From: Terriglobia bacterium
GTDB lineage: Bacteria > Acidobacteriota > Vicinamibacteria > Vicinamibacterales > CAVVIG01
Reading direction: 5' to 3'
Length of the DNA stretch: 49,753 nt
NCBI GenBank assembly: GCA_020073005.1
Contig: JAIQFX010000031.1
Coordinates: 1-49,753 of the forward strand
The notes below the pieces were generated by a model, which was not told where the DNA came from, did no database searches, and worked only from the letters and a program-made list of their open reading frames with translations. Position 1 is the stretch's first letter, and the number at the start of each line of letters is the position of its first letter. Position numbers and translations under genes: made by a program. Shown here one piece after another: positions 1 through 49,753 of the stretch.

Positions 1-612
1 GCGATCGAGCAGCAGCTTCATCGTGTCGGCGATGCTCAGCTCGCGGCCCGCCGGATCGGGCAGCACGTCGCGCGCGAACGCCGCCGGGCTGCTGCGGAAG
101 CGCTGCAGCGTGTCGCCGGCGCGCATGAGCGGCGCGTCGGTGTCGATCCACTTCGTCAGACCGCACCGCCAGATGCCGAGCGCGTCCTGTTCCAGCGTCA
201 GGTCGGCGTCGTAGGTGAGCGCGTAACGCAGGCGGTTTTTCAGCCGCGCGCGCTGCGGGTACAGGCGCCGCAGGTGCGTGTAGCACGTGCGATACGCGAT
301 GGCGGCGACGTATGCCGGAAAGTTCTCGATCGGGGTCTGCTCGTCCTGCGTCTTCAGGCGGCGCAGCCGCGCCAGCAGGTGGACGACGACGTCGGCGCGC
401 ACGTCCTCGGTTTCGAGCGACTGCGTGCGCCCGCCGCGCGCGCTGCCGCACAACGTCCGCGAGACGATGGCGCGGATCGTCCGATCGGTCTCGCCGGCCA
501 GGAGGGCCGCGAGGCACCGCTCAGCATCCTCGCCCGAAGCGTGCAGAAAAGGGACGAGCGCCGGGTCCACCCGCGGCTCGCCGCCCGGTCGCGCAACCAT
601 GTCTGGCGTCAT
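1..612 (-). CDS. Sigma-70-like regulatory protein, C-terminus cut by window edge
   Basis: The minus-strand frame is open from position 612 to the left edge, giving 204 codons without a stop. The protein has a segment resembling sigma region 2 (about residues 90-125, with ENFPAYVAAIAYRTCY followed by a basic LRRLYPQR stretch). Before it lies an acidic helix, ETEDVRADVVVHLL, of the kind seen in ECF sigma factors. I did not see a clear region 4, which may lie beyond the edge, so this is a sigma-like protein and not a proven sigma factor. Two in-frame ATGs are possible, at 612 and 600, and neither has a strong ribosome binding site. It diverges from the globin gene at 801. Codon use is GC-rich like its neighbours. 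Confidence 0.6.
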   Translation of the reverse strand, partial: MTPDMVARPGGEPRVDPALVPFLHASGEDAERCLAALLAGETDRTIRAIVSRTLCGSARGGRTQSLETEDVRADVVVHLLARLRRLKTQDEQTPIENFPAYVAAIAYRTCYTHLRRLYPQRARLKNRLRYALTYDADLTLEQDALGIWRCGLTKWIDTDAPLMRAGDTLQRFRSSPAAFARDVLPDPAGRELSIADTMKLLLDR

Positions 613-669
613 GCAGATTCGTCGGGAAGCGGGATGGTAATACGAGGGATGTTCGCGCGTCATTCGTTA

Positions 670-699
670 CTGACGCGGGCTTTGCCCAACCTTTATATA
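670..699 (+). promoter_or_regulatory. Possible sigma-70 promoter of globin gene
   Basis: An AT-rich TATATA at 694-699 stands out in very GC-rich DNA. CTGACG lies 18 bases upstream at 670-675 and matches TGAC of the -35 consensus. The spacing suits transcription of the globin at 801 with a leader of roughly 95 bases. This is a pattern match only. Confidence 0.35.
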
Positions 700-800
700 T
701 AGCGCCCGATTCAGCCCGATTAGCCGTTTTCCCGCGGTTCGTCGCATTGGCTCCTGAACGGGCTGGACCCACCGGCCCACACACAACAGGAGAGACAGCC

Positions 801-1226
801 ATGGTGACGCCGCTTCAGAAGACGCTCGTGCAGGAAACATTCGCTTCGATCGCTCCGATTGCCGACGACGCCGCGGCGCTGTTCTATCGCCGGCTGTTCG
901 AGATCGATCCCGCCCTGCGCCCGATGTTCAAGGGCGACATGACGGAGCAGCGGCGCAAGCTGATGCAGATGATCACGGCCGCGGTGAAGGGCCTCGATCG
1001 TCTCGACCAGCTCGTGCCGGTCGTCGAAGATCTCGGCCGCCGCCACGCGAACTACGGCGTCGCGGATGCGCACTACGACACGGTCGGCGAAGCGCTGCTG
1101 TGGACGCTCGAGAAGGGGCTTGGCAGCGCGTTCACGCCGCAGGTGAAGGACGCGTGGGCGACCGTCTACGGCGTGCTCGCGACGACGATGAAGAACGCGG
1201 CCAGCGCGCAGCTCGCGACGGTGTGA
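801..1226 (+). CDS. Single-domain globin (Vitreoscilla/flavohaemoglobin-like)
   Basis: The gene encodes a 141-residue cytoplasmic haem protein of the bacterial myoglobin-like globin family, whose members bind oxygen or NO. Visible haem-pocket residues are Tyr29 (B10), Phe43 (CD1) and the proximal His82 (F8, in RRHANYG). The C-terminal GEALLWTLEKGLG helix is typical of the family. There is no FAD/NAD reductase domain, so it is not a complete flavohaemoglobin. The start at 801 is preceded by AGGAGAGA at 788-795. It stands alone on its strand between a divergent sigma-like gene and the convergent kinase gene. Its stop codon TGA (1224-1226) runs directly into two copies of a palindromic repeat. 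A second, diverged globin lies at 4678. Confidence 0.93.
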   Translation: MVTPLQKTLVQETFASIAPIADDAAALFYRRLFEIDPALRPMFKGDMTEQRRKLMQMITAAVKGLDRLDQLVPVVEDLGRRHANYGVADAHYDTVGEALLWTLEKGLGSAFTPQVKDAWATVYGVLATTMKNAASAQLATV

Positions 1227-1288
1227 TTCGTGGCGTCCGCCTTCAGGCGGACCTTTCTGATTCGTGGTGTCCGCCTTCAGGCGGACCT
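1225..1288. repeat. Two direct copies of the palindromic VRLQAD-type repeat
   Basis: Two near-identical 30-base units starting GATTCGTGG lie at 1225-1254 and 1259-1288. Each contains GTCCGCC-TTCA-GGCGGAC, a perfect 7-bp stem with a 4-base loop (1235-1252 and 1269-1286). The first unit begins inside the globin stop codon and the second ends 8 bases before the stop of the convergent kinase gene. They could act as a two-way transcription terminator, although no T-tract follows. Other copies are at 6116-6144 and, inside a coding region, at 22974-22991. Confidence 0.9.
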
Positions 1289-1296
1289 TGGCGTGG

Positions 1297-4077
1297 CTAA
1301 CGAGGGAGACGCAGCCGTTGATATGGTTCATTCCCGCGGACGTGGCGGTCGAAGTATCTGACGTCCACGACGTCGACGCGGCCGTCGTCCCACGCCACGC
1401 CGACGCGGCCGTCGGGACGCATCGCCACCGCGATCGCCGCGACGTCCCGCTCGGCGGGCGTCATCAGCAGTCGCGCGTCGACGGCGTCCCACAGGTGGAC
1501 GGCGCCGTCGGCGCCGGCCGACGCCAATAGGCGGCTCGTGTCGCTGAACGCGAGTCCGCGCACCGCGCGGGCGTGCGCGGACAGCGTCGCGAGCGTCGCG
1601 CCGGAGCGCGCGTCGAGCAAGGTGATGGCGCCGTTCGACATGCCCGCCGCGACGAATCGCCCGTCGGGACTCGTCGCCAGCGCGGACGGCGGCGTCGACA
1701 TCTTGATCGCGGGTCCGGGATGGGTCGCGGCGGCCGTGGTCATGCGCTGAACTTCGAGCGTCGCCGCGCGCGCGCCGGTGCGTTGCGAGGATTCGACAGC
1801 CGGCTGTGGCCGCGATTCCCACACGCGGATTGTTCCGTCTTCGCCCGCCGACACCAGACGCGAGCCATCGCCGCTGAACTCCGCGTCGAACCAGCTTCGC
1901 GCGCGGCCCAGCGCCGGTTCGGTCCGCCGCCACGTGCGCGTGTCCCATTGTTCGATACCCGACCAGCCCGCGACCGCGAGGCGCGTGCCGTCCGCGCTGA
2001 ACGCGACGGTGCGCGTCGTCCCGCTTTCCGTGGGCAGCGTCGCGATCGGCGCCAGCGTCGCCGCATCGAACACGCGCGCGATTCGATCCGTGCCGACGAC
2101 CGCGATCGAGTGACCGTTCGCGCTGATTGCGAGACTCGCGAGCTGACCGTCGATCGCGTGCACGTCGCGTGTCTTCGCTCCGCTCCGCCCGTCGCGCAGC
2201 TCCAGCAGGCCATCGTCCCATCCGACGAACAGCCGTCCGCCGTCGGCGTCGAAGCGCGCCGCTCCCGCCGTCTTGCCGGGCCGCTCGATTGTGCGCGCGA
2301 CGTCGCCCCCAGGTGCATCGAGCGTCGTCCACAATCGCACGATGCCGGACTCGTCGCACGTGACGAGCCGCTCGCCGCCGGGGCTGACGGTCACCGATCG
2401 CACGGCGCCGCGATGGCCCGCGAATTCGCGCACGCGGCGGCCGTCGGCGAGCCGCCAGGCCTGAACGACGCCGTCCTCGCCGCCGCTGATGATCCACTCG
2501 CGGCTCGCGAGCGTCGCGATCGCGCGCACCGCGCCTTGATGCGCGTCGATGCGCTGCATCGCCCGTCCGGTCGACGCGTTCCAGACGACGATCGCGCCGT
2601 CGTCGCCCCCGGTGACGATGTGCATGCCGTCGGGGGTGAAGCTCGCGACGCGCACGGCGCCGGCGTGCGCCGCGGCGGTCCACAGCGCGGGCTGGTGCGC
2701 GTAAAGATCGCGGAGCGCCCAGCGTGGATAGTCCTTCGCCGCGCGCTGGAAGTACTCGGGCCAGACGAGCGCCTCCGCCGCGGGCAAATCTCCGGCGGCG
2801 GCGAGCAGCCGTCCGCGCTCGATGCGGCTGACGCTGAGCTCGTCCTCCAGCCGCGCCGCCACGGCGTGCGCGCGGCCTCGCTCGACGAGCGCGTACCCGG
2901 CCAGAACGGCCAGCGCGACGGTGACGGCGAGCGTCGTGATCACGACGCGGCGCGATCGCTGGAGCTGGCGCCGCAGCGCGCCAGTTGGCGCGTCGGCGCC
3001 GGTCAGGCCGAGCAGCGGCCGCCCTTCGACGTAGGCGCGCAGATCCGCGGCGAGCGCGGCGGCCGAGGGATAGCGTCGATCGCGATCGCGCGCGATGGCG
3101 CGGCTGACGATCTGCTCCAACGGTCCGCGCAGATCGGCGTCGGTCAGGCCCAGCGGCGTCGGTTCGGCTTCGAGGATCCGCCGCATCGCCTCGGCGAACG
3201 GAACATCGGCGAGGTCGAAGGGCAGCCGGCCCGACAGCACGCGGAAGAGCAGGACGCCCAGCGCGTAGACGTCGCTGCGGACGTCGACGTCGCCGGGCGC
3301 GCCGCGCAGCTGCTCGGGGCTCATGTAGGCGAGCGTGCCGACGAGCTGGCCGTGCAGCGTGTGGATCGTCGAGAGCTGCAGATCGAGATTCGTCGCGCGC
3401 GCGATGCCGAAGTCGAGGACCTTGGGCTGGCCCGCGTTGGTCACCAGGACGTTGGCCGGCTTCAGATCGCGATGGATGATCCCGCGCTCGTGCGCGTGCT
3501 GCACCGCGTCGCAGACTTTCGCCACGAGCGCCACGCGCGCCATGTAGGGCAGCGCGTGCGCCTGCGCGTACTCCGTGATCGGCGGCCCGGCGACGAGCTC
3601 CATCACGAGATAGGCGGGCGTCGTCCGGTCGCCCGGATGGAACGAGTAGACCTGCGCGATGCCCGGATCCTGGAGCCGGCCGAGCAGCTCGGCTTCCATT
3701 TCGAACCGCCGCATCACGTCACGGCGCCGCGCACCACGATGCAGAACCTTGATCGCGACGGTCCGGTGTGGTCGGTCCTGCTGTGCCGCGTACACGACGC
3801 CCATGCCGCCGGAGCCGAGTGCGTGCAGCACGAGGAAATCGCCGAGGCGCGCGCCCGGCTGGAGTGGACCGTCAATCGACGCGGGATCGAGCGCCGGCAC
3901 CTGCGCGGGATCGAGGAACTCATCGGGCACGTCGAGCGACGCGAGCATCGCCTCGACGTCGGCGCGCAGCCTCGCGTCGCCGCCGCAGCGGGCCGCGAGA
4001 AACGCGTCGCGGTCGGCGGGCTCGACGTTGGCGAGCGCGAGGAAGAGGTCTTCGGCGGAGGCGGCCGGCTCGCTCAC
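1297..4077 (-). CDS. Membrane Ser/Thr protein kinase with WD40 sensor domain
   Basis: This 926-residue protein has a short N-terminal region, a Hanks-type kinase domain (about 78-350), one transmembrane helix (about 378-398) and a C-terminal WD40 beta-propeller (about 470-926). Kinase motifs are intact: glycine loop GSGGMGVVY at 88-96, Lys110 in VAIK, HRDLKPAN at 202-209, DFG at 222-224 and MSPEQ near 252. The WD40 part shows repeats such as VTGGDDGAIVVW and ISGGEDGVVQAW. The topology puts the kinase in the cytoplasm and the propeller outside, where it could bind a ligand or protein. The GTG start (4077-4075) overlaps the stop of the upstream sigma gene as GTGA, so the two are probably translationally coupled and act in one signalling route. 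The substrate is unknown. Confidence 0.93.
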   Translation of the reverse strand: MSEPAASAEDLFLALANVEPADRDAFLAARCGGDARLRADVEAMLASLDVPDEFLDPAQVPALDPASIDGPLQPGARLGDFLVLHALGSGGMGVVYAAQQDRPHRTVAIKVLHRGARRRDVMRRFEMEAELLGRLQDPGIAQVYSFHPGDRTTPAYLVMELVAGPPITEYAQAHALPYMARVALVAKVCDAVQHAHERGIIHRDLKPANVLVTNAGQPKVLDFGIARATNLDLQLSTIHTLHGQLVGTLAYMSPEQLRGAPGDVDVRSDVYALGVLLFRVLSGRLPFDLADVPFAEAMRRILEAEPTPLGLTDADLRGPLEQIVSRAIARDRDRRYPSAAALAADLRAYVEGRPLLGLTGADAPTGALRRQLQRSRRVVITTLAVTVALAVLAGYALVERGRAHAVAARLEDELSVSRIERGRLLAAAGDLPAAEALVWPEYFQRAAKDYPRWALRDLYAHQPALWTAAAHAGAVRVASFTPDGMHIVTGGDDGAIVVWNASTGRAMQRIDAHQGAVRAIATLASREWIISGGEDGVVQAWRLADGRRVREFAGHRGAVRSVTVSPGGERLVTCDESGIVRLWTTLDAPGGDVARTIERPGKTAGAARFDADGGRLFVGWDDGLLELRDGRSGAKTRDVHAIDGQLASLAISANGHSIAVVGTDRIARVFDAATLAPIATLPTESGTTRTVAFSADGTRLAVAGWSGIEQWDTRTWRRTEPALGRARSWFDAEFSGDGSRLVSAGEDGTIRVWESRPQPAVESSQRTGARAATLEVQRMTTAAATHPGPAIKMSTPPSALATSPDGRFVAAGMSNGAITLLDARSGATLATLSAHARAVRGLAFSDTSRLLASAGADGAVHLWDAVDARLLMTPAERDVAAIAVAMRPDGRVGVAWDDGRVDVVDVRYFDRHVRGNEPYQRLRLPR

Positions 4078-4661
4078 GACTCGTCTGGAGGCAGCGCGCC
4101 GCCCGCCGGACCGAGCGCGCGGTACAGCCACGCGCGCGCGAACTTCCACTCGTTCTTCACCGTGGCGGGGGAGACGTCCAGCGCGGCGGCGGTTTCCTCG
4201 ATGCTGAGGCCGGCGAAGTAGCGGAGCGAGACGACCTGCGCCTTGCGCGCGTCGGTCTGCTCGAGGCGCGTGAGCGCCTCGTCGATCGCCATCAGATCCG
4301 TCAGGCCGGGATCGGCGCCAGCGATGGCGCTGTCGAGCTCGACGCGCTCGCCGCCCGCGCCGTGTTTCAGGCGCTGGTAGTGGCGCGCGCGCTCGACGAG
4401 GATGCGGCGCATCGCCAGCGCCGCGGCAGCGAAGAAGTGGCCGCGCCGATCCCACTGCGCGCTCTGCCGGTCGCCGGCGACGCGCAGATAGGCTTCGTGG
4501 ACGAGCGCCGTCGGCTGCAGCGTCTGCTCGTGACGCTCGCGTGACAGCCGGGCTCTCGCCAGTTTGCGGAGTTCGTCGTAGACTTCGGGCAACAACTCGC
4601 GCGAGGAGCCGGGGCCGCCGTCCGAATCGTTGTCGGAGGTCGTCGAAGTCGGCGAAGTCAT
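4074..4661 (-). CDS. ECF-like sigma factor, TIGR02999 type
   Basis: The product (about 195 residues from the ATG at 4661) has region 2 (LLPEVYDELRKLARARL, TALVHEAYLRV, HFFAAAALAMRRILVERAR) and a C-terminal region 4 helix-turn-helix (LSIEETAAALDVSPATVKNE). This layout matches the TIGR02999 family, abundant in Acidobacteriota and Planctomycetes and often next to a protein kinase, as here. In-frame ATGs at 4676 and 4694 would overlap the divergent globin start at 4678, so I prefer 4661. CATAAT on the minus strand at 4675-4680 could be its -10 element, giving a leader of only a few bases. It probably directs RNA polymerase to promoters in a pathway controlled by the coupled kinase, but the regulon is not visible. 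Confidence 0.88.
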   Translation of the reverse strand: MTSPTSTTSDNDSDGGPGSSRELLPEVYDELRKLARARLSRERHEQTLQPTALVHEAYLRVAGDRQSAQWDRRGHFFAAAALAMRRILVERARHYQRLKHGAGGERVELDSAIAGADPGLTDLMAIDEALTRLEQTDARKAQVVSLRYFAGLSIEETAAALDVSPATVKNEWKFARAWLYRALGPAGGALPPDES

Positions 4662-4677
4662 CGGAAGCGCGCACATT

Positions 4678-5124
4678 ATGACACCGGAATCCATCGCTCG
4701 CGTGCAGGCGAGCTTCGAAGGTCTGCCGCGCGACGCTCGCGTGCTGTCCGCTCGCTTCTACGAGGAGATGTTCCGGACCGCGCCGGCGCTGCGTCCGCTG
4801 TTTCCCGCCGACCTGACGTCGCTGCAGGGGCATTTCGAATCGGCGCTGTCGCTCGTCGTCCGCAACATGCGCGAGCTCGAGGCGCTGCAGCAGCCGCTGC
4901 GCGACCTGGGCGCGCAGCACATCGGCTGGGGCGCGCGTCCGGCGGACTACCTCGTGGCGCGCGAGGCGCTCATCAGCGCGATCCGGTCGCTGTCGCCGTC
5001 GTGGGACGCCGTGCTCGAGGCGGACTGGCGCCACGCCATCACGGCCATCGTCGTCCCGATGCTGCAGGGCGCCGCCGTCGAAACCGCGCTCGCCGCCGAG
5101 CGGCTGGCCGCGGAGCTCGGCTGA
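4678..5124 (+). CDS. Second single-domain globin
   Basis: This 148-residue globin differs clearly from the one at 801. It keeps Tyr28 (B10), Phe42 (CD1) and proximal His81 (in LGAQHIGWG), so haem binding is expected. CGGAAG at 4662-4667 may be the ribosome binding site. The gene diverges from the sigma factor, with only 16 bases between the starts, so the promoters must overlap. Its stop codon overlaps the start of the zinc dehydrogenase as TGATG, which implies co-transcription and coupled translation. Pairing with an oxidoreductase suggests a role in oxygen, NO or redox handling, but that is inference. Confidence 0.9.
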   Translation: MTPESIARVQASFEGLPRDARVLSARFYEEMFRTAPALRPLFPADLTSLQGHFESALSLVVRNMRELEALQQPLRDLGAQHIGWGARPADYLVAREALISAIRSLSPSWDAVLEADWRHAITAIVVPMLQGAAVETALAAERLAAELG

Positions 5125-6116
5125 TGCGCGCGATGGTGCTCACCCAGGCGGGCGCGGGCGCGCTCGAGGCGGCGGACCGCGACACGCCGATTGCGCTGCC
5201 GGGCGAAGTCGTCGTCCGCGTGCGCGCGTGCGGCGTCTGCCGGACGGATCTCCACATCGTCGACGGCGAATTGCCGCCCGGCGACATCCCGATCGTCCCT
5301 GGTCACGAAATCGTCGGCGTCGTCGATCAGCTGGGCGACGGCGTCGCCGATTTCGCCGTCGGCGATCGCGTCGGCATTCCGTGGCTCGGCTACTCGTGCG
5401 GCGCGTGCGCGTACTGTCGCGAGGGGCGCGAGAATCTCTGTCGCATCGCGCGGTTCACCGGCTACACGATCGACGGCGGCTACGCGGAGTACACCGTCGC
5501 CGACGCGCGCTATGTGTTCAAGCTGCCTGACGGCTACAGCGACGCCGAAGCGGCGCCGCTGCTGTGCGCGGGGCTGATCGGGTACCGCGCGTACCGGATG
5601 GCGGGCGAGGGCAGGCGCCTCGGGCTCTATGGATTCGGCGCGGCCGCGCACGTCATCGCGCAGGTGGCGGTCCACGCCGGGCGCGAGGTCTACGCGTTCA
5701 CGTCGCCGGGTGACGAGGCCGCGAAGCAGCTCGCGCGCGATCTCGGATGCGTGTGGGCTGCCGCGTCGACCGAGCCGCCGCCGGAGCCGCTCGATGCCGC
5801 GATCATCTTCGCGCCGGTCGGCGCGCTCGTCCCGGAGGCGCTCTCGCATCTCGTGCCCGGCGGCATCGTCGTGTGCGCCGGCATCCACATGAGCGACGTC
5901 CCGTCGTTTCCGTATCATCTGCTGTGGGAAGAGCGCGTGGTGCGGTCGGTGGCGAACCTGACGCGCCAGGACGCGCTCGAGTTTCTCGCGCTGGCGCCGA
6001 CGGTGCCGGTGAAGACGCACGTGCAAGTGTACGATCTCGCCGACGCCAACAAGGCGCTCGCCGATCTGCGCGAAGGGCGCGTCAACGGCGCTGCCGTACT
6101 GAAGGTGGCGGAGTAG
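5124..6116 (+). CDS. Zinc-dependent alcohol dehydrogenase
   Basis: This 330-residue cytoplasmic medium-chain dehydrogenase oxidises alcohols or reduces aldehydes with NAD(P). Zinc sites are complete. The catalytic site has Cys36 in CGVCRTDLH and His61-Glu62 in GHE, and the structural site has Cys92, Cys95, Cys98 and Cys106. A glycine-rich nucleotide-binding turn (LYGFGAAAH) starts the Rossmann fold near residue 168. The ATG overlaps the globin stop by one base (TGATG), so the start is well fixed. The length is normal for the AdhA/AdhP-like branch. Its TAG stop runs directly into a palindromic repeat unit. The substrate cannot be told from sequence. Confidence 0.92.
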   Translation: MRAMVLTQAGAGALEAADRDTPIALPGEVVVRVRACGVCRTDLHIVDGELPPGDIPIVPGHEIVGVVDQLGDGVADFAVGDRVGIPWLGYSCGACAYCREGRENLCRIARFTGYTIDGGYAEYTVADARYVFKLPDGYSDAEAAPLLCAGLIGYRAYRMAGEGRRLGLYGFGAAAHVIAQVAVHAGREVYAFTSPGDEAAKQLARDLGCVWAAASTEPPPEPLDAAIIFAPVGALVPEALSHLVPGGIVVCAGIHMSDVPSFPYHLLWEERVVRSVANLTRQDALEFLALAPTVPVKTHVQVYDLADANKALADLREGRVNGAAVLKVAE

Positions 6117-6144
6117 ATTCGTGGCGTCCGCCTTCAGGCGGACC
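6116..6144. repeat. Palindromic VRLQAD-type repeat at gene end
   Basis: A third copy of the GATTCGTGG...GTCCGCC-TTCA-GGCGGAC unit starts at the last base of the dehydrogenase TAG stop. The perfect hairpin is at 6126-6143. It lies 40 bases before the next start, so it could attenuate transcription into the deacylase gene. Confidence 0.88.
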
Positions 6145-6184
6145 ATGAATGGGAACAGACGATGAACGCAGAGACCGCTGAGTC

Positions 6185-6676
6185 ATGACTCCTCAAGAGC
6201 AATCCGTCCAGGAGCGCCTGCAGGCTCTCGGCATCACGTTCGAGCGCCACGAGCATCCGCCCGTCGCCACTGTCGAGGAAGCCGAGCAGCACTGGGCGGG
6301 CATCGGCGCGACGCACTGCAAGAATCTCTTTCTGCGCAACCAGAAAGGAAACCGCCATTACCTCGTCATCATCGTGCACTCGAAAAAAGCGGACCTGCGC
6401 GCCGTGGCCGGCCAGATCGGCGACGGCAAGCTGAGCTTCGCGTCACCGGAGCGGCTGATGATGCATCTCGGCGTGACGCCGGGCTCGGTCTCGCCGTTCG
6501 GCCTGATCAACGATCGCGATCACGCGGTCCGCGTCGTCCTCGACCGTGATCTCAAGTCCGCGACGCGCCTGTCGTTTCATCCCAACATCAATACCGTCAC
6601 GCTGACGATCGCCGCCGCCGACTTCGCGAAGTTCCTGGAGTCCTGCGGCAACACGGTCCAGCACGTGAGCGTCTAG
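6185..6676 (+). CDS. Prolyl-tRNA synthetase-associated domain protein (PrdX/YbaK-type tRNA deacylase)
   Basis: This 163-residue cytoplasmic protein belongs to the YbaK/ProRS-associated INS superfamily, whose PrdX (ProXp-ala) members hydrolyse mischarged Ala-tRNA(Pro). Family features seen are FERHEHPPVATVEEA, CKNLFLRNQKGNRHYLVI with the catalytic-type Lys in CKNLFL, and the C-terminal SFHPNINTVTL motif. The length is normal for a free-standing editing protein. The weak GAGACC upstream fits the ATG at 6185. The 3' end overlaps the convergent flavin reductase gene by 4 bases. A pyridoxal- or Cys-tRNA-specific role is less likely but not excluded. Confidence 0.9.
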   Translation: MTPQEQSVQERLQALGITFERHEHPPVATVEEAEQHWAGIGATHCKNLFLRNQKGNRHYLVIIVHSKKADLRAVAGQIGDGKLSFASPERLMMHLGVTPGSVSPFGLINDRDHAVRVVLDRDLKSATRLSFHPNINTVTLTIAAADFAKFLESCGNTVQHVSV

Positions 6677-7341
6677 GCGCGACGCTCACGTGCCGCCGGC
6701 GGCGCACCAGTGCCGTTGCGGACGAACGTCATGAAGTCGGAGTCCGCGAGACGCGACGGGTGCACTTCGCCGCCGATGCCGTAGAAGCGGCAGAAGCTCA
6801 TGAAGAGCGGGCGCCACTTGTCGGCGTCGATGTGCGGGCGAGGGCCGTCGCCGACGAGCAGCGATTCGTCGACGTGCAGCTTCACGATGTGCACTTCGAT
6901 CGCGTTGGCGCTCACGTTCTTCCCGAACGGACGGATGTCGTGGACGACGCCCTCCATCTGCACCGGGCATTCCTGGATTCTCGGCGGCTTCACCGCCACT
7001 GACGCCGACGGTGTCAGGCCGGCGATGCCGAACTTGTCCGGCTCGAAGCGATAGCCCCAGCTCTGCTTTTTGTCGGGAACGGGATTTCTTCCGGTGGTCA
7101 GCGCGAGCCTGTCCACGTGCGTCACCTGATCCTGCGACGGCAGGTTGATGACGCACTCGCGCGTGCGGATCAGATTCTCGGAGGTCTGGCCCATGGCGCC
7201 GAGGCCCAGCATGCAGCTCCAGCCGAGCCACCACGCCGACGACATCGGCGCGATGTTCGGTGAGCCGTCTTCATTCGTGGTCGAGATCAGCGCGACCGGT
7301 GTGCCGAAGTACAGGATGGTGGGTTCGATCGTTTTGTGCAT
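6673..7341 (-). CDS. Flavin reductase-like (FMN-binding) domain protein
   Basis: The 222-residue protein matches the flavin reductase-like split-barrel family: the N-terminal FGTPVALISTTNEDGSPNIAPMSSAWW segment contributes to FMN binding, and INLPSQDQVTHVDRLA follows. Members reduce flavins with NAD(P)H or bind FMN as oxidoreductases of unknown substrate. There is no signal peptide, so it is cytoplasmic. It diverges from the BNR-repeat gene across 92 bases and converges on the deacylase gene with a 4-base overlap. No partner monooxygenase is nearby, so the physiological acceptor is unknown. Confidence 0.88.
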   Translation of the reverse strand: MHKTIEPTILYFGTPVALISTTNEDGSPNIAPMSSAWWLGWSCMLGLGAMGQTSENLIRTRECVINLPSQDQVTHVDRLALTTGRNPVPDKKQSWGYRFEPDKFGIAGLTPSASVAVKPPRIQECPVQMEGVVHDIRPFGKNVSANAIEVHIVKLHVDESLLVGDGPRPHIDADKWRPLFMSFCRFYGIGGEVHPSRLADSDFMTFVRNGTGAPPAARERRA

Positions 7342-7433
7342 GCGGCGAATCTATCTGCGCGCGCAAGAGCCGGCTATCCGATCCTTGCGATTGAATCGCG
7401 AACGACCTTAGGATGAAGCGGGAGGGGGCGACG

Positions 7434-8549
7434 ATGAGCGGCGTACGAGTACTGGTGGGCACCCGGAAGGGCGCGTTCATTCTGACGTCGGACGGGAAGC
7501 GCGAGCGGTGGGAGGTCAACGGGCCGCACTTCGGCGGCTGGGAGATGTATCACCTCAAGGCGTCGCCCGCGGATCCGAATCGGTTGTACGCGTCGCAGAC
7601 CAGCGGCTGGTTCGGCCAGATCATGCAGCGGTCGAGCGACGGCGGCAAGACGTGGGAAACCGTCGGCAACAAGTTCATCTACGACGGCGTTCCCGGCACG
7701 CATCAGTGGTACGACGGCACGCCGCATCCGTGGGAGTTCAAGCGCGTCTGGCATCTCGAGCCGTCGCTCACCGATCCGGATACGGTGTACGCCGGCGTCG
7801 AGGACGCCGCGATGTTCCGCACGACTGATGGCGCTCAGACGTGGCACGAGCTCAAAGGCTTGCGCGAGGACGGCACCGGGAAGCAGTGGTCGCCGGGCGC
7901 GGGCGGACTCGGCCTGCACACGATCCTCATCGACCCCACGAATCCCAAACGGATCTTCATCGCGATTTCCGCGGCCGGCGCGTTCCGCACGGACGATGGC
8001 GGCGGGACGTGGCGGCCTATCAATAAAGGACTGGTCTCCCCGCAGATTCCCAACCCGACGGCGGAAGTCGGTCACTGCGTGCATCGCATCGCGCTGCATC
8101 GATCGCGTCCGGATACGCTCTTCATGCAGAAGCACTGGGACGTCATGCGCACCGACAACGGCGGGGAAGAATGGCGCGAGGTGAGCGGCAATCTGCCGAC
8201 CGACTTCGGCTTCGTGATCGACGTTCACGCGCACGAGCCAGAGACGATCTTCGTCGTCCCCATCAAGAGCGACTCGGAGCACTATCCGCCGGAAGGCAAA
8301 CTGCGCGTCTATCGCAGCCGCACGGGCGGACACGAATGGGAGCCGCTGACGAAGGGGCTGCCGCAGAGCAACTGCTACGTCAACGTGCTGCGCGATGCGA
8401 TGGCCGTCGATTCAATGGACAAGTGCGGCATCTACTTCGGGACGACCGGAGGCCAGGTGTACGGATCGGCCGACGGCGGCGACTCGTGGAACGCGATCGT
8501 CCACGATCTTCCGGCCGTGCTTTCGGTCGAGGTGCAGACACTGAGATGA
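7434..8549 (+). CDS. BNR/Asp-box repeat (sialidase-fold) protein
   Basis: The 371-residue product has at least five Asp-box turns of the form S-x-D-G-G-x-T-W: [32 protein letters not shown] and SADGGDSW, spaced as blades of a beta-propeller. This is the WD40/YVTN/BNR-like fold. Sialidase activity is not implied, since no catalytic set can be confirmed and no signal peptide is present. The ATG at 7434 is preferred over 7413 because GGGAGGGGG precedes it by a good distance. The stop overlaps the start of the MoaD/ThiS-like gene as ATGA, so the two proteins are likely made together and may work together. Confidence 0.88.
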
Positions 8550-8842
8550 TCCGAATCGTCCTGCCGCACCACCTGCGGACGCTGGCGCGCGTCGACGGCG
8601 AGGTCACGATCGAGATCGAGGGTCAGGCGACCCAGCGCGCGATCCTCGACGCGCTCGAGGCGCGGTATCCGGTGCTGCAGGGAACGATCCGCGATCACGG
8701 CACGCTGAAGCGGAGGCCGTATCTCCGCTTTTACGCGTGCGAGGAGGATTGGTCGCACGCGGCGCCGGACGCGCCGCTTCCGGCGTCGGTCGCCGCCGGC
8801 GTCGAGCCATTCCTGGTGATCGGGGCGATGGCGGGCGGCTAG
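8546..8842 (+). CDS. MoaD/ThiS-like ubiquitin-fold protein ending in GG
   Basis: The protein has 98 residues. It starts [16 protein letters not shown], carries a central helix [12 protein letters not shown], and ends in [10 protein letters not shown], with the terminal Gly-Gly that in MoaD and ThiS is adenylated and turned into a thiocarboxylate. This is the beta-grasp sulfur-carrier family. No molybdopterin or thiamine genes are near. Its start overlaps the BNR-repeat gene (ATGA), so it may serve that protein or be a protein modifier. Which activating E1-like enzyme serves it cannot be told here. The fold assignment is firm and the role is open. Confidence 0.85.
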
Positions 8843-8908
8843 GCCCCGACCACCGACTCCCGACGACTTGTGACCTAGCCTGTCACAGCCGCCCCTTAGA
8901 CTCGTGGT

Positions 8909-9478
8909 ATGAGACACGAATCCAACCGGGCGCCGGTGCGGGTCGCCCCGCAGGTTGACCCGCAAATATCAGACAAAGACTGGGTTAGCTTTCCCGGCGG
9001 CGAGCTCGAAGGGCAGCGGCCGAAGACGCTCTGCCGGGCCTGCCGCGAGATCCTGCGGCGTGAGGCTCTTTTCCCTACCAGCCTTACCCGCCCCACAGAC
9101 CCTACCAGCCCATCCAGCCCCTCCCGCCCGCTCTGCTTCCAGTGCTATCGCGCGGAACTGGATCGCGAGCGCGCGCTGGCGGCGGCGGGGCAGCTGGACA
9201 CGGCGTCCGACGCGCGATTCCAGACGCAGCTGCCGTTCGAGCCGGTCAACACCGCGCGGCTGCAGACGCTGAAGGCGGAGCGCGCGGAAGCGCGCGTCGA
9301 GGCGCGGCGCGGCATCGGGCAGTACGTGGACAAGCGGCGCCAGGCACAGATCGCCGCGCGGCACGCGCTGCAGTCGATCGCCGCCGGCCTCAAGGCGCGG
9401 CAGATTCCCGTCGACGCGATTCACGCGGCCGAGATGCAACTGCCCGACGCGTGGCTCCCGTTCGTCGTGTCGCGATAG
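8909..9478 (+). CDS. Hypothetical protein with two CxxC motifs split by a repeat-derived insert
   Basis: I do not recognise a named family for this 189-residue protein. It has CRAC near residue 48 and CFQC near residue 75, a likely zinc-binding pair. A long charged helical region follows (about 95-165), rich in Glu, Arg and Ala. The stretch between the two CxxC motifs (about residues 55-73, composed of Pro, Thr and Ser) is encoded by a CCCTACCAGCC-type repeat at 9073-9130, so the finger has been lengthened by repeat DNA. TAGACT sits 6 bases before the ATG, which suggests a leaderless mRNA. RmuC follows 20 bases downstream and may be co-transcribed. Confidence 0.7.
   Translation: MRHESNRAPVRVAPQVDPQISDKDWVSFPGGELEGQRPKTLCRACREILRREALFPTSLTRPTDPTSPSSPSRPLCFQCYRAELDRERALAAAGQLDTASDARFQTQLPFEPVNTARLQTLKAERAEARVEARRGIGQYVDKRRQAQIAARHALQSIAAGLKARQIPVDAIHAAEMQLPDAWLPFVVSR
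9073..9130. repeat. In-frame CCCTACC/CCCGCCC-type word repeat inside a CDS
   Basis: The 58 bases are built of short C-rich words (CCCTACCAGCC, TTACCCGCCCC, CCCTACCAGCCC, CTCCCGCCCG). The same words in reverse complement appear inside threonine synthase at 47011-47045. The repeat keeps the reading frame and encodes a Pro/Ser/Thr-rich loop between two CxxC motifs. Confidence 0.8.
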
Positions 9479-9498
9479 ACACGCGTGCGATACTGAAG

Positions 9499-10788
9499 AT
9501 GCCCTTGGATGTAGCCAGCGTTCTGCTCCTGACGGTTGGTCTCGCAGTCGGTGCGGTCATCGGCTGGCTGCTGGCGCGTCCCGCCGTCGCCCGGCTTCAA
9601 TCGGAGCTGGAGAAGCGCGATGCCGTCCACGCCGAACGTCTCAAGGCGTATCAGGACGCCGACACGAAATTTCGCGACGCCTTCCAGGCGCTGAGCGCCG
9701 AAGCGCTCAAGAACAACAACGAACAATTTCTCTCGCTCGCCGAGACGAAGCTCGGCCAGGCACGCAGTGAAGCGACCGCCGACATCGACGCGCGCAAAAA
9801 GGCGATCGAAGAGCTGCTCGCGCCGATGGCGAAGACGCTCGAACAAGTCGATCGCGAGATCAAGGACAGCGGACGCCGTCAGGCCGAGTCGGGCAACCAG
9901 CTTCTGCACACGATCGCGTCGCTCGACGTCGCCGGACAGAAGCTGCGCGACGAAACGCGGCGCCTGACCGATGCGCTCAAGCGGCCGGGCGTCCGCGGAC
10001 GCTGGGGCGAACTGCAGCTGAAGCGCGTCGTCGAGCTGGCCGGGATGGTCGAGCACTGCCACTTCACGGAGCAGCAGACGATCGCCGGCGACGAAGGCCG
10101 CATCCGCCCCGACGTCATCGTCAATCTGCCCGGCGGCAAGCACATCGTCATCGACGCCAAGGCGCCGCTTGACGCGTACCTGCGCGCGCTCGAAGCGCCG
10201 GACGAGGACTCGCGCCAGAAGCTGCTGACCGAGCACGCGCGGCAGGTGCGGGCGCACGTCACGCAGCTCGCCGCGAAGGGGTACGCGCAGCAGGTGCCGG
10301 TCAGCCCCGACTTCGTCATCATGTTCCTGCCCGGCGAGATGTTCTTCAGCGCCGCGCTCGAGCAGGATCCGCTGCTGATCGAATTCGGTGTCGAGAAGCG
10401 CGTGATCCCCGCGAGCCCGACGACGCTGATTGCGCTCTTGCGGGCGGTGGCGTACGGCTGGCAGCAGCAGGCGATGGAAGAGAACGCGCGGCACATCAGC
10501 GACCTCGGACGGAATCTCTACGAGGCCGTGCGCGCGCTCGCCGGACATTTCGACGATCTCGGCGGGAAATTGAAGAGCAGCCTCGAGTCCTACAACAAAG
10601 CGGTCGGATCGCTCGAAGGGAACGTCCTCGGGAAGGCGCGCAAGTTCAAGGAGCTGCAGGCGGCCGCGGCGGGCGAGGAAATCAAGACGCTCGAACCGAT
10701 CGATCGCGTGCCGCGGATGCTGCAGGCGGCCGAGCTCACCGACGGCCTGCCGTTCCACGACCCGGAAGAAGAAACAGAAAAGGTGTAG
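9499..10788 (+). CDS. rmuC: DNA recombination protein RmuC
   Basis: The 429-residue protein has an N-terminal transmembrane helix (about residues 6-24), a coiled-coil region (about 30-140) and the conserved RmuC nuclease-like core. The core starts at VRGRWGELQLKRVVELAGM and includes RIRPDVIVNLPGG, IVIDAKAPLDAYL and FLPGEMFFSAAL. RmuC limits DNA inversions at short inverted repeats in E. coli, which is of interest in a window full of such repeats. The ATG at 9499 fits the N-terminal helix; GATACT lies 4 bases before it and no good ribosome binding site is seen. It converges on the efflux operon with a gap of 23 bases. Confidence 0.95.
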   Translation: MPLDVASVLLLTVGLAVGAVIGWLLARPAVARLQSELEKRDAVHAERLKAYQDADTKFRDAFQALSAEALKNNNEQFLSLAETKLGQARSEATADIDARKKAIEELLAPMAKTLEQVDREIKDSGRRQAESGNQLLHTIASLDVAGQKLRDETRRLTDALKRPGVRGRWGELQLKRVVELAGMVEHCHFTEQQTIAGDEGRIRPDVIVNLPGGKHIVIDAKAPLDAYLRALEAPDEDSRQKLLTEHARQVRAHVTQLAAKGYAQQVPVSPDFVIMFLPGEMFFSAALEQDPLLIEFGVEKRVIPASPTTLIALLRAVAYGWQQQAMEENARHISDLGRNLYEAVRALAGHFDDLGGKLKSSLESYNKAVGSLEGNVLGKARKFKELQAAAAGEEIKTLEPIDRVPRMLQAAELTDGLPFHDPEEETEKV

Positions 10789-10811
10789 CGCGAGGCTTTA
10801 GCCGAGCGTGA

Positions 10812-12236
10812 TTATCGCGAACCGGCGACCTGCGGCATCGCAGACGCCTTCCAATCCCCGCCCAGTCCCTTCAACAGCAGTACCGTCGCGTTCATCCGCC
10901 GAATCAGGATGCTGACCGCCGTCCGCTCGTTGGCGAGCGCGAAGCTCTGCGCCGTGATCACTTCGAGATAACTCGTCACGCCGCCGCGATAGCGATTCGT
11001 CGCGAGCGTCAGCGAGCGCTCGGACGCGGCGACGGCGCGATCCTGAATCTTCGCTTCTTCATCCAGCACCCGCAGCGCGGACAGCTGATCCTCGACTTCG
11101 CGGAACGCCGTGAGCAGCGACGCGCGATACGACGCGGACGCCTGATCGAACACAGCCTGCGCCTGATCGTTCGCGGCGCGGCGCCGGCCGGCGTCGAACA
11201 CGTTGATCAGCGCCACCGGCGCGGCCGCCCAGAAATTGCTCGCGCCCGCGAGCCAGTTGCCGAACGAGCTGCTCTCGAAGCCGAGCGCGCCCGACAGCGT
11301 GACGATCGGATAGAACGCGGACGCCGTCACGCCGACCTGCGCCGTCGCCGCCGCGACGCGACGCTCGGCGCCGGCGATGTCCGATCGCCGCTCGAGAAGA
11401 TCCGACGGTACGCCGACCGGTACGTCCGGCGGCGCGGCCGTCAGCGGTGACGGCGGGATCGCGAACGTCGACGCCGGCTGTCCGACCAGCACCGCGATCG
11501 CGTGTTCGAGCGCGGCGCGGCCGACGCTGACGTCCACGGCGATCGCGCGCGTCGTCTCGAGCTGCGTCTCGGCCTGCGCGACGTCCGCCTGCGACGAGAG
11601 GCCGCCGCGGAACCGGTTGTCGGTCAGCTCGAGCGCCTGCTCGTACGCGCGGACCGCGCTGTTGAGGATGTCCTGCTCGCGGTCGAGGCCGCGCAGCGTG
11701 AAGTAGTCGAGCGCCAGCTCGGCGTGGAGGCTGAGGCGCGCCGTCTCGAGATCGGCCGCGGTCGCCTGCGCCGACGTGCGGGTCGTCTCGACGATGCCGT
11801 GCAGCCGGCCCCAGACGTCGGCTTCGTAGGAGACGTCGGCGGGCAGGACGTAGTCGCCGTACGGATCGTGGAACGACGAGAACGCGCGATTGCCCGACTG
11901 GCGGATCGAGGCGAGCGACGGCACGGCCGACACCTGCGGGCGAAGATTCGCCTGCGCGCCGCGGACGAACGCGCGCGCCTGCGCGAATTGCGCGTCGACC
12001 GCCTTCAGCGTCTGGTTCGAGATGTCGACGCGCGCTTCGAGCGCGTCGAGCGCGGGATCGCCGAAGATCGTCCACCATTCGCCGCGTGGATTCGCGTCGC
12101 GCGGCGCGGCGGGTTTCCAGTTCGCGTTTTCCCGGAAGGCCGGCGCGATCTCCGCGCTCGGCACGACGTACTTCGTCGCCGGCGCGCACGCCGTCGCGAA
12201 CGCGAGAAGGAACGTCGCCACGACCGGACGCGTCAC
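10812..12236 (-). CDS. RND efflux outer membrane lipoprotein (NodT/TolC family)
   Basis: The 474-residue outer-membrane factor has a lipoprotein signal (VVATFLLAFATAC, Cys about residue 18) and two outer membrane efflux protein repeats. Family motifs seen are GEWWTIFGDPALDALE and the C-terminal NRYRGGVTSYLEVITAQ. It forms the trimeric channel that carries substrate across the outer membrane for the pump encoded upstream. The GTG start (12236-12234) overlaps the adaptor stop as GTGA, which fixes it well. It is the last gene of a three-gene operon (pump, adaptor, channel). Drug or metabolite export is likely and the substrate is unknown. Confidence 0.94.
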   Translation of the reverse strand: MTRPVVATFLLAFATACAPATKYVVPSAEIAPAFRENANWKPAAPRDANPRGEWWTIFGDPALDALEARVDISNQTLKAVDAQFAQARAFVRGAQANLRPQVSAVPSLASIRQSGNRAFSSFHDPYGDYVLPADVSYEADVWGRLHGIVETTRTSAQATAADLETARLSLHAELALDYFTLRGLDREQDILNSAVRAYEQALELTDNRFRGGLSSQADVAQAETQLETTRAIAVDVSVGRAALEHAIAVLVGQPASTFAIPPSPLTAAPPDVPVGVPSDLLERRSDIAGAERRVAAATAQVGVTASAFYPIVTLSGALGFESSSFGNWLAGASNFWAAAPVALINVFDAGRRRAANDQAQAVFDQASASYRASLLTAFREVEDQLSALRVLDEEAKIQDRAVAASERSLTLATNRYRGGVTSYLEVITAQSFALANERTAVSILIRRMNATVLLLKGLGGDWKASAMPQVAGSR

Positions 12237-13372
12237 GGCTTCGCGTCTCGCGCGGTCGGTTGCGCGACGCGCACGACTTGTCCCTGCGCGAGCGAATCCG
12301 GCGGGTTGACGACGACCTGCTCGTTGCCGGTGAGACCGCTCAGGACCTCCACGCTGTCGCCGAAGTCGCGGCCCGTCGTCACCGTCACGAGCGCGATCTG
12401 ATTCCCGGCGCCGACCGTGGCCACCTGCAGCCCCTCGGTCTTGAAGATGAGCGCGTCGACCGGGAGCCTCAGCGTCGCGGCCGGCGCGGGGAGCGCGATG
12501 TGGACGTCGGCGTACGATCCGGGCAACAGCTCGCCCTTCGAATTGTCGACGTCGATCTCCGTGAGCAGCGTCCGCGACCCGACGTCGATCGCGTTCGACG
12601 TGCGCGCCACGGTGCCCGTGAAGCGGCGGCCCGGAAATTCCTTCAGCGTCACGTCCGCCTGCAGGCCGGCGCGGGCCGCGCGCGAGTACACCTGCGGCAC
12701 GTTGATGAACACGCGCAGCCGGGACACGTTGGCGACGTGAAAGAGCTCGCGCGCGTTGCTGCCCGAGTCGATCAGCGCGCCGATGTCCGTGTTGCGCGCC
12801 GTGACAACGCCGTCGAACGGCGCCTCGATCCGGCGGAACGCCTGGAGCTGTTCGAGCCGGCGGACGTTCGCGCGCGCGGACTCGACGGCGGCTTCGCGCG
12901 CTTCCAGTCCGCCGTTGGCGTTGTCGAGATCCTGTCGCGACACCGAGTCGCTCTTGATCAGGTCGCGGTACCGCTCGGCCGTCGTCTGCGCGAGCCGCGC
13001 GTTGGCCTGCGCCGTGCCAAGATCGGCGCGCGCCTGCAGGAGCTGCTGATCGAGCTCGGGCGTGTCGATCTCGGCCAGCTGTTGTCCGGCTTTCACGTGC
13101 GTGCCGATGTCGGCGAACCACTTCTTCAGGTAGCCGTTGGTGCGCGCGTAGATCGGCGCATCGGTGAAGGCCATCATCGTGCCGGGCAGCGTAATGTCCT
13201 GCGGCGCCGAGCCGGTCATCGGCCGCGCGACAGCGACGGTCGGCACCGCCATCTCGCGCGTTTCCTGCGTCACGACCGCGAGCGCGCGCGTGCGCGTGCT
13301 GACGCCCCAGAATGCCGCGCCGCCCGCGGCGACAAGGAGGACAAGCCCTCCCACCATTGGTCCCGTCTTCAT
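12233..13372 (-). CDS. RND efflux periplasmic adaptor (MFP family)
   Basis: The 379-residue adaptor has an N-terminal membrane anchor (about 6-24), the lipoyl-type half-motifs (ARTNGYLKKWFADIGTHVKAGQ and RIEAPFDGVVTARN) on both sides of an alpha-helical hairpin, and a beta-barrel with RLRVFINVPQVY. It bridges the inner membrane pump and the outer-membrane channel. The ATG overlaps the pump stop by 4 bases (ATGA), and its own stop overlaps the channel gene start. Its length is normal for HAE-1-type adaptors. Confidence 0.95.
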   Translation of the reverse strand: MKTGPMVGGLVLLVAAGGAAFWGVSTRTRALAVVTQETREMAVPTVAVARPMTGSAPQDITLPGTMMAFTDAPIYARTNGYLKKWFADIGTHVKAGQQLAEIDTPELDQQLLQARADLGTAQANARLAQTTAERYRDLIKSDSVSRQDLDNANGGLEAREAAVESARANVRRLEQLQAFRRIEAPFDGVVTARNTDIGALIDSGSNARELFHVANVSRLRVFINVPQVYSRAARAGLQADVTLKEFPGRRFTGTVARTSNAIDVGSRTLLTEIDVDNSKGELLPGSYADVHIALPAPAATLRLPVDALIFKTEGLQVATVGAGNQIALVTVTTGRDFGDSVEVLSGLTGNEQVVVNPPDSLAQGQVVRVAQPTARDAKP

Positions 13373-16300
13373 CGGTTGTCCCTGATCTCCTGATCGATCT
13401 TCACGGGCGCGGGCGCCGCCGCGGCGCTTCGCCGGTGGAACATCGCAAACACGGCCGGCACGAAGAACAGCGTCGCGACCGTCGCGAGCGCGAGCCCGCC
13501 GATGACCGCGCGGCCGAGCGGCGCGTTCTGCTCGCCGCCCTCGCCGAAACCGAGCGCCATCGGCACCATGCCGATGATCATCGCGAGCGCCGTCATCAGC
13601 ACGGGCCGGAAGCGCGTGAAGCCCGCGTCGACGGCTGCGTCAACCGCCGCGCGCCCTTCCTTCAGCTGCTCCTTCGCGAAGCTGACGACGAGAATGCTGT
13701 TCGCCGTCGCGACGCCCATGCACATGATGGCGCCGGTGAGCGACGGCACGCTGATCGTCGTGTGCGTGAGGAACAGGATCCAGACGATGCCGGCGATGGC
13801 GGCCGGCGACGCCGAGATGATGATGAACGGATCCAGCCACGACTGGAAGTTCACGACGATCAGCAGATAGACGAGGATGATCGCGAGGCCGATGCCCGCC
13901 ACGAGCCCGACGAACGACGATTCCATCGTCTCCACCTGGCCGCGGACGACGAGCTGCGATCCGCGGGGCAGCCGCGCTTTCGACTCTTCGAGAATCGGCG
14001 TCATCTCGCGCGCGACGCCGCCGAGATCGCGGCCCTGCACCGCGCCGAAGATGTCGATGACCGGCTGGACGTTGAAGTGCGTCACGACGGCCATGTGCGC
14101 TTCGCGGCTGACCGACGCGAGCGACTCGAGCAGCTGCGGCTTCGCGCCCGGCGTCGACCCCTGGATCGGAATGCCGCCGATGTCTTCGATCGAGTCGAGC
14201 TTGTACTGCGGCGTCTGCGTCGCGATGAAGTAGCTGACGCCCGTCGCCGGATTCAGCCAGAACGTCGGCGTCGTCTGCGCGCTGCCCGACAGCGAAATCA
14301 GCAGGTTGTTGGCGACGTCGCGCTGCGTGAAGCCGGTGTCCGCCGCGCGCGTGCGATCGACGTCGAGGTGCAGCAGCGGCTGGTTGAACGTCTGGTGCAC
14401 GCGCAGATCGACCATGCCGGGAATCTGCGCGAGCCGCGTGACCAGACCGGCGGCGAACTGGCGGTTCGCGTCGAGATTGCGGCCGACGACCTGGACGTCG
14501 ATCGGCGCGGGCAGCCCGAAGTTCAGAATCTGCGTGACGATGTCGGCGGCGATGAAGGAGAACTGGACGCCGGGATACTCGGCGACGAGCCGGCGGCGGA
14601 GATCGTGAATGTAGCGCTCCGTCGGCTGGTGATCGGGCGTCAGCGCGACCAGGATGTCCGCGTCCGACGATCCGATCGGCGCCGAATTCGTGTACGCGAT
14701 GTTGATGCCGCTGTAGGGCAGGCCGATGTTGTCGATGACGCTGACGATTTCGTTGCCGGGAATGACGCGGCGGATCGTGTCCTGCACGTGATCGCAGAGC
14801 GCCGCGGTCTCCTCGATGCGCGTGCCGGTCGGGGCGCGCAGGTGCAGCTTGAACTGCCCGCTGTCGACCGTCGGGAAGAAGTCCTCGCCGACCCAGCGCA
14901 CGAGCCCGAACGACGCGACGCAGCCCGCGAGAAACAGCAGCGCGAACACGGCGCGCTTGTCGACGGCGGCCTGCAGCGTGCGGCGGTACGCGTCGCGCAT
15001 CCTCAGGAATCCGCCGTCGATCCATCGCTGGAGGCGCACGAACGGATTGCGGCTCGCCGTCGCGCCGTGGTGGCTCGCCTCGTGCGCGTGCAGCAGGTAC
15101 TTCGCCATCGTCGGGACGAGCGTCCGCGACAGGACGTACGACGCGAGCATCGCGAACACGACCGCCTCGGCCATCGGCACGAAGAGGTAGCGCGCGACGC
15201 CCGTGAGGAAGAACATCGGGACGAACACGATGCAGATGCAGAGCGTCGAGACGAACGCGGGGATCGCGATCTGCTGCGAGCCGTCGAGAATCGCCGGCTC
15301 GAGGTCCTTGCCGGACTCGAGCTGCGTGTTGATGTTCTCGATGGCGACCGTCGCATCGTCGACCAGGATGCCGACCGCGAGCGCGAGGCCGCCGAGCGTC
15401 ATGATGTTGATCGTCTCGCCGAGCGCGCTCAGCACGATGATCGAACTGAGAATCGACAGCGGGATCGAGATCGCGATGATGATCGTGCTGCGCCAGCTGC
15501 CGAGGAAGATCAGGATCATCAGCGCCGTCAGGCACGCGGCGACGACGGCTTCGCGGAGCACGCCCTCGATCGACGCGCGGACGAACAGCGATTGATCCGC
15601 GAGCGGCTTGACCTCGAGGTTCTGCGGGAGGCTCGGCAGCACGCGCGCGACGGCGGCCTTGATGCCGGCGATCACGTCGAGCGTCGACGCGTTGCCCGTC
15701 TTCATCACGACCATCAGCGCCGCGCGCTGGCCGTCGACGCGCGCGATGTTGGTCTGCGGCGGATAACCGTTGCGCACGTGCGCGACGTCGCGGATGTAGA
15801 TCGGCGTCCCGCGCACGGATTTGATCGGCAGGTCGTTCAGCTCGTCCACGGTCTGCGGGCTGGCGTTCAGATCGACGTCGTACTCGAACCCGCCGATCTT
15901 CGACGTGCCCGACGGCAGAATCAGGTTCTGCTGGCTGATCGCGCTGACGACGTCCGACGGCGAAAGGCCCTTGGACTGGAGCGCGGACGGATCGAGATCG
16001 ACTTGAATCTGCGGCTGCTTGCCGCCGTACGGCCACGGCAGCGCCGCGCCGCTCACCGTCGCCAGCTGCGGACGCATGAAGTTGACGCCGAGGTCGAAGA
16101 GCTGCTGCTCGGAAAGCCCGCGCCCGGACAGCGCGAGCTGGATGATCGGGACGCTCGACGCGTTATAGGTGAGGATGAACGGCGGCTGCGTGCCGACCGG
16201 CGCCTGCCGCAGCATCGCCTGCGACACCGCCGTCGTCTGCGCGACGGCGAGATCGACTTTCGCGCCCGGCTGCAGGAAGATCTTCACGACCGACACGCCG

Positions 16301-16560
16301 CGCAGGTTCGTCGACTCGATGTGCTCGATGTCGTTGACGGCCGTCGTCAGGGATCGCTCGTAGTTGGAGATGATCCGGTCCGCCATCTCCTGCGCCGAGA
16401 GGCCGCCATACTGAAAGAGGCTGACGACGACGGGGATGTCGATGCTCGGGAAGATGTCGGTCGGCGTACGGGCGATCGTCAGCGGCCCGATGCCGAGGAT
16501 CAGCAGGGCCAGGACGACAAACGTATAGGGCCGATTCAGCGCAACGCGAACGATCCACAT
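13369..16560 (-). CDS. RND family multidrug efflux pump (AcrB/MexB-like)
   Basis: The 1063-residue inner membrane pump has the expected 12-helix layout with two large periplasmic loops. Helix 4 carries the proton-relay pair Asp401-Asp402 in GILVDDATVAIENI. The N-terminus (LNRPYTFVVLALLILGIG) and GFGEGGEQNAPLGRAVIGG are typical. It probably exports drugs or small hydrophobic compounds using the proton gradient, together with the two downstream genes. The channel gene encodes an NodT-type lipoprotein, so this is a complete tripartite system. No adjacent TetR or MarR repressor is visible. ATG at 16560 follows a short AT-rich stretch. Confidence 0.96.
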   Translation of the reverse strand: MWIVRVALNRPYTFVVLALLILGIGPLTIARTPTDIFPSIDIPVVVSLFQYGGLSAQEMADRIISNYERSLTTAVNDIEHIESTNLRGVSVVKIFLQPGAKVDLAVAQTTAVSQAMLRQAPVGTQPPFILTYNASSVPIIQLALSGRGLSEQQLFDLGVNFMRPQLATVSGAALPWPYGGKQPQIQVDLDPSALQSKGLSPSDVVSAISQQNLILPSGTSKIGGFEYDVDLNASPQTVDELNDLPIKSVRGTPIYIRDVAHVRNGYPPQTNIARVDGQRAALMVVMKTGNASTLDVIAGIKAAVARVLPSLPQNLEVKPLADQSLFVRASIEGVLREAVVAACLTALMILIFLGSWRSTIIIAISIPLSILSSIIVLSALGETINIMTLGGLALAVGILVDDATVAIENINTQLESGKDLEPAILDGSQQIAIPAFVSTLCICIVFVPMFFLTGVARYLFVPMAEAVVFAMLASYVLSRTLVPTMAKYLLHAHEASHHGATASRNPFVRLQRWIDGGFLRMRDAYRRTLQAAVDKRAVFALLFLAGCVASFGLVRWVGEDFFPTVDSGQFKLHLRAPTGTRIEETAALCDHVQDTIRRVIPGNEIVSVIDNIGLPYSGINIAYTNSAPIGSSDADILVALTPDHQPTERYIHDLRRRLVAEYPGVQFSFIAADIVTQILNFGLPAPIDVQVVGRNLDANRQFAAGLVTRLAQIPGMVDLRVHQTFNQPLLHLDVDRTRAADTGFTQRDVANNLLISLSGSAQTTPTFWLNPATGVSYFIATQTPQYKLDSIEDIGGIPIQGSTPGAKPQLLESLASVSREAHMAVVTHFNVQPVIDIFGAVQGRDLGGVAREMTPILEESKARLPRGSQLVVRGQVETMESSFVGLVAGIGLAIILVYLLIVVNFQSWLDPFIIISASPAAIAGIVWILFLTHTTISVPSLTGAIMCMGVATANSILVVSFAKEQLKEGRAAVDAAVDAGFTRFRPVLMTALAMIIGMVPMALGFGEGGEQNAPLGRAVIGGLALATVATLFFVPAVFAMFHRRSAAAAPAPVKIDQEIRDNR

Positions 16561-16672
16561 GGGTTTCGGGTATTCTGACGCGGAAAGATCTTAGGTCGAT
16601 TCTGTCATCGCGATTGCGCGGAGTTGCAACGGCTTGTCACTTCCGACACTTCTGAATCGTTTACGAAAAGCC

Positions 16673-17323
16673 ATGCTGCAATCAGCGCTGCCGTTCGATG
16701 AACCGGGAACGGCGAATCCCGAACCAGGAACCCTGAACCCCGAACCAGGAACCCTGAACCCGGTACCCGGTACTCTGAACCCGATCTTCGTTCGTCACCC
16801 CCGCGCCCGCCGCTACGTGATTCGCGTCGCCGACGATGGGACCGTGCGCGTCACCGTTCCGCGCTGGGGCTCGACGCGCGAGGCGCAGGCATTCGCCGAG
16901 CAGCAGCGCGCGTGGATCGAGAAGCAGCGGCGGCGGGCGGAGCAGGATCGGCTCGAACCGCGGCCGGCGCCGCTCGCGCCGGACGTCGAGCGCGCGTTCC
17001 GCGCGCGCGCATCACGCGAGCTGCCGGCGCGGCTGCTCGAACTCGCGGCGCAGCACGGGCTCACGGTCTCGCGCGTCAGCGTCCGCAATCAGCGCTGGCG
17101 CTGGGGCTCGTGCTCGCCGAACGGCCACATCTGCGTGAACTGGCGCCTCGTCACCATGCCGGAGTGGGTGCGCGACTACGTGCTGATCCACGAGCTGATG
17201 CATCTGAAGCGGCTCGATCACTCGCCGAAGTTCTGGAAGCTCGTCGCGCAGGCGTGTCCCGCGTTTCAGGACGCGCGGCGCTACCTGCGCAGCCACGGAT
17301 CGAACACGCTCGTCGTCAGCTGA
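16673..17323 (+). CDS. SprT/YgjP-like zinc metalloprotease
   Basis: The 216-residue protein belongs to the M48-type YgjP/SprT-like family (formerly DUF45). The zinc motif HELMH is at 173-177, and a third ligand His183 lies in LDHSPKF. The preceding conserved RNQRWRWGSCSPNGHICVNWRL segment is diagnostic. The substrate is unknown. Residues 11-37 are a tandem PEPGTLNP-type stretch encoded by repeat DNA and not part of the family core. I chose the ATG at 16673; an upstream TTG at 16634 in the same frame is possible. The 3' end overlaps the convergent DUF1295 gene by 43 bases. Confidence 0.9.
   Translation: MLQSALPFDEPGTANPEPGTLNPEPGTLNPVPGTLNPIFVRHPRARRYVIRVADDGTVRVTVPRWGSTREAQAFAEQQRAWIEKQRRRAEQDRLEPRPAPLAPDVERAFRARASRELPARLLELAAQHGLTVSRVSVRNQRWRWGSCSPNGHICVNWRLVTMPEWVRDYVLIHELMHLKRLDHSPKFWKLVAQACPAFQDARRYLRSHGSNTLVVS
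16699..16783. repeat. In-frame tandem GAACCAGGAACCCTGAACCC repeat
   Basis: About four degenerate copies of a 21-base word follow each other near the 5' end of the metalloprotease gene. Because 21 is a multiple of three, copy-number changes would keep the frame. The encoded unit is PGTLNPE. It lies before the conserved catalytic core and is likely an unstructured tail. Confidence 0.88.
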
Positions 17324-17934
17324 GTCGACGCGAACGCAAACAACGCGTACGCGACCCACGCGAGCCCGTCGAACCAGCAGTTCGGATGCCGCGAGTACCG
17401 CCACAATCCCTTCCTGCAGGTCGCCCCGGCGTTCGCGGGATTCGACTGGAAGTGCAGGCGCTGGCGATCCGCCGTCGTCTCGCCGGCGAACGCGACGATC
17501 CAGAGCCCGGCGGCGGCGAATTCGATCGGTGAAAAATCCTGCGCGCCGTTCATCGAGGCGATGAGCGCCGGCAGCGAGCCCACGGCCGCGAGGACCGCGA
17601 GCGCCTGAAAGAGCCAGAAGAAGCGCCCGTTGGCCAGCTGTCCCCATCGCGCGCGCAGCGCCGCGTACCGTTCATCTTCCTGCCGGCCGAACACGCGCAC
17701 GTAGAGCAGATTCACCATCAGGCGCAGGCCCCACGATCCCATCATGAACGCGATGGCGGCGCGTCGCGGGCCGAAGCCGTGTCCAAGCCGCGCGTCGGCG
17801 ATCGCGAACGCCGCGATGAGACCGGTCAGTCCGGCGTCAGCGACGCGCGCGTTGCGAAGGCGGAGATGCCAGAGCCAGAGCAGCGCCATCACGGCGGCGG
17901 CGCACGCCCACTCGGCGGCGAGTAACGAGAGCAC
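17281..17934 (-). CDS. DUF1295 (steroid 5-alpha-reductase-like) membrane protein
   Basis: This 217-residue polytopic membrane protein has about six hydrophobic segments. It carries the C-terminal DUF1295 signature: Q-R-L-H-F-Q-S-N-P-A-N, then CRKGLWRYSRHPNCWFD. The RYSRHPNY-like motif is shared with isoprenylcysteine methyltransferases and steroid reductases. Members are thought to be NADPH-dependent reductases or methyltransferases of lipids, but few are characterised. Its last 43 bases overlap the convergent metalloprotease gene, which is unusual and seems to be real because both termini are conserved-looking. Confidence 0.88.
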   Translation of the reverse strand: MLSLLAAEWACAAAVMALLWLWHLRLRNARVADAGLTGLIAAFAIADARLGHGFGPRRAAIAFMMGSWGLRLMVNLLYVRVFGRQEDERYAALRARWGQLANGRFFWLFQALAVLAAVGSLPALIASMNGAQDFSPIEFAAAGLWIVAFAGETTADRQRLHFQSNPANAGATCRKGLWRYSRHPNCWFDGLAWVAYALFAFASTQLTTSVFDPWLRR

Positions 17935-17969
17935 TGAAGACGTGGCGCGGGCCTCTCAGGCGAGCGGCG

Positions 17970-18386
17970 TCAATGAATCGCGCCGCTATGGCGATCGGAG
18001 CAGGCCTGGCAGACGCCCGTGTCGTGCAGCCACTCGGGCGCCGTCTTCTGTCCGCAGTACTGGCAGGTCTGAAAGGATGCGAGGCGCGCCTCGCGCGCGC
18101 CCTTGATGAGCGCCGAGAGCGCGGCGAGGAGCGCGTTCTCCGGCAGCCGCCGCCATTTCAGGATGCCCATGCGGCGCGGCTTCGCCGTGAACTTGAACGC
18201 GGACTCCCACTCGCCCGAGAAGGCCGACACGACAACGCTGGTGTCTGTAAGAAGGGCGACGACCTCCGGCGGGTCGCCGCCCGTGAATTGCAGGGCGCCG
18301 TCGTCGAGCGGGTGCTGCTCGACGGGCGCCGGGAGCTGGGAGCCGAGGTAGGCGATCAGCTGCTCGTAGCGCTCCGGAACATCCAT
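17970..18386 (-). CDS. Hypothetical zinc-ribbon protein
   Basis: This 138-residue cytoplasmic protein is not one I can name. The C-terminus holds CQYCGQ and, 18 residues later, CQACSDRH, a probable zinc ribbon. The N-terminal part (about 1-100) is a soluble alpha/beta domain with VVALLTDTSVVVSAFSGEW. It lies 36 bases upstream of the DUF1295 gene and 36 bases downstream of a cytochrome c gene, all on the minus strand. Confidence 0.75.
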   Translation of the reverse strand: MDVPERYEQLIAYLGSQLPAPVEQHPLDDGALQFTGGDPPEVVALLTDTSVVVSAFSGEWESAFKFTAKPRRMGILKWRRLPENALLAALSALIKGAREARLASFQTCQYCGQKTAPEWLHDTGVCQACSDRHSGAIH

Positions 18387-18422
18387 GCTCCCGATTCTAA
18401 CGCCGACGCGCGATCAGCGGGC

Positions 18423-18869
18423 CTAATGGCCCTGCAGCGTCTCCACGTACTTCATCAGGTTGTAGACCCGCAGCTTCGCGCCCTCGTCTCCGCCGCGCAG
18501 CGAGCGGAACACCGGACCCCACAGCGGCATGTCCAGCGTGCCGTGCTCGATGATCTGTGAGTTGCGTTCGACGAGCTCGCGGAAGCGCTCCTCGGGGAAC
18601 TTGCCGCCGTTGTTCTTCGCGAGCAGCGTCAGATCCGATGGCGTTTTCTTGAGCGCGGCGGCCGCCGGTCCGTTGCCCTTCGCGTTCGGTCCGTGGCACG
18701 CGGCGCAGTACGCCTTGAACATCTCCGGACCCGAGCCGACGTCGGTCTGCGGTGCCGTGCCTTGTTTGACTACCGGCTTTCCGGCGCCAGTTTGCGGGAA
18801 AGCCGCCGTCGCGCTCACGATGAGCGCGAAGCAGGCGAGGATGAATAAACTGCTGACCCTCTGACGCAT
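18423..18869 (-). CDS. Exported monohaem cytochrome c
   Basis: The 148-residue protein has a signal peptide (about 1-25, ending ATAAFPQ) and one haem-binding CAACH at residues 55-59, followed by GPNAKGNGP. A distal ligand Met lies in DMPLWGPVFR. This is a class I cytochrome c of the cbb3-subunit-like type, acting in periplasmic electron transfer. GGAGG lies just before the ATG at 18869, which fixes the start. The donor and acceptor are unknown. No terminal oxidase genes are in the window. Confidence 0.92.
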   Translation of the reverse strand: MRQRVSSLFILACFALIVSATAAFPQTGAGKPVVKQGTAPQTDVGSGPEMFKAYCAACHGPNAKGNGPAAAALKKTPSDLTLLAKNNGGKFPEERFRELVERNSQIIEHGTLDMPLWGPVFRSLRGGDEGAKLRVYNLMKYVETLQGH

Positions 18870-18948
18870 ACAGTGCCTCCTGATCGGCCGGTTGTCGATG
18901 TCGCGTGAACTGTCAGAGGCCTGGACAGCAGTAGTTGTGCCAGAAGAT

Positions 18949-19016
18949 GGTGGCTGTGACTGGTGGCTGGTAAAGCACTGACAGCTGATAGCCGACAGCT
19001 GAGAGCTGATAACTAC
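18949..19016. repeat. Two word-repeat families beside an aminopeptidase stop codon
   Basis: At 18949-18972 lies a GGTGGCTG/ACTGGTGGCTGG stretch. At 18977-19016 lies a run of ACTGACAGCTGA-type words (ACAGCTGATA, CCGACAGCTG, AGAGCTGATA), several of which are self-complementary (CAGCTG). The last bases are shared with the TAG stop of the aminopeptidase at 19013-19015. Related copies are at 24981-25050, 38221-38249, 39440-39471 and 41674-41721. Confidence 0.85.
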
Positions 19017-20224
19017 GGATTCGGGACGACGAGCTTCCCGTTGTTCACCCACGTGACGCCGCCGACGGTCACCGTGAGATCGGTGAAGAAGTTCCAACGT
19101 ACATACGCCTGCTCTGAGCCTGTCGAAGGGCCGCCGACCTGGCCGCCGAGCTCGGTGTTGTCGCCGAGCGAGAGCCGCACGACGCCGGATCCGTACCCGT
19201 AGTACGGAATCCACGGCGCGCGATCGGGGACGGCGAGCAGCGGATTGAATCCCAGTCCGAACTCGCGGAAGCTGCGGCCCGCGTCGCCGTTCCTGGCGAT
19301 CTCATCTCGTGCTGCTTGCGCGGTCCCCGGCGTCGCCGCAACCTCGACGATTCGTCCTTTCGCGAATCGCAGCTTCAGCGCGTCGACCGGCCGGCCGTCC
19401 CACTGCGATGGAGGAAACGCGATCACGCCGTCGACCGTCTCTTCGAGCGGCGCGACGCGGATCGCGCCCGCGGGCAATTCGATCTCGTGATCGATCAGGA
19501 TGGTGCCTTGCGCCGCGCGCGCGGCCGACGCGTCGCCGTCCTGGAAATTCACGGGCCGATTGCCGGCGCGGAACCGCAAGTCGGTGCCGATCGGCGACGT
19601 GATGCGCACCTCGCCCGAGGCCAGCGCCGCGGCGAACCGGCGCTCGACGCCGGCGAGCGCCGTGTAGTCGGTCTGCAGCAGCGCGTGCTGGTACAGCGCG
19701 TCGATCGCGGGCCGGGGCGGCAGCGGCTGGCCCGGAAGCATGTACGCGCTGCCGTTCTCCACCCAGTGGAAATGGATCGTCCGGCGGCCGCGGTGTTCGG
19801 TGAGGTCGTCCTTCAGCCAATCCTGCATCGCCGCGTAGGCCGGATGCGCGGGCGTCGCGCCGGGCATCATGATCGCGGCGTCGACGTCGCGGAACATCGC
19901 CTTGTAGTACGCGCGCGACTCGCGCGCGCCTTTCTGCAGCACCGCGGGGTCAAAGGATTCCGGCACCGGCTCCGACAGGATCTCGACGACGCCGAGGTCG
20001 ATGCCGCCGGCGCGCATGACTTCGTACCGGATGTGCGGCAGGAGATCGGTCCAGACGCCGGGCTGCGCGATCGACAGGACGCGCTCGCCCGGCTTCAAGG
20101 CCAGCTGCTGTACGAGCCGTTTGGCGATGGCGGGGTAGTCGAGCGTCAGGCGGGGCTGCGCGACGAGCGTGGCGCTGAACAGTGCCGTTGCGACCGCGAG
20201 CGTGAATCTTTTCGAGAGTGGCAT
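19013..20224 (-). CDS. Exported aminopeptidase, M29-like
   Basis: The 403-residue product has a signal peptide (about 1-22). The body resembles M29 aminopeptidases: LVQQLALKPGERVLSI near the start, a central RFAAALASGEVRITSPIGTDLRF segment and a C-terminal GELGFG-like EFGLGFNPL. M29 enzymes are dimetal aminopeptidases; I cannot verify every metal ligand, so activity is not proven. ATG at 20224 has CGGAGC upstream. Residues PSTGSEQ near the C-terminus come from a TTCGACAGGCTCAG-type repeat. The TAG stop is the first triplet of another repeat. It follows the DUF5666 lipoprotein gene on the same strand. Confidence 0.75.
   Translation of the reverse strand: MPLSKRFTLAVATALFSATLVAQPRLTLDYPAIAKRLVQQLALKPGERVLSIAQPGVWTDLLPHIRYEVMRAGGIDLGVVEILSEPVPESFDPAVLQKGARESRAYYKAMFRDVDAAIMMPGATPAHPAYAAMQDWLKDDLTEHRGRRTIHFHWVENGSAYMLPGQPLPPRPAIDALYQHALLQTDYTALAGVERRFAAALASGEVRITSPIGTDLRFRAGNRPVNFQDGDASAARAAQGTILIDHEIELPAGAIRVAPLEETVDGVIAFPPSQWDGRPVDALKLRFAKGRIVEVAATPGTAQAARDEIARNGDAGRSFREFGLGFNPLLAVPDRAPWIPYYGYGSGVVRLSLGDNTELGGQVGGPSTGSEQAYVRWNFFTDLTVTVGGVTWVNNGKLVVPNP
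19113..19131. repeat. In-frame CCCTTCGACAGGCTCAG repeat
   Basis: The minus-strand words CCTTCGACAGGCTCAGAG match a short repeat seen in intergenic DNA of many bacteria (this last point is from memory). Here it lies inside the aminopeptidase gene and encodes PSTGSEQ without breaking the frame. Confidence 0.65.
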
Positions 20225-20280
20225 GCGGCTCCGACGGGAGACTTTACGCCTCCCGCCGGTGCCGGGCAAATCATCCGCGT

Positions 20281-20300
20281 GGGCCGAGCAAGCTCGGCCC
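20281..20300. terminator. Perfect hairpin GGGCCGAGC-AA-GCTCGGCCC
   Basis: A perfect 9-bp inverted repeat with a 2-base centre lies right after the DUF5666 lipoprotein stop (TAG at 20301-20303) and before the aminopeptidase start. It could end transcription or stabilise the 3' end of the upstream transcript. There is no T-tract. It belongs to the same class of stop-adjacent repeats as others here. Confidence 0.65.
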
Positions 20301-21248
20301 CTACTGGTTGTCGTCGTGGCGGAACGTGATGCGCGTCGCCGTGACGTTCTTGGTGGCGTCCACCGAGCCCTTCACGCCGACGTTCACGCCGACTTTGATG
20401 TCGGCGCACGTGCCGCCGACGTACTCCGTCGAGCTGTCGACCGCGATCGTGAATTCGCGGATTTCGAACTTCAGCGTCGGACACGCGGTCCCCGTTACCA
20501 GCGCGGTCACGCCACCGTCACCCTCGACCGCTTCGCGATGCGTCTCGCCGCCCTGAATGTTGACGCTCGACGCCGTCACGCTGCCGTCGGCGCCGACCGC
20601 GCCCCTCACGTGCAGTCTGGTTCCAACCTTGATGTCCGCGCAGGTGCCGCCTTCGTACGTCGTCGTCGCCGTCACCTTCACGACGTAGCGATCGGCCAGC
20701 ATGAATTCAAGCGCTGGACACGACGAGCTCGCGGTCACGCTCGTGACTGTCGCCTCGCCTTCAATCGGTTCCGGCGTGTGCGTCTCCGGCTTCAGGACGA
20801 GGCGCGTCACGAGGAAGCTGCCGTCGGTTTGACGAGTGGCCGAGACGTTGACGACCGAGCCGACCTTGATCTCGGCGCACGTGGCGCCGCCGCCGAATGC
20901 CGTCGAGGCGGTCAGCTTCAGCGTGTACGGACCGACGAGGAAGCTGAGAGTTGGACACGCTGTACCGCTGACGAGCCCGGTGACCACGCCCTCGCCGTCG
21001 ACCGGATCGCCGTGATCGTCGTGCGTGTCGTCGTGCGGCGTGGTGGTCGTCGTCGGGGTCGTTGTCGTTGTCGTCGTCGGCGTCGATGGGTGATCGGATG
21101 CCGTCTTGAGCGACGCTGAGAACGACGCCATCGGCGCCGCTGACGGCGACGTCGGGGAGCTCCCGCGATCCGATCCACAGCCAATCAACGGCAGCGCGAT
21201 GACGGCCACCAGCGCGCCGATCCATGCGGTCGAGCGTCCCGTTCCCAC
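20301..21248 (-). CDS. Lipoprotein with three DUF5666-type repeats
   Basis: The 315-residue protein has a lipoprotein signal ending LPLIGC. A low-complexity linker rich in Thr, Pro, Asp and His follows. Then come three tandem domains of about 75 residues, each with a CP-[TA]-L-x-F motif and a C-A-[DE]-I-K-V-G motif, matching the DUF5666 pattern. The paired cysteines in each domain may form a disulfide. The GTG start at 21248 has GGGAGGTGG 4 bases upstream, which is strong. The His/Asp-rich linker could bind metal. Function is unknown. The 210-base region before the gene contains a large predicted hairpin. Confidence 0.8.
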   Translation of the reverse strand: MGTGRSTAWIGALVAVIALPLIGCGSDRGSSPTSPSAAPMASFSASLKTASDHPSTPTTTTTTTPTTTTTPHDDTHDDHGDPVDGEGVVTGLVSGTACPTLSFLVGPYTLKLTASTAFGGGATCAEIKVGSVVNVSATRQTDGSFLVTRLVLKPETHTPEPIEGEATVTSVTASSSCPALEFMLADRYVVKVTATTTYEGGTCADIKVGTRLHVRGAVGADGSVTASSVNIQGGETHREAVEGDGGVTALVTGTACPTLKFEIREFTIAVDSSTEYVGGTCADIKVGVNVGVKGSVDATKNVTATRITFRHDDNQ

Positions 21249-21262
21249 CGATCCACCTCCCA

Positions 21263-21343
21263 AAGAAGTCCGGCCGCCATTGGCCGGCCTGCAGACTTCT
21301 TCACGATGCGTGCCCTGTGGCCAAAGCGCGTCGTCAGCACGAC
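21263..21343 (-). promoter_or_regulatory. Structured 5' leader of the DUF5666 lipoprotein
   Basis: On the minus strand the leader has a GTCGT-GCTG-ACGAC hairpin (21330-21343). A purine- and C-rich stretch follows, and then a long stem made of AAGAAGTC (21294-21301) with GACTTCTT (21263-21270) enclosing GGCCGGCC/GGCGGCC. The stem ends 4 bases before the GGGAGGTGG ribosome binding site. It looks like a regulatory RNA or attenuator. I could not match it to a known riboswitch class. The rest of 21249-21458 holds only the divergent ABC-F promoter region. Confidence 0.5.
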
Positions 21344-21458
21344 CAAACAGCTGGCGGGCAAAGACATCCAGAGTGTCGTTCGCTGGCAGACGTCTCTCCG
21401 CGCGCGCTCGGAATTGTCCGGTGCGGTCACAGAAACGTGATCGTGGTACGTTGGGGAG

Positions 21459-23294
21459 ATGCCTTTGCTCTCGTGCGACCGCGTGTCGATCGCATTCGGC
21501 CACGTGCCGCTGCTGGACGAGGTCGCGCTGCAAATCGAGCCGCGCGAGCGCGTCTCCGTGATCGGCAGGAACGGCACGGGCAAGTCGACGCTGCTCAAGA
21601 TCCTCAACGGCGACATCGCACCGGACGCGGGCACGGTCTGGCGTCAGCCCGCGCTGCGCACGGCGCGCCTCGATCAGGACGTTCCGTTGTCGGCGCACCG
21701 GTCCGTGTTCGACGTCGTCGCGGAGGGGCACACGCATCATCTCGAAGCCGACGAAGCGTGGCTGCGGGATCACCACGTCGATCTCGTGCTCAACCGGCTC
21801 CAGTTGTCGCCGGACACGATCGTCGACACGCTCTCCGGCGGCTGGCGGCGCCGCGTGCTGCTGGCGCGCGCGCTCGTCGGCCAGCCCGACGTGCTTCTGC
21901 TCGACGAGCCGACCAACCATCTCGACATCGACGCGATCACCTGGCTCGAGGACTTCCTCGCGGACTACGCCGGCGCCGTGATCTTCGTCACGCATGACCG
22001 CGCGTTCCTGCAGCGGCTCGCGACGAGAATTGTCGAGCTGGATCGCGGGCGCCTGACGTCGTGGCCCGGCGATTACGCGACCTACGTGCGGCGGAAGGAA
22101 GAGGCGCTGGCCAACGAGGCCGTCCGGCAGGAGAAGTTCGACAAGCGGCTCGCCGAGGAGGAAGTCTGGCTGCGCCGTGGCGTCAAGGCGCGCCGGACGC
22201 GCAATGAAGGGCGCGTGAAGGCGCTGCTCGCGATGCGCGCCGAGCGCGCCGCGCGTCGCGACGTGATCGGCACGGTGAGGCTGCAGCAGGCCGTGAGCGA
22301 TGCCCAGGCGGCGCAGTCGGGCCGCCTCGTCATCGAAGCGGATCGCGTGTCGAAGAGTTATCCGCCGGTGACTGTCATCCGCGATTTCTCCGCGCGCATC
22401 ATGCGCGGCGATCGAATTGGCCTCATCGGACCCAACGGCGCCGGCAAGACGACGCTCCTGCGGCTCCTGCTCGGCGACCTGAAGCCGGACTCAGGCGAGG
22501 TGCGCCACGGCGCGAACGTGCGGATTGCGTACTACGATCAGCAGCGCGAGCAGCTCGATCCCGAGCGCACCGTGTTCGACACCGTCGGCGAGGGCAACGA
22601 CACGGTCACGGTCGGTGGACAGACCCGGCACGTGCACGGCTATCTGCGGGACTTTCTCTTCTCCGACGAGCGGGCGCGGTCGCCTGTCAAAGCCTTGTCC
22701 GGCGGCGAGCGCAATCGACTGCTGCTGGCGCGGCTCTTCACGCGGCCGGCCAACGTGCTCGTGCTCGACGAGCCGACCAACGATCTCGATCTCGAGACGC
22801 TCGAGCTGCTCGAAGACGAGCTCGTCGTGTGGCCCGGCACGCTGCTGCTCGTCAGCCACGACCGCGCGTTTCTCGACAACGTCGTGACGAGCACGCTCGT
22901 CTTCGAGGGCGACGGCCGCGTGCAGGAATACGTCGGCGGGTACGAGGACTGGCTCCGGCAGCGTTCCCGTGGTGTCCGCCTTCAGGCGGACCCGGATCGG
23001 CCGCGTCGCGCGAAGGCGCCCGCCGATGGACTACTGAGTGCGGCGCCGGCGAACAAGAAGCTCTCCTACAAGGAGCAGCGCGAGCTGGATGCGCTGCCCG
23101 CGCGCATCGACGCGCTCGAATCCGAGCAGCGCGAGCTGAACGCGCGCATCGCCGGGCCGGACTTCTACAAGGAATCCCGCGATGCCATTGCCGCCGCGCT
23201 CGCCAGGGTCGACGAGCTGAGCCGCGAACTGGCCGACGCCTATACGCGCTGGCACGCGCTCGATACCCGCGCGACATCGCCGGTGCGACCCTGA
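21459..23294 (+). CDS. uup: ABC-F ATPase, Uup type
   Basis: The 611-residue cytoplasmic protein has two ABC ATPase domains without membrane helices. The first has Walker A GRNGTGKST (36-44), signature LSGGWRRR and Walker B LLLDEPTNHLD. The second has Walker A GPNGAGKTT, signature LSGGERN and LVLDEPTNDLD. A C-terminal coiled coil (about 535-600, with KLSYKEQRELDALP) identifies the Uup branch, linked to ribosome or branched-DNA function. GGGGAG precedes the ATG. The linker before the coiled coil holds a palindromic repeat in frame (codons 506-511, VRLQAD). It diverges from the lipoprotein gene. Confidence 0.95.
   Translation: MPLLSCDRVSIAFGHVPLLDEVALQIEPRERVSVIGRNGTGKSTLLKILNGDIAPDAGTVWRQPALRTARLDQDVPLSAHRSVFDVVAEGHTHHLEADEAWLRDHHVDLVLNRLQLSPDTIVDTLSGGWRRRVLLARALVGQPDVLLLDEPTNHLDIDAITWLEDFLADYAGAVIFVTHDRAFLQRLATRIVELDRGRLTSWPGDYATYVRRKEEALANEAVRQEKFDKRLAEEEVWLRRGVKARRTRNEGRVKALLAMRAERAARRDVIGTVRLQQAVSDAQAAQSGRLVIEADRVSKSYPPVTVIRDFSARIMRGDRIGLIGPNGAGKTTLLRLLLGDLKPDSGEVRHGANVRIAYYDQQREQLDPERTVFDTVGEGNDTVTVGGQTRHVHGYLRDFLFSDERARSPVKALSGGERNRLLLARLFTRPANVLVLDEPTNDLDLETLELLEDELVVWPGTLLLVSHDRAFLDNVVTSTLVFEGDGRVQEYVGGYEDWLRQRSRGVRLQADPDRPRRAKAPADGLLSAAPANKKLSYKEQRELDALPARIDALESEQRELNARIAGPDFYKESRDAIAAALARVDELSRELADAYTRWHALDTRATSPVRP
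22974..22991. repeat. Palindromic repeat in frame within the ABC-F gene
   Basis: GTCCGCC-TTCA-GGCGGAC, identical to the hairpins at 1235, 1269 and 6126, occupies codons 506-511 of the ABC-F gene exactly and encodes VRLQAD. The flanking GTGGT also matches the intergenic unit. It sits in the linker between the second ATPase domain and the coiled coil. Confidence 0.92.
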
Positions 23295-23319
23295 TCGGGT
23301 CGCGCTACAATCCCAGCGC

Positions 23320-24996
23320 ATGCGACCCGAGGACTGCGCCACCGGCGACGCCGCGCTCGCGCGCGGCGCGTGGGACGAGGCCCGCGACGCGTTCGCGCGC
23401 GCCCTCGGCGCGCGCGAGAGTCCTGAAGCGCTCGAAGGGCTCGCACTCGCGGGCTGGTGGCTCGACCGGGCGGATCTCGTCTTCGACTCGCGCGAGCGCG
23501 CGTACCTGCTGTATCGCGATCGCGACGACCGCGCCGGCGCCGCGCGGATCGCCGTCTGGCTCGCCTGGGACACGTGGGCATTTCGCGGCGAGCACGCCGT
23601 GGCGAGCGGATGGCTGCAGCGCGCCCGCACGCTGCTCGAGGGTCTCGGCGACACGCCCGAGCTCGCCTGGCTCGAGCTGCGCGAGGGCGCGCTGTCGCTC
23701 TTCGACGATGGCGATCCGGATCGCGCGCATCGTCACGCCGCCGAAGGCATCCGCATCGGACGCGCGCTCAAGATCATCGACCTCGAGATGCTCGGACGCG
23801 CGGTGCAGGGCCTCGCGCTCGTCGCGTCCGGCGCCGTGGCCGAAGGCATGCGCCATCTCGACGAGGTCAACACGGCCGTCGTCGCCGGCGAGCTCTCCGA
23901 TCTGATCGCGATCGGATTGTCGAGCTGTTATCTGATCGCCGCGTGCGATCGCGTCCGCGACTACGACCGCGCGGTGCAGTGGTGCGCCCGCCTCAAGGAG
24001 TTCTCCGCGAAGTGGGGCTTGAAAGTGCTGTTCGCGGTGTGCCGGACGCAGTACGCGTCGATCTGCATGTGGCGCGGGACGTGGCTCGAGGCCGAACAGG
24101 AGCTGACGGCGGCGACCGATGAGCTCGCGGCCAGCCGGCCCGCGATGACAGCCGACGGCCTCGTGCGCCTCGCGGAGCTGCGCCGCCGGCAGGGACGGCT
24201 CGTCGAGGCGGCCGCGCTGTTCGAGCGATCCGAGCCGCACTTGCTCGCGCTGCTCGGACGCGCGGAGCTCGCGTTCGATCGCGGCGATCTGCGCGCGGCC
24301 GCGGACCAGGCGGAGCGGTACCTGCGCCGCATCCTGCCGCACAACCGTACCGATCGCGCGGCCGGCCTCGATCTGCTCGTGCGCGCGCTCGTCGGCGCGG
24401 GCGATCTGGAAGCGGCGGCGACGGCGCTCGCCGAGCTCAGCGCGATCGCGGCGCTCGTGTCAACCGTGCCGCTCAAGGCGGCCGCCAGCCTCGCGAGCGG
24501 GTACGTCGCCAACGGCGGCGGCGACCCGGAGGCGGCGCGACGGCATCTTGAAGACGCCGTCGATCTCTTCCGCCAGAGCGGCGCGCCGTACGAGCTGGCG
24601 CGGGCGCGGCTCGAGCTCGCGCGGACGCTGGCGTCGCTGCAGCGCGCCGACGCGGCGATCGAAGAAGCGGAGCGCGCGATCGATCTGTTGACGGAGCTGA
24701 ACGCTGAGCTCGACCTCTCGCGCGCGCGGACGCTGTTCGCGTCGCTGACGGCGCAGGCTCCGCAAGCCGCGCGGCCGAACGGCCGGCGAGCCGGTCTCTC
24801 CGCACGCGAGGTCGAGGTGCTTCGCCTTGTCGCCGAGGGCCTGAACAATCAGGCGATTGGCGAGCGCCTGTTCGTGAGCGAGCACACCGTGCACCGCCAC
24901 GTCGCGAACATCTTCAGCAAGCTCAGCGTGTCATCGCGCGCCGCGGCGGTCGCCCAGGCCGCGAGGCGTGGGGTCCTGGCGGAAACTGAAAACTGA
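23320..24996 (+). CDS. LuxR-type regulator with TPR-like helical domain
   Basis: The 558-residue protein is built of TPR-like helical repeats (about 1-470, e.g. ALARGAWDEARDAFARALGA) followed by a C-terminal LuxR/GerE helix-turn-helix (about 490-555, LSAREVEVLRLVAEGLNNQAIGERL and SEHTVHRHVANIFSKL). There is no receiver or ATPase domain. It probably binds DNA and senses a protein or ligand through the repeats. TACAAT lies 8 bases before the ATG and no ribosome binding site is seen, which suggests a leaderless message. The last codons (ETEN, then TGA) are part of a GAAAACTGA-type repeat, so the C-terminus has been redefined by repeat DNA. Confidence 0.9.
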   Translation: MRPEDCATGDAALARGAWDEARDAFARALGARESPEALEGLALAGWWLDRADLVFDSRERAYLLYRDRDDRAGAARIAVWLAWDTWAFRGEHAVASGWLQRARTLLEGLGDTPELAWLELREGALSLFDDGDPDRAHRHAAEGIRIGRALKIIDLEMLGRAVQGLALVASGAVAEGMRHLDEVNTAVVAGELSDLIAIGLSSCYLIAACDRVRDYDRAVQWCARLKEFSAKWGLKVLFAVCRTQYASICMWRGTWLEAEQELTAATDELAASRPAMTADGLVRLAELRRRQGRLVEAAALFERSEPHLLALLGRAELAFDRGDLRAAADQAERYLRRILPHNRTDRAAGLDLLVRALVGAGDLEAAATALAELSAIAALVSTVPLKAAASLASGYVANGGGDPEAARRHLEDAVDLFRQSGAPYELARARLELARTLASLQRADAAIEEAERAIDLLTELNAELDLSRARTLFASLTAQAPQAARPNGRRAGLSAREVEVLRLVAEGLNNQAIGERLFVSEHTVHRHVANIFSKLSVSSRAAAVAQAARRGVLAETEN

Positions 24997-25050
24997 AAAG
25001 GGAAAACTGAGAACTGACAGCTGACAGCTGACAGCTGACAGCTGTCAGCT
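24981..25050. repeat. GAAAACTGA / ACAGCTG tandem repeat at a stop codon
   Basis: AAACTGA-type words (24982-25016) are followed by four direct GACAGCT copies and a GCTGTCAGC end, so the 3' part can fold as a hairpin (GCTGACAGC with GCTGTCAGC). The regulator's stop codon TGA (24994-24996) lies within it. The rest of 25051-25183 holds a small GGCC-CGTACA-GGCC hairpin and the cupin leader. Confidence 0.88.
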
Positions 25051-25183
25051 TCTCTCTGGCCCGTACAGGCCATTCTCGCGGTGCCCTTCAAAATGACCCG
25101 TGCGTGGGACGCGCGACGCTGATCCTCCCCGCTACTCTCTGCCCGTGAAATGCGGGTCACATCCGGCCCGCTGGAGGGTCACC

Positions 25184-25681
25184 ATGATTAGCACCGCTCG
25201 CCGCATCTTTCTGACGTTCGCCTGTGTGACAGCCGCCGGCTCGCTGGCCGGCCTCGGCGCCCAGAGCCACGCGCACGTGATCCAGATGCCGAAGGAGGCG
25301 CAGTGGGGTCCGGCGCCGCCGATGCTTCCCGCCGGCGCGCAGATCGCCGTGCTGGCCGGCGACCCGACGAAGGCCGTGCCGTACACCGTCCGGCTGAAGT
25401 TCCCGGCGAACTACGCGATTCCGGCGCACTCCCACCCGACCGACGAACACGTCGTAGTCGCGTCGGGCGCGCTGACGTTCGGGATGGGCGAGAAGCTGAC
25501 GAAGGGAGCGACGAACAAGACGCTCGGCGTCGGCGGGTTCGCGCTCATGCCGGCGAACATGAATCACTTCGCCTACACGGCGGCCGAAACGACGATCGTG
25601 CTGTACGGCCAGGGGCCGGTCGAGTTCAAGTACGTGAACCCGTCGGACGATCCGCGCAACGCGAAGACGGCGACGAAGTAG
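25184..25681 (+). CDS. Exported cupin-domain protein
   Basis: The 165-residue protein has a signal peptide (about 1-28, ending GLGAQS). The single cupin barrel has the metal motif HSHPTDEHVVV near residue 85-95 and a second motif GFALMPANMNHFAY. The histidines and glutamate suggest a metal site. Substrate and reaction are unknown; many such periplasmic cupins are uncharacterised. GGAGGG lies 7 bases before the ATG at 25184, which is preferred over upstream starts. It converges on the pentahaem cytochrome with a 2-base gap. Confidence 0.88.
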   Translation: MISTARRIFLTFACVTAAGSLAGLGAQSHAHVIQMPKEAQWGPAPPMLPAGAQIAVLAGDPTKAVPYTVRLKFPANYAIPAHSHPTDEHVVVASGALTFGMGEKLTKGATNKTLGVGGFALMPANMNHFAYTAAETTIVLYGQGPVEFKYVNPSDDPRNAKTATK

Positions 25682-25683
25682 AG

Positions 25684-26463
25684 CTACCGGCTCGGCGTGC
25701 GAACGCTGAGATTCGCCAGCCGGTCGGCGAGCGCCTCGGCGCGTGCCATCGCGACGCCGAGGCGCTCCTCGACTTTGTCGAAGACGAACGAATGGCCGGC
25801 GTGCGCGGCCTCCTGCAGCGGCACGGCCGCCTGCTCGTAGTCGTACTGCAGCGACTCGCGCATCTTCGGGTCGGTCACGCGCTTGATGAGCGACCGCGCG
25901 CTGTCGAGCAGCGCGCGCGTGTCGCGCGTCGCCTGGAGGAGGTACCGCGCGTTCGCCGCGTACTCCGCGCGTTCCTGCTTCTTGCCGCGGCCGTGGCACC
26001 CGTTGCACTCGCTCTCGAGTCCTTTCGGCGACAGCAGGTACGCGGCGACGTCGCCGTGGCAGGTCGAGCAGCTCGGCGCCGCGGGATCGCCGTTGCGCAG
26101 GAGCAGATAGTGCCTGCTGCTCTGGAACTCCGTATACGGACCGGAGTGGCACTTGCCGCACGTGGCCGGCAGGTTGCGCCGGTTCACGGGATTCTCGAGC
26201 CCGTGGCCGCGGACGATCATCTGGTGCGCGAGGAACGATTCGACCGTTCTCGGATTGCCGCCGTGGCACGCCTCACAGCCGACGCCGGCGCGGCCGTGCG
26301 CGGACAGATCCCACTCGTGCAGGTGAATCGGATTCGGTCCGCCGGCATTCGCGAAGTGGCAGTCGGCGCACAGACTCTGCTGCGCCGACGCGGGCGCGGA
26401 GATCGTCAGCAGCGCGGCCAGCGCGGTGACGCAGAGAGCGGGGAAGGAGAGTCGTGCCGCCAT
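25684..26463 (-). CDS. Exported pentahaem cytochrome c
   Basis: The 259-residue protein has a signal peptide (about 1-27, ending APASAQ) and five CxxCH haem sites (CADCH, CEACH, CGKCH, CSTCH, CNGCH) in the first 150 residues. The C-terminal 100 residues are helical and haem-free. The pattern resembles NapC/NrfH-like or doubled CXXCH-motif cytochromes, but no membrane anchor is seen after the signal. It likely transfers electrons in the periplasm. GAGGCG precedes the ATG. It lies 78 bases downstream of ilvE with no obvious metabolic link. Confidence 0.9.
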   Translation of the reverse strand: MAARLSFPALCVTALAALLTISAPASAQQSLCADCHFANAGGPNPIHLHEWDLSAHGRAGVGCEACHGGNPRTVESFLAHQMIVRGHGLENPVNRRNLPATCGKCHSGPYTEFQSSRHYLLLRNGDPAAPSCSTCHGDVAAYLLSPKGLESECNGCHGRGKKQERAEYAANARYLLQATRDTRALLDSARSLIKRVTDPKMRESLQYDYEQAAVPLQEAAHAGHSFVFDKVEERLGVAMARAEALADRLANLSVRTPSR

Positions 26464-26541
26464 GGGACGCCTCGATTCACCGCGCGCCGGATTTCCGGCA
26501 ACCTGCGCGGTTCATCCCCGAAAACTGCAAATCGAATACCG

Positions 26542-27453
26542 CTAGACGCGGTAGCCCGCGACGACTTCCCGCGCCGGCTCCGCCGGAAGGATCGACCGTC
26601 CCTGCGAGCGGACGAGCTCGTGGTACGCGGTGACGATCCGCCCCGTGACGGGTCCGACCGCTCCGGTTCCAATCGGGCGCTCGTCCACGGACACCACGGG
26701 CACGACCTCCGCGGCCGTTCCGCAGATGAACGCTTCGCGCGCCGTCCACACGTCGAAGAGCGTGAACGGCTTTTCCTCGACCTTGATCCCGAGCGTCGCC
26801 GCCAGACCGATGAGGGTCTCGCGCGTCACGCCCTTGAGATTGGTCGCCGTGGGCGGCGTCATCAGCGCGTGGTCGGTGACGATGAAGAAGTTGTCGACGG
26901 TGGCTTCGGCCACGTATCCGTTGACGTCGAGCATCAGCGCTTCGTCGGCGCCGCGGTCGTTGGCTTCGATCCGCGCCAGCACGTTGTTGAGGTAGTTGAG
27001 CGATTTGATCGACGGGCTCGTCGTGTCCGGCGAGTTGCGGCGGAACGCCGACGTGACGACGCGAATGCCGGCCGACGGCGCGCGGTAGATCGACAGCGTC
27101 TTTTTCGCGATGACGATGACGTTGGCGCGCGGGCACGTGCGCGGATCGAGCCCGAGATCGCCGGCGCCGCGGGTGACGACGAGCCGGATGTAGCCGTCGG
27201 CGATGCCGTTCTGCCGGCACGCCTCGATCACGATGTCGCAGACGTCGGCCGGCGTGTGCGGAATCTCGAGCCGGATCGCCTTCGCGGAGTCGAAGAGCCG
27301 CTCGATGTGCCGCTCGAGCTTGAAGACGCGGCCGTTGTACGCGCGGATGCCCTCGAAGACGCCGTCGCCGTAGAGCAGGCCGTGATCGAACACGCTGATC
27401 GCCGCGTCCGCCGCCGGGCGGAACGTGCCGCCGACATACACGAGACCGTCCAT
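26542..27453 (-). CDS. ilvE: Branched-chain amino acid aminotransferase
   Basis: The 303-residue cytoplasmic fold-type IV PLP enzyme transfers the amino group between branched-chain amino acids and 2-oxoglutarate. Visible features are FDHGLLYGDGVFEGIR, the PLP lysine Lys150 in IKSLNYLNN, and EATVDNFF around Glu183. The length is normal for bacterial IlvE. The ATG at 27453 has CGGAG 7 bases upstream. It diverges from a MocR-type regulator. D-amino acid transaminase or 4-amino-4-deoxychorismate lyase are the alternatives within the fold, but the IlvE motifs fit best. Confidence 0.93.
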   Translation of the reverse strand: MDGLVYVGGTFRPAADAAISVFDHGLLYGDGVFEGIRAYNGRVFKLERHIERLFDSAKAIRLEIPHTPADVCDIVIEACRQNGIADGYIRLVVTRGAGDLGLDPRTCPRANVIVIAKKTLSIYRAPSAGIRVVTSAFRRNSPDTTSPSIKSLNYLNNVLARIEANDRGADEALMLDVNGYVAEATVDNFFIVTDHALMTPPTATNLKGVTRETLIGLAATLGIKVEEKPFTLFDVWTAREAFICGTAAEVVPVVSVDERPIGTGAVGPVTGRIVTAYHELVRSQGRSILPAEPAREVVAGYRV

Positions 27454-27520
27454 GACAAATCTCCGTGAAGTAAGATTGGACTGCTTTCCCTGAGCTGTCT
27501 CGCAGTCTCCTGACACGATC
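27454..27520. promoter_or_regulatory. Divergent ilvE / MocR control region
   Basis: This 67-base gap must hold promoters for both genes. It contains an inverted repeat GACTGC (27479-27484) and GCAGTC (27502-27507) with 17 bases between, a possible operator. MocR regulators commonly control the divergent neighbour, so regulation of ilvE by this protein is a fair inference. Confidence 0.4.
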
Positions 27521-29044
27521 ATGGCCAAGAAACCCGGCTCTCGAGCAGACCAATTCGTGAATGGCTTGTTTCGCGCGCTGAAGGCGGACCCGCGCGCGCT
27601 GCCGCGCACGCGGCCGCTCTACCGCACGCTCGTCGATCTGCTCGAAGGCGGGATCGCGCGGGGCGACGTCGCGCCCGGCGTGCGCCTGCCGCCCGAGCGC
27701 AACCTGGCGACGTCGCTGCGCGTCAGCCGCGCGACGGTGGTGAGCGCGTACCGCGAGCTCGAGTCCCGCGGCCTCGTGCGCGGCTATGTCGGGCGCGGCA
27801 CGTACGTGTCGGCGAAGCCGGACGCCGGCAGCGCGCCGTTCGCCTGGCGCGGCAAGATGGCGTCGAACGCGCTGCTCGCGACCGACACGACCGTGCGCGA
27901 CCTGATGCGCGCGGCCGCGAACCCCGCGGTCATGTCGCTGGCGGCGGGCGTGCCCGCGCTCGACTGTTTTCCGACCGAGGCGTTTCAGCGCGCGGTGGAT
28001 CGCGTGCTCACCCGCGAGCCGCAGACGGCGTGGCGCCACGGCCCGACCGAAGGCCTGCCGCGGTTTCGCACCGCGCTCGCGGCGCGCTTCGGCGGCGAGC
28101 CCGAGCACATCCTCCTGCTCGCGGGCGCGCAGCAGGGCCTCGACCTTCTGGCGCGATGCCTGATCGATCCCGGAGACGCCGTCGTGATGGATCGCCCGGG
28201 CTATCTGGGCGCGATTCAGACGTTCCGCTCGGCGGGCGCGCGCCTGGTCGGGTGGGACATCAACCGCGCGGACATCGACGAGCTCGAAGAGCTGCTGCTG
28301 CGCTACCGGCCGAAGCTCATCTACACGAACCCGACGTACCAGAATCCGACGGGCGTCGTGCTGCCGATCCGGCTGCGGCGCGAACTGCTCGAGCTGGCCG
28401 CGCGCTACCGGGTGCCGATTGTGGAGGACGACACGTACCGCGAGCTCGGGCTCTCCGGCGCGGCGCCGCCGTCGCTCTTCAAGCTCGACGACGAGCACAA
28501 GGTCGTGATTCGCATCAACAGCTTCTCGAAGATGCTGGCGCCCGGCCTTCGGCTCGGCTGGATCAGCGCCGTACGCCCGATCGTCGAGCAGCTCGCGATC
28601 ATCAAGCAGCAGGTCGATCCGCACACGCAGAACCTGTCGCAGCTGGTCGTGTCAGAGCTCGTGGAGCACGGCGTGTTCGACGCGCACCTTGCCACGCTCA
28701 AGGCGGAGCACCGGCGCCGTCGCGATGCGATGGTCCATGCGGTCCGGCACCACGTGCCCGCGGGCGCGTTGCGCTTCACGGTGCCGGACGGCGGGATGTA
28801 CTTGTGGTGCCAGCTCGGGACGCACGTGCAGGCCCGCGCCGTCCATGAACACGCGCTCAAGGATCGGGTCGTCGTCGTGACGGGCGAGCCGTTCTACGTC
28901 GATCAGGGCGGCGCCCATCAGTTGCGCGTCTGTTACACCTCGCAGGCGCCCGCGCACGCGGCGCACGCGGCCCAGACCCTGGCGCGGAGCCTCGCCGCGG
29001 CGGCGCGGCGGACGGTGGAATCCCCCCGCGTCCGCCTGGTCTGA
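27521..29044 (+). CDS. MocR-type regulator (GntR helix-turn-helix plus aminotransferase domain)
   Basis: The 507-residue protein has an N-terminal winged helix of the GntR family (about 30-95, VRLPPERNLATSLRVSRATVVSAYRELE) and a fold-type I aminotransferase domain (about 120-495). The PLP lysine is Lys337 in SFSKMLAPG, and NPTYQNPTG is conserved. MocR proteins sense PLP or amino acids and control nearby transport or amino acid genes. Its divergent neighbour is ilvE, so branched-chain amino acid control is likely. A true aminotransferase role is also possible. Confidence 0.93.
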   Translation: MAKKPGSRADQFVNGLFRALKADPRALPRTRPLYRTLVDLLEGGIARGDVAPGVRLPPERNLATSLRVSRATVVSAYRELESRGLVRGYVGRGTYVSAKPDAGSAPFAWRGKMASNALLATDTTVRDLMRAAANPAVMSLAAGVPALDCFPTEAFQRAVDRVLTREPQTAWRHGPTEGLPRFRTALAARFGGEPEHILLLAGAQQGLDLLARCLIDPGDAVVMDRPGYLGAIQTFRSAGARLVGWDINRADIDELEELLLRYRPKLIYTNPTYQNPTGVVLPIRLRRELLELAARYRVPIVEDDTYRELGLSGAAPPSLFKLDDEHKVVIRINSFSKMLAPGLRLGWISAVRPIVEQLAIIKQQVDPHTQNLSQLVVSELVEHGVFDAHLATLKAEHRRRRDAMVHAVRHHVPAGALRFTVPDGGMYLWCQLGTHVQARAVHEHALKDRVVVVTGEPFYVDQGGAHQLRVCYTSQAPAHAAHAAQTLARSLAAAARRTVESPRVRLV

Positions 29045-29067
29045 AATTTCCGGCTACAATCTGCGCA

Positions 29068-29418
29068 ATGCGCGTCATCAATCGCATCGCGATCACGATC
29101 ACCGGCGGCCAGCCGTACCTCGATTGGACGCTCGGCACCGACGCCGACACCAACAAAGGCGCGGTCACCGTCGCTCACGTCAAGACGTATGGCTCCGCGT
29201 TTCTGCTCCCCGAAGACTACGCCGAAGAGGATCTCCAGGAATGGGTGGAGGAGAACGCCGAATGGCTCTTCGAATTCCAGCTCGCGGAGTGGACCGAAGA
29301 CGACTCGATGTGGCCCAAGGCGCGCGACCTTGAGACCTTCCGCGAGTGGTTCCGCGTCGACATCCACAGCGTCGTCGTCGACGTGGCCGAGGATGACATC
29401 GAAGGCGAGGAGATGTGA
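29068..29418 (+). CDS. Hypothetical acidic protein
   Basis: The 116-residue protein is soluble, acidic (a run of E and D near 50-75 and at the C-terminus) and begins with a beta-rich segment (MRVINRIAITITGGQPY). I do not recognise the family. TACAAT lies 7 bases before the ATG and no ribosome binding site is seen, suggesting a leaderless message. Its stop overlaps the GTG of the Dabb protein (GTGA), so the two are co-translated. Confidence 0.75.
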   Translation: MRVINRIAITITGGQPYLDWTLGTDADTNKGAVTVAHVKTYGSAFLLPEDYAEEDLQEWVEENAEWLFEFQLAEWTEDDSMWPKARDLETFREWFRVDIHSVVVDVAEDDIEGEEM

Positions 29419-29705
29419 GGATCCTGCACCTCGTGTCCTTCAAGTACAAGGCGGATGTCGACCCCGCCGCGCGCGCCGAGCACCGGCAGCGGCTGGCCGC
29501 GCTGCATGATATAGACGGGATCGCCGAGCTGAAGGTTGGCTCGGACGTCGTGCGTGCACCGCGCTCCTACGACACGGGCCTCGCGATCACCTTCCGCGAC
29601 CGCGCCGCGCTCGACGCCTACCAGCAGAATCCCCGTCACGTGCCCGTCGCGCAGTTCGGCGCGAGCCTCTGCGAGCACATCGTCGCGGTGGATGTCGAAA
29701 TCTGA
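29415..29705 (+). CDS. Dabb (stress-responsive alpha/beta barrel) protein
   Basis: The 96-residue protein has the Dabb pattern: N-terminal ILHLVSFKYK, a central GSDVVRAPRSYDTGLAITFRD, and a C-terminal YQQNPRHVPVA. These dimeric alpha/beta barrels resemble ferredoxin-like enzymes, but most have no known reaction. The GTG start overlaps the upstream stop by 4 bases and is preceded by GAGGAG. No ligand is inferred. Confidence 0.9.
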   Translation: MRILHLVSFKYKADVDPAARAEHRQRLAALHDIDGIAELKVGSDVVRAPRSYDTGLAITFRDRAALDAYQQNPRHVPVAQFGASLCEHIVAVDVEI

Positions 29706-29818
29706 TCTCACAGTCAGAAGACCGATCGCGATTCCGAACACTGTGCGACAGCGGTGTGCGATCGTTGCGATTGTGAACGCCAAACTTTCAGCATCTGCGA
29801 CCGTCTATTGCAGACAAG

Positions 29819-30538
29819 ATGCAGAGAGCCGCGCACGTCGCCATCGCTCTTCTCGCGATCGTTCCGCTCGGCGCGTCACGCGCCACCGCCGCCGGCGTGC
29901 TGCCGGCGACTCCCATGCTGCCGCCGATGATCGTCACGGTGGCCGCCGCTTCCGATGTGCCGGCGTCGCTCGTCTCGATGACGCTCGCCGAGACCGAGGC
30001 GATCTGGCGTCGCGCGGGTTTTACCTTCATCTGGCAGCGCGTCTCGCTCGACGCGTGGCCGCTCGACACGCCGCCGCGTCCGGCGTCGCTGCGCGTCGTC
30101 ATCGGCCGGAACCAGCGCACGGCGGCGGACGGCACGCTCCCGCTCGGATGGATCGTCTTCGACGATGTCACGACGCCCGAGCAGGAAGTCTACGTGTCGT
30201 ACGCGAGCGCGGTGCGATTCCTGGACACGGCCGGCTCGGCCGTCGGGCCGATCCACTCGATGCCGCGGCTGCAGCGCGAGACGCTGATGGCGCGCGCGAT
30301 GGGCCGCGTGCTCGCGCACGAGATCGGCCACTACCTGCTGGCGTCGAAGGCGCATTCCGCTCACGGCTTGATGAAGGCCGTGCAGACGGCGGTGGAGTTG
30401 TTCTCTCCAGATCGCACGCGATTCATCGTCGAGCCGTCGCAGATGACGGCGGTCGCGGCGCGCGTCGCGTCGCTGCAGCCCGCGGTTCCTGCCGCGGTTC
30501 CCATGGTCACGCCTCGCTATCGCGGGGGCGTTCAGTAG
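29819..30538 (+). CDS. Exported zincin-like protein with HExxH
   Basis: The 239-residue protein has a signal peptide (about 1-24, ending ATAAGV). It carries HEIGH at about residue 166, a His eight residues after the second motif His, and a following HGLM. The order HExxH ... H ... M recalls metzincins, but the spacing is not the classical HExxHxxGxxH, so I call it zincin-like. The N-terminal half (ETEAIWRRAGFTFIWQRV) is not assigned. It may be a secreted protease or a structural relative. A hairpin follows the gene. The 113 bases before it (29706-29818) hold no gene. Confidence 0.75.
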   Translation: MQRAAHVAIALLAIVPLGASRATAAGVLPATPMLPPMIVTVAAASDVPASLVSMTLAETEAIWRRAGFTFIWQRVSLDAWPLDTPPRPASLRVVIGRNQRTAADGTLPLGWIVFDDVTTPEQEVYVSYASAVRFLDTAGSAVGPIHSMPRLQRETLMARAMGRVLAHEIGHYLLASKAHSAHGLMKAVQTAVELFSPDRTRFIVEPSQMTAVAARVASLQPAVPAAVPMVTPRYRGGVQ

Positions 30539-30580
30539 TCGTTAGTCGAGAGTCGCCTTCCCGCTCCTGGCCTCGGGACT

Positions 30581-30601
30581 GCACCTCGTGTTTGGAGGTG
30601 C
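30581..30601. terminator. Hairpin GCACCTC-GTGTTTG-GAGGTGC
   Basis: A perfect 7-bp stem with a 7-base loop lies 43 bases after the zincin-like gene and 59 bases before the M14 peptidase ATG. It lacks a T-tract. It may end the upstream transcript or shape the leader of the next gene. Confidence 0.4.
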
Positions 30602-30660
30602 GTCTCGGGGCCCTTCCGCGTTACCATCCCCGAAGTTCTCTCCATCCCAAGAGGTCCTCT

Positions 30661-33534
30661 ATGTTCAAGAGACTCATCGCGCTGGTCGCGCTGGCTGTCG
30701 CGGTCGGTGTCGCGACCCCGCAGGCGCAGAACAAAGCGGCGGCATCGAAAGGGTCGGCGTCGAAGGTGACGGCGCCGAAGGATCAGTTCGGCCACGCCAT
30801 CGGCGACGACTACCGCCTCGTCAACTACACGCAGTACCTGGACTACGTGAAGAAGATGGCGGCGCAGTCCGAGCGCATGCAGGTCGTCGAGATCGGGAAG
30901 ACCGAGGAGGGACGGCCCGAGGTGACGGCGATCATCACGTCACCGGAGAACATGCGGAAGCTGCCGCTCATCAAGGAGACGAACCGCAAGCTCGCGCTCG
31001 CCGAAGGGCTGACCGACGATCAGGCGCGTCAGCTCGCGCGGGAAGGCAAGACCGTCGTGTGGATCGACGGCGGCCTCCACGCGACGGAAGTCCTCGGCGC
31101 GCAGCAGTTGATCGAGACCATCTACCGCTTGAACACGCGATCGGATCCCGAGACGCTGCGCATCCTCAACGACGTCGTCATCCTCCTGACTGAAATCAAT
31201 CCTGACGGCATGGAGCTGGTCTCGACCTGGTACATGCGCAACGCGGACGAGAAGCAGCGGTCGACCGGCGGCGTCCCGCGGCTGTATCAGAAGTACATCG
31301 GCCACGACGACAACCGCGACTTCTACATGATGAACATGTCGGAGAGCGCCAACGCGAACAAGATGATGTACCGCGAGTGGTATCCGGCCATCATGTACAA
31401 CCACCACCAGACCGGCCCCGCGGGCGCCGTGCTGTTCGCGCCGCCGTTCCGCGATCCGTTCAACTACAACTTCGATCCGCTGATCCCGCTCGGCATCGAC
31501 ATGGTCGGCGCGGCGATTCACACGCGGCTCGCGGCCGAGGGGAAGCCCGGCGCCGTCATGCGGACCGGCGCGCCGTACTCGACGTGGTTCAACGGCGGCA
31601 TCCGGACGACGTCGTACTTCCACAATCAGATCGGCATCCTCACCGAGACGATCGGCAACCCGACGCCGGTCGAGATCCCGTTCGTGCTCGACATGCAGCT
31701 GCCGCGCGCCGACGTGCCGAATCCGATTGCGCCAGGCACGTTCCACTTCAACACCGCGATCGAATACTCGGTGACGAACAACTACGCCATTCTCGACATC
31801 GCCTCGAAGCGGAAGGAAGACTTCCTCTTCAACATGTACAAGATGGCGAAGAACGCGATCGAGAAGGGCAGCCGCGACAACTGGACGATCCATCCGAAAC
31901 GGATCGAAGCGGCGCGCGCGGCGATCGAAGCGGAGCAGGCCGGCGCGTCACGCGGCGCCGAGAACGTCGGCCCGCGCGGCGGACGCGGCGGCGGCGGCGG
32001 GCGCGGCGGCGCGCCGGTCGCCATCTACAACAACGTCCTGCACGATCCGAAGATGCGCGATCCGCGCGGCTTCATCATCCCGTCGGATCAGCCGGACTTC
32101 CCGACCGCGACGAAGTTCGTCAACGTGTTGATCAAAGGCGGCGTGGTCGTGCATCGCGCGACGGCGCCGTTCACCGTCGCCGGCAAGCAGTATCCGGCCG
32201 GGTCGTACGTCGTCAAGTCGGCGCAGGCGTTCCGCGCGCACCTGATGGACATGTTCGAGCCGCAGGATCATCCCGACGACATCCCGTACCCGGGCGGCCC
32301 GCCGCGTCCGCCGTACGACGTGACCGGCTACAACATTTCCTATTCGATGGGGATCAAGTTCGATCGCATCCTCGACGGTTTCGACGGTCCGTTCGAGAGG
32401 ATTCCCGATCTCGCGCCGATACCGGCGGGCAAGGTGACGCCGGCGCCGAGCGGCGGCGCGTACGTCATCGACAGCCGCGTCAACGACGCGTTCGTCGCCG
32501 TCAATCGGCTGCTGAAAGCGAAGCAGGCCGTCTCGCGCGCGTCGGCGCCGTTCAGCGTGAACGGCAGGGCGTATCCGGCCGGCACGTTCCTCGTGCCCGC
32601 GACCGCGGAATCGACGCCCATTCTCCAGAAGGTCGCCGCTGACAAGGGGCTCGTCATCGAGGGCGTGCAGAGTGTGCCGACCGGCCCGCACGCGCCGTTC
32701 GCGCTCAGGCCCGTACGCATCGGCTTGTGGGATCAGTACGGCGGATCGATGCCGTCGGGCTGGACGCGCTGGCTGTTCGAGCAGTTCGAGTTCCCGTTCG
32801 AGGTCGTGTTCCCGCAGACGCTCGACGCGGGGAACCTGAATGCGAAGTTCGACGTGCTCGTGTTCGTCGACGGCGGGATCCCGGCGCGCGACGGCGCCGC
32901 CGGCGGCGGTGGAGGCGGATTCGGTGGCGGACAGCCCGCGCCCGACAGCATTCCCGCCGAGTTCCGCGGATGGCTCGGCCGCGTCACGGTCGCGAAGACC
33001 GTCCCCGAGTTGAAGAAGTTCGTGGAGAACGGCGGGACGATCCTGACGATCGGCTCGTCCACGGTGCTCGGGTATCACTTCGGGCTGCCGATCACGGACG
33101 CGCTGGTCGAGCGCGTGAACGGCGTGGAGCGGCCGCTGCCGCGCGAGAAGTACTACATTCCTGGATCGATTCTCGAAGCGCGGATGGACAACACGAATCC
33201 GCTGGCGTACGGCATGGACGAGAAGGCAATGGTCTTCTACGACGAGAGCCCGGCGTTCCGGCTGCAGCCGGAGGCGGCGCTCAAGGGCGTGAGACCGGTC
33301 GCGTGGTACGACGGTCCGACGCCGCTGCGCAGCGGCTGGGCGTGGGGTCAGCAGTATCTCGATCAGGCCGTGTCGATCATCGATGCGCCGGTCGGCAAGG
33401 GCCGCGTCGTGCTGTTCGGCAACGAAGTGAACTGGCGCGGGCAGCCGCACGGCACGTTCAAACTGTTGTTCAACGGCATCTACTCCGGCAGCGCGGTGCC
33501 GCCGGCTGGGGCGAGAGCGACCGACCAGCCCTGA
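30661..33534 (+). CDS. Exported M14-family zinc carboxypeptidase, large
   Basis: The 957-residue protein has a signal peptide (about 1-22). The M14 carboxypeptidase domain (about 45-400) shows the first zinc motif LHATE (His140, Glu143), a NPDG motif, and NHHQ (His248-His249) with a later catalytic-type Glu in ILTETIG. The C-terminal half (about 420-957) contains a repeated FxVAGKQYPAGSYVV / FSVNGRAYPAGTFLV unit and two glycine-rich linkers (about 440-450 and 748-760). It probably releases C-terminal amino acids from peptides outside the cytoplasm. GAGG precedes the ATG. It is followed by an M20 peptidase, suggesting a peptide-scavenging role. Confidence 0.92.
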   Translation: MFKRLIALVALAVAVGVATPQAQNKAAASKGSASKVTAPKDQFGHAIGDDYRLVNYTQYLDYVKKMAAQSERMQVVEIGKTEEGRPEVTAIITSPENMRKLPLIKETNRKLALAEGLTDDQARQLAREGKTVVWIDGGLHATEVLGAQQLIETIYRLNTRSDPETLRILNDVVILLTEINPDGMELVSTWYMRNADEKQRSTGGVPRLYQKYIGHDDNRDFYMMNMSESANANKMMYREWYPAIMYNHHQTGPAGAVLFAPPFRDPFNYNFDPLIPLGIDMVGAAIHTRLAAEGKPGAVMRTGAPYSTWFNGGIRTTSYFHNQIGILTETIGNPTPVEIPFVLDMQLPRADVPNPIAPGTFHFNTAIEYSVTNNYAILDIASKRKEDFLFNMYKMAKNAIEKGSRDNWTIHPKRIEAARAAIEAEQAGASRGAENVGPRGGRGGGGGRGGAPVAIYNNVLHDPKMRDPRGFIIPSDQPDFPTATKFVNVLIKGGVVVHRATAPFTVAGKQYPAGSYVVKSAQAFRAHLMDMFEPQDHPDDIPYPGGPPRPPYDVTGYNISYSMGIKFDRILDGFDGPFERIPDLAPIPAGKVTPAPSGGAYVIDSRVNDAFVAVNRLLKAKQAVSRASAPFSVNGRAYPAGTFLVPATAESTPILQKVAADKGLVIEGVQSVPTGPHAPFALRPVRIGLWDQYGGSMPSGWTRWLFEQFEFPFEVVFPQTLDAGNLNAKFDVLVFVDGGIPARDGAAGGGGGGFGGGQPAPDSIPAEFRGWLGRVTVAKTVPELKKFVENGGTILTIGSSTVLGYHFGLPITDALVERVNGVERPLPREKYYIPGSILEARMDNTNPLAYGMDEKAMVFYDESPAFRLQPEAALKGVRPVAWYDGPTPLRSGWAWGQQYLDQAVSIIDAPVGKGRVVLFGNEVNWRGQPHGTFKLLFNGIYSGSAVPPAGARATDQP

Positions 33535-33535
33535 T

Positions 33536-33625
33536 CATTGCGGAGTGCGGATGGCGGAATGCGGATTTGATTGTGGATTGTCTTTTCACTCCGCATTCCG
33601 CACTCCGCATTCCTCAATCCGCAAT
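33536..33625. repeat. Imperfect inverted repeat of GCGGAATGCGGA words
   Basis: The left arm (33536-33565) has words TTGCGGAGTGCGG and GGCGGAATGCGGA, and the right arm (33590-33625) has the complementary TCCGCATTCCGCACTCC. They enclose an AT-rich loop (33566-33589). It lies 2 bases after the M14 stop. A second gene's coding remnant begins right after it, as if the element had replaced its start. Confidence 0.85.
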
Positions 33626-33630
33626 ATTGA

Positions 33631-33921
33631 CTGTGCGGCCTCTTCGAACGCCTCTGGGCCTGCGCCGACGGCACGATCTGCCTCCTGATCGAACGCGACA
33701 CCGCGCCCCGATTCGAAATCTGCGTCGTCCGCGGCGAAGAAGTCCTGCGCCAGGATCGCCTGGACGCCAACGCGAGCGCACGGATGCTGGCGGAAACCTG
33801 GCGTGGCGGCGTGACGAAGTCGCCGCCCCCGCCTTTCTGGAACCTCTCGCCCGTTCCGTGTATCTTGTGTTTTCTCCATGCTTTCGTGTCTTCGCAGCCA
33901 TCCTCGCAGAGGTCAACATGA
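33631..33921 (+). pseudogene. 5'-truncated remnant of a small coding region
   Basis: A frame opens directly after a TGA at 33628-33630 and continues to a TGA that overlaps the M20 start codon as ATGA. Its first 65 codons look coding (FERLWACADGTICLLIER, FEICVVRGEEVLRQDRL), with balanced hydrophobic and charged residues. There is no ATG, GTG or TTG in frame before the conserved-looking part. The later part is low-complexity and unlikely to be native. The inverted repeat at 33536-33625 ends where the coding begins, so it probably replaced the 5' end. An alternative is a non-canonical CTG start at 33631. Confidence 0.45.
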
Positions 33922-35546
33922 CGAAAACACACGCCGCGCTCGCTCTTGGATTCGCTTCCGTACTGGTGGCGGGTGCCGCCGCGCAACGTGGACGCGGCGG
34001 CGCGCCGTCCATGCCGACCGCGCCCACGCCGCCCGGGCCGCCGCGCGTCGAGGAGCTCAAGCGCGAAGCGGCGGCCGAGGTCGAAAGCCAGCGCGTGTTC
34101 ACGCAGCAGATGGTCGATCAGGTGTTCAGTTTCGGCGAGCTCGGGTTCCAGGAATTCGAGACGTCGAAGTACCTGACCGGCATCCTCGAGAAGAACGGCT
34201 TCAAGCTCGAACGCAGCTACGCCGGCATTCCGACCGCGTGGACGGCGACGTGGGGATCGGGCAAGCCGGTGATCGCGATCGGATCGGACATCGACGACAT
34301 CCCGCAGGCGTCGCAGAAGCCGGGCGTCGGCTACAAGGACCCGATCATCGAGGGCGCGCCCGGCCACGGCGAGGGCCACAACTCCGGCGTGCCGCTCAAC
34401 ATCACGGCGGCGCTCGCGGTGAAAAAGATCATGGAGCGCGAGCATCTCCCCGGCACGCTGAAGCTCTGGCCGGGCGTCGCCGAGGAGCTCGTCGGCACGA
34501 AGATGTACTTCATCCGCGCCGGCATGTTCCGCGACGTCGACGTGTCGCTCTTCGCGCACGTCGGCGCGAACCTCGGCGTCAGCTGGGGCGGCGGCTTCGG
34601 CACGGGCCTGCAGTCGGTCGAGTACACGTTCAAGGGTGAGAGCGCGCACGCCGCTGCCAACCCATGGCGCGGCCGTTCCGCGCTCGACGCCGTGGAGCTG
34701 ATGGACACCGGCTGGAATTTCCGCCGGGAGCACCTGCGTCTGCAGCAGCGCTCGCACTATGTGATTTCCAATGGCGGCGATCAGCCGAACGTCGTCCCGT
34801 CGAACGCGGCGGTCTGGTACTACTTCCGCGAGACCGACTATCCGCACATCAAGGAACTGCGCGAGATCGGCGACACGATGGCGAAGGCCGCGGCGATGAT
34901 GACCAACACTGAAGTGTCGTGGCGGATTCTGGGCGCCGCGTGGCCGCAGCACATGAACAAGACCGTCGCCGAGACGATGTACGCGAACATTCTCAGCGTC
35001 GGCCTGCCGAAATGGGATGACGCGGACGTGACGCTCGCGAAAGGCATCCAGCGCGAGTTGAAGCAGCCGCAGATCGGACTCGCGACGCAGGTCGGCGCGC
35101 TGCGCGGCGGTCTCGATCCGGAGCAGAACATGGGCGGACCGTCCGACGACATCGGCGACGTGTCGTGGAACGTGCCGACCGTGACGCTCAGTTATCCGGC
35201 GAACATTCCGAATCTGCCCGGCCACAACTGGGCGAACGCGATCGCGATGGCGACGCCGATCGCGCACAAGGGCGTGACCGCCGGCGCGAAAGTGCAGGCG
35301 ATGACGATCATCGACATGCTGATGCGGCCCGAGCTCGTCACGTCAGCCTGGGACTACTTCAGGAACGTCCAGACCAGGGATCAGAAGTACATCCCGTTCA
35401 TCACCGACAAGGACGAACCCGCGCTCTGGCTGAACGCGACGATCGAGGAGAAGTACCGCCCGGAGATGAAGAAGTACTACTACGACCCGACGAAGTACAA
35501 GAGCTATCTCGAACAGTTGGGGATTAAGTACCCAACTGTTCGCTGA
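33918..35546 (+). CDS. Exported M20-family amidohydrolase/peptidase
   Basis: The 542-residue protein has a signal peptide (about 1-22) and a Pro-rich linker. The M20 domain has GSDIDDIPQ and GHGEGHNSG (metal and catalytic residues), VAEELVGTK with Glu-Glu, and GESAHAAANPWRGRSA in the lid domain. Relatives are aminobenzoyl-glutamate hydrolase-like (AbgB) amidohydrolases. It likely cleaves amide bonds of small peptides or acyl amino acids in the periplasm. GAGG precedes the ATG. With the M14 and S9 peptidases it suggests external protein degradation. Confidence 0.9.
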   Translation: MTKTHAALALGFASVLVAGAAAQRGRGGAPSMPTAPTPPGPPRVEELKREAAAEVESQRVFTQQMVDQVFSFGELGFQEFETSKYLTGILEKNGFKLERSYAGIPTAWTATWGSGKPVIAIGSDIDDIPQASQKPGVGYKDPIIEGAPGHGEGHNSGVPLNITAALAVKKIMEREHLPGTLKLWPGVAEELVGTKMYFIRAGMFRDVDVSLFAHVGANLGVSWGGGFGTGLQSVEYTFKGESAHAAANPWRGRSALDAVELMDTGWNFRREHLRLQQRSHYVISNGGDQPNVVPSNAAVWYYFRETDYPHIKELREIGDTMAKAAAMMTNTEVSWRILGAAWPQHMNKTVAETMYANILSVGLPKWDDADVTLAKGIQRELKQPQIGLATQVGALRGGLDPEQNMGGPSDDIGDVSWNVPTVTLSYPANIPNLPGHNWANAIAMATPIAHKGVTAGAKVQAMTIIDMLMRPELVTSAWDYFRNVQTRDQKYIPFITDKDEPALWLNATIEEKYRPEMKKYYYDPTKYKSYLEQLGIKYPTVR

Positions 35547-35561
35547 ATTGGGTCATCTGCT

Positions 35562-35623
35562 CATCTGGTTATCTGGTCATTGATTGGTTCAAAGGATCAA
35601 CCAAATGACCACATAACCAGATG
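35562..35623. terminator. Long inverted repeat between convergent genes
   Basis: Left arm CATCTGGTTATCTGGTCATT (35562-35581, continuing to 35589) pairs with AACCAAATGACCACATAACC and following bases (35599-35623). It sits between the convergent M20 and AlgX-like genes and can form a strong stem in both directions, so it is a probable two-way terminator. The TCTGGT words also make it look like the other word-built repeats. Confidence 0.75.
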
Positions 35624-35638
35624 GCTCGATGATCACAT

Positions 35639-36754
35639 TCACCTCTCGGGGACCAGCTCTGGTGACGGGATGAAGCTATAGAGATGTCGCCCGACGATCT
35701 CCTGAATGACGACGTCGGGGCGCTCTTTCGTCACGAGGTCGGCGTCGAAGTCGTTCTGCCAGACATAGACCGCGCGGCTGAAGTGTTCTGACAGAAACGG
35801 CACGAGCCGCGAGACGAAGGAGTCGCGGAAGATCACGGCGCGGGGCAGCGACGGATCGTCGATCGCGGTGACGATCCGGCCCAGCTCGTCCGTCGGCTGC
35901 GCGCCCGCCGGCTCGACCACGCGCGCGCGCCGGGGCCGTCGCGGCACGAGCGTCATGTCCGTCTCGCGCAGGACGCGCGAGAGCCCGATCATTCTCCCGA
36001 GATCCATCGCCGGCACCTCGCGGTCCACGGCGTCGAAATCGTCGCGCGACCATGCCGCCGGCGTCGCCGGGACCCGCAACCGGACGGCGTTGACGATCTG
36101 CTGGTACGCGATCAGCGCGCCGCGATCGTTCCAGTGCGTGTCCGTGCGCTGGTAGATGCGCTCGCGCGCGCTGGCCTCCCGGAGGGCCGGCCGCACGTCG
36201 ACGGCGACGCCGAGATCCTGCAGCGCGGTATACAGCTGATCGGTGCGGGAAAGATCGCCCACCTGCGCGAGTCCCGGCGGCAGTTCGTCAGGATAGATGA
36301 CGTGTTTGTCCGGCGCGACGGTGAAGATGTACGGCACGCCGTCCGGACGTTGTCTGCGCAGCCAGTCGCGCGCGCGCACGATCGCCTCGCGCCAGTTCGC
36401 GAGCGCGTCCGGCGTCATCGGATCGATCCGGGCGAAGTCGTCGAGCGACGAGTCGTCGGCGTAAAACAGCCAGCCGTCCTGGCCGCTCGCGACGGACGTC
36501 GACGGCGAGACGCCGAGCACGAACAGCCGGCTTTCGCCGTACCACCGGATGAGCGTCGCGCGAAACCCGAAGTGATCCTCGAACCAGTCGCCGGGGCTGT
36601 CCCAGGCGAACGCGGCCAGCTCGCGATTTTCCGCGCCGGGGTCGGCACCGTCGACACCCGCGAGGTTCGCCGCCAGCGGGAGCGAAATCACGAGGACGAA
36701 ACAGGCGACGAGGAGGGCACGGCCGGCCTGAAGGCCTGCGCTACGGTCAGACAT
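35639..36754 (-). CDS. AlgX/AlgJ-like O-acetylation protein
   Basis: The 371-residue protein has an N-terminal membrane anchor (about 12-30) and an SGNH-like periplasmic domain. Seen are DGWLFYADD, FTVAPDKHVIYPDELP, the catalytic-type QRTDTHWNDRGALIAYQ, and FRDSFVSRLVPFLSEHF (Ser). These match AlgX/AlgJ, which O-acetylate exopolysaccharides together with an MBOAT protein such as the upstream neighbour. The ATG overlaps the MBOAT stop by one base (TGATG). Residues 4-11 (RSAGLQAG) are encoded by a CGTAGCGCAGGCCTTCAGGC-type repeat. No polysaccharide synthase is in the window. Confidence 0.88.
   Translation of the reverse strand: MSDRSAGLQAGRALLVACFVLVISLPLAANLAGVDGADPGAENRELAAFAWDSPGDWFEDHFGFRATLIRWYGESRLFVLGVSPSTSVASGQDGWLFYADDSSLDDFARIDPMTPDALANWREAIVRARDWLRRQRPDGVPYIFTVAPDKHVIYPDELPPGLAQVGDLSRTDQLYTALQDLGVAVDVRPALREASARERIYQRTDTHWNDRGALIAYQQIVNAVRLRVPATPAAWSRDDFDAVDREVPAMDLGRMIGLSRVLRETDMTLVPRRPRRARVVEPAGAQPTDELGRIVTAIDDPSLPRAVIFRDSFVSRLVPFLSEHFSRAVYVWQNDFDADLVTKERPDVVIQEIVGRHLYSFIPSPELVPER
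36721..36748. repeat. In-frame GCAGGCCTTCAGGCCGGC repeat at a gene start
   Basis: On the minus strand the words CGTAGCGCAGGCCTTCAGGC overlap codons 4-11 of the AlgX-like gene. GGCCTTCAGGCC is near palindromic. I recall similar words between genes of related bacteria, but only this copy is seen here. Confidence 0.55.
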
Positions 36755-38223
36755 CAGAATCTGAAATAGATGAACGGGTTGTACGTCCGCGCGGCCATCT
36801 GCATGACGGACGCGACGAGGATCGCGACGAGCGCGGTGACGCCGGCGAGCGAGGCGCTCCACGCGACGCCGGGCGTCTTCGATCGCGACACGCGTTCAGC
36901 CAGCGCGGGCACCCACGGCGCCGATCCCAGCGCGCCGGCCAGCAGCGCGAGCCAGAGCTCAGGCGTGAGGTACCACTGCACCGTGTACGGCGACGGCGCT
37001 GCGTCGGTCAGGCCTGCGAGCGCCTTCAGAAACGCGATGGCGTCTGTCAGCGTGTCCGCGCGGAAGAAGACCCAGCCAATCATCACGACCAGCATCGTGT
37101 AGATGTGGGGCCAGATGGGCCAGGAAAGAATCGGTCGATTGGGTGATTGAGTGGTTGGGTGATTGGGTGATTGGACGAGCCGCTCGATCACGAGGAACGC
37201 GCCGTGCCAGAGGCCCCAGATGACGAAATTCCAGCTCGCGCCGTGCCAGAGACCGCACAGAAAAAACACGGCGACGAGATTGCGGTACTGCCGGCCGACG
37301 CTGACGCGGTTCCCGCCGAGCGGAATGTAGAGGTAGTCGCGGAACCACGTAGAGAGCGACATGTGCCAGCGCCGCCAGAAGCCCTGCACGCTGTTCGCGA
37401 TGTACGGCCAGCGGAAGTTCTCGGGGAAGCGGAAGCCGAACATCCGTCCGAGGCCGATCGCCATGTCGGAGTAGCCGGAGAAGTCGAAGTAGATCTGCAG
37501 CGTGTAGCAGGCGAGGCCGAGCCACGCGTGCGCGGCCGACACCTGATCGGCCGGCATGGCGAAGATGCGGTCCGCCGGTCCCGCGACGACGTTCGCGATC
37601 AGCACCTTCTTCCCGAGGCCGACGACGAACCGCTGCACGCCGTACGCGAAGCCGTCCAGCGACACGCGGCGCCGCGCGAGCTGATCGGCGATGTCGCGGT
37701 ACCGGATGATCGGGCCGGCGATGAGCTGCGGAAAGAGCAGCAGGTAGAGCGCCGCATGGACCGGGCTCTTCTGCGCCACCGCGTCGCGGCGCGAGACGTC
37801 GATGACGTACGAAATCGCGTGGAACGTGAAGAACGAGATGCCGATCGGGAGCAGCACGCGCGGCGCGTGCACCGGCGGAACGTCGAGCGCGCCGAGCAGC
37901 CCGTTGACGTTGTCGGCGAAAAAGTTGGCGTACTTGAAGACGCCGAGCACGACGAGGTTGATCGCGACCGCCGCCGCGAGCCGCGCGCGCGCGGCCGGCG
38001 TGCCGTGCGCGCGATCGACGGCGATCGCCATCACGTAATTGAAGGCGATCGACGCGAGCATCAGGAGCGTGAACCAGCCGCCGCCGGCGGCATAGAAGAG
38101 GACGCTCGCGATCAGCAGGAGCCAGTTGCCGTACGCGCCGTGCTCGCGCGAGAACGTGACGAAGTAAAGTCCGAGGAGTACCGGAAGAAAAAGAAAGAGA
38201 AATCTCGGTTCGGTGAAGAGCAC
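36754..38223 (-). CDS. MBOAT family O-acyltransferase (AlgI/DltB-like)
   Basis: The 489-residue polytopic membrane enzyme has about eleven hydrophobic helices. It shows the MBOAT signature with YFDFSGYSDMAIGLGRMFG, RRWHMSLSTWFRDYLYIP and the catalytic His in LWHGASWNFVIWG. It moves acyl groups across the membrane to the AlgX-like partner. The GTG start (38223-38221) lies inside the AGAGCTGACAG-type repeat and has no clear ribosome binding site, so the repeat supplies the start codon. Residues near 350-363 (QSPNHPTTQSPN) come from a GATTGGGTGATTG repeat. Confidence 0.93.
   Translation of the reverse strand: MLFTEPRFLFLFLPVLLGLYFVTFSREHGAYGNWLLLIASVLFYAAGGGWFTLLMLASIAFNYVMAIAVDRAHGTPAARARLAAAVAINLVVLGVFKYANFFADNVNGLLGALDVPPVHAPRVLLPIGISFFTFHAISYVIDVSRRDAVAQKSPVHAALYLLLFPQLIAGPIIRYRDIADQLARRRVSLDGFAYGVQRFVVGLGKKVLIANVVAGPADRIFAMPADQVSAAHAWLGLACYTLQIYFDFSGYSDMAIGLGRMFGFRFPENFRWPYIANSVQGFWRRWHMSLSTWFRDYLYIPLGGNRVSVGRQYRNLVAVFFLCGLWHGASWNFVIWGLWHGAFLVIERLVQSPNHPTTQSPNRPILSWPIWPHIYTMLVVMIGWVFFRADTLTDAIAFLKALAGLTDAAPSPYTVQWYLTPELWLALLAGALGSAPWVPALAERVSRSKTPGVAWSASLAGVTALVAILVASVMQMAARTYNPFIYFRF
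37137..37175. repeat. In-frame GATTGGGTGATTG tandem repeat inside MBOAT gene
   Basis: GATTGGGT words (with variants GATTGAGT and GGTTGGGT) repeat about five times. The minus-strand translation is QSPNHPTTQSPNRP, which lies in a loop between membrane helices where extra residues are tolerable. Confidence 0.85.
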
Positions 38224-38249
38224 TGAGAGCTGACAGCTGAGAGCTACTG
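38221..38249. repeat. ACAGCTGA-type repeat joining two genes
   Basis: On the plus strand the sequence reads CACTGAGAGC TGACAGCTGA. It supplies both the MBOAT GTG start (38221-38223) and the TAG stop of the exported methyltransferase (38244-38246). It is of the same type as 18977-19016 and 25012-25050. Confidence 0.85.
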
Positions 38250-38939
38250 CTTCACTGTGAAGATCAGAATGTGCTGGCGCGGCAGCACTTCCTCCACCTT
38301 CGCGAGCGTGAAGCCTTCGGCTTCCACTTCCATCTTGGCTTCGGCCACCGTCATCTTGTGCTCGTACTTGATCGGAATCGCCGGATCTTCCTTCCGGTAC
38401 TCGAGGAGCACCAGCCGTCCGCCCGGTTTGAGCGCCGCGCGCAGGTGGCGCAGCATCGCCTGCGGCTGCGACAGCTCGTGGTACACGTCGACCATCATCT
38501 CGAGATCGACGGACGCCTCGGGCAGCTTCGGATCGTCGATCGTGCCCTGGACCAGCACGACGTTGCCGATCCTCGCGCTCGCCAGGCGGCTCGCGAGCAT
38601 CCGCAGCATCTGCGGCTGGATGTCGTTCGCGTAGACCTTGCCTTCGGACCCCACGCGCGCCGACAGCTTCATCGTGATGTAGCCGGAGCCGGCGCCGATG
38701 TCGGCGACCGACGCGCCCCTGGCGATCTTCAGGACGTTGATCGCCGTGTCCGGATCCTCTTCCTGTCCGCGCTCATGGCGCTCGAGCCAGTCGGCGCCCT
38801 GCCAGCCCATGGCCGGCGCGTACCGCCGCCCGCTGATCGGATGGACGCCCGGCGTCTGCGCGACCAGCGTGACCGCGAGTCCCGCCGCGAGCAGGCCGCT
38901 CCGGAGGACGACGTTGACGAGCCGCTTCCCAGTGCGCAT
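38244..38939 (-). CDS. SAM-dependent methyltransferase with N-terminal signal peptide
   Basis: The 231-residue protein has an N-terminal signal-like sequence (about 1-28, LVNVVLRSGLLAAGLAVTLVAQ). A class I methyltransferase domain follows, with VADIGAGSGYITMKLS (motif I), VYANDIQPQML (motif II), LPEASVDLEMMVDVYHEL (motif IV) and LKPGGRLVLLEYR. A methyltransferase after a cleavable-looking signal is unusual because SAM is made in the cytoplasm. The signal may be a membrane anchor instead. It precedes the MBOAT gene on the same strand. TATTCT lies 6 bases before the ATG, so the message may be leaderless. Confidence 0.85.
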   Translation of the reverse strand: MRTGKRLVNVVLRSGLLAAGLAVTLVAQTPGVHPISGRRYAPAMGWQGADWLERHERGQEEDPDTAINVLKIARGASVADIGAGSGYITMKLSARVGSEGKVYANDIQPQMLRMLASRLASARIGNVVLVQGTIDDPKLPEASVDLEMMVDVYHELSQPQAMLRHLRAALKPGGRLVLLEYRKEDPAIPIKYEHKMTVAEAKMEVEAEGFTLAKVEEVLPRQHILIFTVKQ

Positions 38940-38958
38940 GTGACTAGAATAACAACTA
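38940..38958. promoter_or_regulatory. Compact divergent promoter between two genes
   Basis: Only 19 bases separate two divergent ATGs. TAGAAT at 38945-38950 lies 8 bases before the plus-strand ATG, and TATTCT (complement of 38946-38951) lies 6 bases before the minus-strand ATG. The two -10-like elements overlap, so the messages would be leaderless and might compete. Confidence 0.45.
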
Positions 38959-39432
38959 ATGACCGATACGACGCTGACGCCTTCACGCCTCTGGAAGCGC
39001 ATGACCCTCGATCAGCGGCAGCGCGCCGCCCGTGCCTTCTGGCAGGAGCCCGAGGCGACCGACGATCAGATCCAGGCGGCCCTCCTCATCGCGCAGCAGA
39101 AGAAATTCCGGGCGAAGACCGTCATCGCGCTCGACGTGGACCGCAAGGCGCGGCACCTGGCCAGCCTCGCGTCGCTGCCCGAGGCGATCGCGGCGCGCGC
39201 GCTCATCGTCTATCACCTGGCCGACCAGCGGCCGATGATGGGCGCGTTTCTCGACGAACTGGGCATCGCGCACGAGAACGGGTTGATCAAGGACGACAGC
39301 GTCAAGCCCGACGCGGTGAAGCTGGGCCCGGCCGCGGAAAAGATCTCGAAGCAGTTTCCGCCCGACGATGTGCGCCTGTACTTCGACACGCTGCGCTGTC
39401 AGGATCCGGAAACGTGGAGCGCGCTACCGTAG
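38959..39432 (+). CDS. Hypothetical cytoplasmic protein
   Basis: The 157-residue soluble protein has no signal or membrane segment. It begins with a helical LWKRMTLDQRQRAARAFW region and ends with FPPDDVRLYFDTLRCQDP. I do not recognise the family. No ribosome binding site is seen, and TAGAAT stands 8 bases upstream. The gene converges on the histidine kinase gene, with a GGTGGCTGG-type repeat between them. Confidence 0.75.
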   Translation: MTDTTLTPSRLWKRMTLDQRQRAARAFWQEPEATDDQIQAALLIAQQKKFRAKTVIALDVDRKARHLASLASLPEAIAARALIVYHLADQRPMMGAFLDELGIAHENGLIKDDSVKPDAVKLGPAAEKISKQFPPDDVRLYFDTLRCQDPETWSALP

Positions 39433-39439
39433 TCGGTCG

Positions 39440-39471
39440 TCACCAGCCACCAGCCCCTAGCCACCTACCAG
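39440..39471. repeat. GGTGGCTGG-type repeat providing a stop codon
   Basis: On the minus strand it reads GGTAGGTGGCTAGGGGCTGG followed by TGGCTGGTGAC. The histidine kinase C-terminus (LVGG) and its TAG stop (39459-39457) are inside it. Related copies are at 18949-18972 and 41674-41721. Confidence 0.85.
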
Positions 39472-40968
39472 GGGCAGCCAGACTTCAAACGTCGTCCCCG
39501 CGTTGGGCGCAGTCGAAAACGTCACGGCCCCGTGCGCCTCGCGCGCGATGCCGTACACGATCGACAGGCCGAGTCCCGTGCCCTTCGACGGATCCTTCGT
39601 CGTGAAGAACGGCTCGAAGATGTGCGCCTGCGCGTCGGCGTCGATGCCGGCGCCCGTGTCGCGCACGGCGATGCGCGCGTAGGCGCCCGGGCGCACGCCC
39701 GAGACGCGCAGCGCCGCCTCATCGTCGAGCGTGATCGTGGACACGTCGATGCTGATCGATCCGCCGTCAGGCATGGCGTCGCGCGCGTTCACGACGAGAT
39801 TGAGCATCACCTGCTCGAACTGGCCGGGCTCGATCATCACCGGCACGGCGGAGCCGGGCACATGGACGTGGACCTTCACGTTCGCGCCGGCCAGCGTGCG
39901 CAGCAGGCTCGTGAGCTGCGGCACGACGGCCGCCAGATCGAGACGCTGCGGCTCCAGCGCCTGGCTGCGGCTGAACGTCATGAGCTGGCGCGTGAGCGCG
40001 GCGCCGCGCTCGGCGGCCCTGCGGATCTCGTCTGCGTCCGTGCGCGCGGGATCGTCCTGCGGCAGGTGCAGCGCCAGCAGATCGCTGCAGCCGAGAATGG
40101 CGGCGAGCACGTTGTTGAAGTCGTGCGCGATGCCGCGCGCGAGCCGGCCGACCGCTTCCATCTTCTGCGCCTGGCGCAGCTGCTCCTCGAGCGCGCGCCG
40201 CGCCGTGATGTCCTCGGCGATTCCTTCAAACGATCGGGCGCCCTCGAGGTCCTGCACGATGCGCGCGGTCAGGTGCACCGTGATGGTCGTGGCATCCTTG
40301 CGGCGCCACTTGACGTCGATCGACAGATTTTCGGGAGTCTGGCCGCGGTGCCGTTCGAAGATCGCCGCCCGTTCCGACGGTGATTCGTAGACGTCGATGA
40401 TCTTCCGCGTCATCAACTCGTCGACGCTGTCGTAGCCGAGCATGCGCGCCAGGGCCGGATTGGCGTCGAGGATCGTGCCGTCGTCGGACGTGCGGAAGAT
40501 TCCGTACGCGGCGCCCTGAATCAGCGAGCGATAACGGGCCTCGGACTTCTTCAGCTTCTCTTCGGCGTCCTTCTGACGCGTGATGTCGCGCGCGATCGCG
40601 TGAACCGCGTCGATGCGATCGCCGGCGTACACGAGCTGCACGTGCTGGCCGACCCAGACGACCTCGCCGGATTTCGTGACGGCGGGGAACTCGAAGTACG
40701 TGTTCGGCACGCGCTCCTGGATCTGCCGCGTGTAAAGCGCCGCGGCCGCCGCGCGATAGTCGGGCCGCACGAGCGTCAGGAAATGGCGGCCCAGCAGTTC
40801 GCGTTCGGCGTACTGCATGACGCGGGACGCGGCCGGATTCACGTACGTGAAGCGCCCGTCGACGTCGCAGTAGTAGATGAGGTCCTGCGCGTGCTCGACG
40901 ATGTGCCGCAGGCGCGCTTCGCTGGCGCGCAGCGCCTCCTCGGCCGTGCGTTGATCGTCCGCCGCCAT
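39457..40968 (-). CDS. PAS-domain sensor histidine kinase
   Basis: The 503-residue cytoplasmic kinase has two PAS domains (about 14-137 and 143-260), a dimerisation domain with the phospho-accepting His282 in GIAHDFNN, and an HATPase_c domain with NARDAMPDGG (N box), DTGAGID (G1), FFTTKDPSKGTGLGLS (F and G2). There is no receiver domain and no membrane helix, so the sensed signal is intracellular. The partner response regulator is not nearby. The ATG is one base after the S9 peptidase stop, so they are co-translated. The C-terminus and stop come from a repeat. Confidence 0.94.
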   Translation of the reverse strand: MAADDQRTAEEALRASEARLRHIVEHAQDLIYYCDVDGRFTYVNPAASRVMQYAERELLGRHFLTLVRPDYRAAAAALYTRQIQERVPNTYFEFPAVTKSGEVVWVGQHVQLVYAGDRIDAVHAIARDITRQKDAEEKLKKSEARYRSLIQGAAYGIFRTSDDGTILDANPALARMLGYDSVDELMTRKIIDVYESPSERAAIFERHRGQTPENLSIDVKWRRKDATTITVHLTARIVQDLEGARSFEGIAEDITARRALEEQLRQAQKMEAVGRLARGIAHDFNNVLAAILGCSDLLALHLPQDDPARTDADEIRRAAERGAALTRQLMTFSRSQALEPQRLDLAAVVPQLTSLLRTLAGANVKVHVHVPGSAVPVMIEPGQFEQVMLNLVVNARDAMPDGGSISIDVSTITLDDEAALRVSGVRPGAYARIAVRDTGAGIDADAQAHIFEPFFTTKDPSKGTGLGLSIVYGIAREAHGAVTFSTAPNAGTTFEVWLPLVGG

Positions 40969-40969
40969 C

Positions 40970-42991
40970 TCAGCGCTGCGCGGTCGACGCGCCTCCCCCC
41001 GACAGGTACTTCTCGTACCACGCGACGATGCGGTTCAGGCGATCGAGGAGGTGCTTCTCTTCGCGCAGCCCGTGCGGCTCGCGCGGGTAGAGCACGAGGT
41101 CCGCGTCGACGCCGTACCGCTTGAGCCCGCGGTAGAACTGCTGGCTCTGGCCGATCGGATCGGTCGTGTCGTCCTCGCCCTGCAGCAGCAAGGTCGGCGT
41201 CTTCACGTTCTTGACGAAGGTCATCGGCGAGCTCTTGATGAAGCCGTCGAGCTTGTCTCGTTCGTATGGCGTGCCGTAGAACCACTCGTCGTAGGCCGAG
41301 CCGTTTTCAGTGCCGAATTCGCTCGCCATGTCGATGACGGGCGCGCCGGACACCGCGGCCTTGAAGCGCGTGGTCTGCGTCACCGCCCACGCGGCCATGT
41401 AGCCGCCGTAGGACCAGCCGCCGATGCCGAGGCGATTCGGATCCGCGATGCCGCGCGCGATCGCCCAGTCCACGCCGGCCATCACGTCCTTGAAATCGCC
41501 GCCGCCCCAGTCCGCGCGGTTCATCTCGACGAAGCGCTGGCCGTACCCGGTCGACCCGCGGACGTTCGGATAGAGGACGGCGTACCCGCGCGCCGCGAGC
41601 AGCTGTCCCCACGGCTCGAAGGTGTCGGACCAGCGGCCGGTGGGACCGCCGTGGACCAGGACGACGAACGGATGTGGCTGGTGGCTGGTGGCTGGTGGCT
41701 GGGACGTGGTGGCTGGCGGCTGAAGAAGCGCGGCTTCGATCTCGACGCCGTCGAAGCTCGTGTACTTGACGAACTCCGGCGCGACGACTGGGATCGACGC
41801 CCACTGCTGGTTGACAGTCGTCACCGCGTGCGCCGGCGAGTCTGTGAGTCGCCGGCTCGTGAGATCGGCGTCGGCAAACTTGATCCACACCTCCGGCGCC
41901 TTCGTCGCCGTCTCGCCGACGTAGGCGATAAGGGGACGGGAGTCGTTGGCCGCCTCAGACGACTCCCGTCCCCTTGTCACCGCGAACGCCGACGGGTTGA
42001 CGCCGATGTTGTCGATCATCTGCGCACGCCCGCCGGCATCGACAATCGCCAGCGTGCTGGCGAACCCGCGCGCGACGTGCACGGCGAGCACACGGTTGTC
42101 GATCCACTTCGGCTGCGACGCAGGCTTGTCGAAGGCGGACGCCGTCAGATTGCGCGCCGCGCCGCCGGCGGCCGGCAATACGAATACGTCGTGCGCATCC
42201 GGACCGTCGACCCGGGCGCCGACGTACGCGATCGTCTTGCCGTCCGGCGACACCGCGAGCGCGCCCATCGGCCCGCGCGGAGCGCCGATCTCGGTGAACC
42301 GGCCGTCCTTCACGTCGATCGAGTAGATGCGCTCGTTCCATTGATCGGAGGCGGGATTCGGACTCGCGGCGGCAATCAGGCGATCGCCGGAGGGCAGCCA
42401 CTCGATCTGGCCGATGCGCCAGTTGCCGTTGGTGATCTGCGTGAGCGCGCGTGACGCGAGGTCGAGCATCCAGATCCGCGCGCGCCGGTCGTCCTTGTCG
42501 ACGACGCGGCTGTCGTCCTTGTCGCGCTCGCGGGTGCGCTGCGCCTCGGGCGTCGGCTCCGTCATCATCAGCGCGATGCGCGCCCCATCCGGCGACCACC
42601 GGAACGCGCCGACGGCTTCGCGGCGGTCGGTCAGCTTTTCCGCTTCGCCGCCGCGCATCGACAGGCGATAGAGCTGCGAGGGCCCTTCACGATCCGACGT
42701 GAACGCGATCGCGCTGCCGTCCGGCGCCCAGCGCGGCGATCCGTCGCTCTTGCCGGAAAACGTGAGCGGCCGCGCGCGGCCGCTGCCGATGTCGAGCACC
42801 CAGATCGCGCGCGCGCGTGCGGCGCCCGTGACGGGTTCGGTCACGGTGAAGACGAGGCGCGATCCGTCGGGAGAGAACTCGAGATCGCCGATGGCGCGGC
42901 GGTCCAGCGTCTGTTCCGGCGTCAGCGGGGAGGCCTCTACCACGAACAGGCTCGCGGCGATCGCCAGCGTCACGAAGGTCAGGTGTTTCAT
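40970..42991 (-). CDS. Exported S9-family peptidase (prolyl oligopeptidase-like)
   Basis: The 673-residue protein has a signal peptide (about 1-20), a beta-propeller (about 35-420, with LEFSPDGSRLVFT-type blades) and an alpha/beta hydrolase domain (about 425-665). The catalytic triad is Ser527 in GWSYGGY, Asp near 608 in GEDDTTDP and His640 in PREPHG. It likely cleaves short peptides or acyl-aminoacyl bonds in the periplasm. Two repeat elements are in frame: a GGGACGGGAGTCG inverted repeat in the propeller and a GGTGGCTGG repeat between propeller and hydrolase. Both fall in surface loops or linkers. The gene is joined to the histidine kinase. Confidence 0.93.
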   Translation of the reverse strand: MKHLTFVTLAIAASLFVVEASPLTPEQTLDRRAIGDLEFSPDGSRLVFTVTEPVTGAARARAIWVLDIGSGRARPLTFSGKSDGSPRWAPDGSAIAFTSDREGPSQLYRLSMRGGEAEKLTDRREAVGAFRWSPDGARIALMMTEPTPEAQRTRERDKDDSRVVDKDDRRARIWMLDLASRALTQITNGNWRIGQIEWLPSGDRLIAAASPNPASDQWNERIYSIDVKDGRFTEIGAPRGPMGALAVSPDGKTIAYVGARVDGPDAHDVFVLPAAGGAARNLTASAFDKPASQPKWIDNRVLAVHVARGFASTLAIVDAGGRAQMIDNIGVNPSAFAVTRGRESSEAANDSRPLIAYVGETATKAPEVWIKFADADLTSRRLTDSPAHAVTTVNQQWASIPVVAPEFVKYTSFDGVEIEAALLQPPATTSQPPATSHQPHPFVVLVHGGPTGRWSDTFEPWGQLLAARGYAVLYPNVRGSTGYGQRFVEMNRADWGGGDFKDVMAGVDWAIARGIADPNRLGIGGWSYGGYMAAWAVTQTTRFKAAVSGAPVIDMASEFGTENGSAYDEWFYGTPYERDKLDGFIKSSPMTFVKNVKTPTLLLQGEDDTTDPIGQSQQFYRGLKRYGVDADLVLYPREPHGLREEKHLLDRLNRIVAWYEKYLSGGGASTAQR
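41674..41721. repeat. In-frame GGTGGCTGG tandem repeat in S9 peptidase
   Basis: About five GGTGGCTG words occur in direct order. The minus-strand translation is QPPATTSQPPATSHQP, at the linker that leads into the hydrolase domain. It belongs to the family of 18949-18972 and 39440-39471. Confidence 0.88.
41930..41975. repeat. Perfect 17-bp inverted repeat in S9 peptidase gene
   Basis: AAGGGGACGGGAGTCGT at 41930-41946 and its exact complement at 41959-41975 enclose 12 bases. The frame is kept and the insert encodes TRGRESSEAANDSRPL in a propeller loop. A near-copy lies inside homoserine kinase at 45058-45098. Confidence 0.93.
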
Positions 42992-43028
42992 AAGTTGATG
43001 CGACTTACCTTAGCATTAGAGCCTGACG

Positions 43029-43874
43029 GTGGACGCAAAAACGCTTCTCTTGATCGGACTCGGCGTCGTGCTCGTCGTCTACGGCGCGACGATCGCGCGC
43101 GGCGGCTTCGCCCGGCCGACGTTTCCGCAGACCGCGCTCGGCTTCGTCACGGCGTTCTTCGACACGCTCGGCATCGGATCGTTCGCGACGACCACGACGG
43201 CGTACACGCTGCGGAACATGGTGCCGGTGAAGTTGATTCCCGGCACGCTCAACGTCGGCCACACGCTGCCGACGATCGCCCAGGCCTTTATCTACACGAG
43301 CTTCGTGCCGGTCGATCCGAAAACGCTCGTGCTGATGATCGCCGCCGCCTGCCTCGGCTCGTGGCTGGGCGTCGGCGTCGTCGTGCACTGGCCGCGGCGC
43401 AGGATTCAAATCGGGATGGGGCTCGCGCTGTTCGGCGCGGCGGTGCTCATGCTGATGACGCAGCTCGATCTGTTTCCCAGCGGCGGAGCGACGATGGGTC
43501 TGTCTGGGGCACGGTTGTGGATCGGCCTCGCGGGCAATTTCACCCTGGGCGTCCTGATGATGCTCGGCATCGGGCTGTACGCGCCCTGCATGATTCTGGT
43601 CAGCCTGCTCGGCATGAATCCGACGGCCGCGTTTCCGATCATGATGGGCTCGTGCGCCTTCCTCATGCCGACGAGCAGCGTGCGCTTCGTGAAGACGCGA
43701 ACGTATCACGTGCAGGCCGCGCTCGGCCTGGCGCTCGGCGCCGTCCCCGCGGTGCTCATCGCCGCGCTCCTCGTGAAGTCGCTGCCGCTGAGCTACGTGC
43801 GGTGGCTCGTGGTCGTCGTCGTCGTGTACACGTCGGTCAACATGTTGCTGACGGCCGACAGGGAAGAAACGTAG
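43029..43874 (+). CDS. TauE/SafE-family membrane permease
   Basis: The 281-residue integral membrane protein has about eight helices. It shows family features FFDTLGIGSFATTTTAY in helix 2 and LGIGLYAPCMILVSLLGMNP in the second half. TauE/SafE proteins are proposed exporters of sulfite or organosulfonates, but substrates vary. The GTG start at 43029 follows a weak ribosome binding site. It diverges from the S9 peptidase and is followed 19 bases later by the SDR-type dehydrogenase gene. Confidence 0.87.
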   Translation: MDAKTLLLIGLGVVLVVYGATIARGGFARPTFPQTALGFVTAFFDTLGIGSFATTTTAYTLRNMVPVKLIPGTLNVGHTLPTIAQAFIYTSFVPVDPKTLVLMIAAACLGSWLGVGVVVHWPRRRIQIGMGLALFGAAVLMLMTQLDLFPSGGATMGLSGARLWIGLAGNFTLGVLMMLGIGLYAPCMILVSLLGMNPTAAFPIMMGSCAFLMPTSSVRFVKTRTYHVQAALGLALGAVPAVLIAALLVKSLPLSYVRWLVVVVVVYTSVNMLLTADREET

Positions 43875-43893
43875 GAAGGCAGGAAGGTCGAAG

Positions 43894-44922
43894 TTGCGTA
43901 AGCCTGTCGTGCTCATCACCGGCGCCGGAGGCGAGATCGGTCACGGGCTCGTCAACCGGCTCGCGCCCACGGGCGCGCTCGTCATCACGCTCGACGTCAA
44001 CCCGCTCGAGCGGCCGCTCGCGAAGCTGGTCACGCGCGAATTCACCGGATCGATCACGGACGCGAGCCTGCTCGATCGTGTGCTGGCCGAATTCGAGGTC
44101 GAGCGCGTGTACCACCTCGCGGCGCTGCTCTCGGCGCGCTCCGAGTTCACGCCGACGACGGCGCATCACGTCAACGTGGAGGGCACGCTCAACCTGCTGG
44201 AGTTCGCGCAGCGCCAGGGCGAGTCGCACGGCCGGCCCGTCACCTTTATCTATCCCTCGTCGATCGCCGCGTACGGGCTGCCGAGTCTGGCCGAGAAAGC
44301 GTCGGCAGGCCGCGTGCGCGAGGATCAGTACGCGGCGCCGACGACGATGTACGGCTGCAACAAGCTGTACTGCGAGCAACTCGGGCACTACTACGCCAAG
44401 CACTACAAGCAGCTGTCGGCGGACGCGATCCCTCGCGTCGATTTCCGCTGCGTGCGCTTTCCCGGGCTGATTTCTGCGGTGACGACGCCGTCGGGCGGCA
44501 CGTCGGACTACGCGCCGGAGATGATCCATTTCGCGGCGCGAGGCGAGCGCTACGACTGCTTCGTCCGGCCCGACACGACGATTCCGTTCATGGCGATGCC
44601 GGATGGCGTCGAGGCGCTGCTCAAGCTGGCGGCCGCGCCGCGCGATCGGCTTACGCGCACGGCGTACAACCTGACGGCGTTCAGCGCGTCGGCGTCTGAG
44701 ATCCGCAACATGGTCCTCGCCGCGTTTCCGGAGGCGTCGATCGGCTATGCGGTCGACCAGAAGCGCCAGGGCATCATCGATTCATGGCCGGCCGATGTCG
44801 ACGACACGGCGGCGAGGAACGACTGGGGCTTCAGTCCTGCGTACGATTTCACTCGCGCCTTCCGCGAATACCTCATTCCGACGATCCACGAGCGCTACAA
44901 AGATCAGACGAAGAGCAAATAA
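43894..44922 (+). CDS. SDR-type NAD-dependent enzyme, resembles L-threonine 3-dehydrogenase
   Basis: The 342-residue extended SDR has NAD-binding TGAGGEIG (residues 10-17) and a catalytic Tyr-x-x-x-Lys in YGCNKLY, with Ser in YPSSIA. The signature FPGLIS, SGGTSDYA, FAARGERYDCFV and IDSWPADVDD is like SDR-type threonine dehydrogenases, which oxidise threonine to 2-amino-3-oxobutyrate. The start is a TTG preceded by AGGAAGG, which is strong. It sits just before thrB and thrC, so a threonine link is supported. A nucleotide-sugar epimerase is the main alternative. Confidence 0.8.
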   Translation: MRKPVVLITGAGGEIGHGLVNRLAPTGALVITLDVNPLERPLAKLVTREFTGSITDASLLDRVLAEFEVERVYHLAALLSARSEFTPTTAHHVNVEGTLNLLEFAQRQGESHGRPVTFIYPSSIAAYGLPSLAEKASAGRVREDQYAAPTTMYGCNKLYCEQLGHYYAKHYKQLSADAIPRVDFRCVRFPGLISAVTTPSGGTSDYAPEMIHFAARGERYDCFVRPDTTIPFMAMPDGVEALLKLAAAPRDRLTRTAYNLTAFSASASEIRNMVLAAFPEASIGYAVDQKRQGIIDSWPADVDDTAARNDWGFSPAYDFTRAFREYLIPTIHERYKDQTKSK

Positions 44923-44933
44923 CCACAAGTAAG

Positions 44934-45911
44934 ATGTTCGCCAGCATGGATTCAGTGACGGCCTTTGCGCCGGCCACCGTCTCGAACGTCGCGTGCGGAT
45001 TCGACGTGCTCGGGTTTCCGCTCGAGTCGCCCGGCGACGAAGTCACGGCGCGCTTTTGGGGACGGGAGTCGCCCGCCCGTGATGCGACTCCCGTCGCCAA
45101 CGTCCGGATCGACGAGATCCTTGGCGACAACGGCCGGCTGCCGCGCGACGCGGCCCGCAACACGGCCGGCGTCGCCGCGCAGGCGCTGCTCACGCGGCTC
45201 GGCGAGCGACGCGGCGTCGCGCTCACGATCCGCAAGGGCCTCCCGCTCTCGAGCGGCCTCGGCGGCAGCGCCGCGAGCGCCGTCGCGGCCGTCGTCGCGG
45301 TCGACGCGCTGGTCGGCGCGCACTCGTCGCTCGAGACGCTGATGTCCTGCGCCTTCGAAGGCGAGCGCATCGGCGCCGGATCCGCGCACGGCGACAACAT
45401 CGGCCCCGCGGTCTACGGCGGATTCGTCCTCGTGCGCGTCGCCAATCCGCCCGACGTCATCCGTCTGCCGGTGCCGGCCGGCCTGACCGCGGTCGTCGTG
45501 CATCCGGATCTCGAAATCGAAACCGCGAAGGCGCGCGCGCTGCTCGGCACGACCGTGCCGCTGGCCGACGCGATCCGCCAGTGGGCGAATCTCGGCACGC
45601 TCGTCGACGCGCTGCATCGCGGCGACTTCGCGCAGCTCGCGCGGTCGCTCGAAGACACGATCGCCGAGCCCCGGCGGGCGACGCTCGTCCCTGGACTCGC
45701 CGCGATCAAACAATCCGCGCTCGACGCCGGCGCCCTGGGCTGCAGCCTCTCCGGATCGGGACCGTCGCTCTTTGCGTTGTGCCGCGACGCGCGGTCGGCC
45801 GCCGCGGTGGCGGCGGCGATGACGCGCAGCGTCAAGCAGCACATCGGCGGTGAACCGCAGACCTACGTGTCGCCGATCTCGACCCGCGGCGCTCGCGTGA
45901 TCGCGCGATGA
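44934..45911 (+). CDS. thrB: Homoserine kinase
   Basis: The 325-residue cytoplasmic GHMP kinase phosphorylates homoserine with ATP on the way to threonine. Family motifs are APATVSNVACGFDVLGFPL, the ATP loop PLSSGLGGSAAS (104-115), and GCSLSGSGPSLFAL. The ATG at 44934 is the first of two; ATG 44946 is also possible. The gene ends in an ATGA overlap with thrC. Residues about 43-56 (GRESPARDATPVAN) are encoded by a GGGACGGGAGTCG inverted repeat that does not break the frame and lengthens an N-terminal loop. Confidence 0.95.
   Translation: MFASMDSVTAFAPATVSNVACGFDVLGFPLESPGDEVTARFWGRESPARDATPVANVRIDEILGDNGRLPRDAARNTAGVAAQALLTRLGERRGVALTIRKGLPLSSGLGGSAASAVAAVVAVDALVGAHSSLETLMSCAFEGERIGAGSAHGDNIGPAVYGGFVLVRVANPPDVIRLPVPAGLTAVVVHPDLEIETAKARALLGTTVPLADAIRQWANLGTLVDALHRGDFAQLARSLEDTIAEPRRATLVPGLAAIKQSALDAGALGCSLSGSGPSLFALCRDARSAAAVAAAMTRSVKQHIGGEPQTYVSPISTRGARVIAR
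45058..45098. repeat. Inverted repeat in frame within thrB
   Basis: GGGGACGGGAGTCGC (45058-45072) and GCGACTCCCGTCGCC (45084-45098) form a 15-bp stem with one mismatch and an 11-base loop. It is a near copy of the element in the S9 peptidase at 41930-41975. The two host proteins are unrelated. Confidence 0.92.
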
Positions 45912-47215
45912 AGTTCCTGTCGACGCGCGGCGGCGCGCCGCCGGCGTCCTTCACGACGGCGCTCTTCGACGGCCTCGCGCCCGACGGCGGGCTCTACGTT
46001 CCGGAAAAGATCGAACCGTGGACCGCGAGCGAGCTCTCGCGCCTCCCGCGCCGGACGCTGACCGAAATCGGCCTGCGCGCGCTGCGACCTTTCACGCGCG
46101 GCGAGATCGATCCCGCCGTGCTCGAAGCCGTCGTCGTCGAGGCGCTGAACTTCGACATCCCGCTCGTCGAAGTCGAGCCCTGGATCTTCGCGCTCGAGCT
46201 GTTTCACGGGCCGACGCTCGCGTTCAAGGACGTCGGGGCGCGCGTGATGGCGCGGTTGATGGCGTCGCTGCATCAGGCGGAGGAGCCGCTCACGGTCCTC
46301 GTCGCCACGTCGGGCGACACGGGCAGCGCGGTCGCGCACGCCTTCCATCGCGTGCCGCACACGCGGGTCGTCATCCTCTATCCCGACGGACGCGTCAGCC
46401 CCACGCAGGAGGCGCAGTTGACGATGTTCAACGGCGAGCGCACGAACGTGCGGGCGTACGCCGTGTCGGGCAGCTTCGACGACTGTCACCGGCTGACGCG
46501 CGAAGCGTTCGGCGACGCGGCGCTGCGGACGCGGATGCGGCTGACGTCGGCGAACTCGGTCAACGTCGGACGTCTGCTGCCGCAATCGGTCTACTACTTT
46601 CACGCCGTCGCGCAGGCGCACGCCGCGACACCCGTCACCTTCTGCACGCCGAGCGGCAACTTCGGCAATCTGACCGCGGGGCTGATGGCGAAGCGCGCTG
46701 GATTGCCCGTCGAGCGTTTCGTCGCCGCGACCAACGTCAACGACGTCGTGCCCGCGTACCTCGAGACGGGCCGCTACCAACCGCGCGCGTCGATGGCGAC
46801 GCTGGCCAACGCGATGGACGTCGGCCACCCGAGCAACTTCGAGCGCATGACGTGGCTCTACGGCGGCGATCTCGACGCGATGCGCCGCGACATCGTCGGC
46901 AGCCGGCACACCGACGATGACGTGCGCGCGACGATTCGCGACGTCTTCGAGACGCGCGGCTACCTGCTCGATCCGCACAGCGCGATTGGATACATGGGAT
47001 TGAAAAGACAGATGGGGCGGGTAGGGCAGGTGGGGCGGGTGGGGATCTTCCTGGCGACCGCGCATCCCGCGAAGTTCGCCGAGATCGTCGAACCGATCAT
47101 CGGCCGGCCCGTCGAGAAGCCCGCGCCGCTCGCCGACGCGCTCGCGCGGCCGCGCTACATCATTCGAATCGACGCCTCGCTCGATGCGGTCCGCGGACTG
47201 CTGACGACCGACTAG
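45908..47215 (+). CDS. thrC: Threonine synthase
   Basis: The 435-residue PLP enzyme converts O-phosphohomoserine to threonine. It has an N-terminal MKFLSTRGG and SFTTALFDGLAPDGGLYVP, the PLP lysine Lys107 in LAFKDVGAR, and TSGDTGSAVAHAF for phosphate binding. The ATG overlaps the thrB stop (ATGA). Residues about 370-380 (QMGRVGQVGRVG) are encoded by a GGGGCGGGTAGGG repeat, located between conserved elements near the C-terminus. It is the long, yeast/E. coli-like type. Confidence 0.95.
   Translation: MKFLSTRGGAPPASFTTALFDGLAPDGGLYVPEKIEPWTASELSRLPRRTLTEIGLRALRPFTRGEIDPAVLEAVVVEALNFDIPLVEVEPWIFALELFHGPTLAFKDVGARVMARLMASLHQAEEPLTVLVATSGDTGSAVAHAFHRVPHTRVVILYPDGRVSPTQEAQLTMFNGERTNVRAYAVSGSFDDCHRLTREAFGDAALRTRMRLTSANSVNVGRLLPQSVYYFHAVAQAHAATPVTFCTPSGNFGNLTAGLMAKRAGLPVERFVAATNVNDVVPAYLETGRYQPRASMATLANAMDVGHPSNFERMTWLYGGDLDAMRRDIVGSRHTDDDVRATIRDVFETRGYLLDPHSAIGYMGLKRQMGRVGQVGRVGIFLATAHPAKFAEIVEPIIGRPVEKPAPLADALARPRYIIRIDASLDAVRGLLTTD
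47011..47045. repeat. In-frame GGGGCGGGTAGGG repeat inside thrC
   Basis: GATGGGGCGGGTAGGGCAGG is followed by TGGGGCGGGTGGGGA. It is the complement of the word set at 9073-9130. The frame is kept. Confidence 0.85.
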
Positions 47216-47233
47216 CGACGACCGACTCTTCGA

Positions 47234-48847
47234 CTACGCCCAGTTCCTTCGCTCGACGAACGTCCGCGGTTCGAGCGGACGGCCGAGCGGAAATTTCGCC
47301 GCGTCGTGGCGCGCCGCCCAGAGCAGGACCGGGCCCACGAGCCGGTCGATCGTGGTGGTCATGCCGCCCCACTCGCGCTCGATGTCCCGCCGCAACGCGC
47401 GGATCCGATCGCTGACGTCGCGATTCGATTCGTGCAGGTAGTGCTCCATCGCCCAGAGCGCCGCGCCCCAGCCGCGCCGCAGCTTGTCCGCGTCCTCCGC
47501 CACCCGCGCCCGGACGCGCGCGTCGGCATCGTCGCGATATCGCCGCCAGCCCGCGAGCATCGTCCGCATCATTCTGTAGAGCGTCGGGCCGTTCATTTGA
47601 TAGTCGCGCTCGAACGCGCCGTCGAGCCACGTCTTCGAGTCGTCGCGCGCAATTGAGGCGTGCGCGAAGTTGAACTTGTACTGCCCGTGAATGTCGGCCA
47701 GGTCGATGCCGTCGAGCATCCGTCCCTGCGCCTGCATGTCGGCGTGAAGCGGCGTGCCGGGGACCGGGGTGTAGAGCATGAACTGGTGCGCGTCGGCGTC
47801 GTGGGCGATCGCGTGATCGATTTCGTCGCTCATCGTCTCCGGCGTGTGATGTTCCATGCCGACAATCGTCGATCCCTGCACGCGAATGCCGTGCGCCTGC
47901 AGCTCGTGCGTGAGCGCGACGGTGTCGGCGTCCTTGAGCTTGACGTACGACGCCTGCGCCGACTCGAAGCCCATCCAGACCCACGTCACGCCGAGCTCGA
48001 CGAGCTGGCGCATCTCGTACTTCCGGATCGCGTTGGCCGACGAGAACACGAACAGCGACCAGGACTTGCCCTCCCGCTTCATGTGCTCGAGCAGATCGAG
48101 CGCGCGGCGTTTGTAGAGCAGGAAGTTCTCGTCCATCATGAAGAACGTGCGAACCTTGAGTTTCCGCTCGACGTCGCACATCACGTCGTACAGCTCGCGG
48201 CCGGTGTCGTAGAAGTTGATGAACTTGCCCTTGCCGCCGAAGAACGACGAGGTCGTGCAGAAGTTGCAGCCCATCGGACAGCCGACCGACGGGATGATCG
48301 TCGCGGCGGGATCGCCGCCGCCGCGCGGTCCCTTCAATCCCATCAGCCGGAAGTCGAACGACGACGCGATCGCCGGATGCACGATCGGCGCGTCCACGGG
48401 CTCGCCGAGGAATTCGCGGAACCAGCGGATACCCTCGCCCTTGACGATGTGATCCGCGTCGAGCATGCGCTCGACGCCCGGCAGCGCCGCGACGTGGCCG
48501 CCGACGACGATCGTCGAGTGGGGCGAGTGCTGGCGGACGAGGCGGCACATCTCGCGGACCTTGCCGACGTTGACGATGATGCCGGAGAGGCCGACGACGT
48601 CGTAGCGATGCCGCGTCAGCTCGCGCACGAAGCGCTCGCGCGTCGGAAAGTCGAGCACCGTCGACGGCGCGGCGATGTTGTGCTGAATCATCATGATGCC
48701 CCACGAGCGATGGGACATCCGCAACGAGAACGGCCCCTGCGCGCGCGTGACCTGGTTGTGATACAGCTCCATCGGGTTCATCTTGCGGCTGCCGAACTCG
48801 TCGTCTTGCGCGAACGGACCGAACACCGAGGACAAAAGAATGCGCAT
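47234..48847 (-). CDS. B12-binding radical SAM protein
   Basis: The 537-residue protein has an N-terminal cobalamin-binding-like domain (about 60-150, VVGLSGIIVNVGKVREM, VVGGHVAALPG). A radical SAM domain with the cluster motif Cys190-x3-Cys194-x2-Cys197 (CPMGCNFC) follows, along with GFESAQ and GSTIVGMEHHTPE. A C-terminal helical region of about 150 residues ends it. The reaction is unknown; class B enzymes of this kind often methylate unactivated carbons. TAGCAT lies 6 bases before the ATG, suggesting a leaderless message. It converges on thrC with an 18-base gap. Confidence 0.92.
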   Translation of the reverse strand: MRILLSSVFGPFAQDDEFGSRKMNPMELYHNQVTRAQGPFSLRMSHRSWGIMMIQHNIAAPSTVLDFPTRERFVRELTRHRYDVVGLSGIIVNVGKVREMCRLVRQHSPHSTIVVGGHVAALPGVERMLDADHIVKGEGIRWFREFLGEPVDAPIVHPAIASSFDFRLMGLKGPRGGGDPAATIIPSVGCPMGCNFCTTSSFFGGKGKFINFYDTGRELYDVMCDVERKLKVRTFFMMDENFLLYKRRALDLLEHMKREGKSWSLFVFSSANAIRKYEMRQLVELGVTWVWMGFESAQASYVKLKDADTVALTHELQAHGIRVQGSTIVGMEHHTPETMSDEIDHAIAHDADAHQFMLYTPVPGTPLHADMQAQGRMLDGIDLADIHGQYKFNFAHASIARDDSKTWLDGAFERDYQMNGPTLYRMMRTMLAGWRRYRDDADARVRARVAEDADKLRRGWGAALWAMEHYLHESNRDVSDRIRALRRDIEREWGGMTTTIDRLVGPVLLWAARHDAAKFPLGRPLEPRTFVERRNWA

Positions 48848-48902
48848 CCGCTCATGCTAGCAGCGACAGGCGCGCGTGTATTAGGATTCGCACTCTGATT
48901 CG

Positions 48903-49151
48903 ATGTTCACGTACAAGACCTTTATCCTCCAGTCACTCCTGATTCACGGTGTGCGTCCGACACCGCACACGCCGCCGGAGGTTGCGCGCGATTTCCTGCG
49001 CGACCTCTACAAGTACGAAATCCGGCGGCTGCGCGAGCGCTACATGCGCCAGGAATTTCCGAAGAAGGAGTACGCCGAGAAAGTCGACGCGCTCCGGCGG
49101 AAGTACCCCGCGCTGTCGCTGACGGCGTCGCAGTGGATCGAGCCGTCCTAG
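48903..49151 (+). CDS. Small conserved-looking protein
   Basis: This 82-residue soluble protein is rich in Arg, Lys, Glu and aromatic residues, with a long basic helix YKYEIRRLRERYMRQEFP. I do not recognise the family. TATTAG at 48878-48883 could be a -10 element. It diverges from the radical SAM gene and its last 4 bases overlap the convergent outer-membrane protein tail. Confidence 0.7.
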   Translation: MFTYKTFILQSLLIHGVRPTPHTPPEVARDFLRDLYKYEIRRLRERYMRQEFPKKEYAEKVDALRRKYPALSLTASQWIEPS

Positions 49152-49417
49152 AACGCCACGCCGACGTTGATCAGGCGCGGAACGGGCCACACGCTCGGTG
49201 CGGCACTGCCTGTTACCGCCGCCAGACGCGTCAGCCCGAATCCGAGGCTGATGCTCGTCCGTCGCCTCGCGCCGACGAGCCACGCGCGTCCGACGTCGAG
49301 GCCTGCACCCGGGACCGTGTCAGCACCATGCGCGTAGTCATGAAAGCTGAAGAGGCCGGCGTGCGCGCCGAGGTAGAAACCGTCGAGGGGCGTCTGGGCT
49401 GGATGCCAGCGGACCAT
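49148..49417 (-). pseudogene. Outer-membrane beta-barrel protein tail, probably truncated
   Basis: The last 89 codons (from an ATG at 49417) read as a beta-barrel C-terminus with alternating hydrophobic residues, DGFYLGAHAGLFSF, and a final INVGVAF ending in Phe. The frame stays open upstream to 49681, but without a clear signal peptide and with Ser/Arg-rich sequence that looks like a shadow of the plus-strand gene. The barrel resembles DUF3575-type outer-membrane proteins. Either the gene is broken or the start lies in a part I misjudge. Confidence 0.45.
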
Positions 49418-49753
49418 GACCGACGCGCTGGCGTACTCCGACTCGACCACCGAGGCGGAGACGGCCCATGTCGTCGCGACGCCCATCACGGTGTCGATCT
49501 TTCTCGCGCTGGGCGCGGCTGCGACCATCGGCGGAGTTCTGCGCGGGCATCTCGTCTTCACCGAGCGGATGAACCGTGCGCATCTGGCCGTCGAGCGCCG
49601 GCGCACCGCGCGCGCGATCGCGCTGATCGACATGTGCATCGGCGGGCTGCTGGCCATCGATGGTGTCATGTTGGCCGGCACGAGCGCGCTGTCAGCCGTC
49701 TTCTCGATCAGTCTCGCGCTCGGGATCGTTCTGGCGACGTTCGTGCTCGAACC
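49416..49753 (+). CDS. Membrane protein, C-terminus cut by window edge
   Basis: The plus-strand frame is open from 49377 to the right edge. From the ATG at 49416 it encodes at least 112 residues with a hydrophobic segment (about 25-42), a basic charged loop FTERMNRAHLAVERRRTAR, and two further hydrophobic segments. It has the layout of a small multi-helix membrane protein. The start could be later, for example GTG in VSIFLALG. Function is unknown. Confidence 0.6.
   Translation, partial: MTDALAYSDSTTEAETAHVVATPITVSIFLALGAAATIGGVLRGHLVFTERMNRAHLAVERRRTARAIALIDMCIGGLLAIDGVMLAGTSALSAVFSISLALGIVLATFVLE

Follow-up and report, generated by a model that had tools for sequence, protein, structure and literature searches.

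The window analyzed here, a stretch of 49,753 nucleotides (nt) from an uncultured acidobacterium, is crowded with short repeated words, which raises the question as to whether these share one origin. A first-pass annotation had counted at least ten families, seen them behave alike, and considered a common host-driven or RmuC-sensitive process possible. We instead hold, with considerable confidence, that two superimposed and separately driven kinds of short repeat, transposed hairpins and tandem arrays, are present in a repeat-rich acidobacterial genus. The source genome is a draft MAG of 179 contigs with a contamination estimate of 4.63, and genes were called with our own simple model.

Every word listed in the first-pass annotation was recovered by position. 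The word GTCCGCCTTCAGGCGGAC lies at 1235, 1269, 6126, and 22974; GGGACGGGAGTCG inverted repeats at 41933 and 45059; GGTGGCTGG blocks at 18962, 39443 (minus strand), and 41680 to 41716; ACAGCTGA blocks at 18981, 25017, and 38233; and GGGGCGGG/CCCTACC blocks at 9073 to 9106 and 47014 to 47039. Five single blocks lie at 37137, 16721, 33554, 19114 (minus strand), and 36726 (minus strand). Extra single matches to ACAGCTGA at 11081 and 36232 look like chance.

Chance expectations for the window came from 100 fourth-order Markov simulations, in which neither GTCCGCCTTCAGGCGGAC (seen four times) nor GGGACGGGAGTCG (seen three times) appeared. For the tandem words, the window by itself is weak evidence of a nonchance origin: lag-7 runs of 11 or more number two (simulated mean, 0.2; maximum, 2), lag-8 runs one (0.13; 1), and lag-9 runs one (0.19; 2), and CCACCAGCC is counted four times (0.5; 3). 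Over 848 kb of the same genome, the lag-7 signal is overwhelming: 47 runs reach 12 or more, versus none in the single Markov simulation used there, and lag 14 gives 39 versus 1; lags 6 and 8 are at background. The R2 core GTCCGCCTTCAGGCGGAC occurs in 48 places genome-wide and the double-arm R1/R4 pattern in 60 (reversed-pattern controls, zero for both), and R3 has 21 copies in 848 kb. The repeats are real, far above chance, dispersed across the genome, and not one process. The ten families keep their multiplicity but reduce to two kinds, palindromes and 7-, 8-, and 9-nt tandem arrays. The TTCGACAGGCTCAG-type palindromic word (19114 to 19130, minus strand, inside the gene at 19013 to 20224) is no repeat family, having one copy in 848 kb. 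A 21-nt insert similar to it is found elsewhere in L078, at a place where the window has none.

By sequence, the palindromic words are RAYT/TIRYT-type REP elements, putatively bound and cleaved by transposases. The earlier observation that no transposase is linked to the repeats stands for the window but fails for the genome, in which all four Y1_Tnp genes have a palindrome family of their own on both sides: R1 (GGGACGGGAGTCG) at L010, R5 at L009, R3 at L012, and a GTAGCGCGACCCTTTCAGGGTCGCG palindrome at L011. The R1 family flanks a Y1 transposase at G000:C106:14121, and the PF01797 match expected of a Y1 transposase for a TIRYT/TIRtron assignment of R1 was obtained. The R1-linked transposase L010 contains an NHWH segment, which we take to be the HUH motif, and a RYVERNALKAGL segment, presumably the catalytic-tyrosine region. 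No R2 or R4 transposase was found in this genome, nor any gene flanked by R4; R2 lies on both sides of transposases L064 (G002) and L072 (G016) in two sister genera. R3 brackets transposase L063 in another genus, and R6 brackets L067 in a sister species that carries 38 R6 copies in 374 kb, versus none in 848 kb here. Looser associations were also seen: REP at one side only of L060 and L062, REP at a distance from L068, and, in sister genome G023, R6 on one side only of L056 and, judging from locus coordinates, not adjacent to it; a motif search found no HUH-like segment at L056. Eighteen of 29 transposase loci held none of ten known words, and one of those 18, L011, was later found with its own palindrome.

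The R2 stems covary (GTCCGCC/GGCGGAC and GTCCGGC/GCCGGAC), and a tetranucleotide foot, GTGG in R2 and GTAG in R3, R7, and the L011 repeat, deviates in a few copies. As described in PMC8266576 and PMC3116915, RAYT-REP/REPIN systems likewise have many copies of short palindromes with a GTAG or GTGG foot (here R2, R3, R6, R7, and the L011 repeat) and specific Y1 transposase genes between the same palindromes. As to extragenic location, R3 is intergenic in 16 of 21 copies and R2 in 12 of 27. R2 differs from those systems in that roughly half of its copies (15 of 27) are intragenic, and in that its flanked transposases were found in sister genera and not in this genome. We propose that the hairpin words would be nonautonomous single-strand transposable elements (REP/TIR) moved by the linked RAYT/TIRYT-type Y1 tyrosine transposases, with insertion nearly blind to genes.

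In the window, two R2 elements (GTGG-YGTCCGCCTTCAGGCGGAC, hairpins with a TTCA loop) occupy 1230 to 1286 (plus strand) after a globin gene, in intergenic DNA; a third (6121 to 6143, plus strand) follows directly on an alcohol-dehydrogenase-like gene (5124 to 6116). The fourth (22969 to 22991, plus strand) lies in an ABC-F-like ATPase gene (21459 to 23294), in the stretch that separates the second ABC domain match from the C-terminal domain, and is missing from that site in sister genome G022. The R7 element GTAG-CGCAGGCCTTCAGGCCGGCC (36721 to 36744, minus strand), between ALGX-like and MBOAT genes, corresponds to a clean 30-nt empty site in a sister genome. Of 19 REP sites of this genome mapped to sisters, 5 lacked a usable sister interval.

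The nonpalindromic words form short arrays in which units repeat in tandem at a sharply defined period of 7 nt; arrays of 8- and 9-nt units also occur. Heptamer arrays in the window comprise (GTGGCTG)n at 41674 to 41716 (plus strand), in frame in the S9 peptidase linker preceding the hydrolase domain and with a unit that is stop-free on both strands; a GGTGGCTGG block followed by ACAGCTG-like units (18962 to 19008, plus strand, intergenic); and AAAACTG drifting to ACAGCTG (24983 to 25050, plus strand), at a junction that in a sister genome holds an array of AAAACTG/AAAAGTG units. An AGAGCTG/ACAGCTG array (38222 to 38246, plus strand) lies between the genes for MBOAT and a methyltransferase, a place where L078 has other units. 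A GAACCNN array (16700 to 16773, plus strand), which either precedes a YgjP-like gene or falls within its 5' part, maps to no sister stretch. The decayed (CCACCAG)n array at the junction of genes 38959 to 39432 and 39457 to 40968 (39441 to 39470, plus strand) is absent from the matching L078 stretch, although L078 also lacks the two genes that follow. A composite heptamer hairpin, CGGAATG...CATTCCG (33540 to 33625, intergenic), is absent from a sister genome and has related hairpins sharing its irregularities elsewhere in its own. The longer units form an octamer hairpin (CATCTGGT...ACCAGATG, 35544 to 35641), an octamer array (GATTGGGT)n (37137 to 37174, plus strand) where a sister genome instead has a 9-mer array plus another REP, a CCCTACCAG-like nonamer array (9073 to 9130, plus strand) in an open reading frame without a Pfam match (8909 to 9478), and a nonamer array (GGGGCGGGT)n (47014 to 47044, plus strand) in frame in a threonine synthase loop.

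Heptamer loci are intergenic in 63 of 78 cases (81%), though only 10.3% of bases are (P about 7e-48); the excess of the 7-nt period and the mostly noncoding location are those of a 7-nt SSR. Units are stop-free on both strands in 17 of 19 arrays in genes versus 30 of 80 outside (P = 6e-5). Heptameric SSR families are known, the cyanobacterial STRR among them. Published units include GGGAATC in Xanthomonas and GGGGA(T/C)T in Nostoc (PMC4692102) and TAACTGA in Beggiatoaceae (PMC4679880). Our arrays share with these their 7-nt units, degenerate in Xanthomonas, a mostly intergenic location, some inverted pairs, and variable arrays at the same gene junctions in sister species. They differ in having dozens of unit classes, often changing along a single array, rather than one studied unit; a single dominant unit per genome, which describes the cases studied in PMC4692102 and is not a general definition, is not what we see in 33 classes at 71 loci.

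We suggest that these degenerate 7-nt (less often 8- or 9-nt) arrays would expand and drift via replication slippage or unequal exchange, growing at gene junctions and in tolerant loops. Could polymerase slippage alone have given birth to each heptamer array independently, with no spread between loci? Heptamer bias is reported for many prokaryotes (a 2007 survey, as cited in PMC4679880 and PMC4692102), and lag-7 arrays built from other units do occur elsewhere in the class. After 2 N-runs had been dropped from each set, other class genomes gave 17 runs in 315 kb, 9 of which came from a single genome, and relatives L079 to L111 without L106 gave 10 in 508 kb. The heptamer vocabulary is hence only partly genus-specific, even though the unit ACCAGCC is found chiefly within the genus, with 8 of 193 class genomes holding it (overlapping matches: 68 in this genome, 150 and 39 in sisters, and 2 to 9 in five others). 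In one of these five low-count genomes, control matches are equally many. Against separate births stands a shared, connected lexicon. The 33 classes compare with 69 (minimum, 64) under a null model of composition only, the top class having 10 loci; 20 classes are common to this and a sister genome (random, 7; maximum, 14); and 88% of units lie one substitution away from another (random, 44%; maximum, 67%). Loci L026:11524 and L041:9697, moreover, have an irregular stretch of 29 nt in common, identical at both. Because the lexicon is shared, independent slippage alone is insufficient, and we regard it as a doubtful, though the least doubtful, alternative; the lexicon suggests that seeds also spread, or arise with strong bias. 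No seed carrier for the shared lexicon was found. A unit structure of a fixed core plus three variable letters was unsupported (4.31 polymorphic phases versus 4.25 expected in 83 arrays).

A less likely alternative is that arrays and hairpins sit where they do because they are selected functional elements, such as terminators or RNA-stabilising hairpins at gene ends. Array loci are indeed over-represented between convergent genes (12 loci in 7.5 kb, out of 79 kb intergenic) and under-represented between divergent ones (7 loci in 19 kb), yet simple promoter avoidance fits this bias as well. The sister genome also keeps an octamer hairpin built of another unit at window position 35544. Turnover elsewhere speaks against conserved function. 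Among 20 array groups, 4 could not be placed in a sister and 2 were placed but gave no usable interval; the eight heptamer groups that could be compared, judged by eye, gave the same unit at 4, another array type at 2, and no array at 2, one of the absences (C122:59455) being loosely mapped. Many of the listed arrays, furthermore, show no inverted partner close by, and some are inside genes.

The common process first proposed for all families, host-driven and for example RmuC-sensitive, is very improbable. The families do resemble each other in keeping frame and in occurring at gene ends, and the window does hold an RmuC gene (9499 to 10788), but nothing observed ties that gene to the repeats, and an RmuC-sensitive process has no support. 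Palindromes and heptamer arrays are unlike in structure, in location, and in the mechanism inferred for each: the former go with specific transposases, a link not seen for the arrays, and 22 of 24 sampled R1 and R4 copies lie in genes, versus 15 of 78 heptamer arrays. In-gene copies number 15 of 27 for R2, 5 of 21 for R3, and 2 of 7 for R5. Frame keeping looks like survivorship, since stop-free units and elements dominate in genes; together with gene-end location, it is what purifying selection on any insertion is expected to leave. Under our two-kind reading, in-gene copies would survive if they bring no in-frame stop, change the length by whole codons, and land where the protein has a surface loop or a linker. 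Open frames number six of six in the R1 arms (with the centre entered as N), five in R2, and four in R3. The R5 consensus is open in all six frames, yet genes hold just those 2 of its 7 copies, so that stop filtering alone does not account for the palindromes.

Many families dispersed through conserved enzymes, as the first-pass annotation remarked, are both real and unusual. In the stop-free GGGACGGG[AG/TC]TCG family, 22 of 24 sampled copies are in genes, and carriers include a GyrA-type subunit, enolase, PurL, LeuRS, and trigger factor. One gene may hold as many as four full R1/R4 copies. When 51 distinct R1/R4 elements, of about 60 in the genome, were examined for gene location, 46 overlapped a gene, and 38 lay wholly inside one, below the 90% coding fraction (P = 0.002); Pfam matched 18 of 20 carriers somewhere in the protein. 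In the window, a 42-nt R1 element (14-bp arms, 14-nt centre; 41932 to 41973) is in frame in the S9 peptidase gene (40970 to 42991, minus strand), and another (45058 to 45098) is in frame in a GHMP-kinase (homoserine-kinase-like) gene (44955 to 45911).

Frame keeping by such inserts was checked against homologues for S9 peptidase, GHMP-kinase, and threonine synthase, with the threonine synthase loop variable in length in most relatives. Alignments covered 3 relatives for S9 peptidase and 24 each for the other two, some without data in the region. Both S9 inserts, the R1 element and the GTGGCTG array, are absent from all three (L079, L108, and L080). The GHMP R1 insert is common to genus members L078 and L106, and remaining relatives with data lack an insert of the R1 kind, a few having short loop extensions; because this loop in L089 holds a different palindrome, longer but related (GGGGGACGGGAG...CTCCCGTCCCCC), the site is not wholly genus-bound. 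The R1 inserts checked are absent from most homologues; as repeat counts are also far above random, neither of the two outcomes that the first-pass annotation named as refuting its observation was seen. Among the 15 of 51 R1/R4 elements mappable to sisters, trigger factor has a clean empty site at the DNA level in a sister species (net +36 in this genome), and a 74-nt gene-end insertion has an empty site in a sister genome. Enolase has 14 extra residues relative to its best PDB match, 1iyx, but only 10 relative to E. coli enolase rows; S9 and GHMP proteins gain 11 residues at the inserts; LeuRS and PurL, read by eye, gain roughly 5 to 7 versus distant PDB homologues; and trigger factor gains little versus distant homologues. 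The smaller gains probably reflect lost host residues or different ancestral loops. That the inserts are ordinary ancestral loops rather than insertions is highly improbable, given the trigger factor empty site, the enolase insert, and the S9 absences, with only the variable threonine synthase loop and the short GHMP extensions in its favor.

The R1/R4 elements, mostly 41 to 44 nt, have the build of a REPIN, with two inverted conserved ends and a less conserved spacer of near-fixed length: in 46 of 50 elements listed, the centre is 13 to 16 nt, its sequence mostly unrelated between copies. Exact-arm copies have a centre similarity of 0.37 versus 0.34 when shuffled, with 1 of 325 pairs at 80% or more. 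Against a centre that is not copied, the mean lies three standard deviations over shuffled, 6 of 1,275 pairs reach 0.7 with gaps allowed, and at an orthologous site in an FGGY kinase gene (L160:974), two species have unrelated centres. Vertical descent has kept recognisable centres in QueC, L139, L158, and GHMP versus L106 (9 to 12 of 14 by eye where ungapped), and the aldo/keto reductase centre (L161:8983) has partly diverged between species. Tentatively, R1/R4 transposition might normally copy only the arms (about 14 to 16 nt) and write a new centre of about 14 nt, giving nearly every insertion a centre of its own, while, in parallel, some carrier copies the drifting heptamer lexicon between loci; the odds of this are reduced because one gene has a pair of copies, 166 nt apart (L152:1500 and L152:1666), that share 12 of 13 centre positions. 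A centre taken from host target sequence is not supported, given the net gains in trigger factor (+36) and in enolase relative to 1iyx, although the smaller gains listed above fit this less well, and copying from nearby DNA is unsupported (longest match, 6.86 versus 6.64 shuffled, in 51 elements).

The closest relatives of R1/R4 appear in PMC3733652, which singles out an Acidobacteria TIRYT group and reports in-frame REPs inside genes of several species. Like TIRtrons as described there, R1 dimers flank a Y1 transposase (L010) and are also dispersed as dimers (the 60 double-arm R1/R4). R1 and R4 lack GTAG and start with GGGGAC; GGGGACGG is one position off the published motif GGGGWSAS, which only some TIRs hold. 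Differences from that system and its intragenic REPs are the share of sampled copies in genes, the core enzymes hit, the multiple copies per gene, and dimer centres mostly unrelated between copies. Rickettsia palindromic elements (RPE), as treated in the same source, are likewise palindromes inserted in frame into genes whose proteins are functional. The elements described here differ in having an identified linked transposase, in being mostly of one narrow length, and in their unrelated host.

REP/REPIN, TIRtron, and heptameric SSR are thus known kinds. What may be new is the mixture, the occupation of the same gene positions by unrelated families in sister species, and an element with recurrent arms and a usually nonrecurrent centre of about 14 nt; among the matches listed in the open-licence literature, no title concerned these repeats in this class. 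Tiny hairpin elements are apparently spread by small transposases, also into the middle of essential genes. Some published in-gene palindromes have no known dedicated transposase, according to PMC3733652, and in-frame inserts in essential proteins tied to a specific one make a testable system. Sister genomes with unrelated families at the same gene positions make turnover measurable. Should the noncopied centre be confirmed, it would add a new property to those of miniature transposons and mark each insertion with a natural barcode.

Each repeat word listed in the first-pass annotation was found at its place by a word search of the window, and these words are of two kinds. We analyzed them in an 848-kb sample (40 stretches plus the window) of the window's own genome (here, the home genome), a 5.86-Mb draft in 179 contigs with a contamination estimate of 4.63, and in up to 1.17 Mb of a sister species (G022); repeat words were also compared class-wide across 193 genomes. 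The window makes up contig C103 of the draft in full (49,753 bases). Exact self-matches in runs of at least 12 were counted and set against one fourth-order Markov simulation. In the 848 kb, there were 47 runs at lag 7 (0 simulated), 39 at lag 14 (1 simulated), and 17 at lag 21 (1 simulated), while lags 6 (2 versus 2) and 8 (2 versus 1) stayed at background level and lag 9 gave a weaker signal (10 versus 2). The sister species had 84 lag-7 runs in 1.17 Mb. This period analysis sets the tandem words, of period 7 (GTGGCTG, ACAGCTG, GAACCCT, CGGAATG, and others), period 8 (GATTGGGT, CATCTGGT), and period 9 (GGGGCGGGT, CCCTACCAG), apart from the palindromic words GTCCGCC-TTCA-GGCGGAC, GCAGGCC-TTCA-GGCC, and GGGACGGGAGTCG. 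Both kinds, and further palindromes, also emerged when the sequences were searched for over-represented words. Also over-represented in the samples of both species was a further 9-nt family, with words such as AACCACGGAGGACACGGAGG.

Both kinds of repeat are already known, given the published descriptions of REP and TIR elements and of heptameric arrays. The accessible text of PMC3733652 describes GTAG REPs and their transposases, TIR-flanked relatives with an Acidobacteria group among them, and in-frame REPs within genes of several species. Heptameric arrays are reported, in the accessible portions of these papers, from Xanthomonas and Nostoc (PMC4692102) and from Beggiatoaceae (PMC4679880), and both cite a 2007 survey for a 7-nt bias. 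Among the literature matches listed, we found no precedent for the combination, the density, the large heptamer lexicon, the tolerance of one family within genes, or the behavior of its centers.

Whereas the first-pass annotation had linked no transposase to the repeats, the home genome encodes four Y1/IS200-like family proteins, and palindromes flank all four genes. The window word GGGACGGGAGTCG, of the R1 family with its ends AAGGGGACGGGAGTCGG, lies on both sides of transposase L010; L009 is flanked on both sides by CGGGGTCGGACC (R5), L012 by GCGAGCCTTTCAGGC (R3), and L011 by GTAGCGCGACCCTTTCAGGGTCGCG. In the sister species G022, GGGTCC-TTTC-GGACCC (R6) stands on both sides of transposase L067, and 38 copies of R6 occur in 374 kb, compared to none in 848 kb of the home genome; at a transposase locus of the sister species G023 (L056), R6 is on one side only and not adjacent. 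The window word R2 (GTCCGCC-TTCA-GGCGGAC) is found on both sides of transposases in two other genera (G002 and G016) and near those of three more relatives, on one side at L060 and L062 and on each side, at a distance, at L068. A search of 29 transposase loci found no R2-flanked transposase gene in the home genome; 18 of the 29 have none of the ten known words, including L011 with its own palindrome. The set of hairpins is not the same from one species to the next and, where a link could be made, accompanies the local transposases; we infer that these transposases move the palindromic elements.

Palindromes insert into genes, where only some of them persist. Against a coding share of 90% in the home-genome sample, 22 of 24 copies of R1 and R4 (GGGACGGGTCTCG) are in genes, single arms counted, as are 15/27 copies of R2, 5/21 of R3, and 2/6 of R7. 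Stops occur in none of the six frames of the R1 arms, in one frame of R2, and in two of R3. R5 is the exception to this trend: it is open in all six frames, yet only 2 of 7 copies are in genes. The double-arm pattern, in which two inverted arms enclose a center of ~14 nt, was found in 60 R1/R4 elements genome-wide, compared to 5 and 6 in the two sister species; G001 and G103 have a single copy apiece, and the remaining 188 of the 193 class genomes have no copy. Of the 51 distinct full elements examined, 38 lie wholly within a gene, 8 at the edge of a gene, and 5 between genes. The carriers include enolase, PurL, LeuRS, another class I tRNA synthetase, QueC, an FGGY kinase, a DEAD helicase, trigger factor, alanine racemase, DprA, a GyrA-type subunit (two elements), prolyl oligopeptidase (single R1 arms), an MrfA-type DEAD helicase gene (L161:11301-13757, minus strand; four full elements), and, in the window, S9 peptidase and GHMP kinase. 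At the DNA level, comparison to the sister species demonstrates insertion: there is a 30-nt empty site at window position 36721, trigger factor is longer by 36 nt, and a gene end has gained 74 nt. Enolase has 14 residues more than 1iyx and 10 more than the E. coli rows.

Several older R1/R4 insertions are shared by members of the genus (GHMP, QueC, L139, L158, and an aldo/keto reductase). Outside it, the GHMP-kinase loop of L089 (L089:1065-1275) has a longer related palindrome, with GGGGGACGGGAG arms, where the window has R1; the site may be a hot spot for insertion, or the palindrome may belong to a related family of TIRs. The nearest named records are two groundwater "Acidobacteria bacterium" MAGs: L106, and L078, which is collinear with the window for long stretches at 85 to 88% DNA identity. 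The more distant ones include a Luteitalea MAG (L087), so that the organism is taken to be an uncultured acidobacterium, probably from the same class as Luteitalea. L078 has at position 92 a 21-nt in-frame insert containing TTCGACGGGCTCAGGGC, a palindromic word rare in the home genome, and the window has no counterpart. Threonine synthase genes 70 to 75% identical to the one in the home genome occur in records labeled Bifidobacterium breve (L111) and Acidimicrobiia (L083), possibly mislabeled or contaminated MAG contigs.

The arms of R1/R4 are near-identical (14 of 22 sampled copies perfect; 0 in a reversed-arm control), but most of the centers are unrelated to one another. Mean identity of the 10-nt core is 0.367, compared to 0.342 ± 0.008 when shuffled; 1 of 325 core pairs reaches 80%, and 6 of 1275 center pairs reach 0.7 with gaps allowed. 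Centers are recognizably kept by descent in QueC, L139, L158, and GHMP compared to L106, and within a single gene, one pair of copies separated by 166 nt has a center in common (12/13), perhaps through local duplication. At the orthologous site in FGGY kinase, the two species have unrelated centers, which could reflect replacement or a second insertion. Since REPIN spacers are described as less conserved in the accessible part of PMC3116915, the divergence of the R1/R4 centers may be the extreme of a known property. That the center is usually not copied during transposition is the boldest reading, which we consider rather unlikely. In the cases tested, the center was neither a host target nor a copy of nearby DNA.

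The heptamer arrays are mostly intergenic (63 of 78 loci, with non-coding DNA making up 10.3% of the sample), and between genes they favor convergent spaces and avoid divergent ones. Units that are stop-free on both strands make up 17 of the 19 arrays in genes versus 30 of the 80 outside (p = 6e-5). Because 7 and 3 have no common factor, a stop-bearing unit soon gives stops in all frames, so that survivorship predicts stop-free units in genes. The units form a restricted lexicon: 33 classes occur at 71 loci, compared to 69 for random units, 20 of the classes are also present in the sister species (7 expected), and 88% of units are one substitution away from another unit (44% expected). Along many arrays, the unit changes stepwise. 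CGGAATG makes up a family of dispersed composite hairpins, two loci of which share an irregular 29-nt stretch that is identical between them. Nine lag-7 runs were also observed in 17 kb of L219, from a distant class member (G066), with several units outside the home-genome lexicon (CCGGCTT, CGCACTG).

Apart from the repeats, a long reading frame at window positions 1297-5034 (minus strand) encodes WD40 repeats along with a protein kinase domain; toward its upstream end it overlaps the gene called for an ECF sigma factor (4074-4661). An RmuC family gene lies at 9499-10788 (plus strand) and is probably the basis of an RmuC remark in the first-pass annotation; no link between this window gene and the repeats was seen. 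That annotation had considered a common process behind the families possible. Eight heptamer loci had a mapped counterpart in the sister species. Judged by eye, the unit family is the same at four of them, the array is of a different type at two, and no array is present at the other two, in one case by a loose mapping. The octamer array at window position 37137 corresponds to a 9-mer array plus an R6-like REP, and the heptamer array at C122:38336, on another contig, to an octamer hairpin. In the MrfA-type gene, the sister species has other, unrelated palindromes at two R1 places. The sites are tolerant and their content changes; we take this, rather than a common engine, as the explanation for the similar behavior of the families.
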